Assembly (NCBI RefSeq): GCF_001428895.1
Contig: NZ_LMJA01000011.1
Coordinates: forward strand, 1 to 64,000
DNA length: 64,000 nt
DNA from: Mycobacterium sp. Root265
GTDB taxonomy: Bacteria > Actinomycetota > Actinomycetes > Mycobacteriales > Mycobacteriaceae
Direction of reading: 5' to 3'
A program made the position numbers and the translations under genes. This document shows positions 1-64,000 of this stretch, piece after piece (position 1 is the first letter of the stretch; each line of letters begins with the position of its first letter). The notes below the pieces were generated by a model. The model ran no database searches. It saw only the letters and a program-made list of their open reading frames with translations, and had not been told where the DNA came from.

Positions 1-128
1 AACCTGACCAGGCTCCACCACGCCACCGGATAGCCCCGAGTCAGCAGCCACAGACGGCCAGCACCAAGAAACCGCCCAACCAATTCGCAACAGCCACTGG
101 TTCCGACTGAAACTCCACAAACCGCGAG
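1..128. other. Left-edge non-coding stretch
   Basis: No supported reading frame, strong hairpin or operator palindrome was seen here. It lies just downstream of the stop codon of the minus-strand acyl-CoA dehydrogenase. Confidence 0.5.
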
Positions 129-1277
129 TCAGAGGCCGAGGGATTTGGCGATGATCACCTTCATGACCTCGCTGGTGCCCGCGTAGATGCGGGCCACCCG
201 GGCATCGGTGTACAGCCGGGCGATCGGGTACTCCATCATGTAGCCGTAGCCGCCGAAGAGCTGCAGGCAGCGGTCGATCACCCGGGCCTGCATCTCGGTG
301 CAGAACAGCTTCACCCGGGCCGCGTCCGGCGCGGACAGCTCACCGTCGACATGCAGTGTGACGGCCCGGTCCAGCATCGCCTGGGCGGCCTCCACCTCCG
401 TCGAGCAGGCCGCCAGTTCGAACTTGGTGTTCTGGAACGACGCCACCGGCGTGCCGAACGCCTTGCGATCCTTGGTGTAGTCGATGGCCGCGGCGATCGC
501 CGAGCGGGCCTGCGCCACCGAGCCCACCGCCACCGTCAGCCGCTCCTGGGCCAGGTTGTGGCCGAGGTAGCTGAACGCCTCCCCCACCTCGCCGAGCACA
601 TTGGCGGCGGGCACCCGGACGTCGACGAACGACAGCTCCGCGGTGTCCTGCACCTTGCAGCCCATCTTCTCCAGCTCCCGGCCGCGGGTGAACCCGGCCA
701 TCCCGTCCTCGACGACTAACAGGGTCAGACCCTTGCGCCGGTTGTCGGGATCGGTCGAGGTGCGCGCGACGACGACGACGAGGTCGGCCTGCATGCCGCC
801 GGTGATGAAGGTCTTGGCGCCGTTGACGATCCAGTGATCGCCGTCCTGCACCGCGGTGGTGCGCATACCGGCCAGATCCGAACCGGTGCCGGGTTCGGTC
901 ATCGCCACCGCGGTGAGCAGCGTCCCGTCGGCCAGGCCCGGGAACCAGCGCTTACGCTGCTCCTCGTTCGCGTAGTGCAGGAAGTACGGCAGGATCACCT
1001 CGAGCTGGGTGCGCACCGTGGACAGCGTCACCAGAGCCTTGGCGGCCTCCTCCTGGAGCACCACGTTGTAGCGGTAGTCCGGACTGCCGCCGCCGCCGTA
1101 CTCCTCGGGAATGGCGACGCCGAGCATGCCCAGGCTGCCCATCTTCTCGAACACCGCGCGCGGCATCCGGCCACCCTTTTCCCACTCCGGGTAGGCCGGC
1201 ACCACTTCCTTCTCGACGAAATCGCGCGCGAGTTCGCGGAAAGCCTCGTGATCCTCGGTGAACAGATTGCGTTGCAC
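129..1277 (-). CDS. Acyl-CoA dehydrogenase, LCAD/isovaleryl-type
   Basis: FAD-dependent alpha,beta-dehydrogenation of an acyl-CoA. The 382-aa length is normal for the family. The N-terminal helical domain, the middle beta domain (TEPGTGSDL, residues 128-135) and the C-terminal FAD/tetramer region (RKAFG 271-275, FGGYGYMMEY 341-350) are all present. The usual catalytic Glu of the YEGT motif is Ala366 (YAGT). Glu245 in LAQERL sits on the helix that carries the base in isovaleryl- and long-chain enzymes, so it is the likely catalytic base. It starts at GTG with a GAAAGGG ribosome site. It is last in a minus-strand run with thiolase, crotonase and CoA-transferase genes. Substrate unknown. Confidence 0.93.
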   Translation of the reverse strand: MQRNLFTEDHEAFRELARDFVEKEVVPAYPEWEKGGRMPRAVFEKMGSLGMLGVAIPEEYGGGGSPDYRYNVVLQEEAAKALVTLSTVRTQLEVILPYFLHYANEEQRKRWFPGLADGTLLTAVAMTEPGTGSDLAGMRTTAVQDGDHWIVNGAKTFITGGMQADLVVVVARTSTDPDNRRKGLTLLVVEDGMAGFTRGRELEKMGCKVQDTAELSFVDVRVPAANVLGEVGEAFSYLGHNLAQERLTVAVGSVAQARSAIAAAIDYTKDRKAFGTPVASFQNTKFELAACSTEVEAAQAMLDRAVTLHVDGELSAPDAARVKLFCTEMQARVIDRCLQLFGGYGYMMEYPIARLYTDARVARIYAGTSEVMKVIIAKSLGL

Positions 1278-1292
1278 GTGAAGCCCTTTCGA

Positions 1293-2438
1293 CTAGAAGA
1301 CGTACTCGACCAGGGTGGCGTTGGCGGTCCCGCCGCCCTCGCACATGGTCTGCAGCCCGTAGCGGATGCCGTTGGCGCGCATGTGATGGATCATCCGGGT
1401 CATCAGCACCGCACCGGAGGCGCCGAGCGGATGTCCGAGCGAGATGGCACCGCCCAGCGGGTTGAGCTTCGCCTCGTCCACTCCGGTTTCGGCCAGCCAC
1501 GCCAGCGGCACCGGCGCGAACGCCTCGTTGACCTCGAAGACGCCGACATCGTCGATCCCGACGCCGGCCTTGTGCAGCACCTTCTCCGTCGCCGGGATGG
1601 GTCCGGTCAGCATCAGCACCGGGTCGGCTCCGGTGACGGCACCGGCGCGGTAGTACACCAGCGGGGTCAGGCCCAGGTTGAGCGCCTGATCGGCGGTCAT
1701 CACCAGCAGTGCGGCCGCACCGTCGGAGATCTGTGAGGAGTTGCCGGCGTGGATGACGCCGTCCTCGGTGAAAGCCGGTTTGAGCCCGGCCAGCTTCTCG
1801 ACCGTGGTGCCGCGCCGGATTCCCTCGTCATCGGTGATGACGTCATCGTCGGTGAAGACGGGCACGATCTGATCGATGAAGGCGCCGGCGTCCTGCGCCG
1901 CGGCGGCGCGGTCATGTGACTGCGCCGAGTACTCGTCGCAGCGCGCTCGCGACAGATCCCATTTCTGGCAGATCAGTTCCGCCGAGATGCCCTGGTTGAA
2001 GGAGAAATCGTCATAGCGGGCAAAGACTTTCGGGCCGTACGGCTGGCCGGTGGCGCGCGCCGCACCCAGTGGCACCCGGCTCATCACCTCGACACCACCT
2101 GCCACCACCACGTCCTGCTGACCGGACATGACGGCCTGCACCGCGAAGTCCAGCGCCTGCTGGCTGGACCCGCACGCCCGGTTGACCGTGGTGCCGGGGA
2201 TGCTCTCCGGCCAGCCCGCGGCCAGCACCGAGTAGCGCCCGATATTGCTGGACTGATCGCCCACCTGGGACACACAGCCCCACACCACATCGTCGATCAG
2301 GGCCGGATCGACCCCGGTGCGCTCGACGAGTTCCTTGAGCACCACCGCGGACAGGTCGGCGGCGTGCTGGGCGGACAGTCCGCCGTTGCGTTTGCCCACC
2401 GGTGTGCGCACGGCTCCGACGATGACGGTTTCACGCAT
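1293..2438 (-). CDS. Thiolase (acetyl-CoA C-acyltransferase)
   Basis: Thiolytic cleavage (or condensation) of 3-ketoacyl-CoA. All family motifs are intact: nucleophile Cys89 in NRACGSS, NEAF near the C-terminal third, GHPLGASGA with the catalytic His, and the second Cys in MCEGGG close to the C-terminus. Length (381 aa) fits a degradative thiolase. The ATG has an AAGGAG ribosome site. It begins 5 nt after the stop of the crotonase gene and ends 15 nt before the acyl-CoA dehydrogenase start, so the three are probably co-transcribed as a beta-oxidation module. Confidence 0.94.
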   Translation of the reverse strand: MRETVIVGAVRTPVGKRNGGLSAQHAADLSAVVLKELVERTGVDPALIDDVVWGCVSQVGDQSSNIGRYSVLAAGWPESIPGTTVNRACGSSQQALDFAVQAVMSGQQDVVVAGGVEVMSRVPLGAARATGQPYGPKVFARYDDFSFNQGISAELICQKWDLSRARCDEYSAQSHDRAAAAQDAGAFIDQIVPVFTDDDVITDDEGIRRGTTVEKLAGLKPAFTEDGVIHAGNSSQISDGAAALLVMTADQALNLGLTPLVYYRAGAVTGADPVLMLTGPIPATEKVLHKAGVGIDDVGVFEVNEAFAPVPLAWLAETGVDEAKLNPLGGAISLGHPLGASGAVLMTRMIHHMRANGIRYGLQTMCEGGGTANATLVEYVF

Positions 2439-2443
2439 GGGCT

Positions 2444-3235
2444 CTACTCCTTAGTGGGCGGGACCGCCCAGGTTCCGGTGAATTCTGGTTCCCGTTTGGC
2501 GGCGAAGGCCGAATAGGCCTCCCCCGAGTCGGCGGTGGCGAAATTGCCGGGCTGCGCGCGGGCCTCGTTGGCCAGCGCCTCGGCGAAGGTGGCGGTGGCT
2601 CCGTCGTTGAGCAGCGCCTTGCTCTGCGACAGAGCGAACGGCGGTCCGTCGGCCAGCCGTTGCGCCAACCCGCCGACAAATCCGTCGATCGCATCGGCGT
2701 CCTGCACCCAGGTCACCAGCCCCAGCTCATGCGCCTCGGCGGCGTCGATCATATCGGCTAGCAGCACAAGACGTTTGGCCTGCTGCAGGCCGACGAGTTT
2801 GGGCAGCAGCCAGGATCCACCGAGATCGACCGACAGCCCACGCTTGGAGAAGATCTGGCAGAACTTCGACTCCGGGGTGGCCACCACCAGGTCGCAGCCC
2901 AGCGCCAGGTTCCAGCCGGCGCCGACCGCGACGCCGGTGACCTTGGCGATGGTCGGCACCGTCAGGTTGTGCAGCGCGAGGGCGACATCGGTGAGCCGCT
3001 GCAGCTTTCGCCGCGGATGGATGACCTCGCCGGTGCCGATGTCGGCGCCGGAACAGAACGCCCCGCCGGCACCGGTGAGCACCACCGCGCGTACCGAATC
3101 GTCGGTGTCGGCTGCGCGGAGCGCCGCCGCCAGTGCATGCCACAGTTCGACGTCGATGGCGTTCTTGCGGTGCGGCCGGTTCAGGGTCAGGGTGCGCACC
3201 CCGTCGCGGTCGTCGATCAGCAACACATCACTCAT
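2444..3235 (-). CDS. Enoyl-CoA hydratase/isomerase (crotonase) family protein
   Basis: Crotonase-fold protein of 263 aa. The start at 3235 (MSDVLLID) is chosen because the longer frame adds an N-terminus unlike the family. The oxyanion-hole segments are visible (AFCSGADIG; VGAGWNLALG). The positions of the two catalytic glutamates of classical enoyl-CoA hydratase are not Glu: the second falls at Asp in GLSVDLGG, as in isomerase or ring-modifying members. It could be an isomerase, hydratase or hydrolase; the sequence does not decide. It sits between the CoA-transferase and thiolase genes. Confidence 0.88.
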   Translation of the reverse strand: MSDVLLIDDRDGVRTLTLNRPHRKNAIDVELWHALAAALRAADTDDSVRAVVLTGAGGAFCSGADIGTGEVIHPRRKLQRLTDVALALHNLTVPTIAKVTGVAVGAGWNLALGCDLVVATPESKFCQIFSKRGLSVDLGGSWLLPKLVGLQQAKRLVLLADMIDAAEAHELGLVTWVQDADAIDGFVGGLAQRLADGPPFALSQSKALLNDGATATFAEALANEARAQPGNFATADSGEAYSAFAAKREPEFTGTWAVPPTKE

Positions 3236-3266
3236 GCGCGATCCGCCTTCGGCTCCTCGCTGGTGC

Positions 3267-4487
3267 TCACGCGTACACCGGGCCGATCGCACCCTCACCG
3301 CGCAGGGCGGCCAATTCCTCGGCGGTGTACCCGAGTTCCCGCAGGACGTCGTCGGTGTGCTCCCCCAGGCCGGGTACCGCACCCATCCCCAACTCCAGAC
3401 CGCTGACCACCGGTGGCGGCAGCAACGCGGCGATCTCGCCGTTGGGCGTGCCGACCTGCCGCCAGCGGTCCCGGGCCTTCAGATGCGGGTGCGCGATGAC
3501 CTCGCTGGGCTTGTTGTAGCGCGAGTTGCCGATCCCGGCGGCATCGGCGATGCGCTGGATATCGTCGAGATCACGCTGTGTGCACCATGATTCGATGGCC
3601 GCGTTGAGCTCATCACGGTGCGCGCACCGCTCCGGGTTGGACGCGAACCGCGGGTCGTCGGCCAGGTCGGGGCGTTCGATGATCTCCCGGGCCAGCCGCT
3701 GCCATTCCCGGTCGTTGGTGGTGCCGAGCACCACCGTCTGCCCGTCACGGGTCCCGAACGAGCCATAGGGCGCGACGGCCGGAGAGCTCATACCGAGGGG
3801 CTCCTGATCGATCCCCGAGTGCTGGGTGTAGGTCAACTGGTAGCCCATGATGTCGGTCATGGTGTCGAACAGGCTGACCGCGACGGCCGGGGCGGCATCG
3901 GCGGCGCCGTTGCGCGCCCGGCCCAGCAGCAGCGCCATGATCGACAGTGCCGAATACAGGCCGGTGGTGATATCGGCGACCGGCGCACCGGGCTTGGCGG
4001 GCATCCCCGGATAGCCGGTGGCCGCGCACGATCCCGATTCCGCCTGCACCAGAAGGTCATACGCGCGCTTCTCGGACAGCGGGCCGCCCGGGCCGTAGCC
4101 GTCGATCTCGACCGGGATCACCTGCGGGTGCCGCGCCCGCAGGTCCGCGGGACCCAACCCGAGTCGCGCGGTCGCCCCGGGGGCGAGGTTGGACACGAAC
4201 GCGTCGGCACCGGCGAGCAACCGGTGCAGCACGTCCATACCCGCAGGCGATTTCAGGTTCAGGGTCACCGATTGCTTACCCCGGTTCGCCCACACGAAGT
4301 GGGCGGCCAGGCCGTTCACCACATCGTCGTAGTCGCGGGCGAAATCCCCACCCTTGGGGTTCTCGATCTTGATCACCCGGGCGCCGAAGTCGGCGAGCAC
4401 CCTGGTGCACATCGGCGCGGACACCGCCTGCTCCATGGCGATGACGGTGATGCCGGCCAACGGCAATGCCGGCCCGGTGGTGCTCAT
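3267..4487 (-). CDS. CaiB/BaiF family (class III) CoA-transferase
   Basis: Transfers CoA between acyl donor and acid acceptor, or acts as an acyl-CoA racemase; both occur in this fold. The 406-aa protein has the N-terminal Rossmann-like motif (ADFGARVIKIENP) and the segment AYDLLVQAESG carrying the conserved catalytic Asp, so it looks active. The ATG follows GAGGGGATC. It lies between a hairpin that probably ends transcription of the upstream dehydrogenase (4511-4571) and the crotonase gene, so it may be the first gene of the crotonase-thiolase-dehydrogenase unit. Its likely role is activation of a carboxylic acid without ATP. Confidence 0.92.
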   Translation of the reverse strand: MSTTGPALPLAGITVIAMEQAVSAPMCTRVLADFGARVIKIENPKGGDFARDYDDVVNGLAAHFVWANRGKQSVTLNLKSPAGMDVLHRLLAGADAFVSNLAPGATARLGLGPADLRARHPQVIPVEIDGYGPGGPLSEKRAYDLLVQAESGSCAATGYPGMPAKPGAPVADITTGLYSALSIMALLLGRARNGAADAAPAVAVSLFDTMTDIMGYQLTYTQHSGIDQEPLGMSSPAVAPYGSFGTRDGQTVVLGTTNDREWQRLAREIIERPDLADDPRFASNPERCAHRDELNAAIESWCTQRDLDDIQRIADAAGIGNSRYNKPSEVIAHPHLKARDRWRQVGTPNGEIAALLPPPVVSGLELGMGAVPGLGEHTDDVLRELGYTAEELAALRGEGAIGPVYA

Positions 4488-4510
4488 GAATATGATCCCC
4501 TCTGCCTGAA

Positions 4511-4571
4511 CGCGAGATTGCCGTTATCACGACAAAGTGCGAGTGGACATGACGATAACCGCACCCTCGCG
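4511..4571 (-). terminator. Imperfect long-stem hairpin between minus-strand genes
   Basis: Arms 4511-4528 and 4554-4571 pair at 15 of 18 positions around a 25-nt loop. It begins 13 nt after the stop of the dehydrogenase at 4584-5762 and precedes the CoA-transferase gene. It is probably a terminator or 3'-end processing hairpin. It has no T-tract. Confidence 0.55.
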
Positions 4572-4583
4572 TGACTCTTCAGG

Positions 4584-5762
4584 TCAGTAGCTCTTGGGAA
4601 GGCCCAGGACATTGGCCGACAGGAAGTTCAGGATCATCTCCTGGCTGACCGGGGCGATCTTCATCAGGCGGGACTCCCGGAAGAACCGGGAGATGTTGTA
4701 CTCCTCGGAGTAGCCCATCCCGCCGTGGGTCTGCAGCGCGCGGTCCGCGGCGTCGAACCCGGCATCGGCGCACAGGTACTTGGCCATGTTGGCCTCCCGT
4801 CCGCAGGACTGGCCGTTGTCATACAGCCAGGTGGCTTTGCGCAGGATCAGTTCGGCGGCGTCCAGGCGTGCCAGGGAGTCGGCCAGCGGGAACTGGATGC
4901 CCTGGTTTTTGCCGATCGGACGGTCGAACACCACCCGCTCGTTGGCGTATTTCACCGCGCGGTCCAGCGCCACCCTGCCGATGCCCAGGGCCTCGGCGGC
5001 GATCAGCATCCGCTCCGGATTGAGTCCGTGCAGGATGTAGGAGAAGCCCTTGCCCTCGTCACCGATGCGATCCTCGACGGGGATCCGCAGGTCGTCGATG
5101 AACACCTCGTTGGAGCTGACGGCGTTGCGGCCCATCTTCTTGATCGGCCGGATGTCGACGTGATCGCGGTCGATGTCGGTGAGGAACAGGGTCAGACCGT
5201 CGGTGGGCTTGGCGGCCTCGTCCCGCGGTGTGGTGCGAGTCAGCAGCAGGATCTTCTCCGACTCCAGCGCCTTGGAGATCCACACCTTGCGGCCGTTGAC
5301 GACGTAGTGGTCGCCATCGCGCTTGGCGAAGGTGGTGATGCGCGAGGTGTCCAGTCCGGCACCGGGTTCGGTGACCCCGAAGCACACGTGCAGGTCGCCG
5401 TTGACGATGCGCGGCAGCGTCGCCTTTTTCATCTCCTCGGATCCGAAGACCACCACCGGTTGCATACCGAAGATCGACATGTGGATGGCGCTGGCGGCGT
5501 TCATGGCGCCACCGGAGCGGGCCACCTCCTCGGCGAGGATGGTGGCCTCGGTGATGCCCAGACCGTGCCCGCCGTACTCCTCCGGGATGGTCATGCCCAA
5601 CCAGCCGCCGGCGGCGATCGCGTCGTAGAACTCGGTCGGGAACTCGTGCGCCTGGTCTTTTTCCATCCAGTAGTGATCGTCGAACCTGGACGCCAACTCG
5701 GCCACCGATTTGCGGATCAGCTGCTGATCCTCGGTCAGTTCGAAGTTCATTCCCTCAGACAC
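4584..5762 (-). CDS. Acyl-CoA dehydrogenase
   Basis: FAD-linked acyl-CoA dehydrogenase, 392 aa. The N-terminal helices, IPEEYGGHGLG (59-69) and TEPGAGLDTS (131-140) are typical. There is no Glu at the YEGT position (it reads IAPVSQEM). Glu250 in LNPERML is on the alternative catalytic helix and is the likely base. GTG at 5762 is preceded by GAGGAGGA, better than the internal ATG at 5750. It is flanked by hairpins on both sides (4511-4571 and 5793-5816) and may be transcribed alone. Confidence 0.92.
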   Translation of the reverse strand: MSEGMNFELTEDQQLIRKSVAELASRFDDHYWMEKDQAHEFPTEFYDAIAAGGWLGMTIPEEYGGHGLGITEATILAEEVARSGGAMNAASAIHMSIFGMQPVVVFGSEEMKKATLPRIVNGDLHVCFGVTEPGAGLDTSRITTFAKRDGDHYVVNGRKVWISKALESEKILLLTRTTPRDEAAKPTDGLTLFLTDIDRDHVDIRPIKKMGRNAVSSNEVFIDDLRIPVEDRIGDEGKGFSYILHGLNPERMLIAAEALGIGRVALDRAVKYANERVVFDRPIGKNQGIQFPLADSLARLDAAELILRKATWLYDNGQSCGREANMAKYLCADAGFDAADRALQTHGGMGYSEEYNISRFFRESRLMKIAPVSQEMILNFLSANVLGLPKSY

Positions 5763-5792
5763 AGTTCCTCCTCAGTCCGTGCACGCGACGGC

Positions 5793-5816
5793 ACGGTGCA
5801 GGTGTTCCTGCACCGT
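5793..5816 (-). terminator. Perfect 10-bp stem with TGTT loop
   Basis: ACGGTGCAGG at 5793-5802 pairs perfectly with 5807-5816. It lies 21 nt beyond the stop codon of the amidohydrolase at 5837 on the minus strand. No T-tract follows. Likely terminator of the amidohydrolase transcript. Confidence 0.6.
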
Positions 5817-5836
5817 CCGCCGAATACGCTCTCTGG

Positions 5837-7135
5837 CTAGTCTTGGACGCCGCTCACCGCGCGCGCGTTGGCGGTGAAGTCGGCGACCTCGGCGCCCGAG
5901 CGCTTGTCGTGCGAGCTCGACGCCTGGATCGAAATATCGTGCCCCTCGGCCTGTTTGCGCAGCGCGCCGACGGTGGCCTGTTCGCGCGGGATGTGCTTGA
6001 AGGGCTCGAAGTGATACAGCCGCATCGCGTTCTCGTGGGTGATCTTGTTGATCTCGTCGTCGGGAACGTCGTAGGTGTCGAACACCGCGTGCAGTTCCTC
6101 GGGGGCCCCGGGCCACATCGAGTCCGAGTGCGGGTAATCCATCTCCCAGCAGATGTTGTCCACGCCGATCATGTGGCGGTTCTTCACGCCGACCGGATCG
6201 GAGATGAAGCACGTCATGAAGTGCTCACGGAACACCTCCGAGGGCAACTTGCCGCCGAAGTCCTGATGCGTCCAGGTCGAATGCATCTCATAGGTGCGGT
6301 CCACCCGGTCCAGGAAATACGGGATCCACCCGGTGCCGCCCTCACTCAGGGCGATCTTCAGGTCCGGGTAGGCCTTGATCGGCGCCGACCACAGCAGATC
6401 CGCGGCGGCCTGCACGATGTTCATCGGCTGCAGGGTGATCATGACGTCCATCGGCGCATCGGGCGCGGTGATGGCCAGCCGGCCCGAGGATCCGATGTGC
6501 ACGTTCATCACGGTGTCGGTGTCCACCAGCGCATCCCACAGCGGCTTCCAGTACTCCAGGTCGTGGAAGCTCGGATAGCCCAGCGCCGACGGGTTCTCGG
6601 TGAAGGTCAGCGAGTGCACGCCCTTTTTCGACACCCGCCGGATCTCCTGCGCGCACAACTCGGGATCCCAGATCGCCGGGATCGCCATCGGGATGAACCG
6701 GCCGGGATGCGAGGCGCACCAGTCATCGATGTGCCAGTCGTTGTAGGCCTGCACCAGTGCCATCGAGAATTCGGCGTCCTCGGTGGCGAACAGCCGCGCC
6801 GCGAAACCCGGGAACGAGGGGAAGTTCATCGTCGCCAGCACGCCGCCGGCGTTCATGTCCTTGACGCGTTCGGCGGCGTCGTAGCAGCCCTTGCGGATCT
6901 CATCGAGTCCGGTGGGCTCCAGGCCGTACTCCTCCTTGGGGCGGCCGGCGACCGCGTTGAGGGCCACGTTCGGGATCACCGTGTCGCGGAACTGCCAGGT
7001 GTCGGATCCGTCCGGGTTGTGCACCAACCGCGGCGCCTCGTCGACATATTTCGCCGGCAGGTGGTTCTTGAACATATCCGGCGGTTCGATGATGTGGTCA
7101 TCGACGCTGATCAGAATCATGTCGTCTTGGTGCAT
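5837..7135 (-). CDS. Amidohydrolase family 2 protein (ACMSD-like)
   Basis: TIM-barrel metal-dependent hydrolase/decarboxylase of the amidohydrolase-2 group, 432 aa. Start at 7135 (MHQDDMILIS) has a GAAGGGAC ribosome site; an upstream frame extension is unlike the family. The first metal motif reads VDDHIIEPP (D-x-H rather than H-x-H). Later motifs include NVHIGSSG and DYPHSDS with the metal-binding Asp. Relatives include aminocarboxymuconate-semialdehyde and resorcylate decarboxylases, so decarboxylation or hydrolysis of a ring-cleavage product is possible. It is divergent from the Rieske gene across a 309-nt spacer. A similar protein lies at 23963-25150. Confidence 0.88.
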   Translation of the reverse strand: MHQDDMILISVDDHIIEPPDMFKNHLPAKYVDEAPRLVHNPDGSDTWQFRDTVIPNVALNAVAGRPKEEYGLEPTGLDEIRKGCYDAAERVKDMNAGGVLATMNFPSFPGFAARLFATEDAEFSMALVQAYNDWHIDDWCASHPGRFIPMAIPAIWDPELCAQEIRRVSKKGVHSLTFTENPSALGYPSFHDLEYWKPLWDALVDTDTVMNVHIGSSGRLAITAPDAPMDVMITLQPMNIVQAAADLLWSAPIKAYPDLKIALSEGGTGWIPYFLDRVDRTYEMHSTWTHQDFGGKLPSEVFREHFMTCFISDPVGVKNRHMIGVDNICWEMDYPHSDSMWPGAPEELHAVFDTYDVPDDEINKITHENAMRLYHFEPFKHIPREQATVGALRKQAEGHDISIQASSSHDKRSGAEVADFTANARAVSGVQD

Positions 7136-7444
7136 GGGCCGTCCCTTCGGGGTTCCATCGTCGAACGCTGGAGATTCTCGATACATGCAAACTAACTTCT
7201 CACAGTACGAGAATCAACGTCCGAGAGCGTTCTCGGTGCCCCTGACCGCGTATTTCGGTCCTCGCCGCGGCCACGGGCAGGCTGATTCACGGGCGTCTTC
7301 ATTGACCTTACGACCAAAGACTGGAAATCTGTTAGTCAGTTATGAGAATATGATTCTCGTACCGGAGAAGCCGCGGACATCAGCTGGACTTCCAGCCTGG
7401 CCGCGAGCGGCAGACCCGAACGAACACACCAGAGAGGTTGCACC
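7136..7444. promoter_or_regulatory. Divergent control region, amidohydrolase/Rieske genes
   Basis: No gene is supported. It holds the perfect operator palindrome at 7344-7358, a near-palindrome at 7221-7236 (CCGAGAGCGTTCTCGG), an isolated ATTCTC at 7174-7179 and TTCTC/GAGAA arms at 7197-7201 and 7209-7213. The clustering of the same hexamer suggests more than one repressor contact for the two divergent promoters. Confidence 0.65.
7344..7358. promoter_or_regulatory. Operator palindrome GAGAAT-ATG-ATTCTC
   Basis: Perfect 6-3-6 inverted repeat, 86 nt upstream of the Rieske start. The centre can be read as a -10 element (TATGAT, 7349-7354), so a bound repressor would block the promoter. Same palindrome as at 12817, 44498 and 47442. 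Confidence 0.8.
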
Positions 7445-8788
7445 GTGGCGTTTTTCCCCAAACCAGCAGCGGGAAGCTGGACCGAGAACTGGCCGGAACT
7501 CGGCACGGCACCGGTTGACTACACCGATTCCGTCGATCCCGAGCACTGGAAGCTGGAACAGCAGGCCATCTTCCGCAAGACCTGGCTGCACATGGGCCGG
7601 GTGGAACTGGTCCCCAAGAAGGGCCGCTACGTCACCCGCGAACTGCCGTCGGTCGGCCCCGGCGTGTCGATCATCATCGTCAACGACGGCGACGAGATCC
7701 GCGCCTTCTACAACCTGTGCCGTCACCGCGGCAACAAGCTGGTGTGGAACGACTACCCGAACGAAGAGGTCTCCGGAAGCTGCCGGCAGTTCGTCTGCAA
7801 GTACCACGCCTGGCGTTACGACCTGAAGGGCGATCTGACCTTCGTCCAGCAGGAGAGCGAGTTCTTCGACCTGGACAAGGCCGACTACCCGCTCAAGTCG
7901 GTGCGCTGCGAGGTCTGGGAAGGCTTCATCTTCGTCAACTTCGACGATGACGCGGTCTCGCTGGAGGAATACCTCGGCGAGTTCGGCGAGGGCCTCAAGG
8001 GCTACCCGTTCCACGAGATGACCGAGCACTACAGCTACCGCTCGGAGATCAAGGCGAACTGGAAGCTGTTCATCGACGCGTTCACCGAGTTCTACCACGC
8101 GCCGATCCTGCACATGAAGCAGGCGGAGAAGGAGGAGGCCGAGAAGCTGGCCAAGTTCGGCTTCGAGGCGCTGGCCTACGACATCAAGGACGACCACTCG
8201 ATGGTGTCGTCGTGGGGCGGAATGTCGCCGCCGAAGGACATCAGCATGGTCAAGCCCATCGAGCAGATCCTGCACAGCGGGCTGTTCGGGCCGTGGGACC
8301 GGCCCGACATCGACGGCATCCTGCCCGAGGAGCTGCCGCCGGCCATCAACCCGGGACGGCACAAGACCTGGGGCACCGACTCTTTCGAGTTCTTCCCGAA
8401 CTGGACGCTGCTGTTCTGGGTGCCGGGCTGGTACCTCACCTACAACTACTGGCCCACCGGCGTGGACAGCCACATCTTCGAGGCCGACCTGTACTTCGTG
8501 CCGCCGAAGAACCTGCGCGAACGCCTGTCGCAGGAGCTGGCCGCGGTGACGTTCAAGGAGTACGCGTTCCAGGACGCCAACACCCTCGAAGCCACCCAGT
8601 CCCAGATCGGCACGCGCGCCGTCACCGAATTCCCGCTGTGCGACCAGGAAATCCTGCTTCGCCACCTGCACATGACCGCGCACCAGTACGTTGACAGGTA
8701 CAAGGCGAGCCTCGAAGAAAAGGCGGCCGACGCATCGGCAAACGGCGCCGCGGCCACGAAGACCGAGAAGGAATCAGCAAATGTCTAA
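7445..8788 (+). CDS. Rieske [2Fe-2S] ring-hydroxylating oxygenase, alpha subunit
   Basis: Terminal oxygenase that would hydroxylate a ring or demethylate a substrate with O2 and electrons from a ferredoxin. 447 aa. The Rieske cluster ligands are Cys92/His94 and Cys118/His121. The 23-residue gap between His94 and Cys118 is longer than the common 15-17 and contains an extra Cys113. The mononuclear iron site shows as FTEFYHAPILH (His218, His223). GTG start with AGAGAGG upstream. No beta subunit, reductase or dedicated ferredoxin lies beside it; the [2Fe-2S] ferredoxin at 47490 shares the same operator. It is first in a six-gene plus-strand unit. Confidence 0.94.
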   Translation: MAFFPKPAAGSWTENWPELGTAPVDYTDSVDPEHWKLEQQAIFRKTWLHMGRVELVPKKGRYVTRELPSVGPGVSIIIVNDGDEIRAFYNLCRHRGNKLVWNDYPNEEVSGSCRQFVCKYHAWRYDLKGDLTFVQQESEFFDLDKADYPLKSVRCEVWEGFIFVNFDDDAVSLEEYLGEFGEGLKGYPFHEMTEHYSYRSEIKANWKLFIDAFTEFYHAPILHMKQAEKEEAEKLAKFGFEALAYDIKDDHSMVSSWGGMSPPKDISMVKPIEQILHSGLFGPWDRPDIDGILPEELPPAINPGRHKTWGTDSFEFFPNWTLLFWVPGWYLTYNYWPTGVDSHIFEADLYFVPPKNLRERLSQELAAVTFKEYAFQDANTLEATQSQIGTRAVTEFPLCDQEILLRHLHMTAHQYVDRYKASLEEKAADASANGAAATKTEKESANV

Positions 8789-9110
8789 GCTGCCCGAGGA
8801 ATTCGCCGATCTGGAGCGGTTCGCCGAATGGTGCCTTCCCACCGAGGAAGAGCGTTACCAGAAGCGGCTCAATTCGACGATGGCCCAGATGCAGGAGCTC
8901 TACGACGCCGGCATGAAACGGCTCGAAGACATCATGGTCTACGTCGACGCCCGTTTCCCGCTGGCGTCGATGCCGGAGGACGCCAAGGCACTGGTGCACC
9001 TGGGCCAGTCGATCGTCATGGTGAGCTTCCCCATCGAGGTGTGGAAGCAACCGCGCGTGCTCGACAGCGGCGCGGCCTATATCAACCTCATCAAGGAGCC
9101 GGTGGTCTAG
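8781..9110 (+). CDS. Unknown 109-aa protein coupled to the Rieske gene
   Basis: No function recognised. It overlaps the end of the Rieske gene by 8 nt and ends 2 nt before the next start, so it is clearly part of the operon. The N-terminal half is acidic and predicted helical (LPEEFADLERFAEWCLP; later YDAGMKRLEDIMVYV), with one Cys at position 18. It contains no metal-ligand cluster and does not resemble the cone-shaped beta subunit of ring-hydroxylating oxygenases (usually about 160-180 aa). It may be a small partner or substrate-channel subunit of the oxygenase; this is inference from position only. Confidence 0.8.
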   Translation: MSKLPEEFADLERFAEWCLPTEEERYQKRLNSTMAQMQELYDAGMKRLEDIMVYVDARFPLASMPEDAKALVHLGQSIVMVSFPIEVWKQPRVLDSGAAYINLIKEPVV

Positions 9111-9112
9111 GC

Positions 9113-10348
9113 GTGTCAGACGTACTGACCCTCAAAGCCGCGGGTCTGGTCGACGTCGATGCCGGGGCGATCATTCGCCCCGGCATCGTTCGTGTCTCCG
9201 GAGACCGCATCGTGGGCATCGGCGGGGAACCCGAGGGCGAGGTCATCGATCTCGGCGACGCCATCCTGTTGCCCGGGCTGATGGACATGGAAGTCAATCT
9301 GCTCATGGGCGGGCGCGGGGAGAACCCCGGCCTGTCCCAGGTCCAGGACGATCCGCCGACCCGGGTGCTGCGCGCGGTGGGCAATGCCCGGCGCACGCTG
9401 CACGCCGGGTTCACCACCGTGCGCAACCTCGGTCTGTTCGTCAAGACCGGCGGCTATCTGCTGGACGTGGCGCTGGGCAAGGCCATCGACGCCGGCTGGG
9501 TGGAGGGACCACGGGTGATCCCCGCCGGTCATGCCATCACTCCCACCGGTGGCCATCTGGACCCGACCATGTTCGCCGCATTCATGCCCGGAGCACTGGA
9601 ACTCACCGTCGAGGAGGGTATCGCCAACGGCGTCGATGAGATCCGCAAGGCGGTGCGCTACCAGATCAAGCACGGCGCCCAGCTGATCAAGGTCTGCGTC
9701 TCGGGCGGCGTCATGTCGCTGACCGGTGAGGCCGGCGCCCAGCACTATTCGGACGAGGAATTGCGCGCCATCGTCGACGAGGCGCATCGCCGCGGTCTGC
9801 GGGTCGCCGCGCACACCCACGGCGCCGAGGCCGTCAAGCATGCGGTGGCATGCGGTATCGACTGCATCGAGCACGGCTTCCTGATGGACGACGAGGCCAT
9901 TCAGGCGCTGGTCGACAATGACCGCTTCCTGGTGACCACCCGCCGGCTGGCCCAGGCCATGGACGTCTCCAAGGCACCAAAAGTCCTGCAGGACAAGGCT
10001 GCCATCATGTTTCCGAAAGCGGAGACGTCGATCAAGGCGGCGTATGAGGCCGGCGTCAAGATCGCCGTCGGCACCGATGCCCCGGCCATCCCGCACGGTA
10101 AGAACGCCGACGAACTGGTCACCCTGGTGGAATGGGGAATGCCCCCCGCCGCGGTGCTGCGGTCGGCAACCATCATCGCCGCCGACTTGATCAACTCCAC
10201 CGACCGGGGACGGCTGGCCGAAGGGTTGCTGGCCGACATCATCGCGGTGCCCGGCAACCCCCTCGAGGACATCACCGTTACACGGAATGTCACATTTGTA
10301 ATGAAGGGCGGTAAGGTCTACAAGAATGAGTACGCCGATGGCTCCTAG
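9113..10348 (+). CDS. Amidohydrolase (imidazolonepropionase/prolidase-like) with altered first metal motif
   Basis: Metal-dependent hydrolase of the amidohydrolase-1 group, 411 aa, starting at GTG 9113, 2 nt after the previous stop. The expected barrel-strand-1 motif D-x-H-x-H reads D58-M-E60-V-N62, so both metal histidines are replaced. The carboxylated Lys position (Lys193 in LIKVCVSGG), histidines in VAAHTHG (234, 236), EHG (254) and GTDAP (Asp322) are kept. It may bind one metal rather than two, or be altered in activity. It could hydrolyse a cyclic amide or lactone. Its end overlaps the next gene by 23 nt. Confidence 0.86.
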   Translation: MSDVLTLKAAGLVDVDAGAIIRPGIVRVSGDRIVGIGGEPEGEVIDLGDAILLPGLMDMEVNLLMGGRGENPGLSQVQDDPPTRVLRAVGNARRTLHAGFTTVRNLGLFVKTGGYLLDVALGKAIDAGWVEGPRVIPAGHAITPTGGHLDPTMFAAFMPGALELTVEEGIANGVDEIRKAVRYQIKHGAQLIKVCVSGGVMSLTGEAGAQHYSDEELRAIVDEAHRRGLRVAAHTHGAEAVKHAVACGIDCIEHGFLMDDEAIQALVDNDRFLVTTRRLAQAMDVSKAPKVLQDKAAIMFPKAETSIKAAYEAGVKIAVGTDAPAIPHGKNADELVTLVEWGMPPAAVLRSATIIAADLINSTDRGRLAEGLLADIIAVPGNPLEDITVTRNVTFVMKGGKVYKNEYADGS

Positions 10349-10766
10349 CCGAACTGACGACCTGGTGGAAATCCAGCAGCTGCTGGCCAAATACGCGGTC
10401 ACCATCACCCAGGGTGACATCGAGGGCCTGGTCAGCGTCTTCACTCCCGACGGCACCTACAGTGCCTTCGGTGAAACCTATGCGCTGGAACGATTTCCGG
10501 TCCTGGTCGACGCCGCCCCCAAGGGACTGTTCATGACGGGCACCGCACTGGTCGATCTCGTCGAGGGCAGCGACGACGCCACCGGCACCCAGCCGCTGTG
10601 CTTCATCGAGCACTCCGCTCATGACATGCGGATCGGGTACTACCGGGACACCTACGTACGCACCGGGGACGGCTGGCGTCTGCGCACGCGTGCCATGACC
10701 TTCATCCGGCGCAACGGTGATCACGACCACGGCAAGCCGCATGCCATCGGACGGCCCTCGGCATGA
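10326..10766 (+). CDS. SnoaL-like (NTF2-fold) protein
   Basis: 146-aa cone-fold protein with the opening seen in SnoaL-type dehydratase/isomerase and ketosteroid-isomerase-like families (helix around LLAKYAVTITQGD, then LVSVFTPDGTY). Such proteins dehydrate or isomerise ring substrates or serve as oxygenase beta-like subunits. It overlaps the amidohydrolase end by 23 nt and the following dehydrogenase start by 4 nt, so translation is coupled. It might serve as the missing small subunit of the Rieske oxygenase, but nothing in the sequence proves it. Confidence 0.82.
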   Translation: MSTPMAPSRTDDLVEIQQLLAKYAVTITQGDIEGLVSVFTPDGTYSAFGETYALERFPVLVDAAPKGLFMTGTALVDLVEGSDDATGTQPLCFIEHSAHDMRIGYYRDTYVRTGDGWRLRTRAMTFIRRNGDHDHGKPHAIGRPSA

Positions 10767-11884
10767 GCGAGCTCTACGATCCGGCGAGATTTCGCACGGC
10801 GCTTCCGGACTGGCTCGCCGAGCATGACCTGACGCCACCGGAAGACCATTCGCTCGAAGGCCACATGCGCCAGTTCGCCCGGGTGCAGAAAGCACTGTAC
10901 GACGGCGGCTGGAGCCGGTACGGCTGGCCCGAACACGCCGGCGGCCTCGGGGGTCCGGCCATCCTGCGGGCGCTTGTCGGCGAGGAGATCGTGGGCCGCC
11001 GGCTTGCCGAGCCAGGACCCTACTCGATGCTCGAGGTGCTGGCACCCACCATGATCGACTACGCCACACCGGAACTCGCCGCCGAGATGGTGCCCAAGCT
11101 GCTGTCCGGCGAGGAGCAGTGGTGCCAGGGATTCTCCGAACCCGGGTCGGGCAGCGACCTGGCGTCACTGACCACCAAGGCCGTGCAGAAGGGTGACCAG
11201 TGGGTCATCAACGGCCAGAAGGTGTGGACGAGTTTTGCGCAGTTCTCGCACCGCTGCATCCTGCTCACCCGCACCGGCGAGGGGCACGCAGGCATCACCG
11301 CGTTCTTCATCGACATGGACACGCCGGGGATCAGCGTGCGTCCGTTGCGCACCATGCACGGCGTCGACGAGTTCTGCGAGGTCTACTTCGATGATGTCGT
11401 CGTCGACGCGAGCCGCATGCTGGGCAAGCCCGGTGACGGCTGGCAGCTCGCCATGGACCTGTTGCCCTACGAGCGATCCACCTGCTTCTGGCAGCGCATC
11501 GCCTACCTCTACTCACGTTTCGATGCGCTGATCAATGATCTGAAGGAGATCGGGCAGTCCAGCCCGAAGGACATCGACGCGGATATGGGCGAGGCGTACC
11601 TGGCCCTGCACACCCTGCGGTGCCGGTCCCGTGCCACCCAGCACCGGCTGGGCGAGGGCGAGAAGCTCGGTCCGGACACCTCGATCGACAAGGTGCTGCT
11701 CGCGACCGCCGAGCAGCGCCTCTACGACACCGTGCACGACCTGCTGCCCGGTGTCATCGAACTCGATGACACCGAGTGGCGCACCGAATACCTGTACTCA
11801 CGGTCGGCCACCATCTACGGGGGCACCGCCGAAGTGCAACGCAACATCATTGCCCGCCGCCTGCTCGATCTCGGGAAGGAGTGA
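10763..11884 (+). CDS. Acyl-CoA dehydrogenase, catalytic subunit of a heteromeric pair
   Basis: 373-aa FadE-type protein with a full N-terminal and middle domain (CQGFSEPGSGSDLASL, 121-136; INGQKVWTS). The YEGT position is YGGT (352-355). Glu237 in LPYERST is on the helix that carries the base in the steroid side-chain enzymes FadE29 and relatives. The next gene encodes a shortened dehydrogenase with the FAD-contact motif, the arrangement known for alpha2beta2 enzymes such as FadE28-FadE29. ATGA overlap with the SnoaL-like gene. Confidence 0.9.
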   Translation: MSELYDPARFRTALPDWLAEHDLTPPEDHSLEGHMRQFARVQKALYDGGWSRYGWPEHAGGLGGPAILRALVGEEIVGRRLAEPGPYSMLEVLAPTMIDYATPELAAEMVPKLLSGEEQWCQGFSEPGSGSDLASLTTKAVQKGDQWVINGQKVWTSFAQFSHRCILLTRTGEGHAGITAFFIDMDTPGISVRPLRTMHGVDEFCEVYFDDVVVDASRMLGKPGDGWQLAMDLLPYERSTCFWQRIAYLYSRFDALINDLKEIGQSSPKDIDADMGEAYLALHTLRCRSRATQHRLGEGEKLGPDTSIDKVLLATAEQRLYDTVHDLLPGVIELDDTEWRTEYLYSRSATIYGGTAEVQRNIIARRLLDLGKE

Positions 11885-11886
11885 CG

Positions 11887-12687
11887 ATGGATCGCGAGTC
11901 ACTCGAGATGCTTGAGGCATCCTTGCGCAAGACCATGCTGTCGGCGTCGGGTCCGGATCTGGACGCGGCGCTGACCGAACTGGGCTGGGCCGAGATGCTG
12001 GCCGACGCGCCGGACCTGGCGATCCCGCTGGTGTTCCGGCTGCTCGGCGAAACGGGTTCGCACGCCTCGGTTCTCGTCGATGTCGTCCTGCATGCCACCG
12101 GCAACACCATCGGCGACACCGTGGAACTGCCGATCCCTTACGCGGGTAACGGCTGGGTGGTGTGGGACCGCATCAGTGCGGTCAGCGCCGAGCCGACGAT
12201 GGGCGGGCTCCCACTGCGCCGCGAGGAGGACGGTTACCCGATCCGGGTGACCGAGGCCCGCCGCGCGGTCAGCTGGTGGCTGATCGGATCAGCCCGGGCG
12301 ATGCTCGCACTGGCGCGCCAACACGCGCTGGACCGCGTTCAGTTCGGAAAGCCGATCGCATCATTTCAGGCAGTGCGGCATCGACTGGCCGACACCTTGG
12401 TGGCCATCGAGGGCGCCGAGGCGACACTGACCCTGCCGAGCGCGGACAACCCCGACCTGCTCGCCCTGCTGGCCAAGGCCGCCGCGGGCAGGGCCGCGCT
12501 GACTGCGGCCAAGCACTGCCAGCAGGTGCTCGGCGGTATCGGCTTCACCGAGGAGCACGAGTTGCAGCACCACGTGAAGCGGGCGCTGGTGCTCGACGGA
12601 CTGCTGGGCAGTTCACGCGAACTCACCAAGAAAGCGGGTGCGGGATTGCGGGCCCGCGGCTCGGCACCCCGACTCGCGCAGCTGTAG
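11887..12687 (+). CDS. Short acyl-CoA dehydrogenase partner subunit
   Basis: 266 aa, about 100 shorter than normal. The N-terminal and middle domains are reduced and no catalytic Glu is evident. The C-terminal region keeps RVQFGKPIASFQAVRH and QQVLGGIGFTEEH, the FAD-contact segments. It starts 2 nt after the preceding dehydrogenase. I infer it is the FAD-binding, non-catalytic half of a heterotetramer with that protein, as in steroid side-chain dehydrogenases. It ends the Rieske operon; a long hairpin follows. Confidence 0.88.
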   Translation: MDRESLEMLEASLRKTMLSASGPDLDAALTELGWAEMLADAPDLAIPLVFRLLGETGSHASVLVDVVLHATGNTIGDTVELPIPYAGNGWVVWDRISAVSAEPTMGGLPLRREEDGYPIRVTEARRAVSWWLIGSARAMLALARQHALDRVQFGKPIASFQAVRHRLADTLVAIEGAEATLTLPSADNPDLLALLAKAAAGRAALTAAKHCQQVLGGIGFTEEHELQHHVKRALVLDGLLGSSRELTKKAGAGLRARGSAPRLAQL

Positions 12688-12701
12688 CGCGAATTCACCG
12701 A

Positions 12702-12758
12702 CGAAACTACGGTCATTGCTGGTTGGAGGCTGTTTTTCCGGCAATCGCCGTAGTTTCG
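12702..12758 (+). terminator. Imperfect long-stem hairpin after the Rieske operon
   Basis: Arms 12702-12719 and 12741-12758 pair at 16 of 18 positions around a 21-nt loop, starting 15 nt after the stop codon. There is no T-tract after the stem. Probable transcription end of the plus-strand operon. It resembles the hairpins at 4511 and 20520 in arm length and position. Confidence 0.6.
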
Positions 12759-12816
12759 GCGCGCCCTCATTAAGGGAAAGCCGGTTTTCCGGTAGGCCTT
12801 CTGAAAAGACGAAAAT

Positions 12817-12831
12817 GAGAATAGTATTCTC
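12817..12831. promoter_or_regulatory. Operator palindrome GAGAAT-AGT-ATTCTC
   Basis: Perfect 6-3-6 palindrome, 56 nt upstream of the TetR start. TAGTAT in its centre can act as a -10 box. This location suggests autoregulation by the TetR protein it precedes. Confidence 0.8.
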
Positions 12832-12887
12832 GTCATGAGGAAGCTAGAGTCTCCGACACGTACGTCGCGAGGGGGTGGAGCACGGCA

Positions 12888-13607
12888 ATGCCCAGGCATT
12901 CTCCGGTACAGTCCATTCATGTCCTTCCCAGTCGGCACGCAGCTGAGGCGCCGGTGACCACCGCAAGCGAAGAACCTGCCTGGAAGCAGCGCGCGGTCGA
13001 GCGCTCGATCAAAACCGCCAAACTGCGGGCCGCTCAGCGGGTTCAGCGATTCCTGGATGCCGCCCAGTCGATCATCATCGAGAAGGGCAGCACGGACTTC
13101 ACCGTGCAAGAGGTCGTCGACCGCTCCCGCCAGTCACTGCGCAGCTTCTACCTGCAGTTCGACGGTAAACACGAGCTGCTGCTCGCACTCTTTGAGGACG
13201 CACTCAGCCGATCCGCGGACCAGATCCGGGCTGCCGTCGCCGGCCATACCGATCCGATCGAGCGGCTCAAGGTCGCCATCGAGCTCCTCTTCGAATCCTC
13301 CCGGCCCGACCCGACGGCGAAGCGTCCGCTGTTCACCGACTTCGCCCCCCGACTGCTGGTGTCGCACCCTTCCGAGGTCAAGGTGGCGCACGCCCCACTG
13401 GTGGTGCTGCTCACCGAACTCATGGAGGAAGCCGCCGAAGCGGGTCAGTTGCGGCCCGGCCTCAATCCGCGCCGGATGGCCGCGATGACGATGCAGACCG
13501 TGATGTTCGTCGCACAGTCCAGCGGTAGCGAGGACGTCGCCGTCAAGCCGATCTCGGCGCAGGAAGTGTGGGACTTCGTCGCTCACGGCTTCACCACCGA
13601 AGACTGA
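12888..13607 (+). CDS. TetR-family regulator, candidate master of the GAGAAT regulon
   Basis: 239 aa with a basic, probably flexible N-terminus, then a TetR helix-turn-helix (about residues 71-97: FTVQEVVDRS, then the recognition helix before FYLQFDGKHELL). The C-terminal ligand domain would bind an acyl-CoA or pathway intermediate. ATG at 12888 has GGTGGAG 7 nt upstream; a GTG at 12954 is an alternative giving a shorter N-terminus. A perfect operator lies upstream and a one-mismatch copy overlaps its stop codon, so it is the only regulator in the window flanked on both sides by this motif. Confidence 0.9.
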   Translation: MPRHSPVQSIHVLPSRHAAEAPVTTASEEPAWKQRAVERSIKTAKLRAAQRVQRFLDAAQSIIIEKGSTDFTVQEVVDRSRQSLRSFYLQFDGKHELLLALFEDALSRSADQIRAAVAGHTDPIERLKVAIELLFESSRPDPTAKRPLFTDFAPRLLVSHPSEVKVAHAPLVVLLTELMEEAAEAGQLRPGLNPRRMAAMTMQTVMFVAQSSGSEDVAVKPISAQEVWDFVAHGFTTED

Positions 13608-13620
13608 GAATCCCGTTCTC
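13606..13620. promoter_or_regulatory. Operator-like palindrome GAGAAT-CCC-GTTCTC
   Basis: 11 of 12 arm positions match the regulon palindrome. It overlaps the stop codon of the TetR gene and lies about 290 nt upstream of the mycofactocin-type SDR. Confidence 0.6.
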
Positions 13621-13906
13621 GCGGGTGTGTCTCCCGCCCCGGCACGACGCCGGTGCTTCTTATCGCGCCCCGCTGCGAACGCCCGCATCGATCCGACCCT
13701 CCGGTGCGCTCCGACATCAAGGACACCCCGCCGCCCGACCCGCTCTCCCGGTGCCGGATTCTGCGCGACGCTCCGTGTCGAGAACCCAATTCTTCTAAGC
13801 GAAGAGTACAAATATCCCGATTTGAGTCTGTCATTGACACAGGTGCCACCCGGTGAAAGAGTGCTGAGCAAGTGCACAAAAAGTACTCCGAGGAATTGAG
13901 GACCAC
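13608..13906. promoter_or_regulatory. Control region of the SDR/epimerase operon
   Basis: About 300 nt without a supported gene. It contains two degenerate copies of the regulon palindrome (13606-13620 and 13780-13794) and ends with the ribosome site of the SDR gene. Confidence 0.55.
13780..13794. promoter_or_regulatory. Degenerate operator GAGAAC-CCA-ATTCTT
   Basis: 10 of 12 arm positions match the regulon palindrome. It lies 112 nt upstream of the SDR start, a plausible promoter position. Confidence 0.5.
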
Positions 13907-14752
13907 ATGGCAGGGCGGGTAGAAGGCAAAGTCGCATTCGTCACCGGTGCGGCACGCGGGCAGGGCCGCAGCCACGCCGTTCGGCTGGCCGAAGAGGGCG
14001 CCGACATCATCGCGATCGATATCGCCGGACCGATCCGGCCCGGCGTCGAGACCGCCATTCCGGCCTCCACCCCCGACGATCTCGCCGAGACCGCCAACCT
14101 GGTGAAGGGCCTCAATCGCCGCATCGTCACCGCCGAGGTCGACGTCCGTGACGCCGCTGCACTCAAGGCGGCCGTCGACAGCGGTGTGGAGCAACTCGGA
14201 CGGCTGGACATCGTGGTGGCCAACGCCGGCATCGGCAACGGTGGCGACCCCCTGCACGAGACCAGTGAGCTCGACTGGGACGAGATGATCGACATCAACC
14301 TGTCCGGTGTGTGGAAGTCGGTGAAAGCCGCTGTGCCGCATATCATCAACGGCGGCCGAGGCGGCTCCATCATCCTGACCAGCTCGGTCGGCGGACTGAA
14401 GGCCTACCCGCACTGCGGCAACTACGTGTCGGCCAAGCACGGTGTGGTGGGCCTGATGCGCGGTTTCGCCGTCGAACTCGGCCATCACAACATCCGCGCC
14501 AACACTGTGCATCCCACCCACGTCAACACCGACATGCTGCACAACGAAGGCACCTTCAAGATGTTCCGGCCGGACCTGGAAAACCCGGGCCCCGACGATA
14601 TGGCGCCGATCTGCCAGATGTTCCACACGCTGCCGATCCCGTGGGTCAACGCCGTGGACATCAGCAATGCGGTGCTGTTTCTGGCCTCCGACGAGGCGCG
14701 TTACATCACCGGTGTCACGCTGCCGGTCGACGCCGGTAGCTGCCTGAAGTAA
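13907..14752 (+). CDS. Mycofactocin-coupled SDR (carveol dehydrogenase-like)
   Basis: 281-aa short-chain dehydrogenase matching the mycofactocin-associated SDR subfamily. It has GKVAFVTGAARGQGRSHAVR with the glycine-rich NAD motif, the subfamily insertion after the second strand (about residues 46-70), NAGIGNGG, catalytic Ser in ILTSSVGG, YVSAK, and NTVHPTHVNTDM. Such enzymes oxidise secondary alcohols using tightly bound nicotinamide recycled by the peptide cofactor mycofactocin. GAGGA precedes the ATG. First of a four-gene unit with two epimerase-like reductases and an APH-like protein. No mycofactocin biosynthesis genes are in the window. Confidence 0.93.
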   Translation: MAGRVEGKVAFVTGAARGQGRSHAVRLAEEGADIIAIDIAGPIRPGVETAIPASTPDDLAETANLVKGLNRRIVTAEVDVRDAAALKAAVDSGVEQLGRLDIVVANAGIGNGGDPLHETSELDWDEMIDINLSGVWKSVKAAVPHIINGGRGGSIILTSSVGGLKAYPHCGNYVSAKHGVVGLMRGFAVELGHHNIRANTVHPTHVNTDMLHNEGTFKMFRPDLENPGPDDMAPICQMFHTLPIPWVNAVDISNAVLFLASDEARYITGVTLPVDAGSCLK

Positions 14753-14755
14753 CCG

Positions 14756-15826
14756 ATGACCGACACCGTCCTGGTCACCGGGGCGTTCGGTCTCGTCGGG
14801 TCGGCGACAGTGCGCGCGCTGGCCGCCGCCGGCCACCGGGTGGTGGCCACCGACCTGGGAAACGATGCGAATAAGGTGAAGGCTCAAGCGCTTCCGAGCG
14901 GCGTGGAAGCGCGCTGGGCCGACCTGACCTCGACACCGGACGTACAGAGCCTGATCGCCGACGTCGCGCCGGATGCCATCGTGCACCTGGCCGCGGTCAT
15001 TCCGCCGCCGATCTACCGCAACCCCGGTCTGGCCCGCAAGGTCAACGTGGACGCGACGAAGACACTCGTCGACACCGCGGCGGCCGCACCGAAGCCACCG
15101 CGATTCGTCCAGGCGTCCAGCAATGCCGTCTACGGATCCCGCAATCCGCACCGCAACGCGGACCCCGTCACCGCCGAGACACCCCCGCGGCCCACCGAGT
15201 TGTACGGCGGACACAAACTGGAATCCGAAACCTACGTGCGGGGATCCAGCCTGGAATGGGTGGTGCTGCGACTCGGCGGCGTGATGAGCACCGACTTGAG
15301 TGCCCTGCCGTTCACCCTCGACGCGCTGTACTTCGAGAGTGCGCTGCCGGTCGACAACCGGATCCACATGGTCGATGTCCGCGATGTGGCAAGCGCTTTC
15401 GCCGCGGCCACCACCGCCGATGTCGCCGGAGAGATCCTGCTCATCGCCGGCGACGCGTCGCACCGCATGCTCCAGGGTGATGTCGGCCCGTCCCTGGCCG
15501 CCGCGCGCGGGCTGCCCGGAGTGATCCCGCCCGGACGGCCGGGCGACCCCGACAGTGACGACGACTGGTTCATCACCGACTGGATGGACACCACCCGCGC
15601 CCAGGAGGCGCTGCAGTTCCAGCACCACACCTGGCCCGACATGCTCGCCGAGATCAGCGCCCAAACCGGCTGGAAACGCCACCCGTCCCGGCTGATCGCC
15701 CCCCTGGCCCGCGCCTTCGTGAAAAGGCAAGGCGCATACCGCACATCACCGGGGATATACGCCGATCCGTGGCGGGTGCTCAGCGCACGGCTGGGTGACA
15801 CCGGACTGGACGCCGCACGGGCATGA
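14756..15826 (+). CDS. NAD-dependent epimerase/dehydratase family protein
   Basis: Extended SDR of 356 aa. GAFGLVGSATVRAL gives the NAD-binding GxxGxxG, ASSNAVYG supplies the catalytic Ser/Thr region, and YGGHK is an intact YxxxK. It may reduce or oxidise a hydroxyl/keto group or act on a sugar-like substrate. It starts 3 nt after the SDR stop and overlaps the next gene by 4 nt. The C-terminal 60 residues (from about 300) are basic and poorly matched to the core fold. Confidence 0.88.
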   Translation: MTDTVLVTGAFGLVGSATVRALAAAGHRVVATDLGNDANKVKAQALPSGVEARWADLTSTPDVQSLIADVAPDAIVHLAAVIPPPIYRNPGLARKVNVDATKTLVDTAAAAPKPPRFVQASSNAVYGSRNPHRNADPVTAETPPRPTELYGGHKLESETYVRGSSLEWVVLRLGGVMSTDLSALPFTLDALYFESALPVDNRIHMVDVRDVASAFAAATTADVAGEILLIAGDASHRMLQGDVGPSLAAARGLPGVIPPGRPGDPDSDDDWFITDWMDTTRAQEALQFQHHTWPDMLAEISAQTGWKRHPSRLIAPLARAFVKRQGAYRTSPGIYADPWRVLSARLGDTGLDAARA

Positions 15827-16800
15827 CGGCGCTGGTGATGGGGGCCAGTGGCTTCCTCGGGTCCCACGTGACCCGCCGGCTCGTTCAGCGTGGTGAGAAC
15901 GTCCGGGTGCTGCTGCGGCGATCCAGCGACACCCGCGGCATCGACGATCTCGAGGTGGACCGCCGCTACGGCGGTCTGTTCGATGACGAGGCCCTGCGCG
16001 AGGCGATGACGGGCTGCGATGCCGTCTACTACTGCGTCGTCGATGCCAGGATGTGGCTGCGCGACCCGGCTGCCCTGTTCTCCACCAATGTCGACGGGCT
16101 ACGCCACGTCCTCGACGCCGCACTGGCGGTCGGCATCGCCAAGTTCGTCTTCACCAGCACGGTGGGCACCCTGGCCGCGGCCGGAGAGCGACCGGTCACC
16201 GAGAACGATGTGGCCGACTGGGACGGCGGCGGACCCTATATCGAATCACGCAGGGCCGCTGAAGCTCTGGTGCTGAGCTACGCGCGTGACCGCGGTCTGC
16301 CCGCCGTCGCGCTGTGCGTGTCCACCACCTACGGCCCCGGTGACTGGCAACCCACCCCGCACGGTGAGGCGTTGGCCATGGTCGGGGCCGGCCGCCTGCC
16401 GGTCTACTTCGGCTACTCGCTGGAGGTGGTGGGGATCGAGGACGCCGCCCGCGCCATGCTGCTGGCCGCCGAGCGTGGTCGCCCCGGTGAGCGCTACATC
16501 ATCTCCGATCGCTTCATGAGCTCCCAGGACGTCCACCGGATCGCTGCCGAGGCCGCCGGTGTGCGCGTCCCGAAGATCGGCATCCCGCTGCCGGTGCTGT
16601 ACGCCGGCGCCCGTCTCAACGATGTCGCGGCCGGCCTGCTGCGCCGAGACCTCAAGTTCGCGACCGTGGGTATGCGGATCGTGGAGAACATGGGCCGCCT
16701 CGATCATTCCAAGGCGGTACGCGAATTGGGCTGGCAGCCTGAACCGGTGGAGGATTCGATCCGCCGCGCGGTCCGGTTCTTCGCCGACCGACGTCCATGA
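15823..16800 (+). CDS. NAD-dependent epimerase/3-beta-HSD-like reductase with YxxxR
   Basis: 325 aa, dihydroflavonol-reductase/3-beta-hydroxysteroid dehydrogenase type. The NAD motif GASGFLGSHV and the TSTVGTL segment are normal. The catalytic pair reads Tyr139-IES-Arg143, so the usual Lys is Arg. Activity may be reduced, or the Arg may replace Lys in lowering the Tyr pKa. ATGA overlap with the previous gene and with the following APH-like gene indicates tight coupling. A hydroxysteroid- or terpenol-like substrate is plausible from the family. Confidence 0.86.
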   Translation: MTALVMGASGFLGSHVTRRLVQRGENVRVLLRRSSDTRGIDDLEVDRRYGGLFDDEALREAMTGCDAVYYCVVDARMWLRDPAALFSTNVDGLRHVLDAALAVGIAKFVFTSTVGTLAAAGERPVTENDVADWDGGGPYIESRRAAEALVLSYARDRGLPAVALCVSTTYGPGDWQPTPHGEALAMVGAGRLPVYFGYSLEVVGIEDAARAMLLAAERGRPGERYIISDRFMSSQDVHRIAAEAAGVRVPKIGIPLPVLYAGARLNDVAAGLLRRDLKFATVGMRIVENMGRLDHSKAVRELGWQPEPVEDSIRRAVRFFADRRP

Positions 16801-18068
16801 CCGGCTGGGTGACCGGCGATACGACCGGACTGGCGATTCCGGTCGACCCGGCCACCCTGCGCGCGGCGGGGCCCGAATTCCTGACGACGGCGATACGCCG
16901 GTTCGGCATTCTCGCTGCCGACAACAAGGTCAGTCGGGTACTCAGATTCGAAGAATGCGGCGGCGGCAGCACGGGCCGCAAAGCACTGCTCGACGTCGAG
17001 TACGAGCGGCCCCAGCCGGGATTGCGCGCCGAGCTGTTCGTGAAGTTCTCCCGCGATCTCGACAACCCGCGCCGTGACCGCGGAAAATCACAGATGGAGC
17101 TGGAGGTGGGCTTTGCGGCGCTGTCGGTGCGCACCGATCTCCCCGTCGCGGTGCCCGCGTGCGTCTTCGCCGACTATCACCGCGAATCCTGCACCGGGAT
17201 GCTGGTCACCGAACGCATCGCTTACGGAACCGGCTCAGTCGAACCGCATTACGACAAGTGTCTCGACTACACCATGCCGAACGCGCTCGAACACTATGAG
17301 GCCCTGCTCGGCTCGGTCGCACGCCTGGCCGGGGTGCACCGGTCCGGCCGGCTGCCCGCGGCGGTGGCTGAGCAGTTCCGATACGACGCCGACAAGGTCA
17401 CCGTCGGAAAACGGGTCCGCCACTCAACAGCGGACCGCATCGAGCGCGTCCGTGCACTGACCGCATTCGGTTCCGCGCATCCAGGGCTGATGTCCGCACC
17501 GACGGGCGCGTTCACCGACCGCATGCTGGCCGATGTGGAGCGGATCGCGGCCGCCGAGGACGCCATCATGGCGTGGCTGCACGGTACCGGCGACCACATC
17601 GCCCTGTGCCACTGGAACGCCAATGTGGACAACGCGTGGTTCTGGCGCACCACCGAGGGGGCACTGCGCAACGGCCTGATGGACTGGGGCTGCGTCAGCA
17701 TCATGAACGTCGCGATGGCACTGTGGGGTTCACTGTGCAGCGCCGAGACCGAAATGTGGGAGAAATACCTCGACCACCTGCTGACGCACTTTGCCACCGA
17801 GTACGCCGGCGCGGGCGGACCGGACCTCGATCCGGTGATCCTGCGGACCCAGCTGATGCTCTACGTCGCGGTGATGGGGGTGGCCTGGCTGCTCGACACC
17901 CCGGGCTTTCTGGCCGCGGCGGTCCCCGACCTCGCCGAGATCGCCGACCGCCACGACCCGCGCATCAGCGGCGACGAATCGGTGCGGGCACCACTGCTGA
18001 TGCTCAACAACATGCTGTACCTCTGGGAGACCGAGGATTTCGGCGCGCTGCTCACCCGGCTGCCCTAA
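16797..18068 (+). CDS. APH/ecdysteroid-kinase-like protein with altered catalytic loop
   Basis: 423-aa protein of the aminoglycoside phosphotransferase-like superfamily. The N-lobe has a candidate ATP-binding Lys83 (LFVKFSRD). The catalytic loop, canonically H-x-D-x4-N, reads His272-Trp-Asn274-Ala-Asn-Val-Asp-Asn279, so the catalytic Asp is Asn. The Mg-binding D-x-G is kept as Asp296-Trp-Gly. It may be a pseudokinase or a binding protein for a hydroxylated substrate, or a kinase using another base. It overlaps the previous gene by 4 nt and converges with the next gene, sharing 4 nt. Confidence 0.82.
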   Translation: MTGWVTGDTTGLAIPVDPATLRAAGPEFLTTAIRRFGILAADNKVSRVLRFEECGGGSTGRKALLDVEYERPQPGLRAELFVKFSRDLDNPRRDRGKSQMELEVGFAALSVRTDLPVAVPACVFADYHRESCTGMLVTERIAYGTGSVEPHYDKCLDYTMPNALEHYEALLGSVARLAGVHRSGRLPAAVAEQFRYDADKVTVGKRVRHSTADRIERVRALTAFGSAHPGLMSAPTGAFTDRMLADVERIAAAEDAIMAWLHGTGDHIALCHWNANVDNAWFWRTTEGALRNGLMDWGCVSIMNVAMALWGSLCSAETEMWEKYLDHLLTHFATEYAGAGGPDLDPVILRTQLMLYVAVMGVAWLLDTPGFLAAAVPDLAEIADRHDPRISGDESVRAPLLMLNNMLYLWETEDFGALLTRLP

Positions 18069-20509
18069 CGGGCGGCCTTGCGCCCGATTTTCTCCCCATC
18101 GCTTCGCCTGACACCGAGCTCGGTGCCGATCACACCCTGCTCCTCCAGCTCGTCGATCTCCTCGCCGGTCAGGCCGAGCTGGGTGAGCAGTTCATGATTG
18201 TGCTCACCGAGCAGCGGCGCCGGCTCCCGATGGAAGAAGTCCGGGCCGTGCGACACCGACACCGGCAGCGTGCTGTGCGGTGCGGCGATGTTCACCGGAT
18301 GCCCGACGTGCTCGAAGAAGCGCCGGTGCCGCAGCTGCGCCAGTTCGGTCTGCCGGTGCGGCTGCATCACCTTGGCCACCGGAACACCGGCCGGCCACAG
18401 TGTTTCGATGATCTCGTCTCCGGCCCGGGTCTCGCACCAGGCCGCCAGCTCCTCGTCGATCCGATCGTGGTGTGCGCGGCGGCCGGCGGCGGTCGACAAC
18501 TCGTCGGCCATCGCCCAGGCCGGTCGGCCCAGCGCGTCACGTAGCGCGCGCCACTGCGCGTCGGTCTCGACCGCGACGGCGACCCAGCTGTCGGCACGGT
18601 CGAATTCGTCGATATCGGCGCTGCGGTAGAGATTCTGCGGCGCGGCCGTGGGGCCCCGGTTACCGTCGCGCTGTAACAGCGCGCCGTACGCGGAATGTTC
18701 GATCACCTGCTCGGCGGCGATATTGAGCGCCGCGTCCACCATGGCCGCCTCGACCAGAACCGCCTCCCCGGTGCGGCGGCGGTGCTCCAGGGCCAGCAGC
18801 AGCGCATTCAGCGCGTGCACACCGGCATTCGGGTCACCGACCGAATAGGGCTCGAACGGGGTGCGGTCGGGGTATCCGGTGAGCCAGCTCAGTCCGGACG
18901 CGTCCTCGATGATGTAGGCGAACGCCGGGTTGTCGCGCCACGGGCCGTCCAGCCCGAATCCGGGCATTCGCAGCATGATCACACCGTCGCGCAGCGTGCG
19001 CACCGTCTCGAAGTCGAGGCCGATCTGATCGATCACCCGCGGGGTGAAGTTCTCCACCACCACATCGCAGGTGGCGATCAGCCGTCGCAGCAGATCCCGG
19101 CCCTCCTCGGTCTGGAAGTCGAGGGTCAGGCCCTTCTTGTTGGTGTTGAGTGCCGAGAAGATCGGTGAGCGCTCCCACCACTGTTCCTCGCTGGCGGGGA
19201 TGCCCGCGATCAACCGGGTACCGTCCGGGCGCGCCGTGGACTCGAGATGGATGACCTCGGCCCCGAGCATGCCGAGCACATGGGTGCACGACGGTCCCGC
19301 CCAGAAGGTCGTCATGTCCAGGATGCGGAGTCCGCTCAGCGGCAACCGGTTCCGGTCCAGCTCGCCGTCCGGGCCGGGGTGCGGCGGCAGGTCCATTGCG
19401 GCCACCTCATCGGTGTGCTGACCCAGTGCGGGTGCCTCCGCCGGCGGACGCAGCTCGACGCCGCCGAGCCGGTACGGATGCGCGGGCTGCACGAACTGCC
19501 CGCCCGGGTGCTCCACGAATGCGCCGCGTTGCACGAAATGATCCATCTCGGTGACGTTCGCACCACTGCCCACCGGTGCATTCGGGATCCGGAACGCCGT
19601 GGCCAGATCCCGGAGCTCATCGGCCTGCTGTTCGCGCACCCAGGCGTACAGCTCCTCGGCGTGCAGGTTGGCCTGCTCGGTGATGGTCAGGGTGGTGTTC
19701 TCGTCGATCCACTCGTCGTGGCCGGACATGGCGCACAGGTCGTGCCACTGCTGGGCCGTCCCGCAACCCAGCGCCACCAGCCCGTCGGCGGCCTCGGCAA
19801 CACCGGGCACGGTAGGCCGGCGCTCGGTGCGCCACGGACGGCCGAGCATCTCGAAATAGGTCACCGGATAGTAGGTGAGGCACAGGATCTGGGCCTCCAG
19901 CGCGGAGAGGTCGATCAGCTCTCCGTAGCCGTCACGCAGGGCACGAACCCGGAACGCCTGGGTCATCGCCGCGGCGTAGGCGCCCGTCACCCACTCCCCG
20001 ACCCGGCCACCGACGTGCGCGGGCGCCCGGTCCTGGGAGCCGCGCCCGATGCCGATCGCCCCACCGGACCAGGCCTGCAGGGTGAACTCGGTGGCCGGCC
20101 GGTCATGCCACGGACCGTCCAGCCCGAACGACGTGACGGCGGTGACGATCAGATGCGGGTGCCGCCGATGCAGATCCTGCGGTGAGATCAGTTCGGCAAC
20201 AGCAGATCCCGGCGACCACACCACCGCATCGGCGGTGGCCAGTAACCGGTCCAGCAAGGTCGTGCCGGTGGCCGGGTCGACCACCACGCTCCGCTTGGCG
20301 CCGGCCAGGAACTTGAACAGCGCACCGCTGTCACCGGCGGGGATGGTGGCGCCCGAGGCCGACCAGCGCCGGAGCGGGTCGCCCTCCGGTGATTCCACCT
20401 TGATGACGTCGGCGCCGCCGTCGGCCAGGATCCTGGTGCAGTACGCACCGGCGATACCCGTGGACAGGTCGATGACGGTGTAACCAGTCAGTGGTGCAGT
20501 CATATCCAT
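18065..20509 (-). CDS. Fused double-domain CaiB/BaiF CoA-transferase
   Basis: 814 aa, twice the normal length: domain 1 spans about residues 6-370 and domain 2 about 390-800. Each has the GADVIKVESP-like or GAEVIHLES-like Rossmann motif and the GLDGPW segment. The conserved catalytic Asp (x-D-x-L/I-x-Q-A) is Glu141 in domain 1 (ATEFTLQA) and Ala531 in domain 2 (AFAYIIED). Either domain 1 works through Glu, or the protein is not a classical transferase. MDM start; a second ATG lies two codons in. It stands after a hairpin, so probably has its own promoter. Confidence 0.88.
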   Translation of the reverse strand: MDMTAPLTGYTVIDLSTGIAGAYCTRILADGGADVIKVESPEGDPLRRWSASGATIPAGDSGALFKFLAGAKRSVVVDPATGTTLLDRLLATADAVVWSPGSAVAELISPQDLHRRHPHLIVTAVTSFGLDGPWHDRPATEFTLQAWSGGAIGIGRGSQDRAPAHVGGRVGEWVTGAYAAAMTQAFRVRALRDGYGELIDLSALEAQILCLTYYPVTYFEMLGRPWRTERRPTVPGVAEAADGLVALGCGTAQQWHDLCAMSGHDEWIDENTTLTITEQANLHAEELYAWVREQQADELRDLATAFRIPNAPVGSGANVTEMDHFVQRGAFVEHPGGQFVQPAHPYRLGGVELRPPAEAPALGQHTDEVAAMDLPPHPGPDGELDRNRLPLSGLRILDMTTFWAGPSCTHVLGMLGAEVIHLESTARPDGTRLIAGIPASEEQWWERSPIFSALNTNKKGLTLDFQTEEGRDLLRRLIATCDVVVENFTPRVIDQIGLDFETVRTLRDGVIMLRMPGFGLDGPWRDNPAFAYIIEDASGLSWLTGYPDRTPFEPYSVGDPNAGVHALNALLLALEHRRRTGEAVLVEAAMVDAALNIAAEQVIEHSAYGALLQRDGNRGPTAAPQNLYRSADIDEFDRADSWVAVAVETDAQWRALRDALGRPAWAMADELSTAAGRRAHHDRIDEELAAWCETRAGDEIIETLWPAGVPVAKVMQPHRQTELAQLRHRRFFEHVGHPVNIAAPHSTLPVSVSHGPDFFHREPAPLLGEHNHELLTQLGLTGEEIDELEEQGVIGTELGVRRSDGEKIGRKAAR

Positions 20510-20519
20510 TCTTTCGCCG

Positions 20520-20572
20520 AAACTGTATTCCAGCAGGCCAGCACTCGACGTTTCCCTTCCGGAATACAGTTT
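20520..20572. terminator. Perfect 12-bp inverted repeat AAACTGTATTCC / GGAATACAGTTT
   Basis: Arms 20520-20531 and 20561-20572, loop 29 nt. It begins 5 nt after the crotonase stop on the minus strand and sits just upstream of the double CoA-transferase gene. It may be a terminator. The long AT-rich arms could instead be two operator half-sites for the downstream gene. Confidence 0.55.
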
Positions 20573-20577
20573 GGGCG

Positions 20578-21537
20578 CTATTCGGGCTTGCTCCGGTTCT
20601 TCTTGGACAGCCGGAAGTCCGGCGGGAACTTGCTGTCGTTGTCGTTGACGGCGGCCGACAAGCCGGAGTCGATCGACTCGAACATGTCCAGGTCGTCCTC
20701 GCTGTCGTTGGCGACGCCGTTGCCCATCGACTCGAAGAAGGCGCTCAGCAGGCTGCCCATGTACTCGCCCTGATGCTGTTTGAAGATCTCGAAGAACATC
20801 TTCTGCTGAAACACGGTGTCCACCGGACGGTTCCGGGTACAGGCCTGTGCGTACTTCTGCGTCTCGGCTTCCAACTGATCGCGGGCCACCACCTTGTTCA
20901 GGAAGTTGCAGTCATACATCTCCGCGGCGGTGAACGGACGCCCGGTGAACACCATCTCCTGGAACTTGCGCAGGCCCATCATCTGCACCCAGGTCCACAT
21001 CCGCGGGCCCCAGCCGTGATAGCGGAACGACGGGTGACCGAACAGTGCGTCGTCGCTGGAGATCACCAGATCGGCATCGGCGCACTGGTAGAAGTGCCAG
21101 CCGTAGCAGTAGCCCTTGGCCTCGACGATGCTGATCTTCTTGAAATCCTGGAGCGCGCGGTTGCCGGCCTGCGAGTTGGCGTACCACGAGCTGATGGTCG
21201 CCCCGTTGCGGAACGTCCCCTTGGGCGGGTAGGTGACCTCACCGACCCCGTCGTCCTCCAGCCGCAGTTCGGCCAGCCGGGCCGCCGGATTGTCGTTGCC
21301 CTCCATGAATTCCGGCAGATCCGCACCGCTGCCGAGGTTGTCGCCCACACCGCGGATGATCACCACCTTCACATTGTTGTCGGTGTTGGCCGCCCGCAGG
21401 ATGTCGGCATAGCGCAACCGTGCCATCGATGTCGGCGCGTTGAGGAACTCCGGCCGGTCGAACGTGATGGTCGCGATCTTGGTCTTCGGATCCTTCTCGT
21501 AGCGGATGATCTCTTCGGGGGACGGACGATCCGCCAT
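20578..21537 (-). CDS. Divergent crotonase-family protein
   Basis: 319 aa, longer than classical enoyl-CoA hydratases (about 260) through a long C-terminal tail with many charged residues (ends KKNRSKPE). The crotonase opening (ATITFDRPEFLNA), the oxyanion region LGSGADLPEF and the YCYGWHFYQCADADLV helix are recognisable. The two catalytic Glu positions are not evident. It may perform hydrolysis, hydration or C-C cleavage on an unusual CoA ester. Ribosome site GAGGAG. Last gene of the TetR-ferredoxin-P450 unit. Confidence 0.85.
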   Translation of the reverse strand: MADRPSPEEIIRYEKDPKTKIATITFDRPEFLNAPTSMARLRYADILRAANTDNNVKVVIIRGVGDNLGSGADLPEFMEGNDNPAARLAELRLEDDGVGEVTYPPKGTFRNGATISSWYANSQAGNRALQDFKKISIVEAKGYCYGWHFYQCADADLVISSDDALFGHPSFRYHGWGPRMWTWVQMMGLRKFQEMVFTGRPFTAAEMYDCNFLNKVVARDQLEAETQKYAQACTRNRPVDTVFQQKMFFEIFKQHQGEYMGSLLSAFFESMGNGVANDSEDDLDMFESIDSGLSAAVNDNDSKFPPDFRLSKKNRSKPE

Positions 21538-21571
21538 CAGCGGGCTCCTCTGCAGCAGTGATGGATGGGGT

Positions 21572-22708
21572 TCAACTCAGGGCCGGGACGGCGGCACCGG
21601 ACGGCGTGCGGGTCAGCACCCGAGGTCCGTCGGCGCCGATGACGACGGCGTCCCGGGTGAACACGGCCCCGACGCCCTCCTCCCAGACGTATGCGGTCAG
21701 CGCGAGAACCACGCCGTCCTCCAGCACGTCGTTTTCGGCGGTGGCCCGCAGATGGGGCGTCACGACGGGCGGATCGAACCCCAGACCGAGGCCATGCGCC
21801 ACCGGCATGGCCGGCAGTCGTTCACCGGCCTGCTCGTAGGCCACCAGCAGGGCGCTGGTCGTGTTCCCCGGCCGGCAGGCATCGATCAGTCTGTCCCACA
21901 GCTCATCTCGTCGGCGGTACAGCGAGCGCGCCGCGTCGGTCGGTTCGCCGACATAGTAGGTGCGGGCCACCTCACCGACATAGCCGTCGGCGAGCACCCC
22001 GGCGGACAGCGCCACCAGATCACCCTCGCGCACCCGGCCGTCGACACGGTCGCGCCGCCACGGATGCCCCTTCGAGGTCACCCACGCGGCATCCTGGGTC
22101 GCCGGTGTGCTCACCCCTCCGGCGGCCTCGCCTTCGAGGATCACCCCGGCGAGGTGCTGTTCTGTCGTGCCAGGGTTCAGCTCGGCCGCCCCTTTGGCCA
22201 GCCCCTGCTCGGCGACGGTCAGCGCACGGCGCAGGGCGGTGAGCTCCTCGGGGGTCTTGACCCGCCGGGCGGCCCGCATCGCCGGCTCGGCGTCGACCAG
22301 TTCGGCGTTCGGGAACACCATCGGCAGCAACTTGGCGAACATCGGTGTCAGGGCGTCGGTCCCGACCCGCCGCGCGGTGTCGGCACCCTTCATCTTCTGC
22401 ATGATGGCGACCAGAGTCATCGGGTTCCAGGCGAAACCGTAGAGGTTCTCGTGTGGGATCTCCTCGGGGATGCCCTCATCCCAGGTGCTGTTCAGGTGGA
22501 TCTCACCGGTCTCGCGGACGTACGAGCAGATCGGCCCGAACGGTCTGGTTCCCACCACCCACAATTGGGGCGCACCGGAGATGTAGCGGACATTGGCCTG
22601 CCGTCCCAGCACCAGGATGTCCAGGTCATGGGCTTCCATCTCGGCTATGGCACGCTCCCTGCGGCTGACCCGCAGCGCCCGGCCGTCGGCCTCGATCTCA
22701 GTTCCCAC
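21572..22708 (-). CDS. M24-fold protein lacking metal ligands (pseudo-peptidase)
   Basis: 378 aa with the creatinase N-domain and the pita-bread C-domain of Xaa-Pro peptidases. Of the five M24 metal ligands only His305 (VAHGLGLG) remains. The expected Asp, Asp, Glu and Glu are Ser235, Glu246, Thr338 and Arg352. It is therefore unlikely to be a dinuclear metallopeptidase. Homologous folds also include creatine hydrolases and metal-independent binding proteins. GTG start; overlaps the end of the intact M24 gene by 11 nt, suggesting a hetero-oligomer with it. Confidence 0.85.
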   Translation of the reverse strand: MGTEIEADGRALRVSRRERAIAEMEAHDLDILVLGRQANVRYISGAPQLWVVGTRPFGPICSYVRETGEIHLNSTWDEGIPEEIPHENLYGFAWNPMTLVAIMQKMKGADTARRVGTDALTPMFAKLLPMVFPNAELVDAEPAMRAARRVKTPEELTALRRALTVAEQGLAKGAAELNPGTTEQHLAGVILEGEAAGGVSTPATQDAAWVTSKGHPWRRDRVDGRVREGDLVALSAGVLADGYVGEVARTYYVGEPTDAARSLYRRRDELWDRLIDACRPGNTTSALLVAYEQAGERLPAMPVAHGLGLGFDPPVVTPHLRATAENDVLEDGVVLALTAYVWEEGVGAVFTRDAVVIGADGPRVLTRTPSGAAVPALS

Positions 22709-23966
22709 CGGACACCTCGAAGGGGTCGTAGGGGTAAGCGGTCAGCGGCATCCAGCCGTCCTCGGTGACCACCACGATCTCCTCCCCGCGGTAACCGCCG
22801 GTCCCGTCCTCCCACACCACTGGTTCGAACACCAGCAACATGCCGGCCGGGAACACGAAGTTGTCATCCCACTGCTGTCCGAGATCGGTTCCGATCATCG
22901 GCATCTCGGCGGCGCTGGTGCCGATGCCGTGGCCCAGGTAGAAGTGCGGCAGCCACGGTTTCTGCCCACCGGCGGCCTCTGTTGCCGCACGCCCGAGGTC
23001 ACCGCAGCTGGCACCGGCCTTGGTCACCGAGAGGACCGCGTCGACGATCTGGCGCCACTTGTCGAACTGCTGCTGCTGGCGCGGCGTGGGATCCTCGCCG
23101 ACGATCCAGGTGCGCCCGTGGTCCGAACAGTAGCCGTGGTAGGCAATCGACACGTCGGTCCACAGCACATCGCCGCGGGCGACCTCACGTTCGGTGGTCA
23201 GCAGCGGGAGCGCCAGATCGCCGGTGGTGGTCCAGGTGCCTTCGGCCTTCGAGGCCGGCATCACCTGCCAGATGGAGTCGAACATGTTGGTGGTGGCGCC
23301 GAGCTCGAATGTGCGACGGACGAATTCGGCAGACAGGTCGATCTGGCGTACCCCGGGTGACAGTGACTTCTGGATCTCGGAGACGGCCTGCTCGGTGATC
23401 TGCGTCGCCCGGCGCAGGCAGGAAATCTGGTCGACGGTCTTGACCAGTTTGGCCGCGCCGACCACCGGAGCGGCGTCGACCGGGGGTCGGGGAAACAGCC
23501 GATTACCGGCCCTGCGCATCGATCCGGTCAGCTCGTCGACACCGACGGTGGCTTCGGTCGGCAACAGCCCGGCCAGGATGCCGGCGAACTGCTCGACGCC
23601 CTCGTCGAATTCGAGGTAGACCGGGCCGTTCAGGTGGTCGTCGGGCAGCCCGGATTCGCTCACGGAGCCCTCGCGGAACGGCAGGAACAGATGCGGGTGC
23701 ACGTCGCCGGCGATCACTACCGCCACCGGCCGCTCGATGTGGGACAGCCCGGCGTCGGCCAACGGCCAGCTGATTCCGGTGGCATACATGACGTTGCTGT
23801 TGCCCAGCAGCACCAGAGCATCAATGCCCTGCTCGGCCATCGCGGCCTGCAGCCGCGCCGAGACCTCGCGGCGCATCCGGGTGAGGTCGGGCTCGTCGGG
23901 AACGTGCAGCCAGCTCAATCCGGTCCGGGCGATCTGGGTAACGCCGGAACGAGTCGAGGTCGTCAT
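22698..23966 (-). CDS. M24 family metallohydrolase (Xaa-Pro peptidase-like)
   Basis: 422 aa. The metal set is complete: Asp271 and Asp282 (DVSIAYHGYCSDHG), His346 (LGHGIG), Glu381 (VFEPVVW) and a Glu in YRGEE (395/396). It could hydrolyse an X-Pro peptide bond, but its place between a P450/amidohydrolase and crotonase suggests a small C-N or C-C bond substrate. The start at 23966 overlaps the amidohydrolase stop by 4 nt; the longer open frame adds an unlikely N-terminus. Confidence 0.88.
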   Translation of the reverse strand: MTTSTRSGVTQIARTGLSWLHVPDEPDLTRMRREVSARLQAAMAEQGIDALVLLGNSNVMYATGISWPLADAGLSHIERPVAVVIAGDVHPHLFLPFREGSVSESGLPDDHLNGPVYLEFDEGVEQFAGILAGLLPTEATVGVDELTGSMRRAGNRLFPRPPVDAAPVVGAAKLVKTVDQISCLRRATQITEQAVSEIQKSLSPGVRQIDLSAEFVRRTFELGATTNMFDSIWQVMPASKAEGTWTTTGDLALPLLTTEREVARGDVLWTDVSIAYHGYCSDHGRTWIVGEDPTPRQQQQFDKWRQIVDAVLSVTKAGASCGDLGRAATEAAGGQKPWLPHFYLGHGIGTSAAEMPMIGTDLGQQWDDNFVFPAGMLLVFEPVVWEDGTGGYRGEEIVVVTEDGWMPLTAYPYDPFEVSGGN

Positions 23967-25150
23967 GCCGGTGCCAGGCCCAGGAACTTCTGGATGTTGG
24001 TCGAGACGATCTTGGTGGCGTTCTCCGGGCCGACCGCCTCGATGACGGTGGCCAACGATTTCTCGGAGTAGCCGAACGTGGACTCGTTGTGCGGGTAGTC
24101 GCTGGACCACATCACGTTGTCCACGCCGATCTCGTCGATCAGCCGCAGCCCCAGCGGATCCACCATGAACGACGCACTCATGTGGTTGTCCCAGTAGTGC
24201 CGGATCTCTTGCTGCAGTTCGTGATTGAACATATGCCGGTAGGACGCCAGCATGTGCTCGCCGTCCTGCAGCGCCGTCGGCACCCAGGCGATACCGCCCT
24301 CGAACCAGCCGATCTTGAGCTTGGGGTGGCGGTCCAGGATGCCGGAGAACAGGTACTTGGCGAACTGCTCACGGAACGAGTCGACGTTGACCATCATCCC
24401 GACGACGACGCTGTTGTTCTCACACGGCGTCTTGGGGGGCGTCTCGCCGATATGGTGGCTGACCGGCAGGCCGGCGTCCTCGATCTCGTCCCACACCGCG
24501 TCCAGCGCGGCGCCGCCGTAGTCGTAGATGTTGCCGTCGTCATCCTTGCCCGGATTCAGCGGCAGCAGGAAGGTCTTGAGCCCCAGCGCCTTCAGCTCGA
24601 CGATCGTGCTGCGGGTGCCCTTGGGGTCCCACCAATTGATCAATCCGACGCCGTAGAAGTGCCCATTGGAGCGCTCCTGCAGGTCGGCGATGTGCTCGTT
24701 GTAGATCCGGAAAACCCGCTCACGCAACGACTTATCCGGGTAGTGGAAAAGGGCGAGGACGGCATTCGGGAACGCGAGTTCCTTGTCGATGCCGTCTTCC
24801 TTGAGCTCTCGGATGCGGGCCTCGATGTTGTTCGACGCGGCACCGGCCAGATCGTCGTATTGCATGAGGACCCGGCCGAAGTCGCCGCCCGTCCAGGGCT
24901 TGCCCTTCATGCCGACCATGTAGGCGCCGTCCTCGTACCAGATGCGCGGCGCGGCACCCTTGAGCTCCTCGGGGAAGCGCTCGTAGAAGATGTCGTCGGC
25001 GACCGAAATATGGTTGTCGGCCGAGAAGATCTCGGTGCCTACCGGGAGCCCGGCGAGGCTTTCCGTCGAGGCGTGGCCGTGCCGGTCTTTGGGTGCGCCG
25101 AAACCTTCGGGTGGGTAGAGACTCGGCGATTTGGGTGTTGCGGTGGTCAT
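23963..25150 (-). CDS. Amidohydrolase family 2 protein
   Basis: 395 aa, start at 25150 with GGAGA upstream. The metal motif at the first strand reads SADNHISV (D-x-H); further motifs are SHHIGET and SSDYPHNES with the catalytic/metal Asp. It is a paralogue of the protein at 5837-7135, with which it shares D-x-H, the DYPH motif and overall length. Decarboxylation or hydrolysis of a ring-derived acid is the family expectation. It lies directly after the P450 and is coupled to the M24 gene. Confidence 0.88.
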   Translation of the reverse strand: MTTATPKSPSLYPPEGFGAPKDRHGHASTESLAGLPVGTEIFSADNHISVADDIFYERFPEELKGAAPRIWYEDGAYMVGMKGKPWTGGDFGRVLMQYDDLAGAASNNIEARIRELKEDGIDKELAFPNAVLALFHYPDKSLRERVFRIYNEHIADLQERSNGHFYGVGLINWWDPKGTRSTIVELKALGLKTFLLPLNPGKDDDGNIYDYGGAALDAVWDEIEDAGLPVSHHIGETPPKTPCENNSVVVGMMVNVDSFREQFAKYLFSGILDRHPKLKIGWFEGGIAWVPTALQDGEHMLASYRHMFNHELQQEIRHYWDNHMSASFMVDPLGLRLIDEIGVDNVMWSSDYPHNESTFGYSEKSLATVIEAVGPENATKIVSTNIQKFLGLAPA

Positions 25151-25191
25151 GTCCGTCTCCAATGGGGCTGTGGGAAGGGAGGTCGGTGGGC

Positions 25192-26409
25192 TTACCAGCT
25201 CACCGGAAGTTCGTAGACGCCATAGGCGAGGCGGTCGTGCTTGAAGGGCACCTGATCGAAGGGAATCGCCAGGCGCATGGTCGGGATGCGCCGCAGCAGG
25301 GTGTGGAACACGATCTGCAGTTCGGCGCGCGCGAGCTGCTGACCCACGCACTGGTGGCGTCCGTACCCGAAGCCCAGCTGCTGGCCGGCGTCACGGCGCA
25401 GGTCCAGCTTGTCGGGCTCGGGGTAGGTCTTGGCATCCCAGTTGGCCGGGGCCAGGTCGATGATGACGCCTTCGCCGGCTTTGATGGTCTCGCCACTGAT
25501 CTCGATGTCCTCGATGGCGACGCGGCGCTGGCCGTTCTGGATGATCGACAGGTAGCGCATCAACTCCTCGGTGGCGTTGGCGATGACCTTGGGGTCCTCG
25601 GCATTGCGCAGGAAGTCGGCCTGTTCGGGGTTTTCCAGCAGCGCCAGCACGCCGATGCCGATCACGTTGGCGGTGGTTTCGTGGCCGGCGATCAGCAGCC
25701 CGGTGCCCAGCTGGGCGGCTTCCTTGACGCTGATCTCGCCGGCGTTCACCCGTTCGGCCAGATCGGACACGGCGTCCTCGGCTGGGTTGGCCTGCTTCTT
25801 CTCGATCAGGTTGATCAGGTACTGGTGCAGGCTCATCGCGCCCTTCTGCATGGCGTCCGCCGCGGCGTAGCGGGCCAGCCCGGCGTTGGCGTGCTCCTGG
25901 AAGAACTCGTGATCTTCGTATGGCACACCGAGCATCTCGCTGATCACGACCGTCGGCACCGGCAGCGCCAGCTTGTCGACGATATCGGCGGGCTGGGGGC
26001 CGGCCAGGATCTCGTCGATGCACTCGTCGGTGATCTTCTGGATGACCGGGCGCAGACCTTCGACGCGGCGGAAGGTGAACGGCTTGGACAGCATCCGTCG
26101 GAAGCGGGTGTGCTCCTCGGCGTCGGCGGTGAACACCGAACGCGGGCGCTTCTCGACGGTGGAGAGCATGTGCTCGTTCCAGTGCGGGAAGCCCTCGCGG
26201 CGGTCGTCGACGCTGATCCGTGCATCCGAGAAGAGCGCACGGGCCTCTTCGTGTCCGGTGATCAGCCACGGGGTGTCACCGTTCCAGATCCGCACCCGGG
26301 AAAGCCCTTTGGCATTGTTGAGCATCTGCCGCGGCGGCGCGAAGGGGCAGGACGCCTCCCGCTCCATCGGGTATTCCGGGATGTCGGTTTCGGTCAGCGT
26401 TTCAGACAT
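25192..26409 (-). CDS. Cytochrome P450
   Basis: 405-aa soluble bacterial P450. I-helix AGHETT (241-246) for O2 activation, ExxR at Glu282-Arg285, and the haem loop FGYGRHQCVG with Cys354 as axial ligand. It would hydroxylate a hydrophobic substrate with electrons from the [3Fe-4S] ferredoxin encoded 6 nt upstream. It has a GAGGA ribosome site inside the ferredoxin end. The preceding TetR gene is the likely local regulator. No ferredoxin reductase is present in the window. Confidence 0.96.
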   Translation of the reverse strand: MSETLTETDIPEYPMEREASCPFAPPRQMLNNAKGLSRVRIWNGDTPWLITGHEEARALFSDARISVDDRREGFPHWNEHMLSTVEKRPRSVFTADAEEHTRFRRMLSKPFTFRRVEGLRPVIQKITDECIDEILAGPQPADIVDKLALPVPTVVISEMLGVPYEDHEFFQEHANAGLARYAAADAMQKGAMSLHQYLINLIEKKQANPAEDAVSDLAERVNAGEISVKEAAQLGTGLLIAGHETTANVIGIGVLALLENPEQADFLRNAEDPKVIANATEELMRYLSIIQNGQRRVAIEDIEISGETIKAGEGVIIDLAPANWDAKTYPEPDKLDLRRDAGQQLGFGYGRHQCVGQQLARAELQIVFHTLLRRIPTMRLAIPFDQVPFKHDRLAYGVYELPVSW

Positions 26410-26415
26410 GGGTCC

Positions 26416-26610
26416 TCAGTCTTGGATGTCGATGGCTAGGGCTGGGCAGGCCGCCGCGGCGGCACGGGCATTGTCGTACTGGTCCGGGCCGGGCTCGGGG
26501 TCGAGCAACTCGACGACTCCGTCCTCGTCGCGCTGGTCGAACACGTCCATCGCGTTCAGCACGCACTGGCCCGATGAGACGCATTTGTCCTGATCGACAG
26601 TCACTTTCAT
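26416..26610 (-). CDS. [3Fe-4S] ferredoxin
   Basis: 64-aa acidic electron carrier of the type that serves actinobacterial P450s. Ligands are Cys10, Cys16 (C-x5-C) and Cys55 in AACPALAI; the middle fourth Cys of 4Fe-4S proteins is absent, consistent with a [3Fe-4S] cluster. It overlaps the TetR gene by 4 nt and precedes the P450 by 6 nt. Confidence 0.94.
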   Translation of the reverse strand: MKVTVDQDKCVSSGQCVLNAMDVFDQRDEDGVVELLDPEPGPDQYDNARAAAAACPALAIDIQD

Positions 26611-27275
26611 GCGGACTGCCCCGTCACCGGGGCCAGCCACAGGCCGACGATCGCGTCGATGAGCCCGGAACCGGCGGCACTCCACGAGCGGCCCGACGCG
26701 ACGGAGCCCGCGGTGAGCGCCCGCTCGCGGTCGGCGCAACTGTGCATCAACAGGTTTCGGGCCATGATGTTGCGTTCGTAGCGCACGACGACGGGCAGGT
26801 CGGGAAGGCACCGGTTGATCCCGTCGATGACCTGCACCAGCGAGGCCGAACTCAGGGCGTCCTTGACCACGATCCCGTGGTAGGCCGGGTCCGTCATGGC
26901 CTGCGCGGCGAAACGCGCATACCAGGTGGGGTTGCCCAGCTCCTCGAGGTGATCGGTCAGCGGACGCACCAGGCAGGCCACCCACCCCCGCAGGTCGGTG
27001 TGCTCGTCGGTATCGGCGACGAGGCGCTGCCGGAGTTCCTCGATCGGCCGGCGGTGGCGCTGTTCGATGGCGCGCACCAGGTCGGTCTTGGTGCCGAAGT
27101 GGTACCCGACGGCGGCGTTGTTCCCTTGTCCGGCAGCCTCACTGACCTGACGGTTGGATACGGCGAAGACGCCGTGTTCGGCGTAGAGCCGTTCGGCGGC
27201 GGTCAGGATGGCCTCGCGGGTGGTGCTCGCCCGGTCGGTACGCAGGGGTCTGGCTGCGGTCACCGTTACAGTCAA
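26607..27275 (-). CDS. TetR-family regulator of the P450 operon
   Basis: 222 aa. N-terminal helix-turn-helix around residues 35-65 (FAVSNRQVSEAAGQG then YHFGTKTDLVRA). The ligand domain includes a tetR C-terminal helix bundle. TTG at 27275 is supported by AGGAG 5 nt upstream; a GTG four codons in is an alternative. It is the first gene of the minus unit, overlapping the ferredoxin by 4 nt, and a 24-nt near-palindrome lies 14 nt upstream of its start, so autorepression of the whole operon is likely. Confidence 0.9.
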   Translation of the reverse strand: MTVTVTAARPLRTDRASTTREAILTAAERLYAEHGVFAVSNRQVSEAAGQGNNAAVGYHFGTKTDLVRAIEQRHRRPIEELRQRLVADTDEHTDLRGWVACLVRPLTDHLEELGNPTWYARFAAQAMTDPAYHGIVVKDALSSASLVQVIDGINRCLPDLPVVVRYERNIMARNLLMHSCADRERALTAGSVASGRSWSAAGSGLIDAIVGLWLAPVTGQSA

Positions 27276-27288
27276 CGCTGCTCCTGTA

Positions 27289-27312
27289 ATTAAGTCAAGC
27301 GATTGATTTAAT
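27289..27312. promoter_or_regulatory. TetR operator candidate, ATTAAGTCAA-N4-TTGATTTAAT
   Basis: Ten-base arms with one mismatch and a 4-nt centre, just upstream of the TetR-ferredoxin-P450 operon. It is unrelated to the GAGAAT palindrome, which implies a separate signal for this operon. Confidence 0.7.
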
Positions 27313-27401
27313 GGGCCGATCGCCCACCGCGCGCGCTCGGCGGGACTACGGTTGGTGGCGGGAAATCAGCCGATGCGCACCAGAAACCGTCGTCTCGCGG
27401 T

Positions 27402-28208
27402 TCAGGGTTTCTCTTTCCGGACCAGCACCTTGCCCGCCACCGTCCCACCGTCGATCGGCAGCACCGTGCCGGTGACGTAGCGCGATTTGTCGGTGGCGAA
27501 ATACAGTGCCGCCTCGGCGACATCGTCGACGGTGCCCTCGCGTTTCAGCGGCCGGTCATTGCGCATCTGGGCGCGGATCTTGGCCTCGAACTCCTCGAGG
27601 TGCTCCCGGTCCTCGCCGGCCGCACTCTTGCGCACGATGGCGGTCCGGATATTGCCGGGCGCGATGGCGTTCACCCGGATCTCATGGTGCGCCAGCTCGA
27701 TGGCCACCGACTTGGTGAACTGGATGACGGCAGCCTTGGATGCACGGTAGGTCTGCACTCCCCCGCCGGCCTGGATACCGCCGATGGAGGTGAGGTTGAT
27801 GATCGATCCGCCGCCGGTCTCGGCCATATGGCGGGCGGCGTCCCGGGTGCCTGCCATCACCGCGCGCAGGTTGATCCGCATGACGGCGTCGAAGTCGGCG
27901 AGGTCGTCATCGAGGAATCTGCGGTGCATCGTGCCGGAGATACCGGCGTTGTTCACCATCACGTGCAGGCCGCCGAACTCCCCGACGGCGGTGTCCACCA
28001 GCGCGGCGACCTGGCTCAGGTCGGTGACATCGCTGGTGAGAAATCTTGCCGCCGAACCCAACTCATCGGCCACCGCCTTGCCGCGCTCGGCGTCCACGTC
28101 GCCGAAGACGACCTGCGCGCCCTCGGCGGCGAACCGGCGCACCAGGCCCTCACCGAGCCCGGATGCTCCTCCGGTGATGACGGCGACCTTGCCGGCCAAT
28201 TCGCTCAT
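27402..28208 (-). CDS. SDR family oxidoreductase
   Basis: 268 aa classical short-chain dehydrogenase: GGASGLGEG coenzyme motif, NNAGISG, catalytic Ser in INLTSIGG, YRASK, and a conserved C-terminal DGGTVAGKV. Asp-rich strand 2 end (FGDVDAERG) favours NAD over NADP. It would interconvert an alcohol and ketone. It overlaps the alpha/beta hydrolase gene by 4 nt and ends the nine-gene meta-cleavage unit. Confidence 0.92.
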   Translation of the reverse strand: MSELAGKVAVITGGASGLGEGLVRRFAAEGAQVVFGDVDAERGKAVADELGSAARFLTSDVTDLSQVAALVDTAVGEFGGLHVMVNNAGISGTMHRRFLDDDLADFDAVMRINLRAVMAGTRDAARHMAETGGGSIINLTSIGGIQAGGGVQTYRASKAAVIQFTKSVAIELAHHEIRVNAIAPGNIRTAIVRKSAAGEDREHLEEFEAKIRAQMRNDRPLKREGTVDDVAEAALYFATDKSRYVTGTVLPIDGGTVAGKVLVRKEKP

Positions 28209-29029
28209 TGCACGCCTTTCAGAAAGTCCAGCAGCAGCCCGTTCACGATGTCGGGCGCCTCGATGTGTGGGCAGTGACCAGCGCCCGGCACGACCGCCGA
28301 TCGCCCGTCCGGGATCTGCCCGGCGATCCCGGCGGCCCAGCCCGCGGGCAGCAGTTTGTCAGCAGCGCCTTCGATGACCAGCACCGGCACCGCGATGCGG
28401 TCATAGGCCCGGACACTGGACGGGGTGGGTGGCGACTCCAGACCGGGACGGCGAAATCGTGCGGCGGCCAAAGATTCCCAGGCTCCGGGCGTGACGCTGG
28501 AGTCATAGCGCCGCTGCACGTAGGCGTCATCGCCCGGGTAGGCCGGGTCGGCGAACAGCGCGGTCACGATGGCACGCATCGCCTCGAACGTCGCGTCGTA
28601 GTCGTAGAGCGCACCGACGTGCTCGTTGCGCTGGATATCCCCGCCACCGCAGATGGCGGTCAGCGAGCGCACGGGCAGCACCGGCTTGTCCGATGTGGTG
28701 TCGACGAGCAGATTGATCGCACCCATCGAGTTGCCCACGAAGTGGGCCGCACTCACCCCGAGAACCTCGCAGAACCGGGCGATGTGGCGAATCCGCATAC
28801 CGCGGCCGTCGGTGAAATCGATGACCTTCGCGGACTCGCCGAATCCCAGCATGTCCGGAGCCAGCACCCGATACTGCCGGGCGAGGGCGTCGATGGTGTT
28901 CTCCCAGGCGATCTCGGCGCCGCCGCCGAATTCACCGCCGTGCAACAACACCACCGGGTCCCCGGTGCCGGCCTCCAGGTAACTGGTGTCCAGCCCGTCG
29001 ACGCTGATTTTCTTGCGGTCGAAGCTCAT
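28205..29029 (-). CDS. Alpha/beta hydrolase, meta-cleavage-product hydrolase type
   Basis: 274 aa, start at 29029. Oxyanion HGG near residue 30, nucleophile Ser101 in GNSMG, acid Asp in EGAADKLLP and base His in GAGHCPHIEAP. Fold and context fit C-C bond hydrolases (BphD/HsaD/MhpC type) or an ester/lactone hydrolase. It is a second such enzyme in the same unit as the MhpC-like protein. It overlaps its neighbours by 4 nt on both sides. Confidence 0.88.
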   Translation of the reverse strand: MSFDRKKISVDGLDTSYLEAGTGDPVVLLHGGEFGGGAEIAWENTIDALARQYRVLAPDMLGFGESAKVIDFTDGRGMRIRHIARFCEVLGVSAAHFVGNSMGAINLLVDTTSDKPVLPVRSLTAICGGGDIQRNEHVGALYDYDATFEAMRAIVTALFADPAYPGDDAYVQRRYDSSVTPGAWESLAAARFRRPGLESPPTPSSVRAYDRIAVPVLVIEGAADKLLPAGWAAGIAGQIPDGRSAVVPGAGHCPHIEAPDIVNGLLLDFLKGVQ

Positions 29030-30021
29030 TTGATCGCGATCGGGCTGACGGGAGCTCCGACGGCGCCGACGACCTTCAGCGGCGGTGCGATCAGCTGGAA
29101 CTCGTACACCCCGTCGGCCGCGCAGTCGGCGGCCAGGCCGCCCAGATCCCAGTACTCGCCGAACATCAGGCCCATATCGCGCAGGCACAGCATGTGCATC
29201 GGCAGGAACGTGCCCTCGACGCCGTTCGCGGGATCGGGATCCTCCACCATCAGATTGTCGGCGGCCACCGCGGCGACATCGTGGTCGTGCAGCCAGGACG
29301 CGCACGTCCAGTCCAGACCGGAGCCGGCCTCGTGTCCGTCGCCGGTGGACAGGAAACGCGTCCACCAGCCGGTGTGTACGACGACGATGTCGCCGCCGCG
29401 GATCTCGACGCCCTGCTTGGCGGCGATATCGTCCAGTTCGGCCGGTGTGATCGGGTTACCGGGCTCGCAGAAGACGTCGGCGCCCCGATGGGCCACCACA
29501 TCGAGCAGCACCCCGCGTGAGGTGATGCCCTTGACGTCCACCTTGTCGATACCGCAGTGGTAGGCACCGAAACTGGTCACCGAGTCCGCCGGGAAACCGT
29601 TGTACAGCTTGTCCTCGTAGTAGACGTGCGACAGTGCGTCCCACTGGGTGGCCGCCTGCAGCGACATGGTGATCATGTCGTCGTTGAACCGGAAAGGATT
29701 GTCGACGAAGAATGAACTGAGTTCCTGCGCGACGGAGTTGCGGGCCCATTCCGGCGCGTACTTGACCAGGGTCTCGGCATCGCCGCCGTCGACCGTCATC
29801 ACGTGGATCGGGTTGAAGCGGAACTTGAACGCGCCCTGCGGCCCGTTGGCACCGAAGTCACCGCCCAAGGAGATGACGGTGCCCTTCTTGACCGTCGCCG
29901 CGGCCTCGGCCACCTTGTCGGCGGTGATGAGGTTCAGGGTGCCGAGTTCGTCGTCGTCGCCCCACCGCCCCCAGTTGCGCACGTCATCGGCGACGCGGCG
30001 AAAATCCTTCATGGTGGCCAC
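29026..30021 (-). CDS. Cyclase-family (kynurenine formamidase-like) hydrolase
   Basis: 331 aa of the metal-dependent cyclase/formamidase fold. The family H-x-G-T-H-x-D motif appears in the variant AATQWDALSH, common in the larger subgroup. The second motif region is GGDIVVVHTGWW. It would hydrolyse a formamide, lactone or enol lactone, for instance a ring-expanded product of the neighbouring flavin monooxygenase. GTG at 30021 follows GGAGG; an ATG at 30012 is an alternative. Confidence 0.84.
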   Translation of the reverse strand: MATMKDFRRVADDVRNWGRWGDDDELGTLNLITADKVAEAAATVKKGTVISLGGDFGANGPQGAFKFRFNPIHVMTVDGGDAETLVKYAPEWARNSVAQELSSFFVDNPFRFNDDMITMSLQAATQWDALSHVYYEDKLYNGFPADSVTSFGAYHCGIDKVDVKGITSRGVLLDVVAHRGADVFCEPGNPITPAELDDIAAKQGVEIRGGDIVVVHTGWWTRFLSTGDGHEAGSGLDWTCASWLHDHDVAAVAADNLMVEDPDPANGVEGTFLPMHMLCLRDMGLMFGEYWDLGGLAADCAADGVYEFQLIAPPLKVVGAVGAPVSPIAIK

Positions 30022-30830
30022 TATTCGGATACCTCCAGTGTCGCGGCGATCTTACCGGCGATGCTGCCGCCATCCACCCAGATCACCTGTCCCGATATGT
30101 AACTGGCTGCCGGGCTGTTCAGGAATGCCAGCACCGACGCCTGCTCGTCGGGTCCACAGACATGACCGAGCAGGGTGGGGAACGAGTCGAGGTAGTTCTC
30201 GCCGTACGCCGATCGCAGTTGATCGAGGATCGGTGTCTCGGTGACGCCCGGTCCGGTGCAGTTGATCCGGATGCCGCGGGCACCCAGATCCAGTGCGCGG
30301 GTCATGCCGTAGAGGATGATCGCCTCCTTCGACAGCCGGTAGCCGCCGTCGGCGAGCGCCTCCGGGTTCGCCTCACACCAGGAGATGCCCTCTGCCATGG
30401 ACGTTGTCGCGAGCAGCCCGGCGGTGACGGCGGAGTTCGCGAGGTAGTTGGCCGCGGCGAGCGAGGACACGTTGGCGATCGCCGAGCCGGCGGGCATCTG
30501 CGGCAGCAAGGCCTCGGTGAAGTGCCTCGTGCCGAGGAAGTTGATGGTCACCACCAGCAGCGGCTTGCCGATCCCCGAGGACACCCCTGCGACGTTGAAC
30601 AGCGCGTCGACCGGACCGTCGATGGCCGCCACCGCGGCATCGATCGACGCGGTGTCGGCGAAGTCCACCTCGATGAAGTCCGCCGGGCCGGCCTGCGGTG
30701 TGCGCAGATCGAGTCCGGTGACGTGCGCTCCGAGATCGGCCAACTGCATGGCGAGATGCGCGCCGATACCCGACGCGCATCCCGTCACCACAACCCGGCG
30801 CCCGTCATAGCGCCAGCGGTCGTTGCCCAT
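30021..30830 (-). CDS. SDR, 3-alpha-hydroxysteroid dehydrogenase-like
   Basis: 269 aa. Coenzyme motif GCASGIGAHL, FNVAGVSSG, Ser in NVSSLAA, a long insertion before YRLSK (about residues 125-165) as in 3-alpha-hydroxysteroid dehydrogenase/carbonyl reductase, and WVDGGS. The missing NNAG Asn is replaced by NVAG, common in that subgroup. It overlaps the cyclase gene by 1 nt. Substrate could be a ring alcohol or ketone. Confidence 0.89.
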   Translation of the reverse strand: MGNDRWRYDGRRVVVTGCASGIGAHLAMQLADLGAHVTGLDLRTPQAGPADFIEVDFADTASIDAAVAAIDGPVDALFNVAGVSSGIGKPLLVVTINFLGTRHFTEALLPQMPAGSAIANVSSLAAANYLANSAVTAGLLATTSMAEGISWCEANPEALADGGYRLSKEAIILYGMTRALDLGARGIRINCTGPGVTETPILDQLRSAYGENYLDSFPTLLGHVCGPDEQASVLAFLNSPAASYISGQVIWVDGGSIAGKIAATLEVSE

Positions 30831-30832
30831 GT

Positions 30833-32143
30833 CTATTGGGCAGCCTCGCGCTGATCCTTCTCCAGCTGGGCCGCCTTGACCCGGCCCTCGTTGATCTCGG
30901 CCATCGCCTCGGGAATCTCACCGGCGGTGAACTTGCCGCCCCGGCCGGTGGGCAGGCCGCCGAAGGAGTAGGTCTCGTCGAACATCGGCGTGTTCGACGG
31001 CTGGCGGCGGGCCTCGACCTTCTCGATCACCGGCGCCAGTCGCTTGGCCTTGTCCGCCACGGCCTTTGCGTCCCGCTCGATGAACTCGGGCAGGATCTCC
31101 TTGCCCATGATCTCGATGGACTCCATGGTGCCCTCGTGGCTGCGCGGGTTGAGCAACAGGATGATCTCGTCGACACCGCTGGCCTCATAACCGCGCAGGA
31201 ACTCGCGCACGGTGTCCGGCGACCCGATGGCGCCGCGGCCCGGGCCGTAGGCCAGCGTCGGATCCTCCTTGACCGCCTCCTGGTAGAGGTCCCAGACGCC
31301 GGTGCGCCCGGGGGTGTGCATCCCGGTCAGGTAGTAGTGCATGATGCCGAACGAGAAGAACCCGCCACCGGTACCGAGGCGCTTGAGGGCCTCCTCCTCG
31401 GTCTTGGCCACCATCATCGACAGGTCGCCGCCGATGGCCAGGATGTTGGGGTTGATGGCCGGCGTCACCGGCGCTCCCTCTTCCTCGAACGTCTTGTAGT
31501 AGCCGTCGACCCGGTCCTTGAGCGCCTCGGGCCCGGTGTAGGCGAAACTCAGTGCGCCGATGGCTTTCTGGGCCGCCATCTGCACCGATGACGGTCGGGT
31601 GCAGGCCACCCAGACCGGGGGGTGCGGGCTCTGCAGCGGCTTGGGGATGACGTTGCGGGCCGGCATCTCCACGTGTTCGCCCTTGAAGCCGGTGAACGGC
31701 GCCTCGGTCATACAGCGGATGGAGACCTCGAGGGCCTCTTCCCACATGGTGCGCTTGTCGGCGGGATCGATGTCGAAGCCCCCCAGTTCGGCCACCGAGG
31801 AACCCTCACCGGTGCCGAACTCCACCCGGCCGTTGGACAGGTGGTCCAGGGTGGCCACCCGCTCGGCGATGCGAGCGGGATGGTTGATCGGTGGCGGTAG
31901 GTGCATCACGCCGAAGCCGAGCCGGATGTCCTTGGTGCGCTGGCTCGCCGCGGCCAGGAACATCTCCGGCGCGGTGGAGTGGCAGTACTCCTCCAGGAAA
32001 TGGTGCTCGGTGAGCCAGACCGTGGAGAACCCCGCCTTGTCGGCTGCCTCGACCTCGTCCAGCCCGTGCTGGAACAGCTGGTGCTCGTCATCCTCCGACC
32101 ACGGCCGCGGCAGCGGGAATTCGTAGAACAGCGAGATCTTCAT
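30833..32143 (-). CDS. Luciferase-like (LLM) flavin monooxygenase
   Basis: 436 aa with the bacterial-luciferase TIM barrel: TEHHFLEEYCHS near residue 45, LGFGVMHLPPPINHP, RVEFGTGEGS. A charged C-terminal tail of about 70 residues extends beyond the barrel. It needs reduced FMN (or F420) from elsewhere. In this operon a Baeyer-Villiger or ring-hydroxylating role is possible. ATGA overlap with the KstD-like gene. Confidence 0.9.
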   Translation of the reverse strand: MKISLFYEFPLPRPWSEDDEHQLFQHGLDEVEAADKAGFSTVWLTEHHFLEEYCHSTAPEMFLAAASQRTKDIRLGFGVMHLPPPINHPARIAERVATLDHLSNGRVEFGTGEGSSVAELGGFDIDPADKRTMWEEALEVSIRCMTEAPFTGFKGEHVEMPARNVIPKPLQSPHPPVWVACTRPSSVQMAAQKAIGALSFAYTGPEALKDRVDGYYKTFEEEGAPVTPAINPNILAIGGDLSMMVAKTEEEALKRLGTGGGFFSFGIMHYYLTGMHTPGRTGVWDLYQEAVKEDPTLAYGPGRGAIGSPDTVREFLRGYEASGVDEIILLLNPRSHEGTMESIEIMGKEILPEFIERDAKAVADKAKRLAPVIEKVEARRQPSNTPMFDETYSFGGLPTGRGGKFTAGEIPEAMAEINEGRVKAAQLEKDQREAAQ

Positions 32144-33858
32144 GCGGTTACCTCTCTATTGGAGTTCTCAGATATGTGTTGTGCCGCAACGTAGCCGAAC
32201 GTCATGGCGGGTCCGATGGTGGCGCCGGCACCGGCGTAGCTGCGGCCCATCACCGCAGCCGAGGTGTTACCGGTGGCGTACAGGCCGGCGATGACACTGC
32301 CGTCCTCGCGCAGCACCCTGGCGTGTTCGTCGGTCAGCAGTCCGCCCGAAGTGCCCAGGTCGCCGAGAATGATCTGGAAGGCCAGGTAGGGCGGTTTGCC
32401 CAGGGGCGCGAGGTTGGGATTGGGCAGGGTGGGGTCGCCGTAGTAGTTGTCATAGGCACTGTCACCGCGGTTGAAGTCGTCATCGTGGCCCTGGCGGGCC
32501 AGATCGTTGAACCGGGTTGCGGTGTTGCGCAATTCGGCCGGCGGCACCCCGATCTTGGTGGCCAGTTCCTCGAAGCTGCCCGCCGTCGCCACGATGCCCG
32601 AGTCCAGCCAGGCCTGCGGAATCTTACGTCCGGTCGGTACCGGCGCGAAGGGCACCTTCGGGATCGGCAGATGGCCACCGACGACGTAGCGGTGGAAGGA
32701 GTCGATGTCGGTGACCAGCCAGCAGGGCACGTGGTCGATGCCCGATTGCTGCCCCTCGATCATGGCGTGCGCGAAGTCCATGTAGGGCGCGGCCTCGTTG
32801 ATGAAGCGCTTGCCCGCCCCGTTGACGACGAACTGGGCAGGCATCATGCGCTCGTTGAGCATGAACTGCAGCCGGCCGTCCGGCCAGCACATCGCCGGGA
32901 ACCACCAGGCCTCGTCGAGCAGTTCGGTGGCGGCACCGACCTTCTCCCCCGCCCGGATACCGTCACCGGTGGCAGCCGGGTTGCCGAAGCTCCAATCCTG
33001 CTCCAGTAGCGGAAGATACTGGCGGCGCCATTCCATATCGTGGTCGAAACCGCCGGTGGCCAGCACCACACCGCCGCGGGCGGCGATCCGCATCGGCTTT
33101 CCGTCGCGCTCGACGACGGCACCGACGACCCGGCCGTCCACATCGGTGATGAGTTCGGTCATCGGGGCCGACAACCACAGCGGGATGTCGTGCTCCTGCA
33201 GGGCCAGCCTCATCCGGGCCATCAGCGACTGTCCGATCGCGGCCATCCGGTCCCCGAACACCCGGGCCCGGAACATCCGCCAGATCAGCTTCACCAGCAC
33301 CGCCTTGCCCCGCCAGTTCTGCCGGACCTGATAGAACAGCCGCAGGTCCTTGGGCGCGAACCAGATTCCCTTCGGGGCGAGCGCCAGCGGGGCCAGCAGA
33401 TTCTGCTCCTCGGCGCCCAGCTTGCGCAGGTCGATCTCGGGGACGTTGATGGTGCTGCCCCGTTCGGATCCGCCGGGTAGCTCCGGGTAGTAGTCGGCAT
33501 AGCCGGGCTTCCAGACGAATTCGAACCAGTCGCTGGAGCGCTCCAGGAAGTCCATCATCTCCGGTGCGGCGTCGACGTAGGCGCGCAGCCGCTCGTCGCT
33601 GACCAGCCCGCCGGTAATGGTCTTGAGATAGTCGAAGACGCCATCGGGATCGGGGTGATAGCCGGCACGTCGCTGAGACGGTGCACCGGGTACCCAGATG
33701 CCGCCGCCGGACAGTGCGGTCGAACCGCCGAACTTCGGTGACTTCTCCACGATCAGGGTGGACAGTCCGGCCGCGTCGGCCTTCAGCGCGGCGGTCATGC
33801 CGCCGCCCCCGGAGCCGATGACCAGAACGTCGACGGTGTGGTCGTAGGGGGTGCTCAC
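32140..33858 (-). CDS. 3-ketosteroid delta-1-dehydrogenase-like flavoprotein (KstD family)
   Basis: 572-aa FAD enzyme. Dinucleotide-binding [15 protein letters not shown], the [14 protein letters not shown] loop, the PELPGG segment and the C-terminal [10 protein letters not shown]...[17 protein letters not shown] block match KstD-type dehydrogenases, including the active-site Tyr region. It would introduce a C=C next to a ring ketone; in a six-membered ring, repeated dehydrogenation can give a phenol for the MhpA-like enzyme. GTG start, overlapping the dioxygenase gene by 4 nt. Confidence 0.92.
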
Positions 33859-34796
33859 TGGGGTACCGCCGTCCGAATCGCGAATCCCGCGATCAGCTCT
33901 GGAGCAGCGCGGTAGTAGCGCTGCTGCGTCTGGTAGTTGCCCTGGGCTGCCATCGCGGCGAAGGCCGCCACCCAGGTGCGGATCTCGTGGGCCGAATTGC
34001 CGGCCTCACGGGCGATCCACTCGTTGGTCCAGCCGTCCACTTCGGCCAGCCGGTTGGTGTCGATCAGATCGAGCAGTGCGTGGTCCCAGTCCGGGTTCAG
34101 TGGCTGCAGCGGGCTCTGTCCGTGGGCGAAGTCGTGCGCGGCGGCGATCACCGCCTCCTGCCGGGCCGCTCGTCCCTCCGGGGACATCGGCGCCCCGCCG
34201 ACGATCCGGGCCAGCGCCGCCGGCGGCGCGGTGGCCAGCGTCGGCACCGGCGGATCGTGGGACAACCCACCGGATCCCACGATCAGCACCCGTTTGCCCA
34301 GGGTGCCCAGATACTCACCGATCGCGGCGCCGAGGGCACGGGTGCGTTTCAGCGGGCCGAGCGGGGTGGCCACCGAGTTGATGAACACCGGGATGACCGG
34401 TCGCGAGGCCGCATCGCCGAACAGCACTTCCAGTGGCTGCACGGTGCCGTGGTCGACCTCCATGGCCGCCGACAACGCTACGTCGACACCCGCCTCCCAT
34501 GCCGCAGAAGCCATCTCGTCGGCCAACGCCGCGGGGACATCGAGAGGTCCGGCGTAGGTGCCGTAGTCCCCGACACCGGTGGCGGCGCTACCGATGCAGA
34601 ACGGCGGCATCAGCCGGTAGAAGAAGCCGTTGTAGTGGTCCGGGGAGAAGATGACGACGAGCTCGGGATCGAAGTCGGCCACGAACGCGCGAGCCTGCGC
34701 GAGCTGGGCGTTGATGTCCTCGAGCAGCTCCTCCGACGGCCCGGGCAGGTTAAGCAGGGGGCTGTGCGACATGCAGCACAGGGCGATGTGGGACAA
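33855..34796 (-). CDS. mhpB: Class III extradiol dioxygenase, MhpB-like
   Basis: Non-haem iron catechol-cleaving enzyme of the LigB/MhpB family. With a TTG start at 34796 (GGGAGGTGA 5 nt upstream) the protein is 313 aa beginning [14 protein letters not shown], matching the E. coli MhpB length (314) and opening. His116 (EVDHG) and His180 (GLSHDPP) match the two catalytic histidines reported at 115 and 179. It would cleave 2,3-dihydroxyphenylpropionate-like catechols. It overlaps the MhpA-like gene by 47 nt. Confidence 0.92.
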
Positions 34797-36420
34797 GGGA
34801 TTCACCTCCCGCGGTGAGACAGAGGACGTCGAAGAGTTTTGCGCTGGTCTCGTCGGACAACTGGGCCAGACAGGCCGCCGCGATGCACCGATCCGGCCGG
34901 ATGAACAGCACGGACTCGGCATGCGCGTCGAAGAACTTCTTCAGTGCCCCGGTGCGGTCCCCCACGATGGTGACGTCGGGATCGTCATGGCCGTTCCAGT
35001 GCAGCTGGGTGTTCGGCCTGGCCTCGATGAGGTTTGCGCCCAGCCGTTTCCAGCGCGCGAAGGTGACGTCGCCGAGCAGTGCGCGCGGATTGTTGTTCCA
35101 CGCCAGCACCGCGAACCCGGTACCGAGCACCTCGTCGAGCAGGATGTTCTGGGTGTCACGGGTGTCCACGTGGGGCTGGATGAACAGCGTGCCCGCCGGT
35201 GGTACCGCCGATGACGACTCGGTGTGTACCACCGCACCGGTGTCGTAGCGCGGCATCGGCTTGAACCGCATCTCCAGCACGTAGCGCTTGAGCGTCGGAA
35301 CCACCGAGGCGGCGCGGATCACCTTGTCCCGCACGGTCGCGATGCGCGGGTTGGTCGGCGAGATGACCCGGCCCACCAGGGTGGACAGGTCGATCATGGC
35401 GCGTGCGTGCTTGCGGCGCTCGGCGTCGTAGCTGTCCAGCAGTCCGTCGCCGGCATCGCCGTTGACCACCGCGGCGAGCTTCCAGCCGAGGTTCGCCGCA
35501 TCGCGGATCCCGCTGTTGTAGCCCTGGCCCTGCCAGACCGGCATCAGGTGGGCGGCATCCCCGCCCAGCAGCATGCGACCGGCGCGAAAGGCACCGGCGA
35601 TCCGGGAGTGATGGGTGTAGACCCGGTGCCGGATGATGTCGACCCGGTCGGGGTGCGGCACGAACGGTGCCAGCATGCGTGCGATGAACTCCGGCTTCTC
35701 GACCTGCTCGTCGGTCTCGTCAGCGTGAATCATGAACTCGAAGCGCCGGATTCCGTGCGCGATCGAGATGGACGCATACGGCCGGTGTGGGTCGGCACCG
35801 ACCTCGCTGTTGGGGTGCCCGAGCGGGTCGGAGGCAAGGTCGACGACCAGCCAGCGCGTCGCCGATGTGGTGCCTTCGAACGAGACTCCCATCAGGCGGC
35901 GGGTCGCGCTGCGCCCACCGTCGCAGCCGATCAGGTACTGCGCCCGCAGGCTGACCGGATCGCCGGAGGCCAGCAGGTCGGCGCTGACACCGTCGTCGTC
36001 GGCGACACAGTTCTCCATCCGGGTGCCCCACCGCACCTCGACGTGGTCGAAACGTTCGAGTCCGCGCAGCAATTCGGCGTCCACGAGCGGCTGGACGAAC
36101 CCGTTGCGCTTGGGCCACCCGAATCGGGCGTCCGGCGGTGCCATCTCGGCGAGCAGGCGACGCTTGCCGTCGAAGAAACGCAGGATCTGGTTCGGCACGG
36201 TATGCGGCAGGATCTGCTCGACGAGACCGATCGACTGGAAGGTGCGCAACGACTCGTCATCGAGTCCCACCCCGCGCGGGTAGTCGATCAGGGTGTCGCG
36301 TTCCTCAAGAATGACGGTCCGAACACCCTGGAGCCCAAGGATGTTCGCCAGTGTCAGCCCGACGGGTCCGGCGCCGACGATCAGGACGTCGACCTCTTCG
36401 GTGGCGCGGCGGGCGGTCAT
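34750..36420 (-). CDS. mhpA: FAD-dependent aromatic hydroxylase, MhpA-like
   Basis: 556 aa, start at 36420, close to the 554 aa of E. coli 3-(3-hydroxyphenyl)propionate hydroxylase. FAD-binding [12 protein letters not shown], the DG motif [14 protein letters not shown] and the GD motif [19 protein letters not shown] are all present, followed by a thioredoxin-like C-terminal domain. It would hydroxylate a phenol ortho to give the catechol for the MhpB-like enzyme. It overlaps the MhpC-like gene by 4 nt. Confidence 0.92.
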
Positions 36421-37283
36421 GACCTGCCCAGCAGGAAGTCGATGTGCAGCCGGTCGAAGGTCTTGGCGTCCTCGTACTGCGGCCAATGTCCGCAGCCGGG
36501 CATGACCTCGAAGCGCGCACCCGGGATCATCTCCGAGATGCGCCTGCCCTCGCTGACGTCCGCGGTCGGATCGTCACTGGTCCACAGCACCAGGGTGGGC
36601 GCCGTTATGGCGCCGTACTCGGCGGGCCCGAGCAGGTTGCGGGCCCGGATCTCGGGATCCTGCAGCGCCATGATGTCGCTCATCGCGGAGACGAAACCTG
36701 GCTGCTGATACACCTTCTGGCGGCTGGCGACGATATCGTCGTAACCCTTGGACTTGTCGGCCATCAGCCATTTGATCCGGGCCTGCACGGTGTCCCAGTC
36801 CGGGTTCTCGGCGGCGGCCATGGACAGCGTGATGATGCGCTTCATGACTTCGGGATCGGCCTGTGACCCACCCGCGGTGTTGAGCACCAGTCGTTCGATG
36901 CGCTCGGGGTGATCGGAGGCCGCGCGGGCGGCCACCCAGCCGCCCAGCGATTCTCCGGACAGGTGCACCGTGTCGGCCCCGATGGTGTCGAACACCGCCA
37001 GCAGGTGATCGACGTAGTGCGCGACCTCGAGCGGATGTCCGGGTTTGTCGGTGTAGCCGTGGCCGAGCATGTCGATGGACCAGGTGGAGAAGTGCTCGGC
37101 GTGCGCCTCCAGGTTGCGCACGTAGGCCTCGGCGTGCCCGCCCGAACCGTGCAGCAGCACCAGGGTCGGCTTGCCCGGGTCACCGGCATGCAGATAGCGG
37201 GTGCGCACGCCCCGCGCGTCGAGGTAGCCCTGGGTGAACGAAACGCCCTGGAGATCACTCCAGACGCTTTCGTGGACGGACAT
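36417..37283 (-). CDS. mhpC: Meta-cleavage product hydrolase, MhpC-like
   Basis: 288 aa, exactly the E. coli MhpC length, with the start at 37283. Nucleophile Ser112 in SGESLGG, acid at Asp237/238 in WTSDDPT and His266 in CGHWPQ. It hydrolyses the C-C bond of the ring-fission product. It is the first gene of the nine-gene minus-strand unit. The hydratase, aldolase and aldehyde dehydrogenase (MhpD/E/F) that normally follow are absent from the window. Confidence 0.9.
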
Positions 37284-37310
37284 CCCGCTCCTCACCGATC
37301 CCGCTGTAAC

Positions 37311-37325
37311 GGAAATCTCATTCTC
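37311..37325. promoter_or_regulatory. Degenerate operator GGAAAT-CTC-ATTCTC
   Basis: The right arm is perfect and the left arm matches 4 of 6, lying in the divergent region between the MhpC-like operon and the IclR gene, 28 nt from the MhpC-like start. Weak member of the GAGAAT family. Confidence 0.45.
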
Positions 37326-37394
37326 GCAATTGAGCAATCATGTGTGCTAATATCGAACACCAATGTGCACTATCTATAGAGCATCACTCTCACG

Positions 37395-38129
37395 ATGACG
37401 TCTGTCAAGGGACTCGGCCCAAGCTCAGAGCCGCAGGCAGCCGCAGCAACCCCCGCGCGTCCGGCGGCCGGTTCACAGACTCTGGCCAGGGGACTTTCCG
37501 CGCTACAGGCGGTATCCAGTGCGCCCACGGGTGTCACCGCCGCCGAGGTCGCCGACTTCGTCGGCGTGCACCGCACGATCGCCTACCGTCTGCTCAGCAC
37601 CCTGGCTCAGGCCCGGTTCATCACGAAGGGCTCCGACGGCAAATACCGGCCGGCGGCAGCACTCGCGGTACTCGGCGCATCCTTCGACAACAACGTGCGC
37701 CAACTCAGCGTCCCCACACTGCGCATGCTCGCCGATGACCTGGGCACCACGGTGTCGCTCCTGGTCGCCGAGGGCGATCAACAGGTCGCCATCGCCGTCA
37801 TCGTGCCGACGCTGGTCTTCTACCAGTTGTCGTTCCACGAAGGCAGCCGCCATCCGCTGGAACGCGGCGCGGCGGGGGTGGCGCTGCTGGCCAGCATGCC
37901 GCCGCGGCCCGGCGAGCGTGACCTGGTCCGGCAGGCGCGCGAACAGGGCTGGGTCATCACCCACGGTGAGATCGAACCGGACACCTACGGCCTGGCCGTC
38001 CCCGTCCGTCGCCGCGCCCCGTCCCCACCGACCTGTATCAACCTCATCTCCCACCGTGAGGACGTCGTGCTCAACGGCCGCGAGGCCGTGGTCCGCGCGG
38101 CCCGGCAACTCTCCGACATCCTCAGCTGA
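37395..38129 (+). CDS. IclR-family transcriptional regulator
   Basis: 244 aa. A poorly ordered Ala/Pro-rich start, then a winged helix-turn-helix (about residues 30-85: VTAAEVADFVGVHRTIAYRLL and the wing SDGKYR) and a GAF-like effector domain. IclR proteins commonly control aromatic catabolism, often divergently. Here it faces the nine-gene ring-cleavage operon across 111 nt and precedes a KstD-like gene by 11 nt, so it is the best candidate for local control. Confidence 0.92.
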   Translation: MTSVKGLGPSSEPQAAAATPARPAAGSQTLARGLSALQAVSSAPTGVTAAEVADFVGVHRTIAYRLLSTLAQARFITKGSDGKYRPAAALAVLGASFDNNVRQLSVPTLRMLADDLGTTVSLLVAEGDQQVAIAVIVPTLVFYQLSFHEGSRHPLERGAAGVALLASMPPRPGERDLVRQAREQGWVITHGEIEPDTYGLAVPVRRRAPSPPTCINLISHREDVVLNGREAVVRAARQLSDILS

Positions 38130-38140
38130 CAGGAAGGACT

Positions 38141-39781
38141 GTGGCAGTGTCCGATTCAGAGAATCACTGGCATACCGAGGTCGACGTCGTCGTCCTCGGC
38201 ACCGGCGGCGCCGGACTGGCCGCGGCGCTCACCGCCGCCACCAACGGCGCCAGTGTCGCGGTGTACGAGAAGGCCGCCACCGTGGGTGGCACCACCGCAG
38301 TATCCGGCGGCATCACCTGGATACCCGCCCACGACCGGCTTGCCGGCGCCGAACTGTCGGTCGACGATGCGCTGAAATACCTTGAGGCGCAGTCCCTGGG
38401 CGCCATGGACCGGGAACTGGTCGAGACGTTCGTGCGGACCGGCCCGGCCATGCTGGACTATCTGGAGCAGCACAGCGATTTGCGGTTCGAGATCGCCGAG
38501 GGCTTCCCCGACTACAAACCCGAACTGCCCGGCGGGCGTCCCGGCGGCGGCCGGTCGCTCAACGCCAAACCGTTCGATCTGGCCACCCTGGGCGCATGGC
38601 ACGACCGCATCACGGCCTTCCCGCTGGACTTCAGCAATGTCGGTATCGACGCCGAGACCAAGGCGCGCATCCACGCGACGGTGGACGATTCGCTGGCCGA
38701 ACCGTGCGTCGCCGGCACCGCACTGGTCGCGGGACTGCTCAAAGGCCTGCTGGACCTCGGCGTCGCCCCGGTCACCGAGGCGCGCGCCGTCGAACTGATC
38801 GGCTCGGCCGAGGGCATCACCGGCGTGCGGATCAACCACGACGGCAAGGACATCCAGGTCCGCGCCCGGCGCGGGGTGATCCTGGGCACCGGCGGATTCG
38901 AGTGGGATCCCCAGCTTGTCGAGGCCTACCTGCGCGGCCCGATGCGCGGTGCGGTCTCCCCGCCCAACAACACCGGCGACGGCCTGCGGATGGCCATGGC
39001 GCACGGCGCCGATCTGGCGAACATGGGCGAGGCCTGGTGGGTGCCCATCGTGCAGATCCCCGGGGACACCCTGGGCGGCCGTCCTCGCAGCCGCAGCGTC
39101 CGGCTGGAACGGACCCGTCCCCGCAGCATCATCGTCAACCGGGCAGGCAAACGCTTCCTCAACGAGGCCGGCGAGTACAACTCGATGGCCGGACCGTTCC
39201 ATCACCTGGACCCCAGGGCCGGTTACCTCAACGATCCGGCCTGGATCGTGTTCGACGCGCAGCACCTCAAGCGCTACGGGTTCCTCGGTGTCGATCCCGA
39301 CGGGCCTGCACCGGACTGGTTCCACGAATCCGCCACCCTGGATGACCTGGGCGCCAAACTCGGCATCGACCCCGAAGGCCTCACCCGGACCGTCGACGCC
39401 TGGAACGTCAACGTCGCCGACGAGACCGATCCCGACTTCGGCCGTGGCGCAAGCGCATACGACGGGTACTGGGGTGACCCCTCGGCGCCGACCCCGGCAC
39501 TACAGACGTTGGGTCCGCTGGACACCGCCCCGTTCTACGCGGTGCCGGTGGCCGTCGGCGCGATGGGTACCAAGGGCGGCCCGCGCACCGACCGCGACGG
39601 GCGGGTGCTGCATGTCAGCGGGAAGGTCATCCCCGGGCTGTTCGCCGCGGGCAACGCGATGGCCGGGGTAACCGGCAAGGCCTACGGCGGCGCGGGCGGC
39701 ACGCTGGGCCCGGCCATGACCTACGGCTATCGCAGCGGTTACGCCGCCGCGACCGGCCAGTCCGCCCCCACCCCCGAGTGA
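38141..39781 (+). CDS. FAD-binding dehydrogenase, KstD/fumarate-reductase family
   Basis: 546 aa. FAD motif VVLGTGGAGLAAALTA, GGTTAVSGGITWIP, KPELPGGRPGGG and the C-terminal GLFAAGNAMAGVTGKAYGGAGGTLGPAMTYGY. It is a paralogue of the protein at 32140-33858, but its last block is less KstD-like (YGGAGGTLG), so substrate may differ. GTG at 38141 is used here; a GTG at 38147 has better spacing to AGGAAGG and may be the true start. Confidence 0.88.
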   Translation: MAVSDSENHWHTEVDVVVLGTGGAGLAAALTAATNGASVAVYEKAATVGGTTAVSGGITWIPAHDRLAGAELSVDDALKYLEAQSLGAMDRELVETFVRTGPAMLDYLEQHSDLRFEIAEGFPDYKPELPGGRPGGGRSLNAKPFDLATLGAWHDRITAFPLDFSNVGIDAETKARIHATVDDSLAEPCVAGTALVAGLLKGLLDLGVAPVTEARAVELIGSAEGITGVRINHDGKDIQVRARRGVILGTGGFEWDPQLVEAYLRGPMRGAVSPPNNTGDGLRMAMAHGADLANMGEAWWVPIVQIPGDTLGGRPRSRSVRLERTRPRSIIVNRAGKRFLNEAGEYNSMAGPFHHLDPRAGYLNDPAWIVFDAQHLKRYGFLGVDPDGPAPDWFHESATLDDLGAKLGIDPEGLTRTVDAWNVNVADETDPDFGRGASAYDGYWGDPSAPTPALQTLGPLDTAPFYAVPVAVGAMGTKGGPRTDRDGRVLHVSGKVIPGLFAAGNAMAGVTGKAYGGAGGTLGPAMTYGYRSGYAAATGQSAPTPE

Positions 39782-39828
39782 TTTCGGCGTGATTGGTTGC
39801 GGCCAGCGCAACCAATCACGCCGAAATC
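39780..39828. terminator. 21-bp perfect hairpin between convergent genes
   Basis: Arms 39780-39800 and 39808-39828 are perfect complements with a 7-nt loop (GGCCAGC). The stem starts within the stop codon of the KstD-like gene and ends 10 nt before the stop of the convergent crotonase gene. Very stable; most likely a bidirectional terminator. No T-tract on either side. Confidence 0.85.
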
Positions 39829-39838
39829 GCAAAGGCGA

Positions 39839-40747
39839 CTAGGGCTGGTCTTTGACCGCGGCCTTCGGCGGGCCCGCGGTCTTCCAGTCCTCCAGGCCGT
39901 CCTCGGCCAGTCCGACCGGGAACTTGTGCTCGTGCACCTGCGCCCAGTGGCTGTGGTTGAGTTCGTGCAGGGTGAAGCAGGCGTTCAGCGAGTTGTAGAA
40001 ACCCTGGTTGTCCTGGGTCTGGTTCACCGATTCCTTGACCAGCAGTGCCGCCATGGTCGGCACCTTGGCGATACGGCGGGCGAATTCGACCGTCTTGTCG
40101 GCCAGTTCGTCGGCCGGGAAGATCTTGGACACCATGCCCAGCGCGTGCCCCTCCTCGACCGAGAGGGTGTCACCGGTGAGCATCAGCTCCTTGGTCTTGC
40201 GGGCACCGAACTCCCAAGGGTGCGCGAAGTATTCGACACCGCACATGCCCAGCCGGGTGCCGACGACGTCGGTGAACCGGGTGTTGTCGGCGGCGACGAT
40301 CAGGTCGCAGGACCACATCAGCATCAGCGCCGCCGCGTAGACGTCACCGTGCACCGAGGCGATGGTGATCTTGCGCAGATTGCGCCAACGCCGGGTGTTC
40401 TCGAAGTAGTGATGCCACTCCTGCAGCATCAGACTCTCCGCGCCCTGCCGCGTCCCGCCGTTGACGGTGAAGCTGGGGTGCTGGTCCGGGCCCGGGGTGT
40501 ATTCGGCGCGCTGCACCTTGGAGCCGACATCGTGGCCCGCGGAGAACATCGGACCGTTGCCGCCGAGGATGACGACACGCACGGTGTCGTCGGCCTCGGC
40601 ACGCAGGAACGCCTCATGCAGCTCGACGAGCATGCCGCGGTTCTGCGCATTACGCGCCTCCGGCCGGTTCAGCATGATCCGGGCGATGGTGCCCTCGTCG
40701 AGGGTTTCGTATGTCACGAAGCGGTATTCGGGAGTCTCGTCTGCCAT
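39839..40747 (-). CDS. Enoyl-CoA hydratase/isomerase (crotonase) family protein
   Basis: 302 aa, start at 40747. Crotonase features ARIMLNRPEARNA, oxyanion region MFSAGHDVGSK, DVYAAALMLMWSCDLI, then a trimerisation tail. The classical hydratase glutamates are not obvious; VVGTRLGMCGVEYF carries a Glu near the second site. It belongs to the same broad subgroup as the protein at 20578. It is last in the DUF35-thiolase-crotonase minus unit and is followed by the convergent hairpin. Confidence 0.87.
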   Translation of the reverse strand: MADETPEYRFVTYETLDEGTIARIMLNRPEARNAQNRGMLVELHEAFLRAEADDTVRVVILGGNGPMFSAGHDVGSKVQRAEYTPGPDQHPSFTVNGGTRQGAESLMLQEWHHYFENTRRWRNLRKITIASVHGDVYAAALMLMWSCDLIVAADNTRFTDVVGTRLGMCGVEYFAHPWEFGARKTKELMLTGDTLSVEEGHALGMVSKIFPADELADKTVEFARRIAKVPTMAALLVKESVNQTQDNQGFYNSLNACFTLHELNHSHWAQVHEHKFPVGLAEDGLEDWKTAGPPKAAVKDQP

Positions 40748-40766
40748 GAATCGCACTCTATTCCTA

Positions 40767-40782
40767 TGAGAACGCCGTTACC
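40767..40782. promoter_or_regulatory. Variant half-site TGAGAACGCCGTTACC
   Basis: Sits 19 nt upstream of the crotonase start and matches the 51843/51983 repeat core TGAGAATGCCAATACC at 13 of 16 positions. Possibly a weak internal promoter/operator. Confidence 0.35.
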
Positions 40783-40794
40783 GCGCCGGGCGCA

Positions 40795-41940
40795 CTACAG
40801 CGAAAGGATGGTCGCCGACGCGGTGCCGGGGGCGCCGTACACCTGGGCCAGGCCGACGCGCGGATTGCCGGGGACCTGACGCTCCCCCGCTTCGCCGCGC
40901 AACTGCCGGACCAACTCGTGCATCTGACGCAGGCCCGAGGCACCGATCGGCTCGCCGTTGGCGATCAGACCGCCGTCGGTGTTGACCGGGATGGAACCGT
41001 TGATCTCGGTGGCGCCGTCGATCAGCAGCTTCTCCTGCTCACCGTCGGCACACAGCCCGGTCTCGGCCATGTGGATGACCTCGGCGCCGGCGTCGGTGTC
41101 CTGCAACTGGGCGATGTCGACGTCCTCGGGCCCGATTCCGGCGGCCTCGTAGGCGGCCTTGGCGGCGAACACCGTCGGCGAGGGATCCTCGTCCAGCGGC
41201 GCGGAGGTGGCGTGCACCTCATAGGCGCCGAAGGTGCGGGTGCGAATCTCACTGGCCCGCACGTAGACCGGCTTGTCGGTGTACTTGTGGGCGATATCGG
41301 CGCGGCACATGATGACCGCCGCCGCGCCTTCGTCGGGTGCGCAGAACATGTATTGCCGCAGCGGGTAGTTCAGCACCGGCGAGGCCATGATCTCCTCCAC
41401 GGAGATCTCCTTGCGCCGGAAGGCATTCGGGTTGAGCACGCCGTTGCGGAAGTTCTTGTTGGCCACCCGGGCCAGCGTCTCTTCGGAGATGCCGTGCTTG
41501 TGGATGTAGTGATTGGCCTTGATGCCGAAGAACTTGGTGGTCACGAACTGGCCGTTGTTGGCGTACCACTGCGGCAGCGCGAGTTTGGCCGGATCGTCGG
41601 TGAAGGCACCGCGCGGATGCTTGTCCAGGCCGATCGCGATACCGATGTCGTACTTGCCCAATCGGATGGTGTCCGCGGTCTGTTGGATGGCACTGGCCGA
41701 GGTGGCGCAGGCGTTGAAGACGTTGGTGAAGGTGATGCCGGTGAGGCCGACCAGGCGGGTGACGGCATCGGGGTTGGACACCTCGTAGCTGCCGCCGAAC
41801 CCGAACTGGATGTCCTTCCATTCCAGCTTCGCGTCGGCCAGCGCGCTGGTGATCGCCTCGGCACCCATTTCCATCGCGGTCTTGTCGAACCGGCCGAACG
41901 GGTGGATACCGACGCCGATGATCGCTACATCGTTGCTCAT
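40795..41940 (-). CDS. Thiolase-like lipid-transfer protein (Ltp, retro-aldolase type)
   Basis: 381 aa thiolase fold. Cys78 sits in NACATSA, but the thiolase GHP motif and C-terminal CxG are missing (GEPIGASGLRQ and VYGAPGTASA instead), as in the Ltp group. In steroid side-chain catabolism Ltp2 forms a complex with a DUF35 protein and performs a retro-aldol cleavage. The DUF35 gene lies 12 nt upstream, supporting the same role here on another side chain. Confidence 0.9.
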   Translation of the reverse strand: MSNDVAIIGVGIHPFGRFDKTAMEMGAEAITSALADAKLEWKDIQFGFGGSYEVSNPDAVTRLVGLTGITFTNVFNACATSASAIQQTADTIRLGKYDIGIAIGLDKHPRGAFTDDPAKLALPQWYANNGQFVTTKFFGIKANHYIHKHGISEETLARVANKNFRNGVLNPNAFRRKEISVEEIMASPVLNYPLRQYMFCAPDEGAAAVIMCRADIAHKYTDKPVYVRASEIRTRTFGAYEVHATSAPLDEDPSPTVFAAKAAYEAAGIGPEDVDIAQLQDTDAGAEVIHMAETGLCADGEQEKLLIDGATEINGSIPVNTDGGLIANGEPIGASGLRQMHELVRQLRGEAGERQVPGNPRVGLAQVYGAPGTASATILSL

Positions 41941-41952
41941 GTCTGGGACTCC

Positions 41953-42366
41953 TTAAACCGGCTTGAACCAGAAGGTGACGAGCTCGTCACCGTCGGCATC
42001 GGTGGCGAACGGCTCCATGGTCAGTTCGACCTCCATGCCGAATTCCAGCTTGGCGGGATCGTTTTCGGTGAGCCGGCCCTCGACACGGATCAGGTCGCCG
42101 AGTTGAACCAGTCCGACACCGAACGGCACGAAGTCCTTGCCGGTCGGCCCGGCATACGGCGCTCCGGGCGGGAAGCCCTGCGTCGTCCAGGCCACGACGG
42201 TGCCGCGGCGGGGCAGCAGCAGATCGGCCATCTCGGCCTTGCTGCACTTGGGACAGCGCTCTTGACGCGGGAACGTCGTCGCGGAACACGCGCCACACTG
42301 GCTGCCGATGAGTTGCGGATTCTCATCGGGCCAGGTGGAGATCTCGGGGGCAAGCGCCTTCTGCAT
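41953..42366 (-). CDS. DUF35 Zn-ribbon/OB-fold protein, partner of Ltp
   Basis: 137 aa. Zn-ribbon Cys24-x2-Cys27 and Cys38-x2-Cys41, followed by an OB-fold (RRGTVVAWTTQGF to the end). Such proteins stabilise Ltp-type thiolases; in the steroid pathway the equivalent domain is fused to the ChsH2 hydratase, whereas here it stands alone. It is first gene of a three-gene minus unit. Confidence 0.9.
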   Translation of the reverse strand: MQKALAPEISTWPDENPQLIGSQCGACSATTFPRQERCPKCSKAEMADLLLPRRGTVVAWTTQGFPPGAPYAGPTGKDFVPFGVGLVQLGDLIRVEGRLTENDPAKLEFGMEVELTMEPFATDADGDELVTFWFKPV

Positions 42367-42431
42367 CAGGCTCCTCGGCTACCTGTAGAAGAATGTATTG
42401 ACGAATTCGTACAGTAACATTTCTCGAAAGT

Positions 42432-42446
42432 GGAAACCACATTCTC
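42432..42446. promoter_or_regulatory. Degenerate operator GGAAAC-CAC-ATTCTC
   Basis: Right arm perfect, left arm 3 of 6; overlaps a GTGG-AAA-CCAC palindrome (42430-42440). It lies 65 nt upstream of the DUF35 start and touches the stop codon of the GTPase gene. Probable promoter zone of the DUF35-Ltp-crotonase unit. Confidence 0.4.
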
Positions 42447-43323
42447 ATTGAGGTTTGACCTGCGCACCATCGAGTAGCCGAGCGGTCGCCGCATAGACAT
42501 CGAGGTCGCGGGTGGCCACCCGCCCGGCCAGTTCATCGAGACCGGAATCAGACTGCAGCGCACTCTGTGCCAGCGACAGAATCTGCAGCCGGGCACGAAT
42601 CGCCCGTCGCTCGGCAGTATCGGTGCGATGGTGGGCGTCGATGGCGACGATCAGTTCCTCGATACCGGTGTTCTGCGACGCGATGATCTTGAGGATCGGC
42701 AACCCGGTCTCGATGTGCAGGTCCCTGGCGGTCTGATCGGCACCGTCGCGGTCGGCCTTGTTGACGACGATGATGTCGGCGATCTCCAGCAGACCCGCCT
42801 TGGCGGCCTGGATCGCATCTCCGGCCCCCGGGTTGAGGATGGCCACCGTCGGGTCGGCCACGGCGGCGATCTCGATCTCTGACTGACCCACTCCCACCGT
42901 CTCCAGCACGACGATGTCGTAGTGCAGTGCCGCCAGCAGCCGGATCGCCGCGGGCACCGCGGCGGCCAACCCGCCGAGGTGTCCGCGGGTGGCCACCGAA
43001 CGGATCATGACGTCGGGGTCGTTGATGTGGGCGGCCATCCGGATCCGGTCACCGAGCAGCGCTCCCCCGCTGTACGGCGAGGACGGGTCGACGGCCAGCA
43101 CCGCGACCCGTAACCCCCTGGCCCGGTACGCCGATACGAGCACCGCGACGGTGGTGGACTTTCCCGCGCCCGGCGGACCGGTGATCCCGACGGTGCGCAC
43201 CGGCGATGCGGGCAGCATCGCCAGCACCTCGTCGCGACGCTCGCTTTCGACCAGGCTCAGCAGCCGGCCTGCGGCACGCTGCGATCCGGCACGGGCGGCG
43301 TCGAGCAGTTCCTGGATGTCCAT
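42445..43323 (-). CDS. meaB: MeaB/ArgK-type GTPase, chaperone of a B12 mutase
   Basis: 292 aa G3E-type P-loop GTPase. Walker A GPPGAGKST (49-57), VLETVGVGQSE switch region and NKAD specificity motif. MeaB proteins gate adenosylcobalamin loading and protect methylmalonyl-CoA mutase family enzymes. It is separated from the thiolase gene by 11 nt, so shares its operator at 44498. Its likely client is the split mutase at 49796-51821. Start 43323 chosen; the longer frame adds an unrelated basic extension. Confidence 0.94.
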   Translation of the reverse strand: MDIQELLDAARAGSQRAAGRLLSLVESERRDEVLAMLPASPVRTVGITGPPGAGKSTTVAVLVSAYRARGLRVAVLAVDPSSPYSGGALLGDRIRMAAHINDPDVMIRSVATRGHLGGLAAAVPAAIRLLAALHYDIVVLETVGVGQSEIEIAAVADPTVAILNPGAGDAIQAAKAGLLEIADIIVVNKADRDGADQTARDLHIETGLPILKIIASQNTGIEELIVAIDAHHRTDTAERRAIRARLQILSLAQSALQSDSGLDELAGRVATRDLDVYAATARLLDGAQVKPQ

Positions 43324-43334
43324 CGACTGCGACT

Positions 43335-44471
43335 TTATGGCGCGACCTCGATGACCGTGGCCGAACCCATGCCGCCGCCCGCGCACATCGCGGCCACGCC
43401 GATACCACCTCCGCGCCTGCGCAGTTCATGAACCAGGGTGACGATCATCCGGGCGCCGGTGGCCGCGACCGGATGCCCCAGCGAACACCCGCTGCCGCTG
43501 ACGTTGACCTTGTCCGGGTCGATGTCGAGCAGCTTGATGGTGGCCACGCACATCGCCGCGAATGCCTCGTTGATCTCGAACAGGTCGACATCGGAGAGCG
43601 AGATCCGGGCCCGGGTCAGCGCTTTGGTGATGGCCTCCACCGGGGCGAGCCCGGTGAATGCCGGATCCACCCCGACCGATGCCCAGGCGCGGATGGTGCC
43701 GAGCGCGGGCAGTCCGAGCCGGTCGCTGGCGATGGCAAGGGCCGCCGAGGCGTCGTTGGCGCCGCAGGCATTGCCCGCGGTGATCGAGAAGCCGTCGATC
43801 TCCGGGTGCAGCACCTTGAGTCCGGCCAGCTTCTCCAAGGTGGTGTCGCGGCGGGGATGTTCGTCGGTGTCGAATACCCCGTGCGGGGTGTCGATGGGCA
43901 GGATCTCGTCCTTGAAGCGTCCCTCGTCGATGGCCGTGATGGCCTTCTGATGTGAGCCCAGCGCCCAGGCGTCCATCTCCTCGCGGGTCACCCCGGCCTT
44001 GACCGCGGCGTTCCAGCCGACGGTGATCGACATGTCCATATTCGGTGCGTCGGGCCGGTCGGGATGGGTCGGCGGGAACCATGGCTGGAACTCCTCGCCC
44101 ACCTGGCGGATGAACCGCGGCGAGGTGGAGGCCGAGTTCACCCCACCGGCGATGATCAGCTGATCCATCCCGGACCGGATGCTCGCGGCGGCAGTCTGCA
44201 CCGCCGCCTGTCCGGCGGCGCAGTGCCGGTTGAGCGCCAGTCCGGGTACCGAGGTCAGGCCGGCGGTGACGGCCGCGTGCCGGGCGACCACGCCGCCGCC
44301 ATAGAGGCCCTCGCCGAGGATGACGTCATCCACCGGGGCACCGTCGAGTCCGCCGGCCACCGCTGCGACCACATGGTCGGCGAGCACGTAGGCGTCGGTA
44401 TCGCGCAGTGTGCCCTTCTTGGCGGTGCCGATCGGTGTGCGCACTGCGGAGACGATGACGGCCTCAGGCAT
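43335..44471 (-). CDS. Thiolase (acetyl-CoA C-acyltransferase)
   Basis: 378 aa, start 44471 with AAAGGGG upstream. Nucleophile Cys84 in NRHCAAGQ, NEAFAAM, GCSLGHPVAATGAR and MCAGGGMGSA are all intact, so degradative thiolase activity is expected. It is divergent from an SDR gene over a perfect regulon operator. Confidence 0.94.
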   Translation of the reverse strand: MPEAVIVSAVRTPIGTAKKGTLRDTDAYVLADHVVAAVAGGLDGAPVDDVILGEGLYGGGVVARHAAVTAGLTSVPGLALNRHCAAGQAAVQTAAASIRSGMDQLIIAGGVNSASTSPRFIRQVGEEFQPWFPPTHPDRPDAPNMDMSITVGWNAAVKAGVTREEMDAWALGSHQKAITAIDEGRFKDEILPIDTPHGVFDTDEHPRRDTTLEKLAGLKVLHPEIDGFSITAGNACGANDASAALAIASDRLGLPALGTIRAWASVGVDPAFTGLAPVEAITKALTRARISLSDVDLFEINEAFAAMCVATIKLLDIDPDKVNVSGSGCSLGHPVAATGARMIVTLVHELRRRGGGIGVAAMCAGGGMGSATVIEVAP

Positions 44472-44497
44472 CGGAACTGCCCCTTTCACGCTGGAAT

Positions 44498-44512
44498 GAG
44501 AATGTTATTCTC
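44498..44512. promoter_or_regulatory. Operator palindrome GAGAAT-GTT-ATTCTC
   Basis: Perfect palindrome centred between divergent starts at 44471 and 44550. A second, overlapping perfect palindrome CTCTCAG-T-CTGAGAG occupies 44510-44524. It could control both directions at once. Confidence 0.82.
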
Positions 44513-44549
44513 TCAGTCTGAGAGTGCCAGTTGCAAGAAGGAGAAGTAG

Positions 44550-45314
44550 ATGGACATCGCCGGTAGCTCCGCGCTCGTCGTAGGTGGCGCAGGAGGCCTT
44601 GGAGAAGCGACGGTCCGCCGATTGCACGCTGCGGGCGCCAAAGTGGTGGTCGCAGATCTGGCCGACGAGAAGGGCCCCAAGCTCGCCGAGGAGCTCGGCG
44701 TGAAGTACGTCCGCACCGACGCGACCTCCGAGGAATCCGTCAACGCCGCCGTCGCCGAGGCGGAAGCCCTTGCCCCGCTGCGTATCTCGGTGGACACCCA
44801 CGGCGGCCCGGCGGCCGGTGGCCGGCTGATCGGCAAGGACGGTTCGCCGCACGGCCTGGAGGGGTTCGAGACGACGGTCAAGTTCTATCTGACCGCGGTG
44901 TTCAACGTGATGCGGCTGGCCGCAGCGGCCATCGCGCGCACCGAACCGCTGGAAGAAGGCGGCCGCGGCGTCATCGTCAACACCGCATCCATCGCCGGCT
45001 ACGAGGGACAGATCGGCCAGCTGGCCTACGCCGCGGCCAAGGGCGGCGTGCTGGGCATGACGCTGGTGGCCGCACGCGACCTGTCCCCGTTGGGCATTCG
45101 GGTCAACACCATCGCCCCCGGCACCATCAACACCCCGGCCTATGGCAAGGCCGCCGACCAACTGGAGCAGTACTGGGGCCCGCAGATCCCGTTCCCCAAG
45201 CGGATGGGCCGCTCGACCGAGTACGCCCAACTCGCCCAGAGCATCATCGAGAACGACTACCTCAACGGTGAGATCATCCGTCTCGACGGGGGTCTGCGGT
45301 TCCCGCCCAAGTGA
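44550..45314 (+). CDS. SDR, 3-hydroxyacyl-CoA dehydrogenase type II-like
   Basis: 254 aa. GGAGGLGEATV coenzyme motif, Asp at the end of strand 2 (VVADLADE), Ser in NTASIAGYEGQ, YAAAK and APGTINTP; the whole resembles HSD10-type enzymes that act on 3-hydroxyacyl-CoA and steroids. With the divergent thiolase it would complete a beta-oxidation turn. AAGGAG precedes the ATG. It overlaps the next gene by 4 nt. Confidence 0.9.
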   Translation: MDIAGSSALVVGGAGGLGEATVRRLHAAGAKVVVADLADEKGPKLAEELGVKYVRTDATSEESVNAAVAEAEALAPLRISVDTHGGPAAGGRLIGKDGSPHGLEGFETTVKFYLTAVFNVMRLAAAAIARTEPLEEGGRGVIVNTASIAGYEGQIGQLAYAAAKGGVLGMTLVAARDLSPLGIRVNTIAPGTINTPAYGKAADQLEQYWGPQIPFPKRMGRSTEYAQLAQSIIENDYLNGEIIRLDGGLRFPPK

Positions 45315-46048
45315 GCTCGCTCGCCGGTAAGACGGCATTCGTCGCCGGAGCCAGCCGCGGGATCGGGGCCACCATCGCCCACGCGCTCGCCGCGGCGGGT
45401 GCATCGGTGGCGGTCGCGGCCCGTTCCGAACAGCGCGGCAAGATGCCCGGCACCATCGGCTCGGTGGCGGATTCGATCCGCGCACAGGGCGGTCGTGCGT
45501 TGGCCGTCCCATGCGATGTCACCAGCGAGGAGTCGGTCGACAGCGCTGTCGCCGAGACGGTTTCGGAGTTCGGCGGGATCGACATCCTGGTCGCCAATGC
45601 GGGCGTGCTGTGGCTGGGACCGGTGGAATCGACACCGCTCAAACGCTGGCAGCTGTGCCTGGACGTCAACCTGACCGGCGTCTTCCTGGTGACCAAGGCG
45701 GTGATCCCGCACGTGCGGGCCCGTGGCGGCGGATCGCTGACGGCCATCACCACCACCGGCGTCGGGATGGCCGGCGCGAACGCCTACTGGGTGTCCAAGG
45801 CTGCCGCCGAGCGGCTCTACCTGGGTTTGGCCGACGATCTGCGCCCGGACAATATCGCGGTGAACTGCCTCAGCCCGTCCCGGGTGGTGCTCACCGAGGG
45901 GTGGCAGGCCGGTGGCGGCGGAGTCGAGATCCCGCCCGAGTTCGTCGAACCACCCGAGGCGATGGGCCGGGCCGCGGTGCTGCTCGCCGGGCAGGACGCC
46001 ACCGGGATCACCGGCACCGTGCAGCGCTCCGAGGAACTCACCGTCTGA
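45311..46048 (+). CDS. SDR with Thr in place of catalytic Ser
   Basis: 245 aa beginning at a GTG that overlaps the previous stop (GTGA). GASRGIGATI motif, VANAGVLW, YWVSK present. The strand-5 segment reads LTAITTTGVG, so the catalytic Ser appears to be Thr. It may still be active, as Thr occasionally substitutes. It is the second gene of a two-gene unit. Confidence 0.85.
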   Translation: MSSLAGKTAFVAGASRGIGATIAHALAAAGASVAVAARSEQRGKMPGTIGSVADSIRAQGGRALAVPCDVTSEESVDSAVAETVSEFGGIDILVANAGVLWLGPVESTPLKRWQLCLDVNLTGVFLVTKAVIPHVRARGGGSLTAITTTGVGMAGANAYWVSKAAAERLYLGLADDLRPDNIAVNCLSPSRVVLTEGWQAGGGGVEIPPEFVEPPEAMGRAAVLLAGQDATGITGTVQRSEELTV

Positions 46049-46059
46049 TCTTCGATCAG
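46045..46059. terminator. Small hairpin CTGATC-TTC-GATCAG
   Basis: Perfect 6-bp stem and 3-nt loop spanning the stop codons of convergent genes ending at 46048 and 46056. Weak bidirectional terminator candidate. Confidence 0.4.
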
Positions 46060-47417
46060 GAGTACTGGTCGCGCAGTACCCGCCGCAGCACCTTTCCCGA
46101 CGGCAACCGCGGGATCGCGTCGACGAAGACCACCCGGCTCGGGCGTTTGTAGGACGACAGCCGCTCCCCCACCAGCGCGATCAGTTCCCGCTCGGCGACC
46201 GGCGTTCCGGCCGCGACGGCCGCGATGACCGCCTCACCATTCACGCCGTCGGGGATGCCGAACACCGCGCAGTCCTCGACCGCCGGGTGCCCGTGCAGCA
46301 CCGCCTCCACCTCCGCGGGCGCCACCTGGAAACCGCGGACCTTGATCATCTCCTTGAGCCGGTCGGTGATCCGCAGCCAGCCATCGCTGTCCAGTTCGCC
46401 GATGTCCCCGGTGCGGTACCAGCCGTCGTCGAACGCGGCCGCGGTCGCGTCGCCGGGCAGGTAGCCGACCATCGCCGACTCCGAACGAACCTGGATCTCA
46501 CCGCTGCCGGCGATCCGCACCGCCACACCGGGCACCGGTTTGCCCACCGTGTCCAACCGTGCGTCTCCGATCGGGCAGCAGGCGATCACCGGTAGTTCGC
46601 TGGCGCCGTAGGCCGAAATCCATGGCACACCGACCCGTTCGGTGACGGTATCGGCGACGCTCTTGGTGACCGGAGTCGCGCACCACATGATGTAGCGCAG
46701 CGAGGACAGGTCGTAGTTCTCCAGGTCCGGATGCGCGGCGATGGCCAGAGCGATGGGCGCGACGGCCATTTCGATGGTGATGCGGTCATCCTGGATATGG
46801 GACAGCATCCGGTTGATGTCGAAGCGTGGATGCAGGCGCATCCAGGCGCCGGCGTCGAGCACGGTGGCGATGTTGAGCAGCCCGAGGATGTGCGAGGGCG
46901 GCGTCATGATCTGCATACGATCGTCGGCCGTGAGACCGAGCGCGGTCCGCCAGTGCCGCACCGCCGCAGCGAAGCCCGCATGTGTGTGCCGCACGGCCTT
47001 GGGCATCCCGGTCGTCCCGGAGCTGAACACGAACAACGCGTCGGCCTCGGGCAGCACCGGTGCCCATCCGCCGTCGGCGGGTGAAATCGGCTCGTCCAGA
47101 TGCAGCATAGGGATCAGGTCGGCCAGCACCGCGGCATCCCCGACGCCCAGCACCGGCGAGGTCAGCTCCAGCGCATGCGCAACCTCGGCCGGTTTCCAGG
47201 CCGAACTGAGCAGCACCACCGATGCACCCAGGCGCCAGATCGCCCGCAGTGCAACGACGAACTCGGGACGGTTGGACGACATCAGCGCGACCCGGTCACC
47301 GGCGCTCACGCCGCGGGCGGCGAGCGTGGCGGCCATCCCGTCGGACAGCGCGTCCAGCTCGGCCATGGTGTACTGACGGTCCCCGAATGCCAGGACCGGT
47401 TGGTTCTCTGCAGCCAT
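46056..47417 (-). CDS. Acyl-CoA synthetase (AMP-forming), short form
   Basis: 453 aa adenylate-forming ligase, at the short end for the family. Core motifs: FSSGTTGMPKA (ATP loop), YGASELP, GWYRTGDIGELD, IKVRGFQVAPAEVE and the catalytic Lys in PSGKVLRR. It activates a carboxylic acid to acyl-CoA. ATG at 47417 is preferred over the TTG codon just before it. It is divergent from the ferredoxin gene over a perfect operator. Confidence 0.92.
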   Translation of the reverse strand: MAAENQPVLAFGDRQYTMAELDALSDGMAATLAARGVSAGDRVALMSSNRPEFVVALRAIWRLGASVVLLSSAWKPAEVAHALELTSPVLGVGDAAVLADLIPMLHLDEPISPADGGWAPVLPEADALFVFSSGTTGMPKAVRHTHAGFAAAVRHWRTALGLTADDRMQIMTPPSHILGLLNIATVLDAGAWMRLHPRFDINRMLSHIQDDRITIEMAVAPIALAIAAHPDLENYDLSSLRYIMWCATPVTKSVADTVTERVGVPWISAYGASELPVIACCPIGDARLDTVGKPVPGVAVRIAGSGEIQVRSESAMVGYLPGDATAAAFDDGWYRTGDIGELDSDGWLRITDRLKEMIKVRGFQVAPAEVEAVLHGHPAVEDCAVFGIPDGVNGEAVIAAVAAGTPVAERELIALVGERLSSYKRPSRVVFVDAIPRLPSGKVLRRVLRDQYS

Positions 47418-47441
47418 CAACCGACTACCTTATCCGTAACG

Positions 47442-47456
47442 GAGAATGATATTCTC
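47442..47456. promoter_or_regulatory. Operator palindrome GAGAAT-GAT-ATTCTC
   Basis: Perfect, extended by one base pair each side (47441-47457). It lies 24 nt from the ligase start and 33 nt from the ferredoxin start. The central TGATAT can serve as a -10 element. Confidence 0.82.
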
Positions 47457-47489
47457 CATTTGTCAGAATCCGACGCCCAGGAGAGCTTG

Positions 47490-47786
47490 ATGACGGCCGA
47501 ACCAGTGCCCGCCGACGAAGTGACGATCCTGCTCGACGGTGCCCGCACCACGACGCTGCCGGTCGCAGGCGACACGCTGCTGGAAACGGCACGACGCGCC
47601 GGTCTGACTCCCCCGTTCGCCTGCGAGGCGGGTAACTGTGGCACCTGCATCGCCAAACTCACCGAGGGCAGCGCGACCATGAAGGTCAACGACGCGCTCG
47701 ACGACGACGAGGTCGAAGAGGGCTATGTCCTGACGTGCCAGGCGATCCCGAACTCGGGCCCGCTGACGGTCGATTACGACGACTGA
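47490..47786 (+). CDS. Plant-type [2Fe-2S] ferredoxin
   Basis: 98 aa. Cluster ligands Cys45-x4-Cys50-x2-Cys53 (CEAGNCGTC) and Cys83 (LTCQA). Start at 47490 with AGGAGAG; an upstream in-frame TTG at 47460 is less likely. It stands alone but shares the operator of the Rieske gene, so it may feed electrons to that oxygenase. No reductase is in the window. Its end overlaps the convergent CoA-transferase by 13 nt. Confidence 0.93.
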   Translation: MTAEPVPADEVTILLDGARTTTLPVAGDTLLETARRAGLTPPFACEAGNCGTCIAKLTEGSATMKVNDALDDDEVEEGYVLTCQAIPNSGPLTVDYDD

Positions 47787-48814
47787 GGCACAACGTCGAA
47801 CATCGGTGCCGGCCGGTACTCCGGTTCGAAACCCTCCACCCGGATCGGGCTGGCCACCAGCCGGAAATCACCCGCGGTGACCACCATCTCCGGGGTGTCC
47901 TCCAACGCCTGCGGCAGTGAGCGCACCGCCGCCGCCGGGATGCCGAGCGGCTTGAGTCTGATCTCCCAGTTCACCGCAGTGTCGGAGGCCAGCGCCGCCG
48001 ACACGAGCGCCAGCACGTCCTCGCGGGCCGCGGCCCGCTCCACCATGGTCTCGAAGCCGGCGATTCCCGCCTCCCCCGCAAAGGAACGCCAGAACCCGTC
48101 ATGGGTGATGAACAGCGCGAGGTGGCCGTCAGCGGTCGGAAAGAGCTGTGCGGGAACGTAATAGGAGTGCGCCCCGAACGGGTAGCGCTTCGGCTCGGCG
48201 CCGTCGTTCAGGTAGGCCGCGGCGCGGTAGTTCAGTTGCGAGAGCATGACGTCGCGCAGGCACACGTCCACCTGTCCGCCGTCGCCGGACACGATCTTCG
48301 CGAGCAGGCCCAGCGCGGCGGTCAGACCCGTCGAATTGTCGGCGGCCGAGTAGCCCGGCAGCGTGGGCGGCCCGTCCGGGTCACCGGTCATCGCGGCCAC
48401 GCCGGTCGCGGCCTGGATGACGTAGTCGAAGGCCGGGTCGTCCCCGCCGTGCAGGCCGAATCCGGTGAGTGCGACGCACACGATCTTCTCGTTGTACCGG
48501 CGCAGGTTCTCATACGTCAGGCCCAGCTTCTTGATCGCCGAGGGCTTCATGTTGACCAGCAGCGCGTGCGAATCGGCCACCAGCTCACCGAGTCTGGCGC
48601 GGCCGTCCTCGGATGCCAGGTCCAGGCATATGCTGCGCTTGTTGCGGTTGAGGCTGGCGAAATAGCTGTCGCTGACCTGCCGGGAGATCTCACCGCCGGG
48701 CGGCTCCACCTTGATGACCTCGGCGCCGAGGTCGGCGAGCAGCATGGTGGCGTACGGGCCTGCCAGCATCACGCCGATCTCGATGATGCGGATGCCGGCG
48801 AGCGGGCCCGTCAC
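47774..48814 (-). CDS. CaiB/BaiF family CoA-transferase
   Basis: 346 aa from GTG 48814 (MTGPLAGIRII). An earlier TTG at 48835 falls inside a dispersed repeat and is less likely. ADLGAEVIKVEPPGG and the catalytic Asp in AFDYVIQAATG are intact. Activity may be CoA transfer or 2-methylacyl-CoA racemisation; a racemase role would fit the neighbouring mutase and beta-oxidation genes. Last gene of the mutase unit. Confidence 0.89.
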   Translation of the reverse strand: MTGPLAGIRIIEIGVMLAGPYATMLLADLGAEVIKVEPPGGEISRQVSDSYFASLNRNKRSICLDLASEDGRARLGELVADSHALLVNMKPSAIKKLGLTYENLRRYNEKIVCVALTGFGLHGGDDPAFDYVIQAATGVAAMTGDPDGPPTLPGYSAADNSTGLTAALGLLAKIVSGDGGQVDVCLRDVMLSQLNYRAAAYLNDGAEPKRYPFGAHSYYVPAQLFPTADGHLALFITHDGFWRSFAGEAGIAGFETMVERAAAREDVLALVSAALASDTAVNWEIRLKPLGIPAAAVRSLPQALEDTPEMVVTAGDFRLVASPIRVEGFEPEYRPAPMFDVVPQSS

Positions 48815-48825
48815 AACCGTCTGCT

Positions 48826-48845
48826 CTTCGCGCAAGCGCTCATCA
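48826..48845. repeat. 20-nt intergenic repeat, copy 1
   Basis: CTTCGCGCAAGCGCTCATCA on the plus strand, identical to 50215-50234. Each copy begins at the stop codon of the upstream minus-strand gene and contains GCGC-TT-GCGC symmetry on the minus strand. Confidence 0.8.
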
Positions 48846-49799
48846 CTGCACCTGCTTGGCGAGTTCGGCGATCACCTCACGCGTCCGATACTTGGACGCG
48901 ATCAACTCGTCACGGTTATCACCGATCGGCAGCAGGCGCACCGACAGGTCGGTGACACCGGCGTCGGCGAAGGCCTTGAACCGCTTGAGGATCGATTCTT
49001 CGTCACCGGCGGCGCAGAGATCGCCGACGGTGCGGGCATCCCCACGGTCGAGCAGTCGCTGATAGTTGGGCGAGGTTTCGGCCTCGGCCAGGATGCGGTT
49101 GGCCCGGTCCTTCGCCTCGTCGATCTCGGAATTCGCGCACAGCGTGACCGGGATGCCCGCCACGATGCGCGGCGCGGGTTTGCCCGCCCCGGCGGCGGCC
49201 TTGTTGATCTTGGGGGCGATGTGCTCGCCGATGGCCTTCTCATCGGCCATCCACAGCGAGGTCCCGTCGGCGTGCTCGCCGGCGATCTGCAGCATGACCG
49301 GGCCGAGAGCCGCCACCAGTACCGGAAGCGGGGTCGCGGCGCCGAGCGCGGTCGGATTGTGCACGGTGAAGGTGTCGTTCTCGACATCCACCGGGCCGGG
49401 CCCGGCGATGGCGGCATTGAACACCTGCAGGTAGTCGCGGGTGTAGGCGGCGGGCTTGTCATAGGGCAGGCCCAGCATGTCCCGGATGATCCAGTGATGC
49501 GACGGCCCGACCCCGAGAGCCAGCCGCCCGTTCGACACGGCATGCACCGAAAGCGCCTGACGAGCAAGGGCAATGGGGTGCTGCGCCTGCAGCGGCACCA
49601 CGGCGGTTCCGAGTTCGATGCGGGTGCTGTGTGACGCCATCAGCGCCACCATGGTCAGCAGATCAAAATCGTCGGGCACCTGCGGCATCCAGGCGGTGGC
49701 CAGGCCGGCCGAGTCGGCCCATTCGATATCGGAGATCAGCTTGCTGACCTTGCGGGCCATATCGCCGCGCTCGGCCCCGATCATCACGCCGAGTCTCAT
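48843..49799 (-). CDS. F420-type luciferase-like oxidoreductase
   Basis: 318 aa LLM-fold protein of the mycobacterial F420-dependent group: MRLGVMIGAERGD, IELGTAVVPLQAQHP, GRLALGVGPSHHW and the VLVAALGPVMLQIAGEHADG segment. It probably uses coenzyme F420 to reduce or oxidise a substrate. It overlaps the B12-binding subunit gene by 4 nt, so is co-translated with the mutase, an unusual pairing. Confidence 0.88.
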   Translation of the reverse strand: MRLGVMIGAERGDMARKVSKLISDIEWADSAGLATAWMPQVPDDFDLLTMVALMASHSTRIELGTAVVPLQAQHPIALARQALSVHAVSNGRLALGVGPSHHWIIRDMLGLPYDKPAAYTRDYLQVFNAAIAGPGPVDVENDTFTVHNPTALGAATPLPVLVAALGPVMLQIAGEHADGTSLWMADEKAIGEHIAPKINKAAAGAGKPAPRIVAGIPVTLCANSEIDEAKDRANRILAEAETSPNYQRLLDRGDARTVGDLCAAGDEESILKRFKAFADAGVTDLSVRLLPIGDNRDELIASKYRTREVIAELAKQVQ

Positions 49800-50197
49800 G
49801 ACTTGGAAACCTTCTCGGTGAGCGCGCGCACATCGGTCACCAGTTTCTCCAGCGACGTCCCGGTGGGGAACACCGCGGCCGCACCGGCATCCAGCAGCTT
49901 CTGCACATCGGCTTCGGGAATGGTGCCACCGACCACCACGGCGATATCGCCGGCATCAGCGGCCCGCAGCGCGTCCACAACACGGGTGGTCAACCCCACA
50001 TGCGCGCCGGAGAGGATCGAAAGGCCCACCAGAGCAACGTCTTCCTGCAGCGCGATGGAGACGATGTCCTCGACACGCTGACGGATACCGGTGTAGACGA
50101 CCTCGAAGCCGGCATCACGCAGCGTGCGCGCGACAATCTTGGCGCCCTTGTCGTGACCGTCCAGACCAGGCTTGGCGACCAATACGCGTGTCGCCAT
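49796..50197 (-). CDS. Acyl-CoA mutase small subunit, B12-binding
   Basis: 133 aa cobalamin-binding domain. The D-x-H-x2-G motif is GLDGHDKG, with the axial His for base-off binding, followed by GLSILSGAH and VVGGTIP. Start at 50197 (MATRVLVAKPG) with GAGAGGG upstream. Equivalent to the C-terminal part of methylmalonyl-CoA mutase; here it is a separate gene, as in ICM, HCM and archaeal mutases. It follows the large subunit gene by 34 nt. Confidence 0.94.
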   Translation of the reverse strand: MATRVLVAKPGLDGHDKGAKIVARTLRDAGFEVVYTGIRQRVEDIVSIALQEDVALVGLSILSGAHVGLTTRVVDALRAADAGDIAVVVGGTIPEADVQKLLDAGAAAVFPTGTSLEKLVTDVRALTEKVSKS

Positions 50198-50214
50198 CAG
50201 CTGTGCCCTCTCTT

Positions 50215-50231
50215 CTTCGCGCAAGCGCTCA

Positions 50232-50234
<3 letters not shown>
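50215..50234. repeat. 20-nt intergenic repeat, copy 2
   Basis: Identical to 48826-48845 and again placed directly after a minus-strand stop codon, in the spacer between the two mutase genes. Confidence 0.8.
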
Positions 50235-51821
<1,587 letters not shown>

Positions 51822-51842
51822 CACTGGATAACGTACTTGCTC

Positions 51843-51862
51843 AAAATGAGAATGCCAATACC
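51843..51862. promoter_or_regulatory. 20-nt direct repeat, AAAATGAGAATGCCAATACC, copy 1
   Basis: Identical to 51983-52002, both in the divergent region between mutase and HSDL2-like SDR genes. It contains GAGAAT and a degenerate right arm, so is likely a variant binding site. It lies 21 nt upstream of the mutase start. Confidence 0.65.
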
Positions 51863-51982
51863 GCTGGCTGAAAACATGCACTGTGACGGCCTGCAGCACA
51901 CGCCGACGCGCCCGTCACGGGTTCCTCGACGACACCCCGGCGGCACGTCGTGCCTGGACATGAGCGATTATGACACTTGCCG

Positions 51983-52002
51983 AAAATGAGAATGCCAATA
52001 CC
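51983..52002. promoter_or_regulatory. 20-nt direct repeat, AAAATGAGAATGCCAATACC, copy 2
   Basis: Exact copy of 51843-51862, 39 nt upstream of the SDR start. One copy per divergent gene suggests each promoter has its own site. Confidence 0.65.
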
Positions 52003-52041
52003 ATCAGGGGAAGCAAGACCCCTTCCGTCCGAGGAGTCAGT

Positions 52042-52890
52042 ATGTCCAGCGAGCAACGTCCGCTTGCCGATCGCACCCTGGTGGTCTCCGGTGGCAGCCG
52101 CGGTATCGGGCTGGCCATCGCCCTAGGCGCCGCCAAGCAGGGCGCCAATGTGGTGTTGTTGGCCAAGACCGCCGAGCCCCACCCGAAGTTGCCGGGAACC
52201 GTGCACACTGCGGTCGCCGATGTCGAGGCCGTCGGCGCCAAAGCGGTGGCCGTGGTCGGCGATGTCCGCAAGGAAGAAGACGTCCAGCGGGCCATCGACA
52301 CCGCGGTGCAGACCTTCGGCGGCGTCGACATCGTCATCAACAACGCCAGCGCGATCGCCACCGAGCCCACCGAGGCGCTCGCGGCGAAGAAGTTCGATCT
52401 GATGATGGACATCAACGTGCGCGGCACCTTCCTGCTCACCAAGGCCGCGCTGCCCCACCTGCTGCAGTCCGCAGCAGCCCACGTCATCACCTTGGCGCCA
52501 CCGCTGAACCTGAACCCCTACTGGCTGGGCGCGCACCCCGTCTACACGGTGTCCAAATACGGGATGACGCTGCTGTCGCTGGGCTGGGCGCAGGAGGCCG
52601 CCCTACATCGGGAAGGCTCCAATATCGGGTTCAGCTGCCTGTGGCCGCAGACCTACATCGCGACATCGGCGGTGACGAACCTGGCCGACGGCGACAACCT
52701 GGCCTCGGCATCGCGCAGCCCGGAGATCATGGCCGACGCCGCGACCCAGATCCTGCTCGGTCCGCCCAAGGATGCCAACGGCCAGACCTACATCGACGCC
52801 GACGTCCTGACCCACGCCGGAATCACCGACCTGTCCCGTTATGGCGGTGGCGACGATCCCATCTGGGATATCTTCGTGGACAAATCATGA
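52042..52890 (+). CDS. HSDL2-type SDR lacking catalytic Ser
   Basis: 282 aa, start 52042 after GAGGAG. The sequence follows hydroxysteroid-dehydrogenase-like protein 2: GGSRGIGLAIAL, VINNASAI, PPLNLNPYWLGAH, YTVSKYGM, CLWPQTYIATSAV. The Ser before PPLNLNP is Ala (TLAPPL), so classical catalysis may be impaired. Bacterial members sit in acyl-CoA catabolic operons. It overlaps the ligase start by 4 nt. Confidence 0.88.
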   Translation: MSSEQRPLADRTLVVSGGSRGIGLAIALGAAKQGANVVLLAKTAEPHPKLPGTVHTAVADVEAVGAKAVAVVGDVRKEEDVQRAIDTAVQTFGGVDIVINNASAIATEPTEALAAKKFDLMMDINVRGTFLLTKAALPHLLQSAAAHVITLAPPLNLNPYWLGAHPVYTVSKYGMTLLSLGWAQEAALHREGSNIGFSCLWPQTYIATSAVTNLADGDNLASASRSPEIMADAATQILLGPPKDANGQTYIDADVLTHAGITDLSRYGGGDDPIWDIFVDKS

Positions 52891-54380
52891 GTATCTCGCT
52901 GCTGCTGGAGATGGCGTCCTCGACCGATCCGGACCGCACGGCGGTCGTATCGGGTGACCTGCGGTTGACCACCGGCGAACTGAGCGAGCTCGCCGACGGC
53001 GGCGCCGGCGTGGTGGCCGCCTCGGGGGCCCAGCATGTCGCCTATGTCGGCGCCGGCGGCGCCCTGCTGCCGCTGCTCTTGTTCGCCTCGGCGCGTGCCG
53101 GAGTGCCGGTGACACCGCTGAACTACCGGCTGTCCCACGACGGCCTGCGCGCGCTGATCTCGCGGCTACCGGATCCGCTGGTCGTGGTGGACGACGAGTA
53201 CCGCGCCGCCGTCGGCGACGGGTTCCGGGTGATCGGGTCGGCGGAGTTCCTGGCCGCCGCCCGCACCGCCGAGCCCGCGGCCGAGTTTCCCGATCCCGAC
53301 TCGGTGGGCGTGGTGCTGTTCACCTCCGGCACCACCTCGGCGCCGAAAGCCGTTGAGCTCACCCATAACAACCTCACCAGCTATATCACCGGCACGGTCG
53401 AGTTCGCCTCCGCCGAACCCGGTGACGCCGCCTTGATCTGCGTGCCGCCCTATCACATCGCAGGCGTTTCGGCGGCGCTGTCGAACCTGTATGCCGGCCG
53501 GAAGATGGTGTATCTCACGCAGTTCGATGCCCGGGAGTGGGTGCGCCTCGTCGCATCCGAAGGGGTCACCTCGGCCACCGTGGTGCCGACCATGCTGGAC
53601 CGCATCGTCACCGTGCTGGAATCCCAGAGCACGGCGCTGCCGACGCTGCGCACGCTGGCCTACGGCGGATCCAAGGTGGCACTTCCGCTGGTACGCAAGG
53701 CTCTTGAACTGCTGCCTGCGGTCGGCTTCGTCAACGCCTACGGCCTCACCGAGACCAGCTCGACGATCGCGGTGCTGACCCCCGACGATCACCGGGTCGC
53801 ACTGAGCTCCGATGATGACGCGATCGCCAAGCGGCTCGGCTCCGTCGGCCAGCCGGTGCCCAGCATCGAGGTGCAGATCCGCGGCGAGGACGGAACCGTC
53901 CTGGGCGCAGGCGAAACCGGGGAACTGTTCGTGCGCGGTGAGCAGGTCTCCGGCCGCTACACCGGTATCGGCTCGGTGCTCGACGAGCAGGGCTGGTTCC
54001 CCACCAAGGATGTCGCGACCCTCGACGCGGACGGCTACCTCTATATCGGTGGACGCTCCGATGACACCATCATCCGCGGCGGCGAGAACATCGCGCCCGC
54101 CGAGATCGAAGATGTACTCGTCGAGCACCCGCATGTGCGGGATTGCGCGGTGGTCGGCCCCGAGGATCCCGAGTGGGGCCAGATCATCGTCGCGGTCGTG
54201 GTCCCCGCGGCCGGTGCCGAACCGCAACCCGAGGAACTCCGGGAGTTCGTCCGCGCGCAGCTGCGCGGATCCCGCACCCCGGACCGGGTCGTCTTCCGCG
54301 ACGAGTTGCCCACCAACGCGACCGGCAAGGTGCTGCGCCGCGAACTCGTCAGCGAATTGAACGCAAAGGAGCCCGCATGA
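52887..54380 (+). CDS. Acyl-CoA synthetase (AMP-forming)
   Basis: 497 aa. FTSGTTSAPKAVELTH, PPYHIAGVSA, YGLTETSSTIA, GGRSDDTIIRGGENIAPAEIE and NATGKVLRRE with the catalytic Lys. The TGD motif reads TKD. It activates an unidentified acid. ATGA overlaps on both sides tie it to the SDR and to the small unknown protein that follows. Confidence 0.93.
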   Translation: MSISLLLEMASSTDPDRTAVVSGDLRLTTGELSELADGGAGVVAASGAQHVAYVGAGGALLPLLLFASARAGVPVTPLNYRLSHDGLRALISRLPDPLVVVDDEYRAAVGDGFRVIGSAEFLAAARTAEPAAEFPDPDSVGVVLFTSGTTSAPKAVELTHNNLTSYITGTVEFASAEPGDAALICVPPYHIAGVSAALSNLYAGRKMVYLTQFDAREWVRLVASEGVTSATVVPTMLDRIVTVLESQSTALPTLRTLAYGGSKVALPLVRKALELLPAVGFVNAYGLTETSSTIAVLTPDDHRVALSSDDDAIAKRLGSVGQPVPSIEVQIRGEDGTVLGAGETGELFVRGEQVSGRYTGIGSVLDEQGWFPTKDVATLDADGYLYIGGRSDDTIIRGGENIAPAEIEDVLVEHPHVRDCAVVGPEDPEWGQIIVAVVVPAAGAEPQPEELREFVRAQLRGSRTPDRVVFRDELPTNATGKVLRRELVSELNAKEPA

Positions 54381-54679
54381 TCAAGAACGGCACCCGTCTG
54401 CAGAGCCAGGTCTGCGACACCCAGGTCATCGTGGTGCGCGCCTCCGAGGGGCTCGAGGACCTGCGCGCCGGCGGCGCACCGCTGATCCCCGTCGGCGAGA
54501 CCGCCGCCGAGGGCCTGTCGCTGGATCCCGCACTGTCCGACGGCAATCTGATGGGCAAGCGCTACGTCGATGACAGCGGCGCGGAGATCCTGGTGACCAA
54601 GGCCGGCGCGGGCACGCTCAGTATCGGCAGCACCCCACTGGCGATCAAGGAAGCGAAGCCGCTGCCTGCCAGCGACTGA
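54377..54679 (+). CDS. Unknown 100-aa protein coupled to an acyl-CoA synthetase
   Basis: Not recognised. ATGA overlap with the synthetase gene shows co-translation. It has no signal peptide or membrane segment. One Cys at position 13 (QVCDTQV), a Gly-rich middle and a short beta-type C-terminus (AEILVTKAGAGTLSIGS). The pattern resembles a small all-beta subunit or accessory protein; nothing shows a catalytic site. Confidence 0.82.
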   Translation: MIKNGTRLQSQVCDTQVIVVRASEGLEDLRAGGAPLIPVGETAAEGLSLDPALSDGNLMGKRYVDDSGAEILVTKAGAGTLSIGSTPLAIKEAKPLPASD

Positions 54680-54705
54680 GTGGGAGACTGGATCTGGCAC
54701 CCCTT

Positions 54706-54711
54706 TAGGCT
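54706..54711 (+). promoter_or_regulatory. Leaderless-type -10 box TAGGCT
   Basis: TANNNT placed 6 nt before the ATG at 54718, with no ribosome site between. This spacing is typical of leaderless mycobacterial promoters. Confidence 0.5.
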
Positions 54712-54717
54712 CAGTCC

Positions 54718-55617
54718 ATGACGACCATCAGCAAGTCGCGCTCGCTGGGCGTGGTGACCGCGGCCTACGTCGTCGCCATCGCGGTGGCGGTGGCGTGGTT
54801 GTGGCTGGGCCCGAGCACCGATCGACTCTGGCTCGACACCCTGATCGCCGATCTGCTGGCAACCGTGGCGATCTTCGTCTTCAGCCGGGTGTACCGCAAT
54901 TCCAGCTTCTATGACGCCTATTGGAGCGTCATCCCGCCGCTGCTGTTGTTCTATTGGGTGTATCGCAGCGCCGATGTCGACCCGCTGCGCACCTGGCTCA
55001 TCACCATCGTCGTGGTGCTGTGGGCGATCCGGCTGACCGCGAACTGGGTGTACGCGTTCCCGGGTCTGCATCACGAGGACTGGCGCTACCCGATGTTCAA
55101 GCAGCGCGCCGGCCGCTTCGAGATCCTCGCCGATCTGGTCGCCATCCATCTGATCCCCACACTGCAGGTTTTCCTGGCCATGGTGCCGGTGTACGTGGCG
55201 GTGACCCACCCCGGTCCCGGACTGGGGTGGCTTGCCTGGATCGCCTTCGTCGTGGGCCTGGCCGCGGTGACGCTGGAACTCGTCGCCGATGTGCAGATGC
55301 ACCGTTTCGTCGCCGAGCGCCGCAGCGGTGACGCCATGGATCGCGGGGTGTGGGGTTGGTCGCGGCATCCCAACTATTTCGGTGAGTTCAGCTTCTGGGC
55401 GGCGCTGGCGCTCTTCGGTATCGCGGCGGCGCCGGCGGACTGGTGGTGGTTGATCATCGGCGCGCTCGCCATCCTGGCGATGTTCCTCGGGGCGAGCATC
55501 CCGATGATGGAAGAACGCAGCCTGCAACGCCGTCCCGCCTATCGGGATGTGGTGGACCGGGTCTCGCGGTTCGTGCCCTGGCCCCCGAAACGCGAAAGCG
55601 CGCCCCGCTCGGCGTGA
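54718..55617 (+). CDS. DUF1295 (steroid 5-alpha-reductase-like) membrane protein
   Basis: 299 aa with about six to seven hydrophobic segments (around residues 12-31, 40-56, 66-84, 92-110, 138-160, 172-195 and 225-262). The C-terminal block GVWGWSRHPNYFGEFSFW is the shared signature of the DUF1295 and steroid-reductase/isoprenylcysteine-methyltransferase superfamily. It may reduce a double bond in a lipid or steroid at the membrane. Apparently leaderless. Confidence 0.9.
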   Translation: MTTISKSRSLGVVTAAYVVAIAVAVAWLWLGPSTDRLWLDTLIADLLATVAIFVFSRVYRNSSFYDAYWSVIPPLLLFYWVYRSADVDPLRTWLITIVVVLWAIRLTANWVYAFPGLHHEDWRYPMFKQRAGRFEILADLVAIHLIPTLQVFLAMVPVYVAVTHPGPGLGWLAWIAFVVGLAAVTLELVADVQMHRFVAERRSGDAMDRGVWGWSRHPNYFGEFSFWAALALFGIAAAPADWWWLIIGALAILAMFLGASIPMMEERSLQRRPAYRDVVDRVSRFVPWPPKRESAPRSA

Positions 55618-55634
55618 GGCCGAGCGGGGCGCGC
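55598..55634. terminator. 16-bp perfect GC hairpin between convergent genes
   Basis: Arms 55598-55613 and 55619-55634 with loop GTGAG. It overlaps the last codons and stop of the DUF1295 gene and lies 14 nt before the stop of the convergent secreted-peptide gene. Very strong bidirectional terminator. Confidence 0.88.
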
Positions 55635-55648
55635 GATTGCGACGACGG

Positions 55649-55909
55649 TCAGTAAGTGGGGACGAAGACGTTGTTGATCCAGACGCCCCAGTGGTTCCAG
55701 CCGGCATCCCAGACCTGCGGGTTGCCCTGCGCCCATGCCGGGTCGGCCGGCTTGGGCGGCGCCCACGCCGGTGCGGTACCCGCGCTGGGGCCGGCCGGCG
55801 GCAGCGGAACCGGAGCGGGGTCGGCGAACGCCGTGCCAGCCAACGCAAGCGGGCCGGCGACGAGGCCACCGGCGATGGCGGCTCCAGCGATCATCTTCTT
55901 CACATTCAT
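55649..55909 (-). CDS. Small secreted Pro/Trp-rich protein
   Basis: 86 aa. Sec signal peptide (basic MNVKKM, hydrophobic core AGAAIAGGLVAGPLALAG, probable cleavage after AFA). The mature part is about 55 residues: a Pro/Ala-rich linker, then an aromatic C-terminus WDAGWNHWGVW ending VFVPTY. ATG at 55909 with AGAGGA. Typical mycobacterial exported small protein; function unknown. Confidence 0.85.
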   Translation of the reverse strand: MNVKKMIAGAAIAGGLVAGPLALAGTAFADPAPVPLPPAGPSAGTAPAWAPPKPADPAWAQGNPQVWDAGWNHWGVWINNVFVPTY

Positions 55910-56030
55910 CACGAGATCCTCTTTCTGAGCACCTACGGAGCGGTCTGCCCCGTTGCAAACTGAACTGCAGACAAATACCGCTTCTATTGGCTAACTAAAC
56001 GCGGGCGTCCGTGTGATCCGCGTCATTTCG

Positions 56031-56666
56031 CTACGCCCGCATGAGACGTGCTGCGACCGTGGCGGCCTCGGCGGCGCCGCCGGGGAGCGGGCTCGCGGCC
56101 GTGGACCGCAACCCGTCGAGCAGCAGTGATATTTGACGACGGGCCACCACCGTCGCCTCCGGCCCGCCGTGATCGGCCAGGCAGGCGTTGAGCCACAGCG
56201 CGGTGTACAGGTCATCGACGGTGACGTCCGCGCGCAGGGTGCCGTCGGACTGGGCGTCGGCGATCAACCGTGCGCCGAGTTGGAGGCCGGCCCGGCACAC
56301 CTTTTCGATGGCGGGTGACGCGTACCGCGAGCTGCACATCGCATCGCTGAAGGCGTGGTCGCCGGCCTGCAACTCGGACAACCCGAACACGTAGGCGGCG
56401 AGGCGATCCCACGGCGAGGAGGCGGCCAGCGACCGCTCGGACAGTTCCCCCAGCGTCTGGGTGAGCAGCGCCGGCAGGGCCGCATCGATGAGTTCCTCGC
56501 GGGTGGAGAAGCGGTTGTACAGCGTGCCGATGCTGACCCCGGCGTGGGCGGCGACGGCTTCCAGCGGTGCGCCGAGTCCGCGCTCACGGAACACGGCCCG
56601 CGCCGCGTCCAGCAGTTTCTCCAGATTGCGCCGGGCATCGGCGCGCATCGCGCGTTGCTGGGCCAT
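56031..56666 (-). CDS. TetR-family regulator
   Basis: 211 aa, start 56666. Helix-turn-helix about residues 30-55 (APLEAVAAHAGVSIGTLYNRFSTREELI) and a conserved C-terminal domain with YTALWLNACLADHGG, common in mycobacterial TetRs. It is divergent from a Ddn-like gene, with two matching operator palindromes between them. Confidence 0.91.
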   Translation of the reverse strand: MAQQRAMRADARRNLEKLLDAARAVFRERGLGAPLEAVAAHAGVSIGTLYNRFSTREELIDAALPALLTQTLGELSERSLAASSPWDRLAAYVFGLSELQAGDHAFSDAMCSSRYASPAIEKVCRAGLQLGARLIADAQSDGTLRADVTVDDLYTALWLNACLADHGGPEATVVARRQISLLLDGLRSTAASPLPGGAAEAATVAARLMRA

Positions 56667-56684
56667 CGCACCTCCGGAATTAAG

Positions 56685-56701
56685 TTGACGCCGGTCCTCA
56701 A
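56685..56701. promoter_or_regulatory. TetR operator copy 1, TTGA-N9-TCAA
   Basis: TTGACGCCGGTCCTCAA; shares the TTGA...CCTCAA frame with 56728-56744. It lies 18 nt from the TetR start. Confidence 0.6.
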
Positions 56702-56727
56702 TATAACGGTAGGCTGACGTCGGTAAC

Positions 56728-56744
56728 TTGAGTGTCGACCTCAA
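56728..56744. promoter_or_regulatory. TetR operator copy 2, TTGAG-N7-CTCAA
   Basis: TTGAGTGTCGACCTCAA, a better palindrome than copy 1, 12 nt upstream of the Ddn-like start. Two copies 43 nt apart suit repression of both divergent genes. Confidence 0.65.
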
Positions 56745-56756
56745 TTTGGAGTGAAT

Positions 56757-57191
56757 GTGAAACTGCCCTGGTACATCAAGCCCGGCAACGCAGTGATCGT
56801 TGCGCTGTCGCGGATCGGAATCCGTTTCGGCGCAAAGGGTCCGGTGATCCTCACGGCCACCGGACGCACATCGGGGCAGCCGCGGGCGACACCGGTGACA
56901 CCGATGTTCGTCGACGGCAGGCAGTACGTCGCCGCAGCACCGGGAGCGGCCTGGATCGCGAACGCGCGGGCCAACCCGTCCATCACGCTGGGCCGCGGGC
57001 GGCGGATCGAGCGGGTCACGGCGGTCGAACTCGCTGACGACGACGCCCGACCGCTGCTTCGACAGCTACCGAGCCTGATTCCAGGCTGGGTCGGCTTCCT
57101 GCGCCAGGGCGGGCTGGTCACCGAGGGCGGTCCCGACGAATTCGAGGCGTTACTCGGGAGGATGCCGATCTTCCGGATGGACCCGAGGTAG
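56757..57191 (+). CDS. Ddn-like deazaflavin-dependent oxidoreductase
   Basis: 144 aa of the F420-dependent nitroreductase/quinone reductase family. LTATGRTSGQPRATPVTPMF and AAAPGAAWIANARANPSI are the F420-contact regions. GTG at 56757 is placed well behind GGAG; a GTG at 56751 overlaps that site. Regulated, by position, by the divergent TetR. Confidence 0.88.
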   Translation: MKLPWYIKPGNAVIVALSRIGIRFGAKGPVILTATGRTSGQPRATPVTPMFVDGRQYVAAAPGAAWIANARANPSITLGRGRRIERVTAVELADDDARPLLRQLPSLIPGWVGFLRQGGLVTEGGPDEFEALLGRMPIFRMDPR

Positions 57192-57214
57192 GGCGGCCGG
57201 CCTAGCCGACCGGC

Positions 57215-57220
57215 TACGCT
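57215..57220 (+). promoter_or_regulatory. Leaderless-type -10 box TACGCT
   Basis: TANNNT exactly 6 nt before the GTG at 57227, without a ribosome site. Same spacing as at 54706. Confidence 0.5.
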
Positions 57221-57226
57221 GGCCGC

Positions 57227-57805
57227 GTGAGCACCGAGGGCAGGCTGGCGCCGACCACCTACAGCGCCGCACAGACCCGCGTGATCACTGCCGCCCTGGA
57301 CCTGTTCGGCGCGCACGGTGTCAGCGGCACCTCGCTGCAGATGATCGCCGATGCCATCGGTGTCACGAAAGCCGCTGTCTACCACCAGTTCAAGAGCAAG
57401 GACGAGGTCGTCATCGCCGTCGCCGAGACCGAGCTGGCCGCACTGCAGGACGCCCTGGACGCCGCGGAAGAAGAGGCCGACCAGGTGACCGCGCGCGATG
57501 TGCTGCTCACCCGGGTCGTCGACATGGCTGTCACCCGCCGCCAGCTCACCGGCGTGCTGCAGTTCGACCCGGTCGTGGTGCGCCTGCTGGCCGAGCACCA
57601 GCCCTTCGCGCAGTTCATCGAGCGGCTGTATCAGGTGCTGCTCGGCGGCGGTGTCGGAGTCGAGGCCCGGGTCAATGCCGCGGTCATGTCCGGGGCACTC
57701 AGCGCGGCGGTGATGCACCCGCTGGTCACCGATGTCGACGATGACACCCTGCGGGCCCAGATCCTCAAGGTGACCCGACGCATCCTGGACCTGCCTCAGG
57801 CGTGA
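57227..57805 (+). CDS. TetR-family regulator
   Basis: 192 aa. Helix-turn-helix around residues 35-60 ([27 protein letters not shown]). The C-terminal domain has no recognised subfamily signature. Probably leaderless GTG start. It converges with the SDR gene, sharing 10 nt, so antisense interference is possible. Confidence 0.9.
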
Positions 57806-58521
57806 CGACTGGTCACTCCCCCGTCGACCACCAGGTAGGTACCGGTGATGAACGACGCCTTCGGTGACATCAGGAACGCCACCGCCGCGGCCACCTCCTC
57901 GGGATCGCCGATCCGGCCCAGCGGTGCGGCCTGCACGAAACTGTCGCGGACCTCCTCGACGTCCAGCGCGATCTGCAGCATCGGCGTGCGGATGAAGCCG
58001 GGGCACACCGCGTTGATCCGGATCCCGGACGGGCCGAGCTGAGCCGCCATCGACCGGGTCAGTCCGAGCAGCCCGGCCTTGGACGCGCAGTAGGCCGGGA
58101 TGAACGGATTGGCCGTCAGCCCTTCGATACTCGAGATGCCGACGACCGCCGGCCCGCCTCCGGAGCGAGCGCTGACCTCCAGCTGAGGCAGCAGCTGCTG
58201 CACCAGCATCGCCTGTGCGCGCAGATTCACATCGAGCACCGCATCCCAGGATTCCTCGGTGTAGGCGCCCACCGGTTCCGGGATCACCCGGCCTGCGGCA
58301 TGCACCAGCCCGTCGACCCCGTCGAGCGCCCCGATGGCGGCCGCGGTCGCCGCGCTGTCCGTGACGTCGACGACGGCACCGGGCATCCCCAACTCGGCTG
58401 CGACCTCGATGACCTCAGGGGCCATATCCCACAACACGACCCGTCTCCCGTCGGCCACCAACGCCTGCGCGCTCGCCCGTCCGATACCCGATGCCGCTCC
58501 GGTGATCACCACTGCTGTCAT
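57796..58521 (-). CDS. SDR family oxidoreductase
   Basis: 241 aa. [23 protein letters not shown] in place of NNAG, Ser in [14 protein letters not shown] and DGGVTS. Strand 2 ends in LWDMAPE, favouring NAD. It precedes (in reading direction) the TetR end and follows a GntR gene with 14 nt between, so may be co-transcribed with GntR. Confidence 0.91.
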
Positions 58522-58535
58522 GGGCAGAACCTAGG

Positions 58536-59303
58536 TCAGCAGGTACGCCGTTCGTGCGGCTTTGCGCCACGTGCCGCCCGCACCACGTCATCGGTGAAGC
58601 GTTCCAGCAGCACGGCCTGGGTGGCGGCCAGGTGCTTGCGCGCGATGCGTTCGGCCTCGGACGCGTTGCCCGCGGCGATCTCCTCGACGAGCCTGCGGTG
58701 GGTGCGTACGGCGCCCCGCGCCTGCGCCGGTGAGGGGTACTCACCGCGCTTGACGACGTAGTCGGCCCACTTCTCCTCCTGTGCCGACCACAGCGCGACC
58801 AGGCTTCCCACTACGTGTCGGACGGTGGCGTTCGGGGTGTATTCGACCACCAGATCATGGAATTCACGCGCGATGCGGGTGAAGGCGGCGCCATCGGCGA
58901 CCGCTTCGGCGGACGCGTCGACATTGCGGGTGAGTGCCGGCACCACGATCTTGAGCCGATCCGTGCGGCGCGCCACCTCGGCCACACACAGCGGTTCGAG
59001 TAGCTGCAGTCCGGCCGCCAGGTCGCCCAGCGACACGGCGGACCCCTGCAGCGCCAGACCCAGGTGATAGGCCGCCGACGATTCGTCGGGCCGGTGTACC
59101 TCGGCGCCGCCGACGCTGCCGCGGCGCACCGTCACCAACCCCTCGGTCTCCAGGATGCGCAGCGCCTCGCGCACCGAGGGATAGCTGACACCGAACTCGG
59201 TGACCAGCTGGTCCTGGGTCGGCAATCGGTCGGCGCCGGCCAGGATCCGGTCCCGCAGCTCGCCCGCGACGGTCTCGGCGATGCGGTGTTGCGGGGTACG
59301 CAT
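58536..59303 (-). CDS. GntR-family (FadR/FCD subgroup) regulator
   Basis: 255 aa, start 59303. N-terminal winged helix-turn-helix (LPTQDQLVTEFGVSYPSVREALRILE; wing RRGSVGGAEV) and an all-helical FCD ligand domain with a His/Asp-rich cavity (FHDLVVEY region). It lies divergent from four acyl-CoA dehydrogenase genes across a perfect 20-bp palindrome and is their likely acyl-CoA-responsive regulator. Confidence 0.93.
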   Translation of the reverse strand: MRTPQHRIAETVAGELRDRILAGADRLPTQDQLVTEFGVSYPSVREALRILETEGLVTVRRGSVGGAEVHRPDESSAAYHLGLALQGSAVSLGDLAAGLQLLEPLCVAEVARRTDRLKIVVPALTRNVDASAEAVADGAAFTRIAREFHDLVVEYTPNATVRHVVGSLVALWSAQEEKWADYVVKRGEYPSPAQARGAVRTHRRLVEEIAAGNASEAERIARKHLAATQAVLLERFTDDVVRAARGAKPHERRTC

Positions 59304-59316
59304 GGAACAAATACTA

Positions 59317-59336
59317 GCAATCCTTATAAGGATTGC
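59317..59336. promoter_or_regulatory. GntR operator, GCAATCCTTA-TAAGGATTGC
   Basis: Perfect 20-bp palindrome in the 48-nt spacer between GntR and the dehydrogenase operon. It ends 2 nt before a TACGAT box (59339-59344) that would be the -10 element of a leaderless GTG at 59352. Confidence 0.88.
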
Positions 59337-59351
59337 CCTACGATCGCGAAC

Positions 59352-60509
59352 GTGGACTTCGAAATGGGGCCGGACGCCGCCGCGTTGCGCGGCGAGCTGC
59401 GCGACCTGGTGAAAACGCATATCGCCGAGGACTACCTGGGCGCGTTCACCCACAATCCCGACGATCTCGAGGTGGCCCAGGCCTTCTGCCGGCTGCTCGC
59501 CGAGCGCGGGCTGCTGTGCATGTCCTGGCCCACCGAGTTCGGCGGGAAGGCCTCCTCAGCCTGGGAGCAGACTGTGGTGCGCGAGGAGATGTGGGCTCAC
59601 CACGAACCGCGCGGAGCGCAGTACATGGGGGTGAACTGGGTGGGGCCGATCATCATGCGGCACGGCACTCCCGAGCAGCAGACCAGACACCTGCCGCCGA
59701 TCGCGGCCGGTGAAGTGATCTGGTGCCAAGGGTTTTCCGAGCCGGAGGCGGGGTCGGACCTGGCGTCGCTGCGGACCTCGGCGGTCCGCGACGGCGACGG
59801 CTGGGTGATCAACGGGCAGAAGATCTGGACGTCGTACGCGACGATGGCGCAGTGGTGCTTCCTGCTGGCCCGGACCTCCAAGATCGGAGAGGATCCGGCT
59901 CGTAAGAAACAGCACGGCTTGACGATCTTCCTGGTGCCCATGGCGGATCCGGCGATCACGGTGCGGCCCATCCAGACCATGATGGGCCCACACCACCTCA
60001 ACGAGGTGTTCTTCGATGATCTGCGGGTGACCGACGCCGATGTGCTCGGCACCGTCGACGACGGCTGGACGGTGGTGCAGAGCGTGCTGGCGTTCGAGCG
60101 CGTCGGCATCGCCCGCTATGCCCGCTGTGAACGGCTGCTGCACCTGGCCCCGAAAGCCCTGGCCGAGCACTGGGCCGAGCTGCCCGAGGAGCTGCGCGGC
60201 CGGTGGGCGAGGATGCTCACGCATTGCCGACGCGCGCGGCTGATGGCCTATCGACTGGTGGCGCTGCAGGCCGAGGGACAGGTGCGCCCCACCGATTCGG
60301 CGGCCTACCGCATCGCGGTCACCAAACTCGACCAGGACAGCGCCGAGGTGCTCATGGAGATCATCGCCGCACTGCCCGAAGGGGTTTCGCAGATCTACAC
60401 CTCCGAGGTCGAGGATCACTGGCGGTACTCGCAGCCCTCCACAGTGTCTTCGGGCAGCATCGAGATGCAGCGCATTCTGCTGGCCCGCACCCTGTTGGCG
60501 GCATCGTGA
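59352..60509 (+). CDS. Acyl-CoA dehydrogenase, catalytic-type subunit
   Basis: 385 aa. CQGFSEPEAGSDLASL (125-140), INGQKIWTS. No Glu at the YEGT site (VSSGSIEMQR). Glu249 in LAFERVG is on the alternative catalytic helix. GTG at 59352 fits a leaderless transcript (TACGAT 7 nt upstream); an ATG at 59364 is the alternative. GTGA overlap with a short dehydrogenase suggests an alpha2beta2 enzyme. Confidence 0.91.
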   Translation: MDFEMGPDAAALRGELRDLVKTHIAEDYLGAFTHNPDDLEVAQAFCRLLAERGLLCMSWPTEFGGKASSAWEQTVVREEMWAHHEPRGAQYMGVNWVGPIIMRHGTPEQQTRHLPPIAAGEVIWCQGFSEPEAGSDLASLRTSAVRDGDGWVINGQKIWTSYATMAQWCFLLARTSKIGEDPARKKQHGLTIFLVPMADPAITVRPIQTMMGPHHLNEVFFDDLRVTDADVLGTVDDGWTVVQSVLAFERVGIARYARCERLLHLAPKALAEHWAELPEELRGRWARMLTHCRRARLMAYRLVALQAEGQVRPTDSAAYRIAVTKLDQDSAEVLMEIIAALPEGVSQIYTSEVEDHWRYSQPSTVSSGSIEMQRILLARTLLAAS

Positions 60510-61426
60510 ACATCGACCTCAGCCCCGAAGCCCGCGAGTACGGTGAGCAGGCGCTGCGCGCGTTCGAGTCCGCCGGCGGCGATGCACTGCTGCAGCGCGC
60601 CGAAGCCGATCCCTCCCAACGGGAATCGCTCGTCGGGGCGGCGCTGAAGGGTCTCGGCGCCTGGGACCTGGAGCCACGCGGTGACACCGACTCCGCCGAA
60701 GCCGCGGCCGCGCTGTGCCGCAGTGCCGGGTACTGGGGTCTGCCCTACCCGTTGGCCGAGCGGCTGGCCCGCCCCGCCGATATCGAGGCCGACGGTCTGA
60801 TCGTGGTTGCCGGGCCCGCGCCGGCCGCCGCCATCGCCGGTGTCGATGGCGCCTGGGCGACAGTCACTGTGGACGGTCACCGTGCCCGGGTGACGGGTAC
60901 CTTCGGGGCCCGCACGGGTTTCGTCACCTCGCTGGAACTCGACGACCTCGACGATGCGGGCGCCGGGGATATCGCTCTGGCCCTGGTGCTGCCGTGCTGG
61001 ACGTTGCTCGGCATGCTGGACCGGGCAATGGAACTCACCGTCGCGCACGTCAAACTGCGCCGGCAGTTCGGTCAGCCGCTGTCGGCATTCCAGAGTGTGC
61101 AGTTCCAGCTCACCGATGCCGAAGTGGAGCGCAGCGGCCTGGAGATGCTGGCCCGCTACGCGCTGTCCACCGTGACCGGCCCCGATGCACTCGCCGACGC
61201 GCTGGCCCTGCGGCTGGCCGCGCTGGAAGCCGCCGAGGTGGTGTTCCGGGTGACCCATCAGCTGCACGGCGCCGTCGGGTTCTGCGACGAGACCGTGTTG
61301 TCTTGGCTGTCGCGGTACAGCCAACCGCTGCGCCGGCTGCCGCTGGGACTGTCCGCGACCCGCGCACAACTGACCGAACTGTTGGGCACCCGTGGCCTGA
61401 CCGGACTGTACAGCGACGCAACATGA
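60506..61426 (+). CDS. Acyl-CoA dehydrogenase, short partner subunit
   Basis: 306 aa, GTG start overlapping the previous stop. The middle domain is shortened and no catalytic Glu is visible. The C-terminal part keeps LRRQFGQPLSAFQSVQFQ and HQLHGAVGFCDE for FAD contact. Probable non-catalytic partner of the preceding protein. Confidence 0.88.
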   Translation: MNIDLSPEAREYGEQALRAFESAGGDALLQRAEADPSQRESLVGAALKGLGAWDLEPRGDTDSAEAAAALCRSAGYWGLPYPLAERLARPADIEADGLIVVAGPAPAAAIAGVDGAWATVTVDGHRARVTGTFGARTGFVTSLELDDLDDAGAGDIALALVLPCWTLLGMLDRAMELTVAHVKLRRQFGQPLSAFQSVQFQLTDAEVERSGLEMLARYALSTVTGPDALADALALRLAALEAAEVVFRVTHQLHGAVGFCDETVLSWLSRYSQPLRRLPLGLSATRAQLTELLGTRGLTGLYSDAT

Positions 61427-62592
61427 CCCAAGATCTCGACGAGTTCCGCGAGCGGGTCCGGCAGTGGTGTGCCGAACATGTGCCCGCCGATTGGCGCGCC
61501 GCCCAGACCGGGGTGAGCGATGACGAATACGTGCGGTTCCAGAAGGCCTGGTTCGCCGAACTGCACACCGCGGGTTTTGCGGTGCCACACTGGCCGGCCG
61601 AGTGGGGCGGCGGCCTGTCGGTGGCCGAACAGATCGTGCTGTACTCCGAACTCGCCGCACATGACGCACCCCGGCTGGTGCTGGCCTTCGTCGGCATCCA
61701 CCACGCCGCGTCCACCCTATTGGCCGCGGGCACCGAGGAGCAGCGCCGCCGACACCTCCCGGCGATCCTCGATGGGGAGATCTGGGTGCAGGGCTTCTCC
61801 GAGCCCGAGGCCGGATCCGATCTCGCCGCCCTGCGCACCACGGCACGGCGCGACGGTGACGATTTCGTGGTCAACGGGCAGAAGGTGTGGGCCAGCGGCG
61901 GACTGCATGCGGACTGGTGTCTACTGCTCGCCCGCACCGATCCGGAGGCCAAGAAACGACACGGCATCTCGTACTTCCTGATGGACATGAAGTCCCCGGG
62001 CATCGAGGTCAGACCGATCAAACAGGCCACCGGCGAATCGCATTTCTGTGAGGTCTTCCTCAACGACGTCCGAGTCCCCGCCGCCAACCTGGTGGGCCCG
62101 GAGAACAAGGGGTGGCAGGTCGCCCAGCAGACCCTCGGCGCCGAACGCGGGATGACGATGCTCGAGCTGGCCGAGCGCCTCGGCAACGCCGGCTTGCGCT
62201 GGCTGATCGCCGAATGTGAACGTGCGGGCCTGCTCACCGATGCACTGGTGGCAGACCGGCTGGCGCAGTTCGAGATCGAGATCACCGGGTTGCGCGGGCT
62301 GTGCCGCGATCTTGTCGAGGGCCGAAGCGACGGCCCGGCCGACGCCTCGGTGGTGAAGCTGTTCTACAGCGAGCTGCTGCAGCGGCTGACCGATTTCGGG
62401 GCCGAGATCAGCGGCCTGGCCGGGCACACCGTGCTGACCAAACCGATATCCAGCGGCTGGGAATCCGGGGCCTGGGTGCTCGACTTCATCGGATCCTGGG
62501 AGTGGACCATCCCGGGCGGTGCCAGCGAGATTCAGCGCACCATCATCGGTGAGCGCGGACTGGGCCTACCCCGCGAACCGGCAGGAGCCTGA
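61423..62592 (+). CDS. Acyl-CoA dehydrogenase, catalytic-type subunit
   Basis: 389 aa. WVQGFSEPEAGSDLAALR (121-138) and NGQKVWAS. Glu241 in LGAERGM is the likely base; no YEGT Glu (WTIPGGASEIQRT). ATGA overlap with the previous gene and 1-nt overlap with the next, which encodes its probable partner. Confidence 0.91.
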   Translation: MTQDLDEFRERVRQWCAEHVPADWRAAQTGVSDDEYVRFQKAWFAELHTAGFAVPHWPAEWGGGLSVAEQIVLYSELAAHDAPRLVLAFVGIHHAASTLLAAGTEEQRRRHLPAILDGEIWVQGFSEPEAGSDLAALRTTARRDGDDFVVNGQKVWASGGLHADWCLLLARTDPEAKKRHGISYFLMDMKSPGIEVRPIKQATGESHFCEVFLNDVRVPAANLVGPENKGWQVAQQTLGAERGMTMLELAERLGNAGLRWLIAECERAGLLTDALVADRLAQFEIEITGLRGLCRDLVEGRSDGPADASVVKLFYSELLQRLTDFGAEISGLAGHTVLTKPISSGWESGAWVLDFIGSWEWTIPGGASEIQRTIIGERGLGLPREPAGA

Positions 62593-63611
62593 TGACACGC
62601 GAATTCGCCGACCTGCATCCCGAGCTGCGTTCGGTGGCCAGAAATCTGCTGACCACCGGGCACCCGGACTGGACGCTCGTCACCCGGGCCGGCTGGCCGG
62701 GCCTGGAGATCGCGGAGACACTCGGCGGCGCCGAGGTGTCTTTTGCCGAAACTGCCGTCGTCGCAGAGGAACTCGGACGCGCCGCTGCGCGCAGCAGCCA
62801 CCTGGGCGTCAGCCTCGGCATCGGGGCACTGCTCGCGCTGTCCCCCGACACCGCGCGCGATGACGCGTTGTCCGCGGCCGCCGAGGGCACCGAACTGCCC
62901 GTCGCCGTGCTGAGCACCGGTGACCGCCCCGGCGTCGGGTTCACCCTGGCCGCCGGCGGGCTCAGCGGCACCGCCGATTTCGTGCCGGACGCCGCCGAGG
63001 CGACCCGTCTGCTGGTACCCGCCCAGGACTCCGAGGGCACGCCCGTGCTCGTGGAGATCGACCCGGCGGCCACCGGACTGGTGATCACGGTGCAACCGAC
63101 GCTCGATGAGACCCGTCGGCTCGCCACCGTCACCGCCGACGGTGCGCAACCCACCCAGGTGTGGCCGTTCCCGGCGACCCAGCACCTGTTGGACCGCGGC
63201 ACCGTCGCCATCGCCGCCGACAGCCTCGGTCTGGCCGAGGCCATGCTGGCCGCCACCGTCGACTATGTCGGTATCCGCCACCAGTTCGGCCGCCCCATCG
63301 GGTCCTTCCAGGCGGTGAAACACGCGTGCGCGGACATGCTGGTCCAGATCCGGGTGACCCGCCGCCTCGTCGAGGCTGCGGTCGACGCCGTGGCCGCGAA
63401 CTCCGACGCCCAGACGGCGGTGTCCATGGCCAAGGCCTACGCGTCCGAGACCGCCGTCGCTGTCGCGGGCAAGGCCATGCAACTGCACGGCGGCATCGGC
63501 TACACCTGGGAAAGCGGCGTACACGTCCACCTGAAGCGGGCCACCCTGAACCGGGCGCTGTTCGGGTCACCGATCGCGCACCGGCGCGCACTGGCGGCGC
63601 GCTTCCGATAA
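62592..63611 (+). CDS. Acyl-CoA dehydrogenase, partner subunit
   Basis: 339 aa. Poor in the N-terminal catalytic domain and without a catalytic Glu, but with RHQFGRPIGSFQAVKH and QLHGGIGYTWE for FAD binding. It shares the stop/start TGATG with the previous gene. Probably the second half of a heterotetramer with the protein at 61423. Confidence 0.89.
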   Translation: MTREFADLHPELRSVARNLLTTGHPDWTLVTRAGWPGLEIAETLGGAEVSFAETAVVAEELGRAAARSSHLGVSLGIGALLALSPDTARDDALSAAAEGTELPVAVLSTGDRPGVGFTLAAGGLSGTADFVPDAAEATRLLVPAQDSEGTPVLVEIDPAATGLVITVQPTLDETRRLATVTADGAQPTQVWPFPATQHLLDRGTVAIAADSLGLAEAMLAATVDYVGIRHQFGRPIGSFQAVKHACADMLVQIRVTRRLVEAAVDAVAANSDAQTAVSMAKAYASETAVAVAGKAMQLHGGIGYTWESGVHVHLKRATLNRALFGSPIAHRRALAARFR

Positions 63612-63648
63612 CGCTGCCGGCCCGTCGGACTTGTGCCATCGTGCTGCT

Positions 63649-64000
63649 ATGCCTCGGTGGTCGACGGTCGCGCCGGCGCTGGTCGCCATGGTGATGCTCG
63701 GGTCGTGTTCGGTGCCGACCGACAAGAGCGTCAGCAGGGAACGCGTCCAGGATCAGATCGTCGAGGAAGTCACCGAGCAGTCCGGTGCGGCCCCGGATTC
63801 GGTCAGCTGCCCGGGCGATCTCGCGGCTTCGGTCGGGGCCACTCTGGAGTGCACGCTCGCCGATGACGGACAGCAGCGCCACGTCAGCGTGACGGTGGGC
63901 AGTGCCGAGGGCGACCAGGTCGACCTGCACATCGAGCAGACCATCGGCAGGGAGACCGTCGCCGAACAGATCGCCGAGCAGATCGGCAGACAAATCGGCC
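63649..64000 (+). CDS. DUF4333-type lipoprotein, cut by window edge
   Basis: The first 117 residues are in view and the reading frame is still open at the right edge. Signal peptide with lipobox LGSC (lipidated Cys20), then a charged helix (about 26-45). Cys54 and Cys68 are spaced as in DUF4333 domains, followed by a beta strand and an acidic/Gln-rich repeat region (EQIAEQIGRQ). Exported lipid-anchored protein; function unknown. Confidence 0.83.
   Translation, partial: MPRWSTVAPALVAMVMLGSCSVPTDKSVSRERVQDQIVEEVTEQSGAAPDSVSCPGDLAASVGATLECTLADDGQQRHVSVTVGSAEGDQVDLHIEQTIGRETVAEQIAEQIGRQIG

Follow-up and report, generated by a model that had tools for sequence, protein, structure and literature searches.

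Among the closest described systems is the KstR regulon, which is reported to combine an autoregulated TetR-family gene, a short palindrome over the putative −10 region and a large, scattered set of lipid-catabolism genes (PMC1995591). KstR2 and BkaR are likewise TetR repressors of acyl-CoA catabolic genes, the effector of KstR2 being given as HIP-CoA (PMC6593523), and the same source describes a predicted mycobacterial TetR regulon with P450s and dehydrogenases, that of Rv0767c/G155_05115. We analyzed a window of 64,000 nt from Mycobacterium sp. Root265 (contig NZ_LMJA01000011.1, positions 1 to 64,000), in which the palindrome GAGAAT-N3-ATTCTC recurs at and around a TetR-family gene at 12888. 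The arrangement shares with the KstR regulon the position of a site at the tetR gene, a short palindrome at a putative −10 element and scattered lipid-catabolism genes. The palindrome itself is different: the motif given for KstR is TnnAACnnGTTnnA (PMC1995591), whereas the one found here has a spacer of 3 and different arms, and it also differs from the motif core given for BkaR, GTTA(N)T(N4)A(N)TAAC (PMC3920632). The TetR at 12888 was rejected as a KstR ortholog (NF033703, 18.7 bits versus a cut-off of 280). We propose that the palindrome is very probably the operator of this TetR, which would repress its own gene and scattered lipid-catabolic operons, would be released by an acyl-CoA and would govern the use of a substrate that is likely a polycyclic isoprenoid. 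Literature searches, including those by motif letters, found no description of this TetR or of the palindrome.

All eight copies listed in the earlier note were recovered by a window scan at the same positions and mismatch levels, namely, four perfect copies (7344, 12817, 44498, and 47442) and imperfect ones with 1 (13606), 2 (13780 and 37311), or 3 (42432) mismatches (Table 1). Perfect copies are far above random frequency, with 4 observed versus approximately 0.0004 expected under a composition model in the window, and 8 versus 0.05 in the genome as a whole. Among the perfect palindromes of the window with 6-base arms and spacers of 0–10, this one is the commonest, the next having 3 copies. 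At up to 3 mismatches, the window contains 19 matches versus 8.9 ± 3.0 in 100 shuffles, and because the shuffles reach up to 17, 3-mismatch copies alone mean little; at up to 2 mismatches, the genome contains 94 copies versus 51 expected from composition, so that 2-mismatch copies need orthology support. By these counts, we treated 2- and 3-mismatch copies as background unless they stood at conserved positions. A reversed-pattern control yielded 1 match in the 148 genus genomes searched, but carries little weight, as the TTA/TAA words it contains are likely to be uncommon in DNA of this kind; we argue for enrichment from the composition model and from co-occurrence instead.

Table 1. Palindrome copies, asymmetric elements and associated genes in the window.
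Feature	Coordinates	Strand	Remarks
PF04909 amidohydrolase-family protein close to DitZ	5837..7135	-	PDB 8uyr, E=4.7e-112
Perfect palindrome	7344..7358	.	Divergent promoter region, amidohydrolase 5837 / Rieske oxygenase 7445
Rieske ring-hydroxylating oxygenase alpha subunit	7445..8788	+	
Perfect palindrome	12817..12831	.	Upstream of tetR
TetR-family regulator, inferred repressor	12888..13607	+	TetR_N; co-occurrence with motif
11/12 copy	13606..13620	.	Overlaps tetR end, upstream of mycofactocin-type SDR
10/12 copy	13780..13794	.	Upstream of mycofactocin-type SDR
Mycofactocin-coupled SDR	13907..14752	+	TIGR03971, 386.8 bits vs cut-off 300
Alpha/beta hydrolase	36417..37283	-	Best model HsaD, 131.9 bits, below cut-off 400
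10/12 copy	37311..37325	.	IclR / HsaD-like divergent promoter region
IclR-family regulator, putative target	37395..38129	+	187-aa form below cut-offs
Thiolase (Thiolase_C_1 type) and DUF35-type partner, presumably BbsA-like	40795..42366	-	
9/12 copy	42432..42446	.	Between MeaB and BbsA-like gene; weak
MeaB-like GTPase	42445..43323	-	TIGR00750, 236.7 bits, below cut-off 240.75
Thiolase	43335..44471	-	TIGR01930, above cut-off
Perfect palindrome	44498..44512	.	Thiolase / SDR divergent promoter region
Two SDR genes	44550..46048	+	
AMP-forming acyl-CoA ligase	46056..47417	-	
Perfect palindrome	47442..47456	.	AMP ligase / ferredoxin divergent promoter region
[2Fe-2S] ferredoxin	47490..47786	+	Matches part of 339-/341-aa proteins in G101/G371
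B12-binding subunit and mutase large subunit	49796..51764	-	Best PDB 4r3u, 2-hydroxyisobutyryl-CoA mutase, E=1.1e-151
Asymmetric element GAGAATGCCAATACC	51848..51862	+	Mutase side
Second direct copy of GAGAATGCCAATACC	51988..52002	+	SDR side
SDR and AMP-forming ligase	52042..54380	+	Downstream of asymmetric element

The proposal that the TetR at 12888 would be the repressor gains support from the co-occurrence of gene and motif, from the presence of a site (no more than 1 mismatch) upstream of tetR at 79 of the 80 loci examined in other records, and from the poorer fit of its rivals. A motif scan of relatives revealed that perfect sites follow the TetR ortholog in and outside the genus. The ortholog is present in 122 of 148 genus genomes, and perfect sites occur in 120 of these versus 2 of the 26 without it (Fisher 4e-23, genomes treated as independent); outside the genus, at least 2 sites were found in 34/44 TetR-positive versus 0/186 TetR-negative genomes, both comparisons being uncorrected for phylogeny. 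TetR-positive genomes without a perfect site number two in the genus (G056 and G089) and three outside (G241, G344, and G351), and ten TetR-positive genomes outside the genus have fewer than 2 sites. Sites with at most 1 mismatch also precede tetR in three genomes from other genera (G191, G378, and G290); by coordinates, the site lies approximately 126–140 bp upstream of the gene in G034, G090, and G028, and the nearest one listed in G371 is 3.7 kb away from tetR. Numerous environmental mycobacteria, together with relatives from several genera of one actinobacterial family, have the predicted TetR-linked palindrome system; a TetR locus (L056) is present, for instance, in Mycolicibacterium neoaurum ATCC 25795.

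The regulator itself has 239 aa if translated from ATG 12888 and 217 aa if from GTG 12954. We took 12888 as the start because the residues between the two codons are conserved within the genus; the start at 12954 is possible, and the ATG found in two loci of another genus (L179 and L218) fits it. The 217-aa form matches TetR_N (PF00440, 30.4 bits versus a cut-off of 24, E=3.4e-7). A predicted model with ten helices (mean pLDDT 83.4) has 287 PDB matches at E≤0.001, and the 50 listed include EthR2, FadR, KstR2, and QacR; among these listed matches, the fold neighbors are EthR2 (TM 0.73) and FadR proteins with acyl-CoA (0.61–0.69), with AibR (0.5) and KstR2 (0.4–0.5) as weak ones. A plasmid search with this protein gave nothing at E≤1e-20.

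The copies had been described as lying between genes or at gene ends, which holds under our own gene calling: the four perfect copies are intergenic and the 13606 copy shares two bases with the 3′ end of the TetR gene. The 80 TetR loci examined in other records contain 203 sites with no more than 1 mismatch. Of these, 198 fall outside predicted genes, and 192 are located in the interval from 400 bp upstream to 60 bp inside of a predicted start; 42 of the loci carry such a site 600–1000 bp after the 217-aa tetR start. The same promoters keep their sites across genera in the relatives examined. The gene pair flanking the 7344 site recurs with a site in G034, and its amidohydrolase side in G090; in G049, the SDR ortholog is preceded by a 1-mismatch counterpart of the 13780 copy; and the 42432 copy, which retains its GAGAAT half, is found again in G034, G096, and G121, the three nearest relatives examined. 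On contig C27, the promoter of another amidohydrolase (L015:15340) carries a perfect site in all 12 relatives examined, of which four belong to other genera.

The suggestion that the TNNNAT core of the palindrome serves as a −10 box agrees with the spacing of TTG, although the core follows from the palindrome itself and so is not independent evidence. Of 53 reduced promoter sequences, 10 have TTG at a spacing of exactly 17 bp from TNNNAT, and no other position has it in more than 5; 7 of the 10 represent one orthologous promoter. Upstream of tetR, a C-T-T-C-T block is conserved at the 17-bp spacing (61–79 of 79 per base).

The gene set assembled in the earlier note, linking Rieske oxygenase, SDR, thiolase, ligase, ferredoxin, and MeaB, was sound as the idea of a regulon but too small: the predicted regulon is larger than the window, extending to contigs C27 and C25, and includes acyl-CoA dehydrogenases, a P450, candidate amidohydrolase-type hydroxylases, and a KorA-like enzyme. 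MeaB would most simply belong to it through the thiolase operon at the 44498 site, in which it is the second gene. Two 2-mismatch copies stand in front of an operon for an Mce importer, an aldolase-like thiolase, and a ChsH2-type protein; because of these mismatches and because no relative examined showed a site there, this operon is only a possible member, and the repressor reading does not rest on it. The copies at 51848 and 51988 do represent a conserved element, but a second, asymmetric one and not the palindrome, with which it has half of its sequence in common. The exact 15-mer GAGAATGCCAATACC is present in 112 of the 148 genus genomes, that is, in 112/122 with the TetR and 0/26 without. 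The mutase beside it was rejected as a 2-hydroxyisobutyryl-CoA mutase: that enzyme is marked by Ile90 and Asp117, and the corresponding places hold Tyr and Ala (4r3u alignment, own count).

The sites could instead be those of a different regulator in the island, most notably the second TetR of contig C27 (L015:9234-9902, C27:49234), which we consider improbable. This gene travels with the pathway and co-occurs almost as well (in the family set, 49 of the 64 genomes with the TetR at 12888), but it is absent at E≤1e-40 from 7 genomes with 2–9 sites, the one family-set genome that has it without the TetR at 12888 has 0 sites, and the 250 bp around its start in this genome contain no copy even at up to 4 mismatches. 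A TetR at C27:7352 also fits less well: of the 20 genus genomes in the family set that carry sites, 10 lack it. IclR proteins also bind short palindromes, and the promoter of the IclR-family gene at 37395 carries the 37311 copy, which is perfect at the same IclR/hydrolase position in five relatives (G020, G082, G065, G049, and G037); furthermore, none of the 148 genus genomes has the IclR without the TetR. Control of the sites by this protein is nevertheless very unlikely: the matches found above 70% identity all lie in the genus, G137 and G139 within the genus have 7 and 4 sites without it, and outside the genus (E≤1e-40), 39 genomes with TetR but no IclR have 0–14 sites (36 of them at least 1), versus 0–1 sites in the 8 with IclR but no TetR. 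It is plausible that the IclR gene is a target and not the conserved regulator.

From its CYP51-type gene order, we take C13:5095 to be the Rv0767c-like gene of this genome; its promoter has TGGACA-N2-TGTCCA, the best copy of GAGAAT-N3-ATTCTC there has 3 mismatches, and its product aligns with the TetR at 12888 over 17 residues (E=0.17). It is accordingly hard to believe that we are dealing with the regulon proposed for the Rv0767c ortholog, even though the motif X described for that regulon is palindromic and occurs at 14 operons whose genes include P450s, dehydrogenases, and TetR genes (PMC6593523). Judged by the C13:5095 promoter, that system has a different TetR and a different palindrome. 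Least credible is that the copies act as promoter elements with no repressor of their own: the core does double as a −10 element, but the two arms are conserved as a dyad at variable distances from start codons, and the presence of sites follows one regulator gene across genera.

In the repressor reading, binding and repression, which we infer from the co-occurrence, would involve a TetR dimer on GAGAAT-N3-ATTCTC that blocks its own gene and the scattered catabolic operons. With TNNNAT doubling as the −10 element, bound TetR would exclude RNA polymerase, and at divergent pairs with short leaders a single operator could act on both promoters. The ligand that releases the TetR would probably be an acyl-CoA intermediate of the pathway, as the closest structural matches and the CoA-based genes suggest. 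The program would comprise CoA ligases, acyl-CoA dehydrogenases, and thiolases with MeaB, ferredoxin, Rieske oxygenase, P450, and the KorA-like enzyme, together with PF04909 proteins related to DitZ, PtmU3, and AibH1H2 and, via the asymmetric element, the B12 mutase. The substrate class, likely a polycyclic isoprenoid (diterpenoid or steroid-like), is the least certain part. More tentatively, and with the balance somewhat against it, this may be a TetR regulon of several genera for a polycyclic isoprenoid route that runs via amidohydrolase-fold metal hydroxylases acting on CoA thioesters and a B12 mutase, under two kinds of operator, the palindrome and the asymmetric GAGAATGCCAATACC. The analysis puts names to a candidate regulator, operator, and target list for a large catabolic island of most sampled genus genomes. 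Among the targets, the metal proteins resembling DitZ and AibH, the mutase, whose specificity is unassigned, and perhaps an Mce importer with no known cargo are candidates for new chemistry.

Two known catabolic systems resemble the predicted targets. The likeness to AibH1H2 of Rhodococcus wratislaviensis lies in an adjacent PF04909 pair (L014:2020 and 3188), of which L014:2020 matches chain 6m1w_B over nearly its whole length (E=1.3e-51, only 8sm7 ranking better); AibH2 has 378 aa, the length of that chain (PMC7782822). AibH2-like monooxygenases have all six Mn/Fe ligands and, in most cases, an adjacent small Rieske protein. L014:2020 keeps the D-x-H and S-S-D motifs, which its partner lacks (our reading), and the neighbors of the pair that were scanned include no AibG/AibF-like or small Rieske gene. 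Among the papers listed by a literature search on DitZ, none dealt with the protein. Proteobacterial resin acid (dit) catabolism shares gene types with the island, namely, DitZ-like PF04909 proteins, Rieske oxygenase, P450s, thiolase, and ligase. Mycobacterium sp. strains are among the resin-acid degraders listed in one account (PMC6891630).

Scanning the window for the palindrome GAGAAT-N3-ATTCTC reproduced the positions and mismatch counts of every copy claimed in the earlier note and counted 4 perfect sites in 64 kb, versus 0.0004 expected from base composition. Nor is the motif of random frequency genome-wide, as the whole-genome scan recovered 8 perfect sites in 6.67 Mb versus 0.05 expected on the same basis. 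In the related genome G034, 7 of the 9 perfect sites lie within one stretch of ~99 kb (2323910-2422736), which includes the sites of the promoters on the window's contig (C11) and of the first 2 promoters on contig C27; because these counterparts cluster, the two contigs are probably direct neighbours within a single island.

Palindrome copies, second element, and associated genes (C25 and C27, other contigs of the genome; L014 and L016, stretches of C27)
Feature	Position	Context
Perfect sites outside the window	C27:24527, C27:55303, C27:226696	contig C27
Perfect site outside the window	C25:340064	contig C25
Amidohydrolase pair; acyl-CoA dehydrogenase pair	L014:2020 and L014:3188; at L014:4577	behind C27:24404 (2 mismatches) and C27:24527 (perfect)
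KorA/KorB-like 2-oxoacid:ferredoxin oxidoreductase pair	L016:10930-13934	perfect site L016:10697 (C27:226696) ~230 bp upstream
Mce operon: aldehyde dehydrogenase, CoA transferase, ChsH2-type protein, thiolase, two MlaE permeases, Mce proteins	C27	copies ahead at C27:30703 and C27:30856
Asymmetric 15-mer GAGAATGCCAATACC	51848-51862, 51988-52002	direct repeats between mutase and SDR genes
GAGAATGCCAATACC, reversed copy	C27:53647-53661	contig C27

The TetR encoded at 12888-13607 as the proposed repressor was supported by the scan of relatives: within the genus (148 genomes), at least 1 perfect site occurs in 120 of the 122 genomes with a close TetR ortholog (mean, 6.5), and 2 of the 26 without one have a perfect site, one each. 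G009 and G098, which encode a distant TetR relative only, were counted as TetR-negative. The family set comprised 251 genomes from 31 genera, with TetR present in 9 of the genera; outside the genus, at least 2 sites were found in 34 of 44 TetR-positive versus 0 of 186 TetR-negative genomes, 16 of the latter having a single site. TetR-positive genomes without any perfect site in the 2 sets were G056, G089, G241, G344, and G351. A site with at most 1 mismatch precedes tetR in 79 of 80 TetR loci of other records (close relatives, 83-97% identity; the closest named are Mycolicibacterium sp. P9-22, 97%, and M. frederiksbergense, 95%), and 66 of these 79 sites lie 137 bp away from where the match to the 217-aa form begins. 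In other genera, tetR likewise has an upstream site in G191, G378, and G290, and the listed site closest to tetR in G371 is 3.7 kb off.

The palindrome could instead be read by the IclR-family protein encoded at 37395, but its ortholog is scarcely found beyond the genus, where 39 TetR-positive, IclR-negative genomes have 0 to 14 sites each (at least 1 in 36) and 8 genomes with IclR but without TetR have 0 or 1. Another conceivable reader, the TetR at C27:7352, is absent from 10 of the 20 site-bearing genus genomes in the family set. The best rival is the TetR at C27:49234, common to 49 of the 64 TetR-positive genomes of that set; however, 7 genomes with 2 to 9 sites are without it, the sole genome with this protein but without the 12888 TetR has no sites, and in the Root265 genome the start of its own gene has no copy.

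Candidate target genes of the 12888 TetR were sought around 79 perfect sites, all those counted for 12 relatives (8 of the genus and 4 of other genera), and sites there with up to 1 mismatch were paired with genes exceeding 50% identity to a Root265 gene. The amidohydrolase L015:15340 (on a further stretch of C27) formed 12 pairs, its site being perfect in all 12 relatives, followed by the acyl-CoA dehydrogenase L014:4577 (11), ferredoxin and the amidohydrolase L014:3188 (9 each), AMP ligase and TetR (8 each), thiolase and SDR 44550 (6 each), the KorA-like, IclR, and HsaD-like (36417) genes (4 each), and the mycofactocin SDR (3); 12 further genes had 1 to 4 each, including a P450 (2), the mutase (2), and the Rieske oxygenase (1). 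The site of the KorA ortholog is perfect in 4 of the 12 relatives. Several site-bearing genes, many from other genera, had no counterpart among the Root265 genes compared. The Mce operon is only a possible member, because both copies ahead of it have 2 mismatches and none of the 12 relatives examined showed a site there.

The second element, GAGAATGCCAATACC, is present exactly in 112 of the 148 genus genomes (112 of 122 TetR-positive and 0 of 26 TetR-negative). At least 1 exact copy lies in the mutase/SDR intergenic region in 9 of 9 genus sequences compared, Root265 included; 5 have two, and the second copy has one base changed in G121 and G037 and is more degenerate in G082 and G090. In G378 and G290, of another genus, a single exact copy stands close to a perfect palindrome. 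Because another 15-bp segment, several of whose bases are invariant, stands just ahead, at -22 to -8 (22 sequences compared), the 15-mer may be part of a composite operator.

The predicted start is 15-60 bp from the site centre in 123 of 325 gene-oriented sites. TTG stands at a 17-bp spacer from TNNNAT in 10 of 53 reduced promoter sequences and at any other position in at most 5, a narrow signal because 7 of the 10 are L015:15340-type promoters; the tetR upstream regions of other records have a conserved CTTCT block at the same spacing. Judged from these sequence features, the simplest mechanism would be occlusion, a TetR dimer covering the -10 element of the promoter. The closest folds to TetR, which include EthR2 and acyl-CoA-binding FadR proteins, suggest an acyl-CoA as the putative ligand; weaker neighbours include isovaleryl-CoA-binding AibR and KstR2.

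Protein 5837 matches DitZ (E = 4.7e-112), flavoprotein 32140 matches 3-oxosteroid 1-dehydrogenase, and LigB 33855 matches dihydroxyphenylpropionate dioxygenase. The PDB entry nearest to the two-subunit B12 mutase (49796-51764) is 2-hydroxyisobutyryl-CoA mutase, but it has Tyr and Ala at the two specificity positions of that enzyme. L015:15340 best matches the putative TIM-barrel hydrolase 4dzi (4.7e-81), then PtmU3 (3e-23) and DitZ (8e-12), and L014:2020 matches 8sm7 and AibH2. According to PMC7782822 and PMC10401708, PtmU3 is a diterpenoid hydroxylase that can use substrates ligated to CoA, and AibH1H2 is a dinuclear hydroxylase. Through their similarity to DitZ, PtmU3, AibH2, the oxosteroid dehydrogenase, the dioxygenase, and the mutase, the predicted enzymes point to a polycyclic isoprenoid substrate, possibly aromatised, and the window genes need not all belong to one pathway. 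The adjacent PF04909 pair L014:2020-4312 resembles AibH2 plus AibH1 and is possibly a dinuclear metal hydroxylase. A 423-aa protein (16797-18068) beside two epimerase-like genes had no Pfam match at E ≤ 1e-6.

Known or proposed mycobacterial TetR regulons are those of KstR, KstR2, BkaR, and Rv0767c, the last with the palindrome motif X. In Root265, an Rv0767c-like TetR on contig C13 (L251:5095-5706) precedes a CYP51-type operon, and TGGACA-N2-TGTCCA just upstream of its start is a candidate sequence for motif X. Among the papers listed in searches of an open-licence library, from which most subscription journals are missing, none described the 12888 TetR or its palindrome. The regulon described here differs in regulator or operator from those of KstR and BkaR and, as far as testable, from that of Rv0767c; its second element is unusual.
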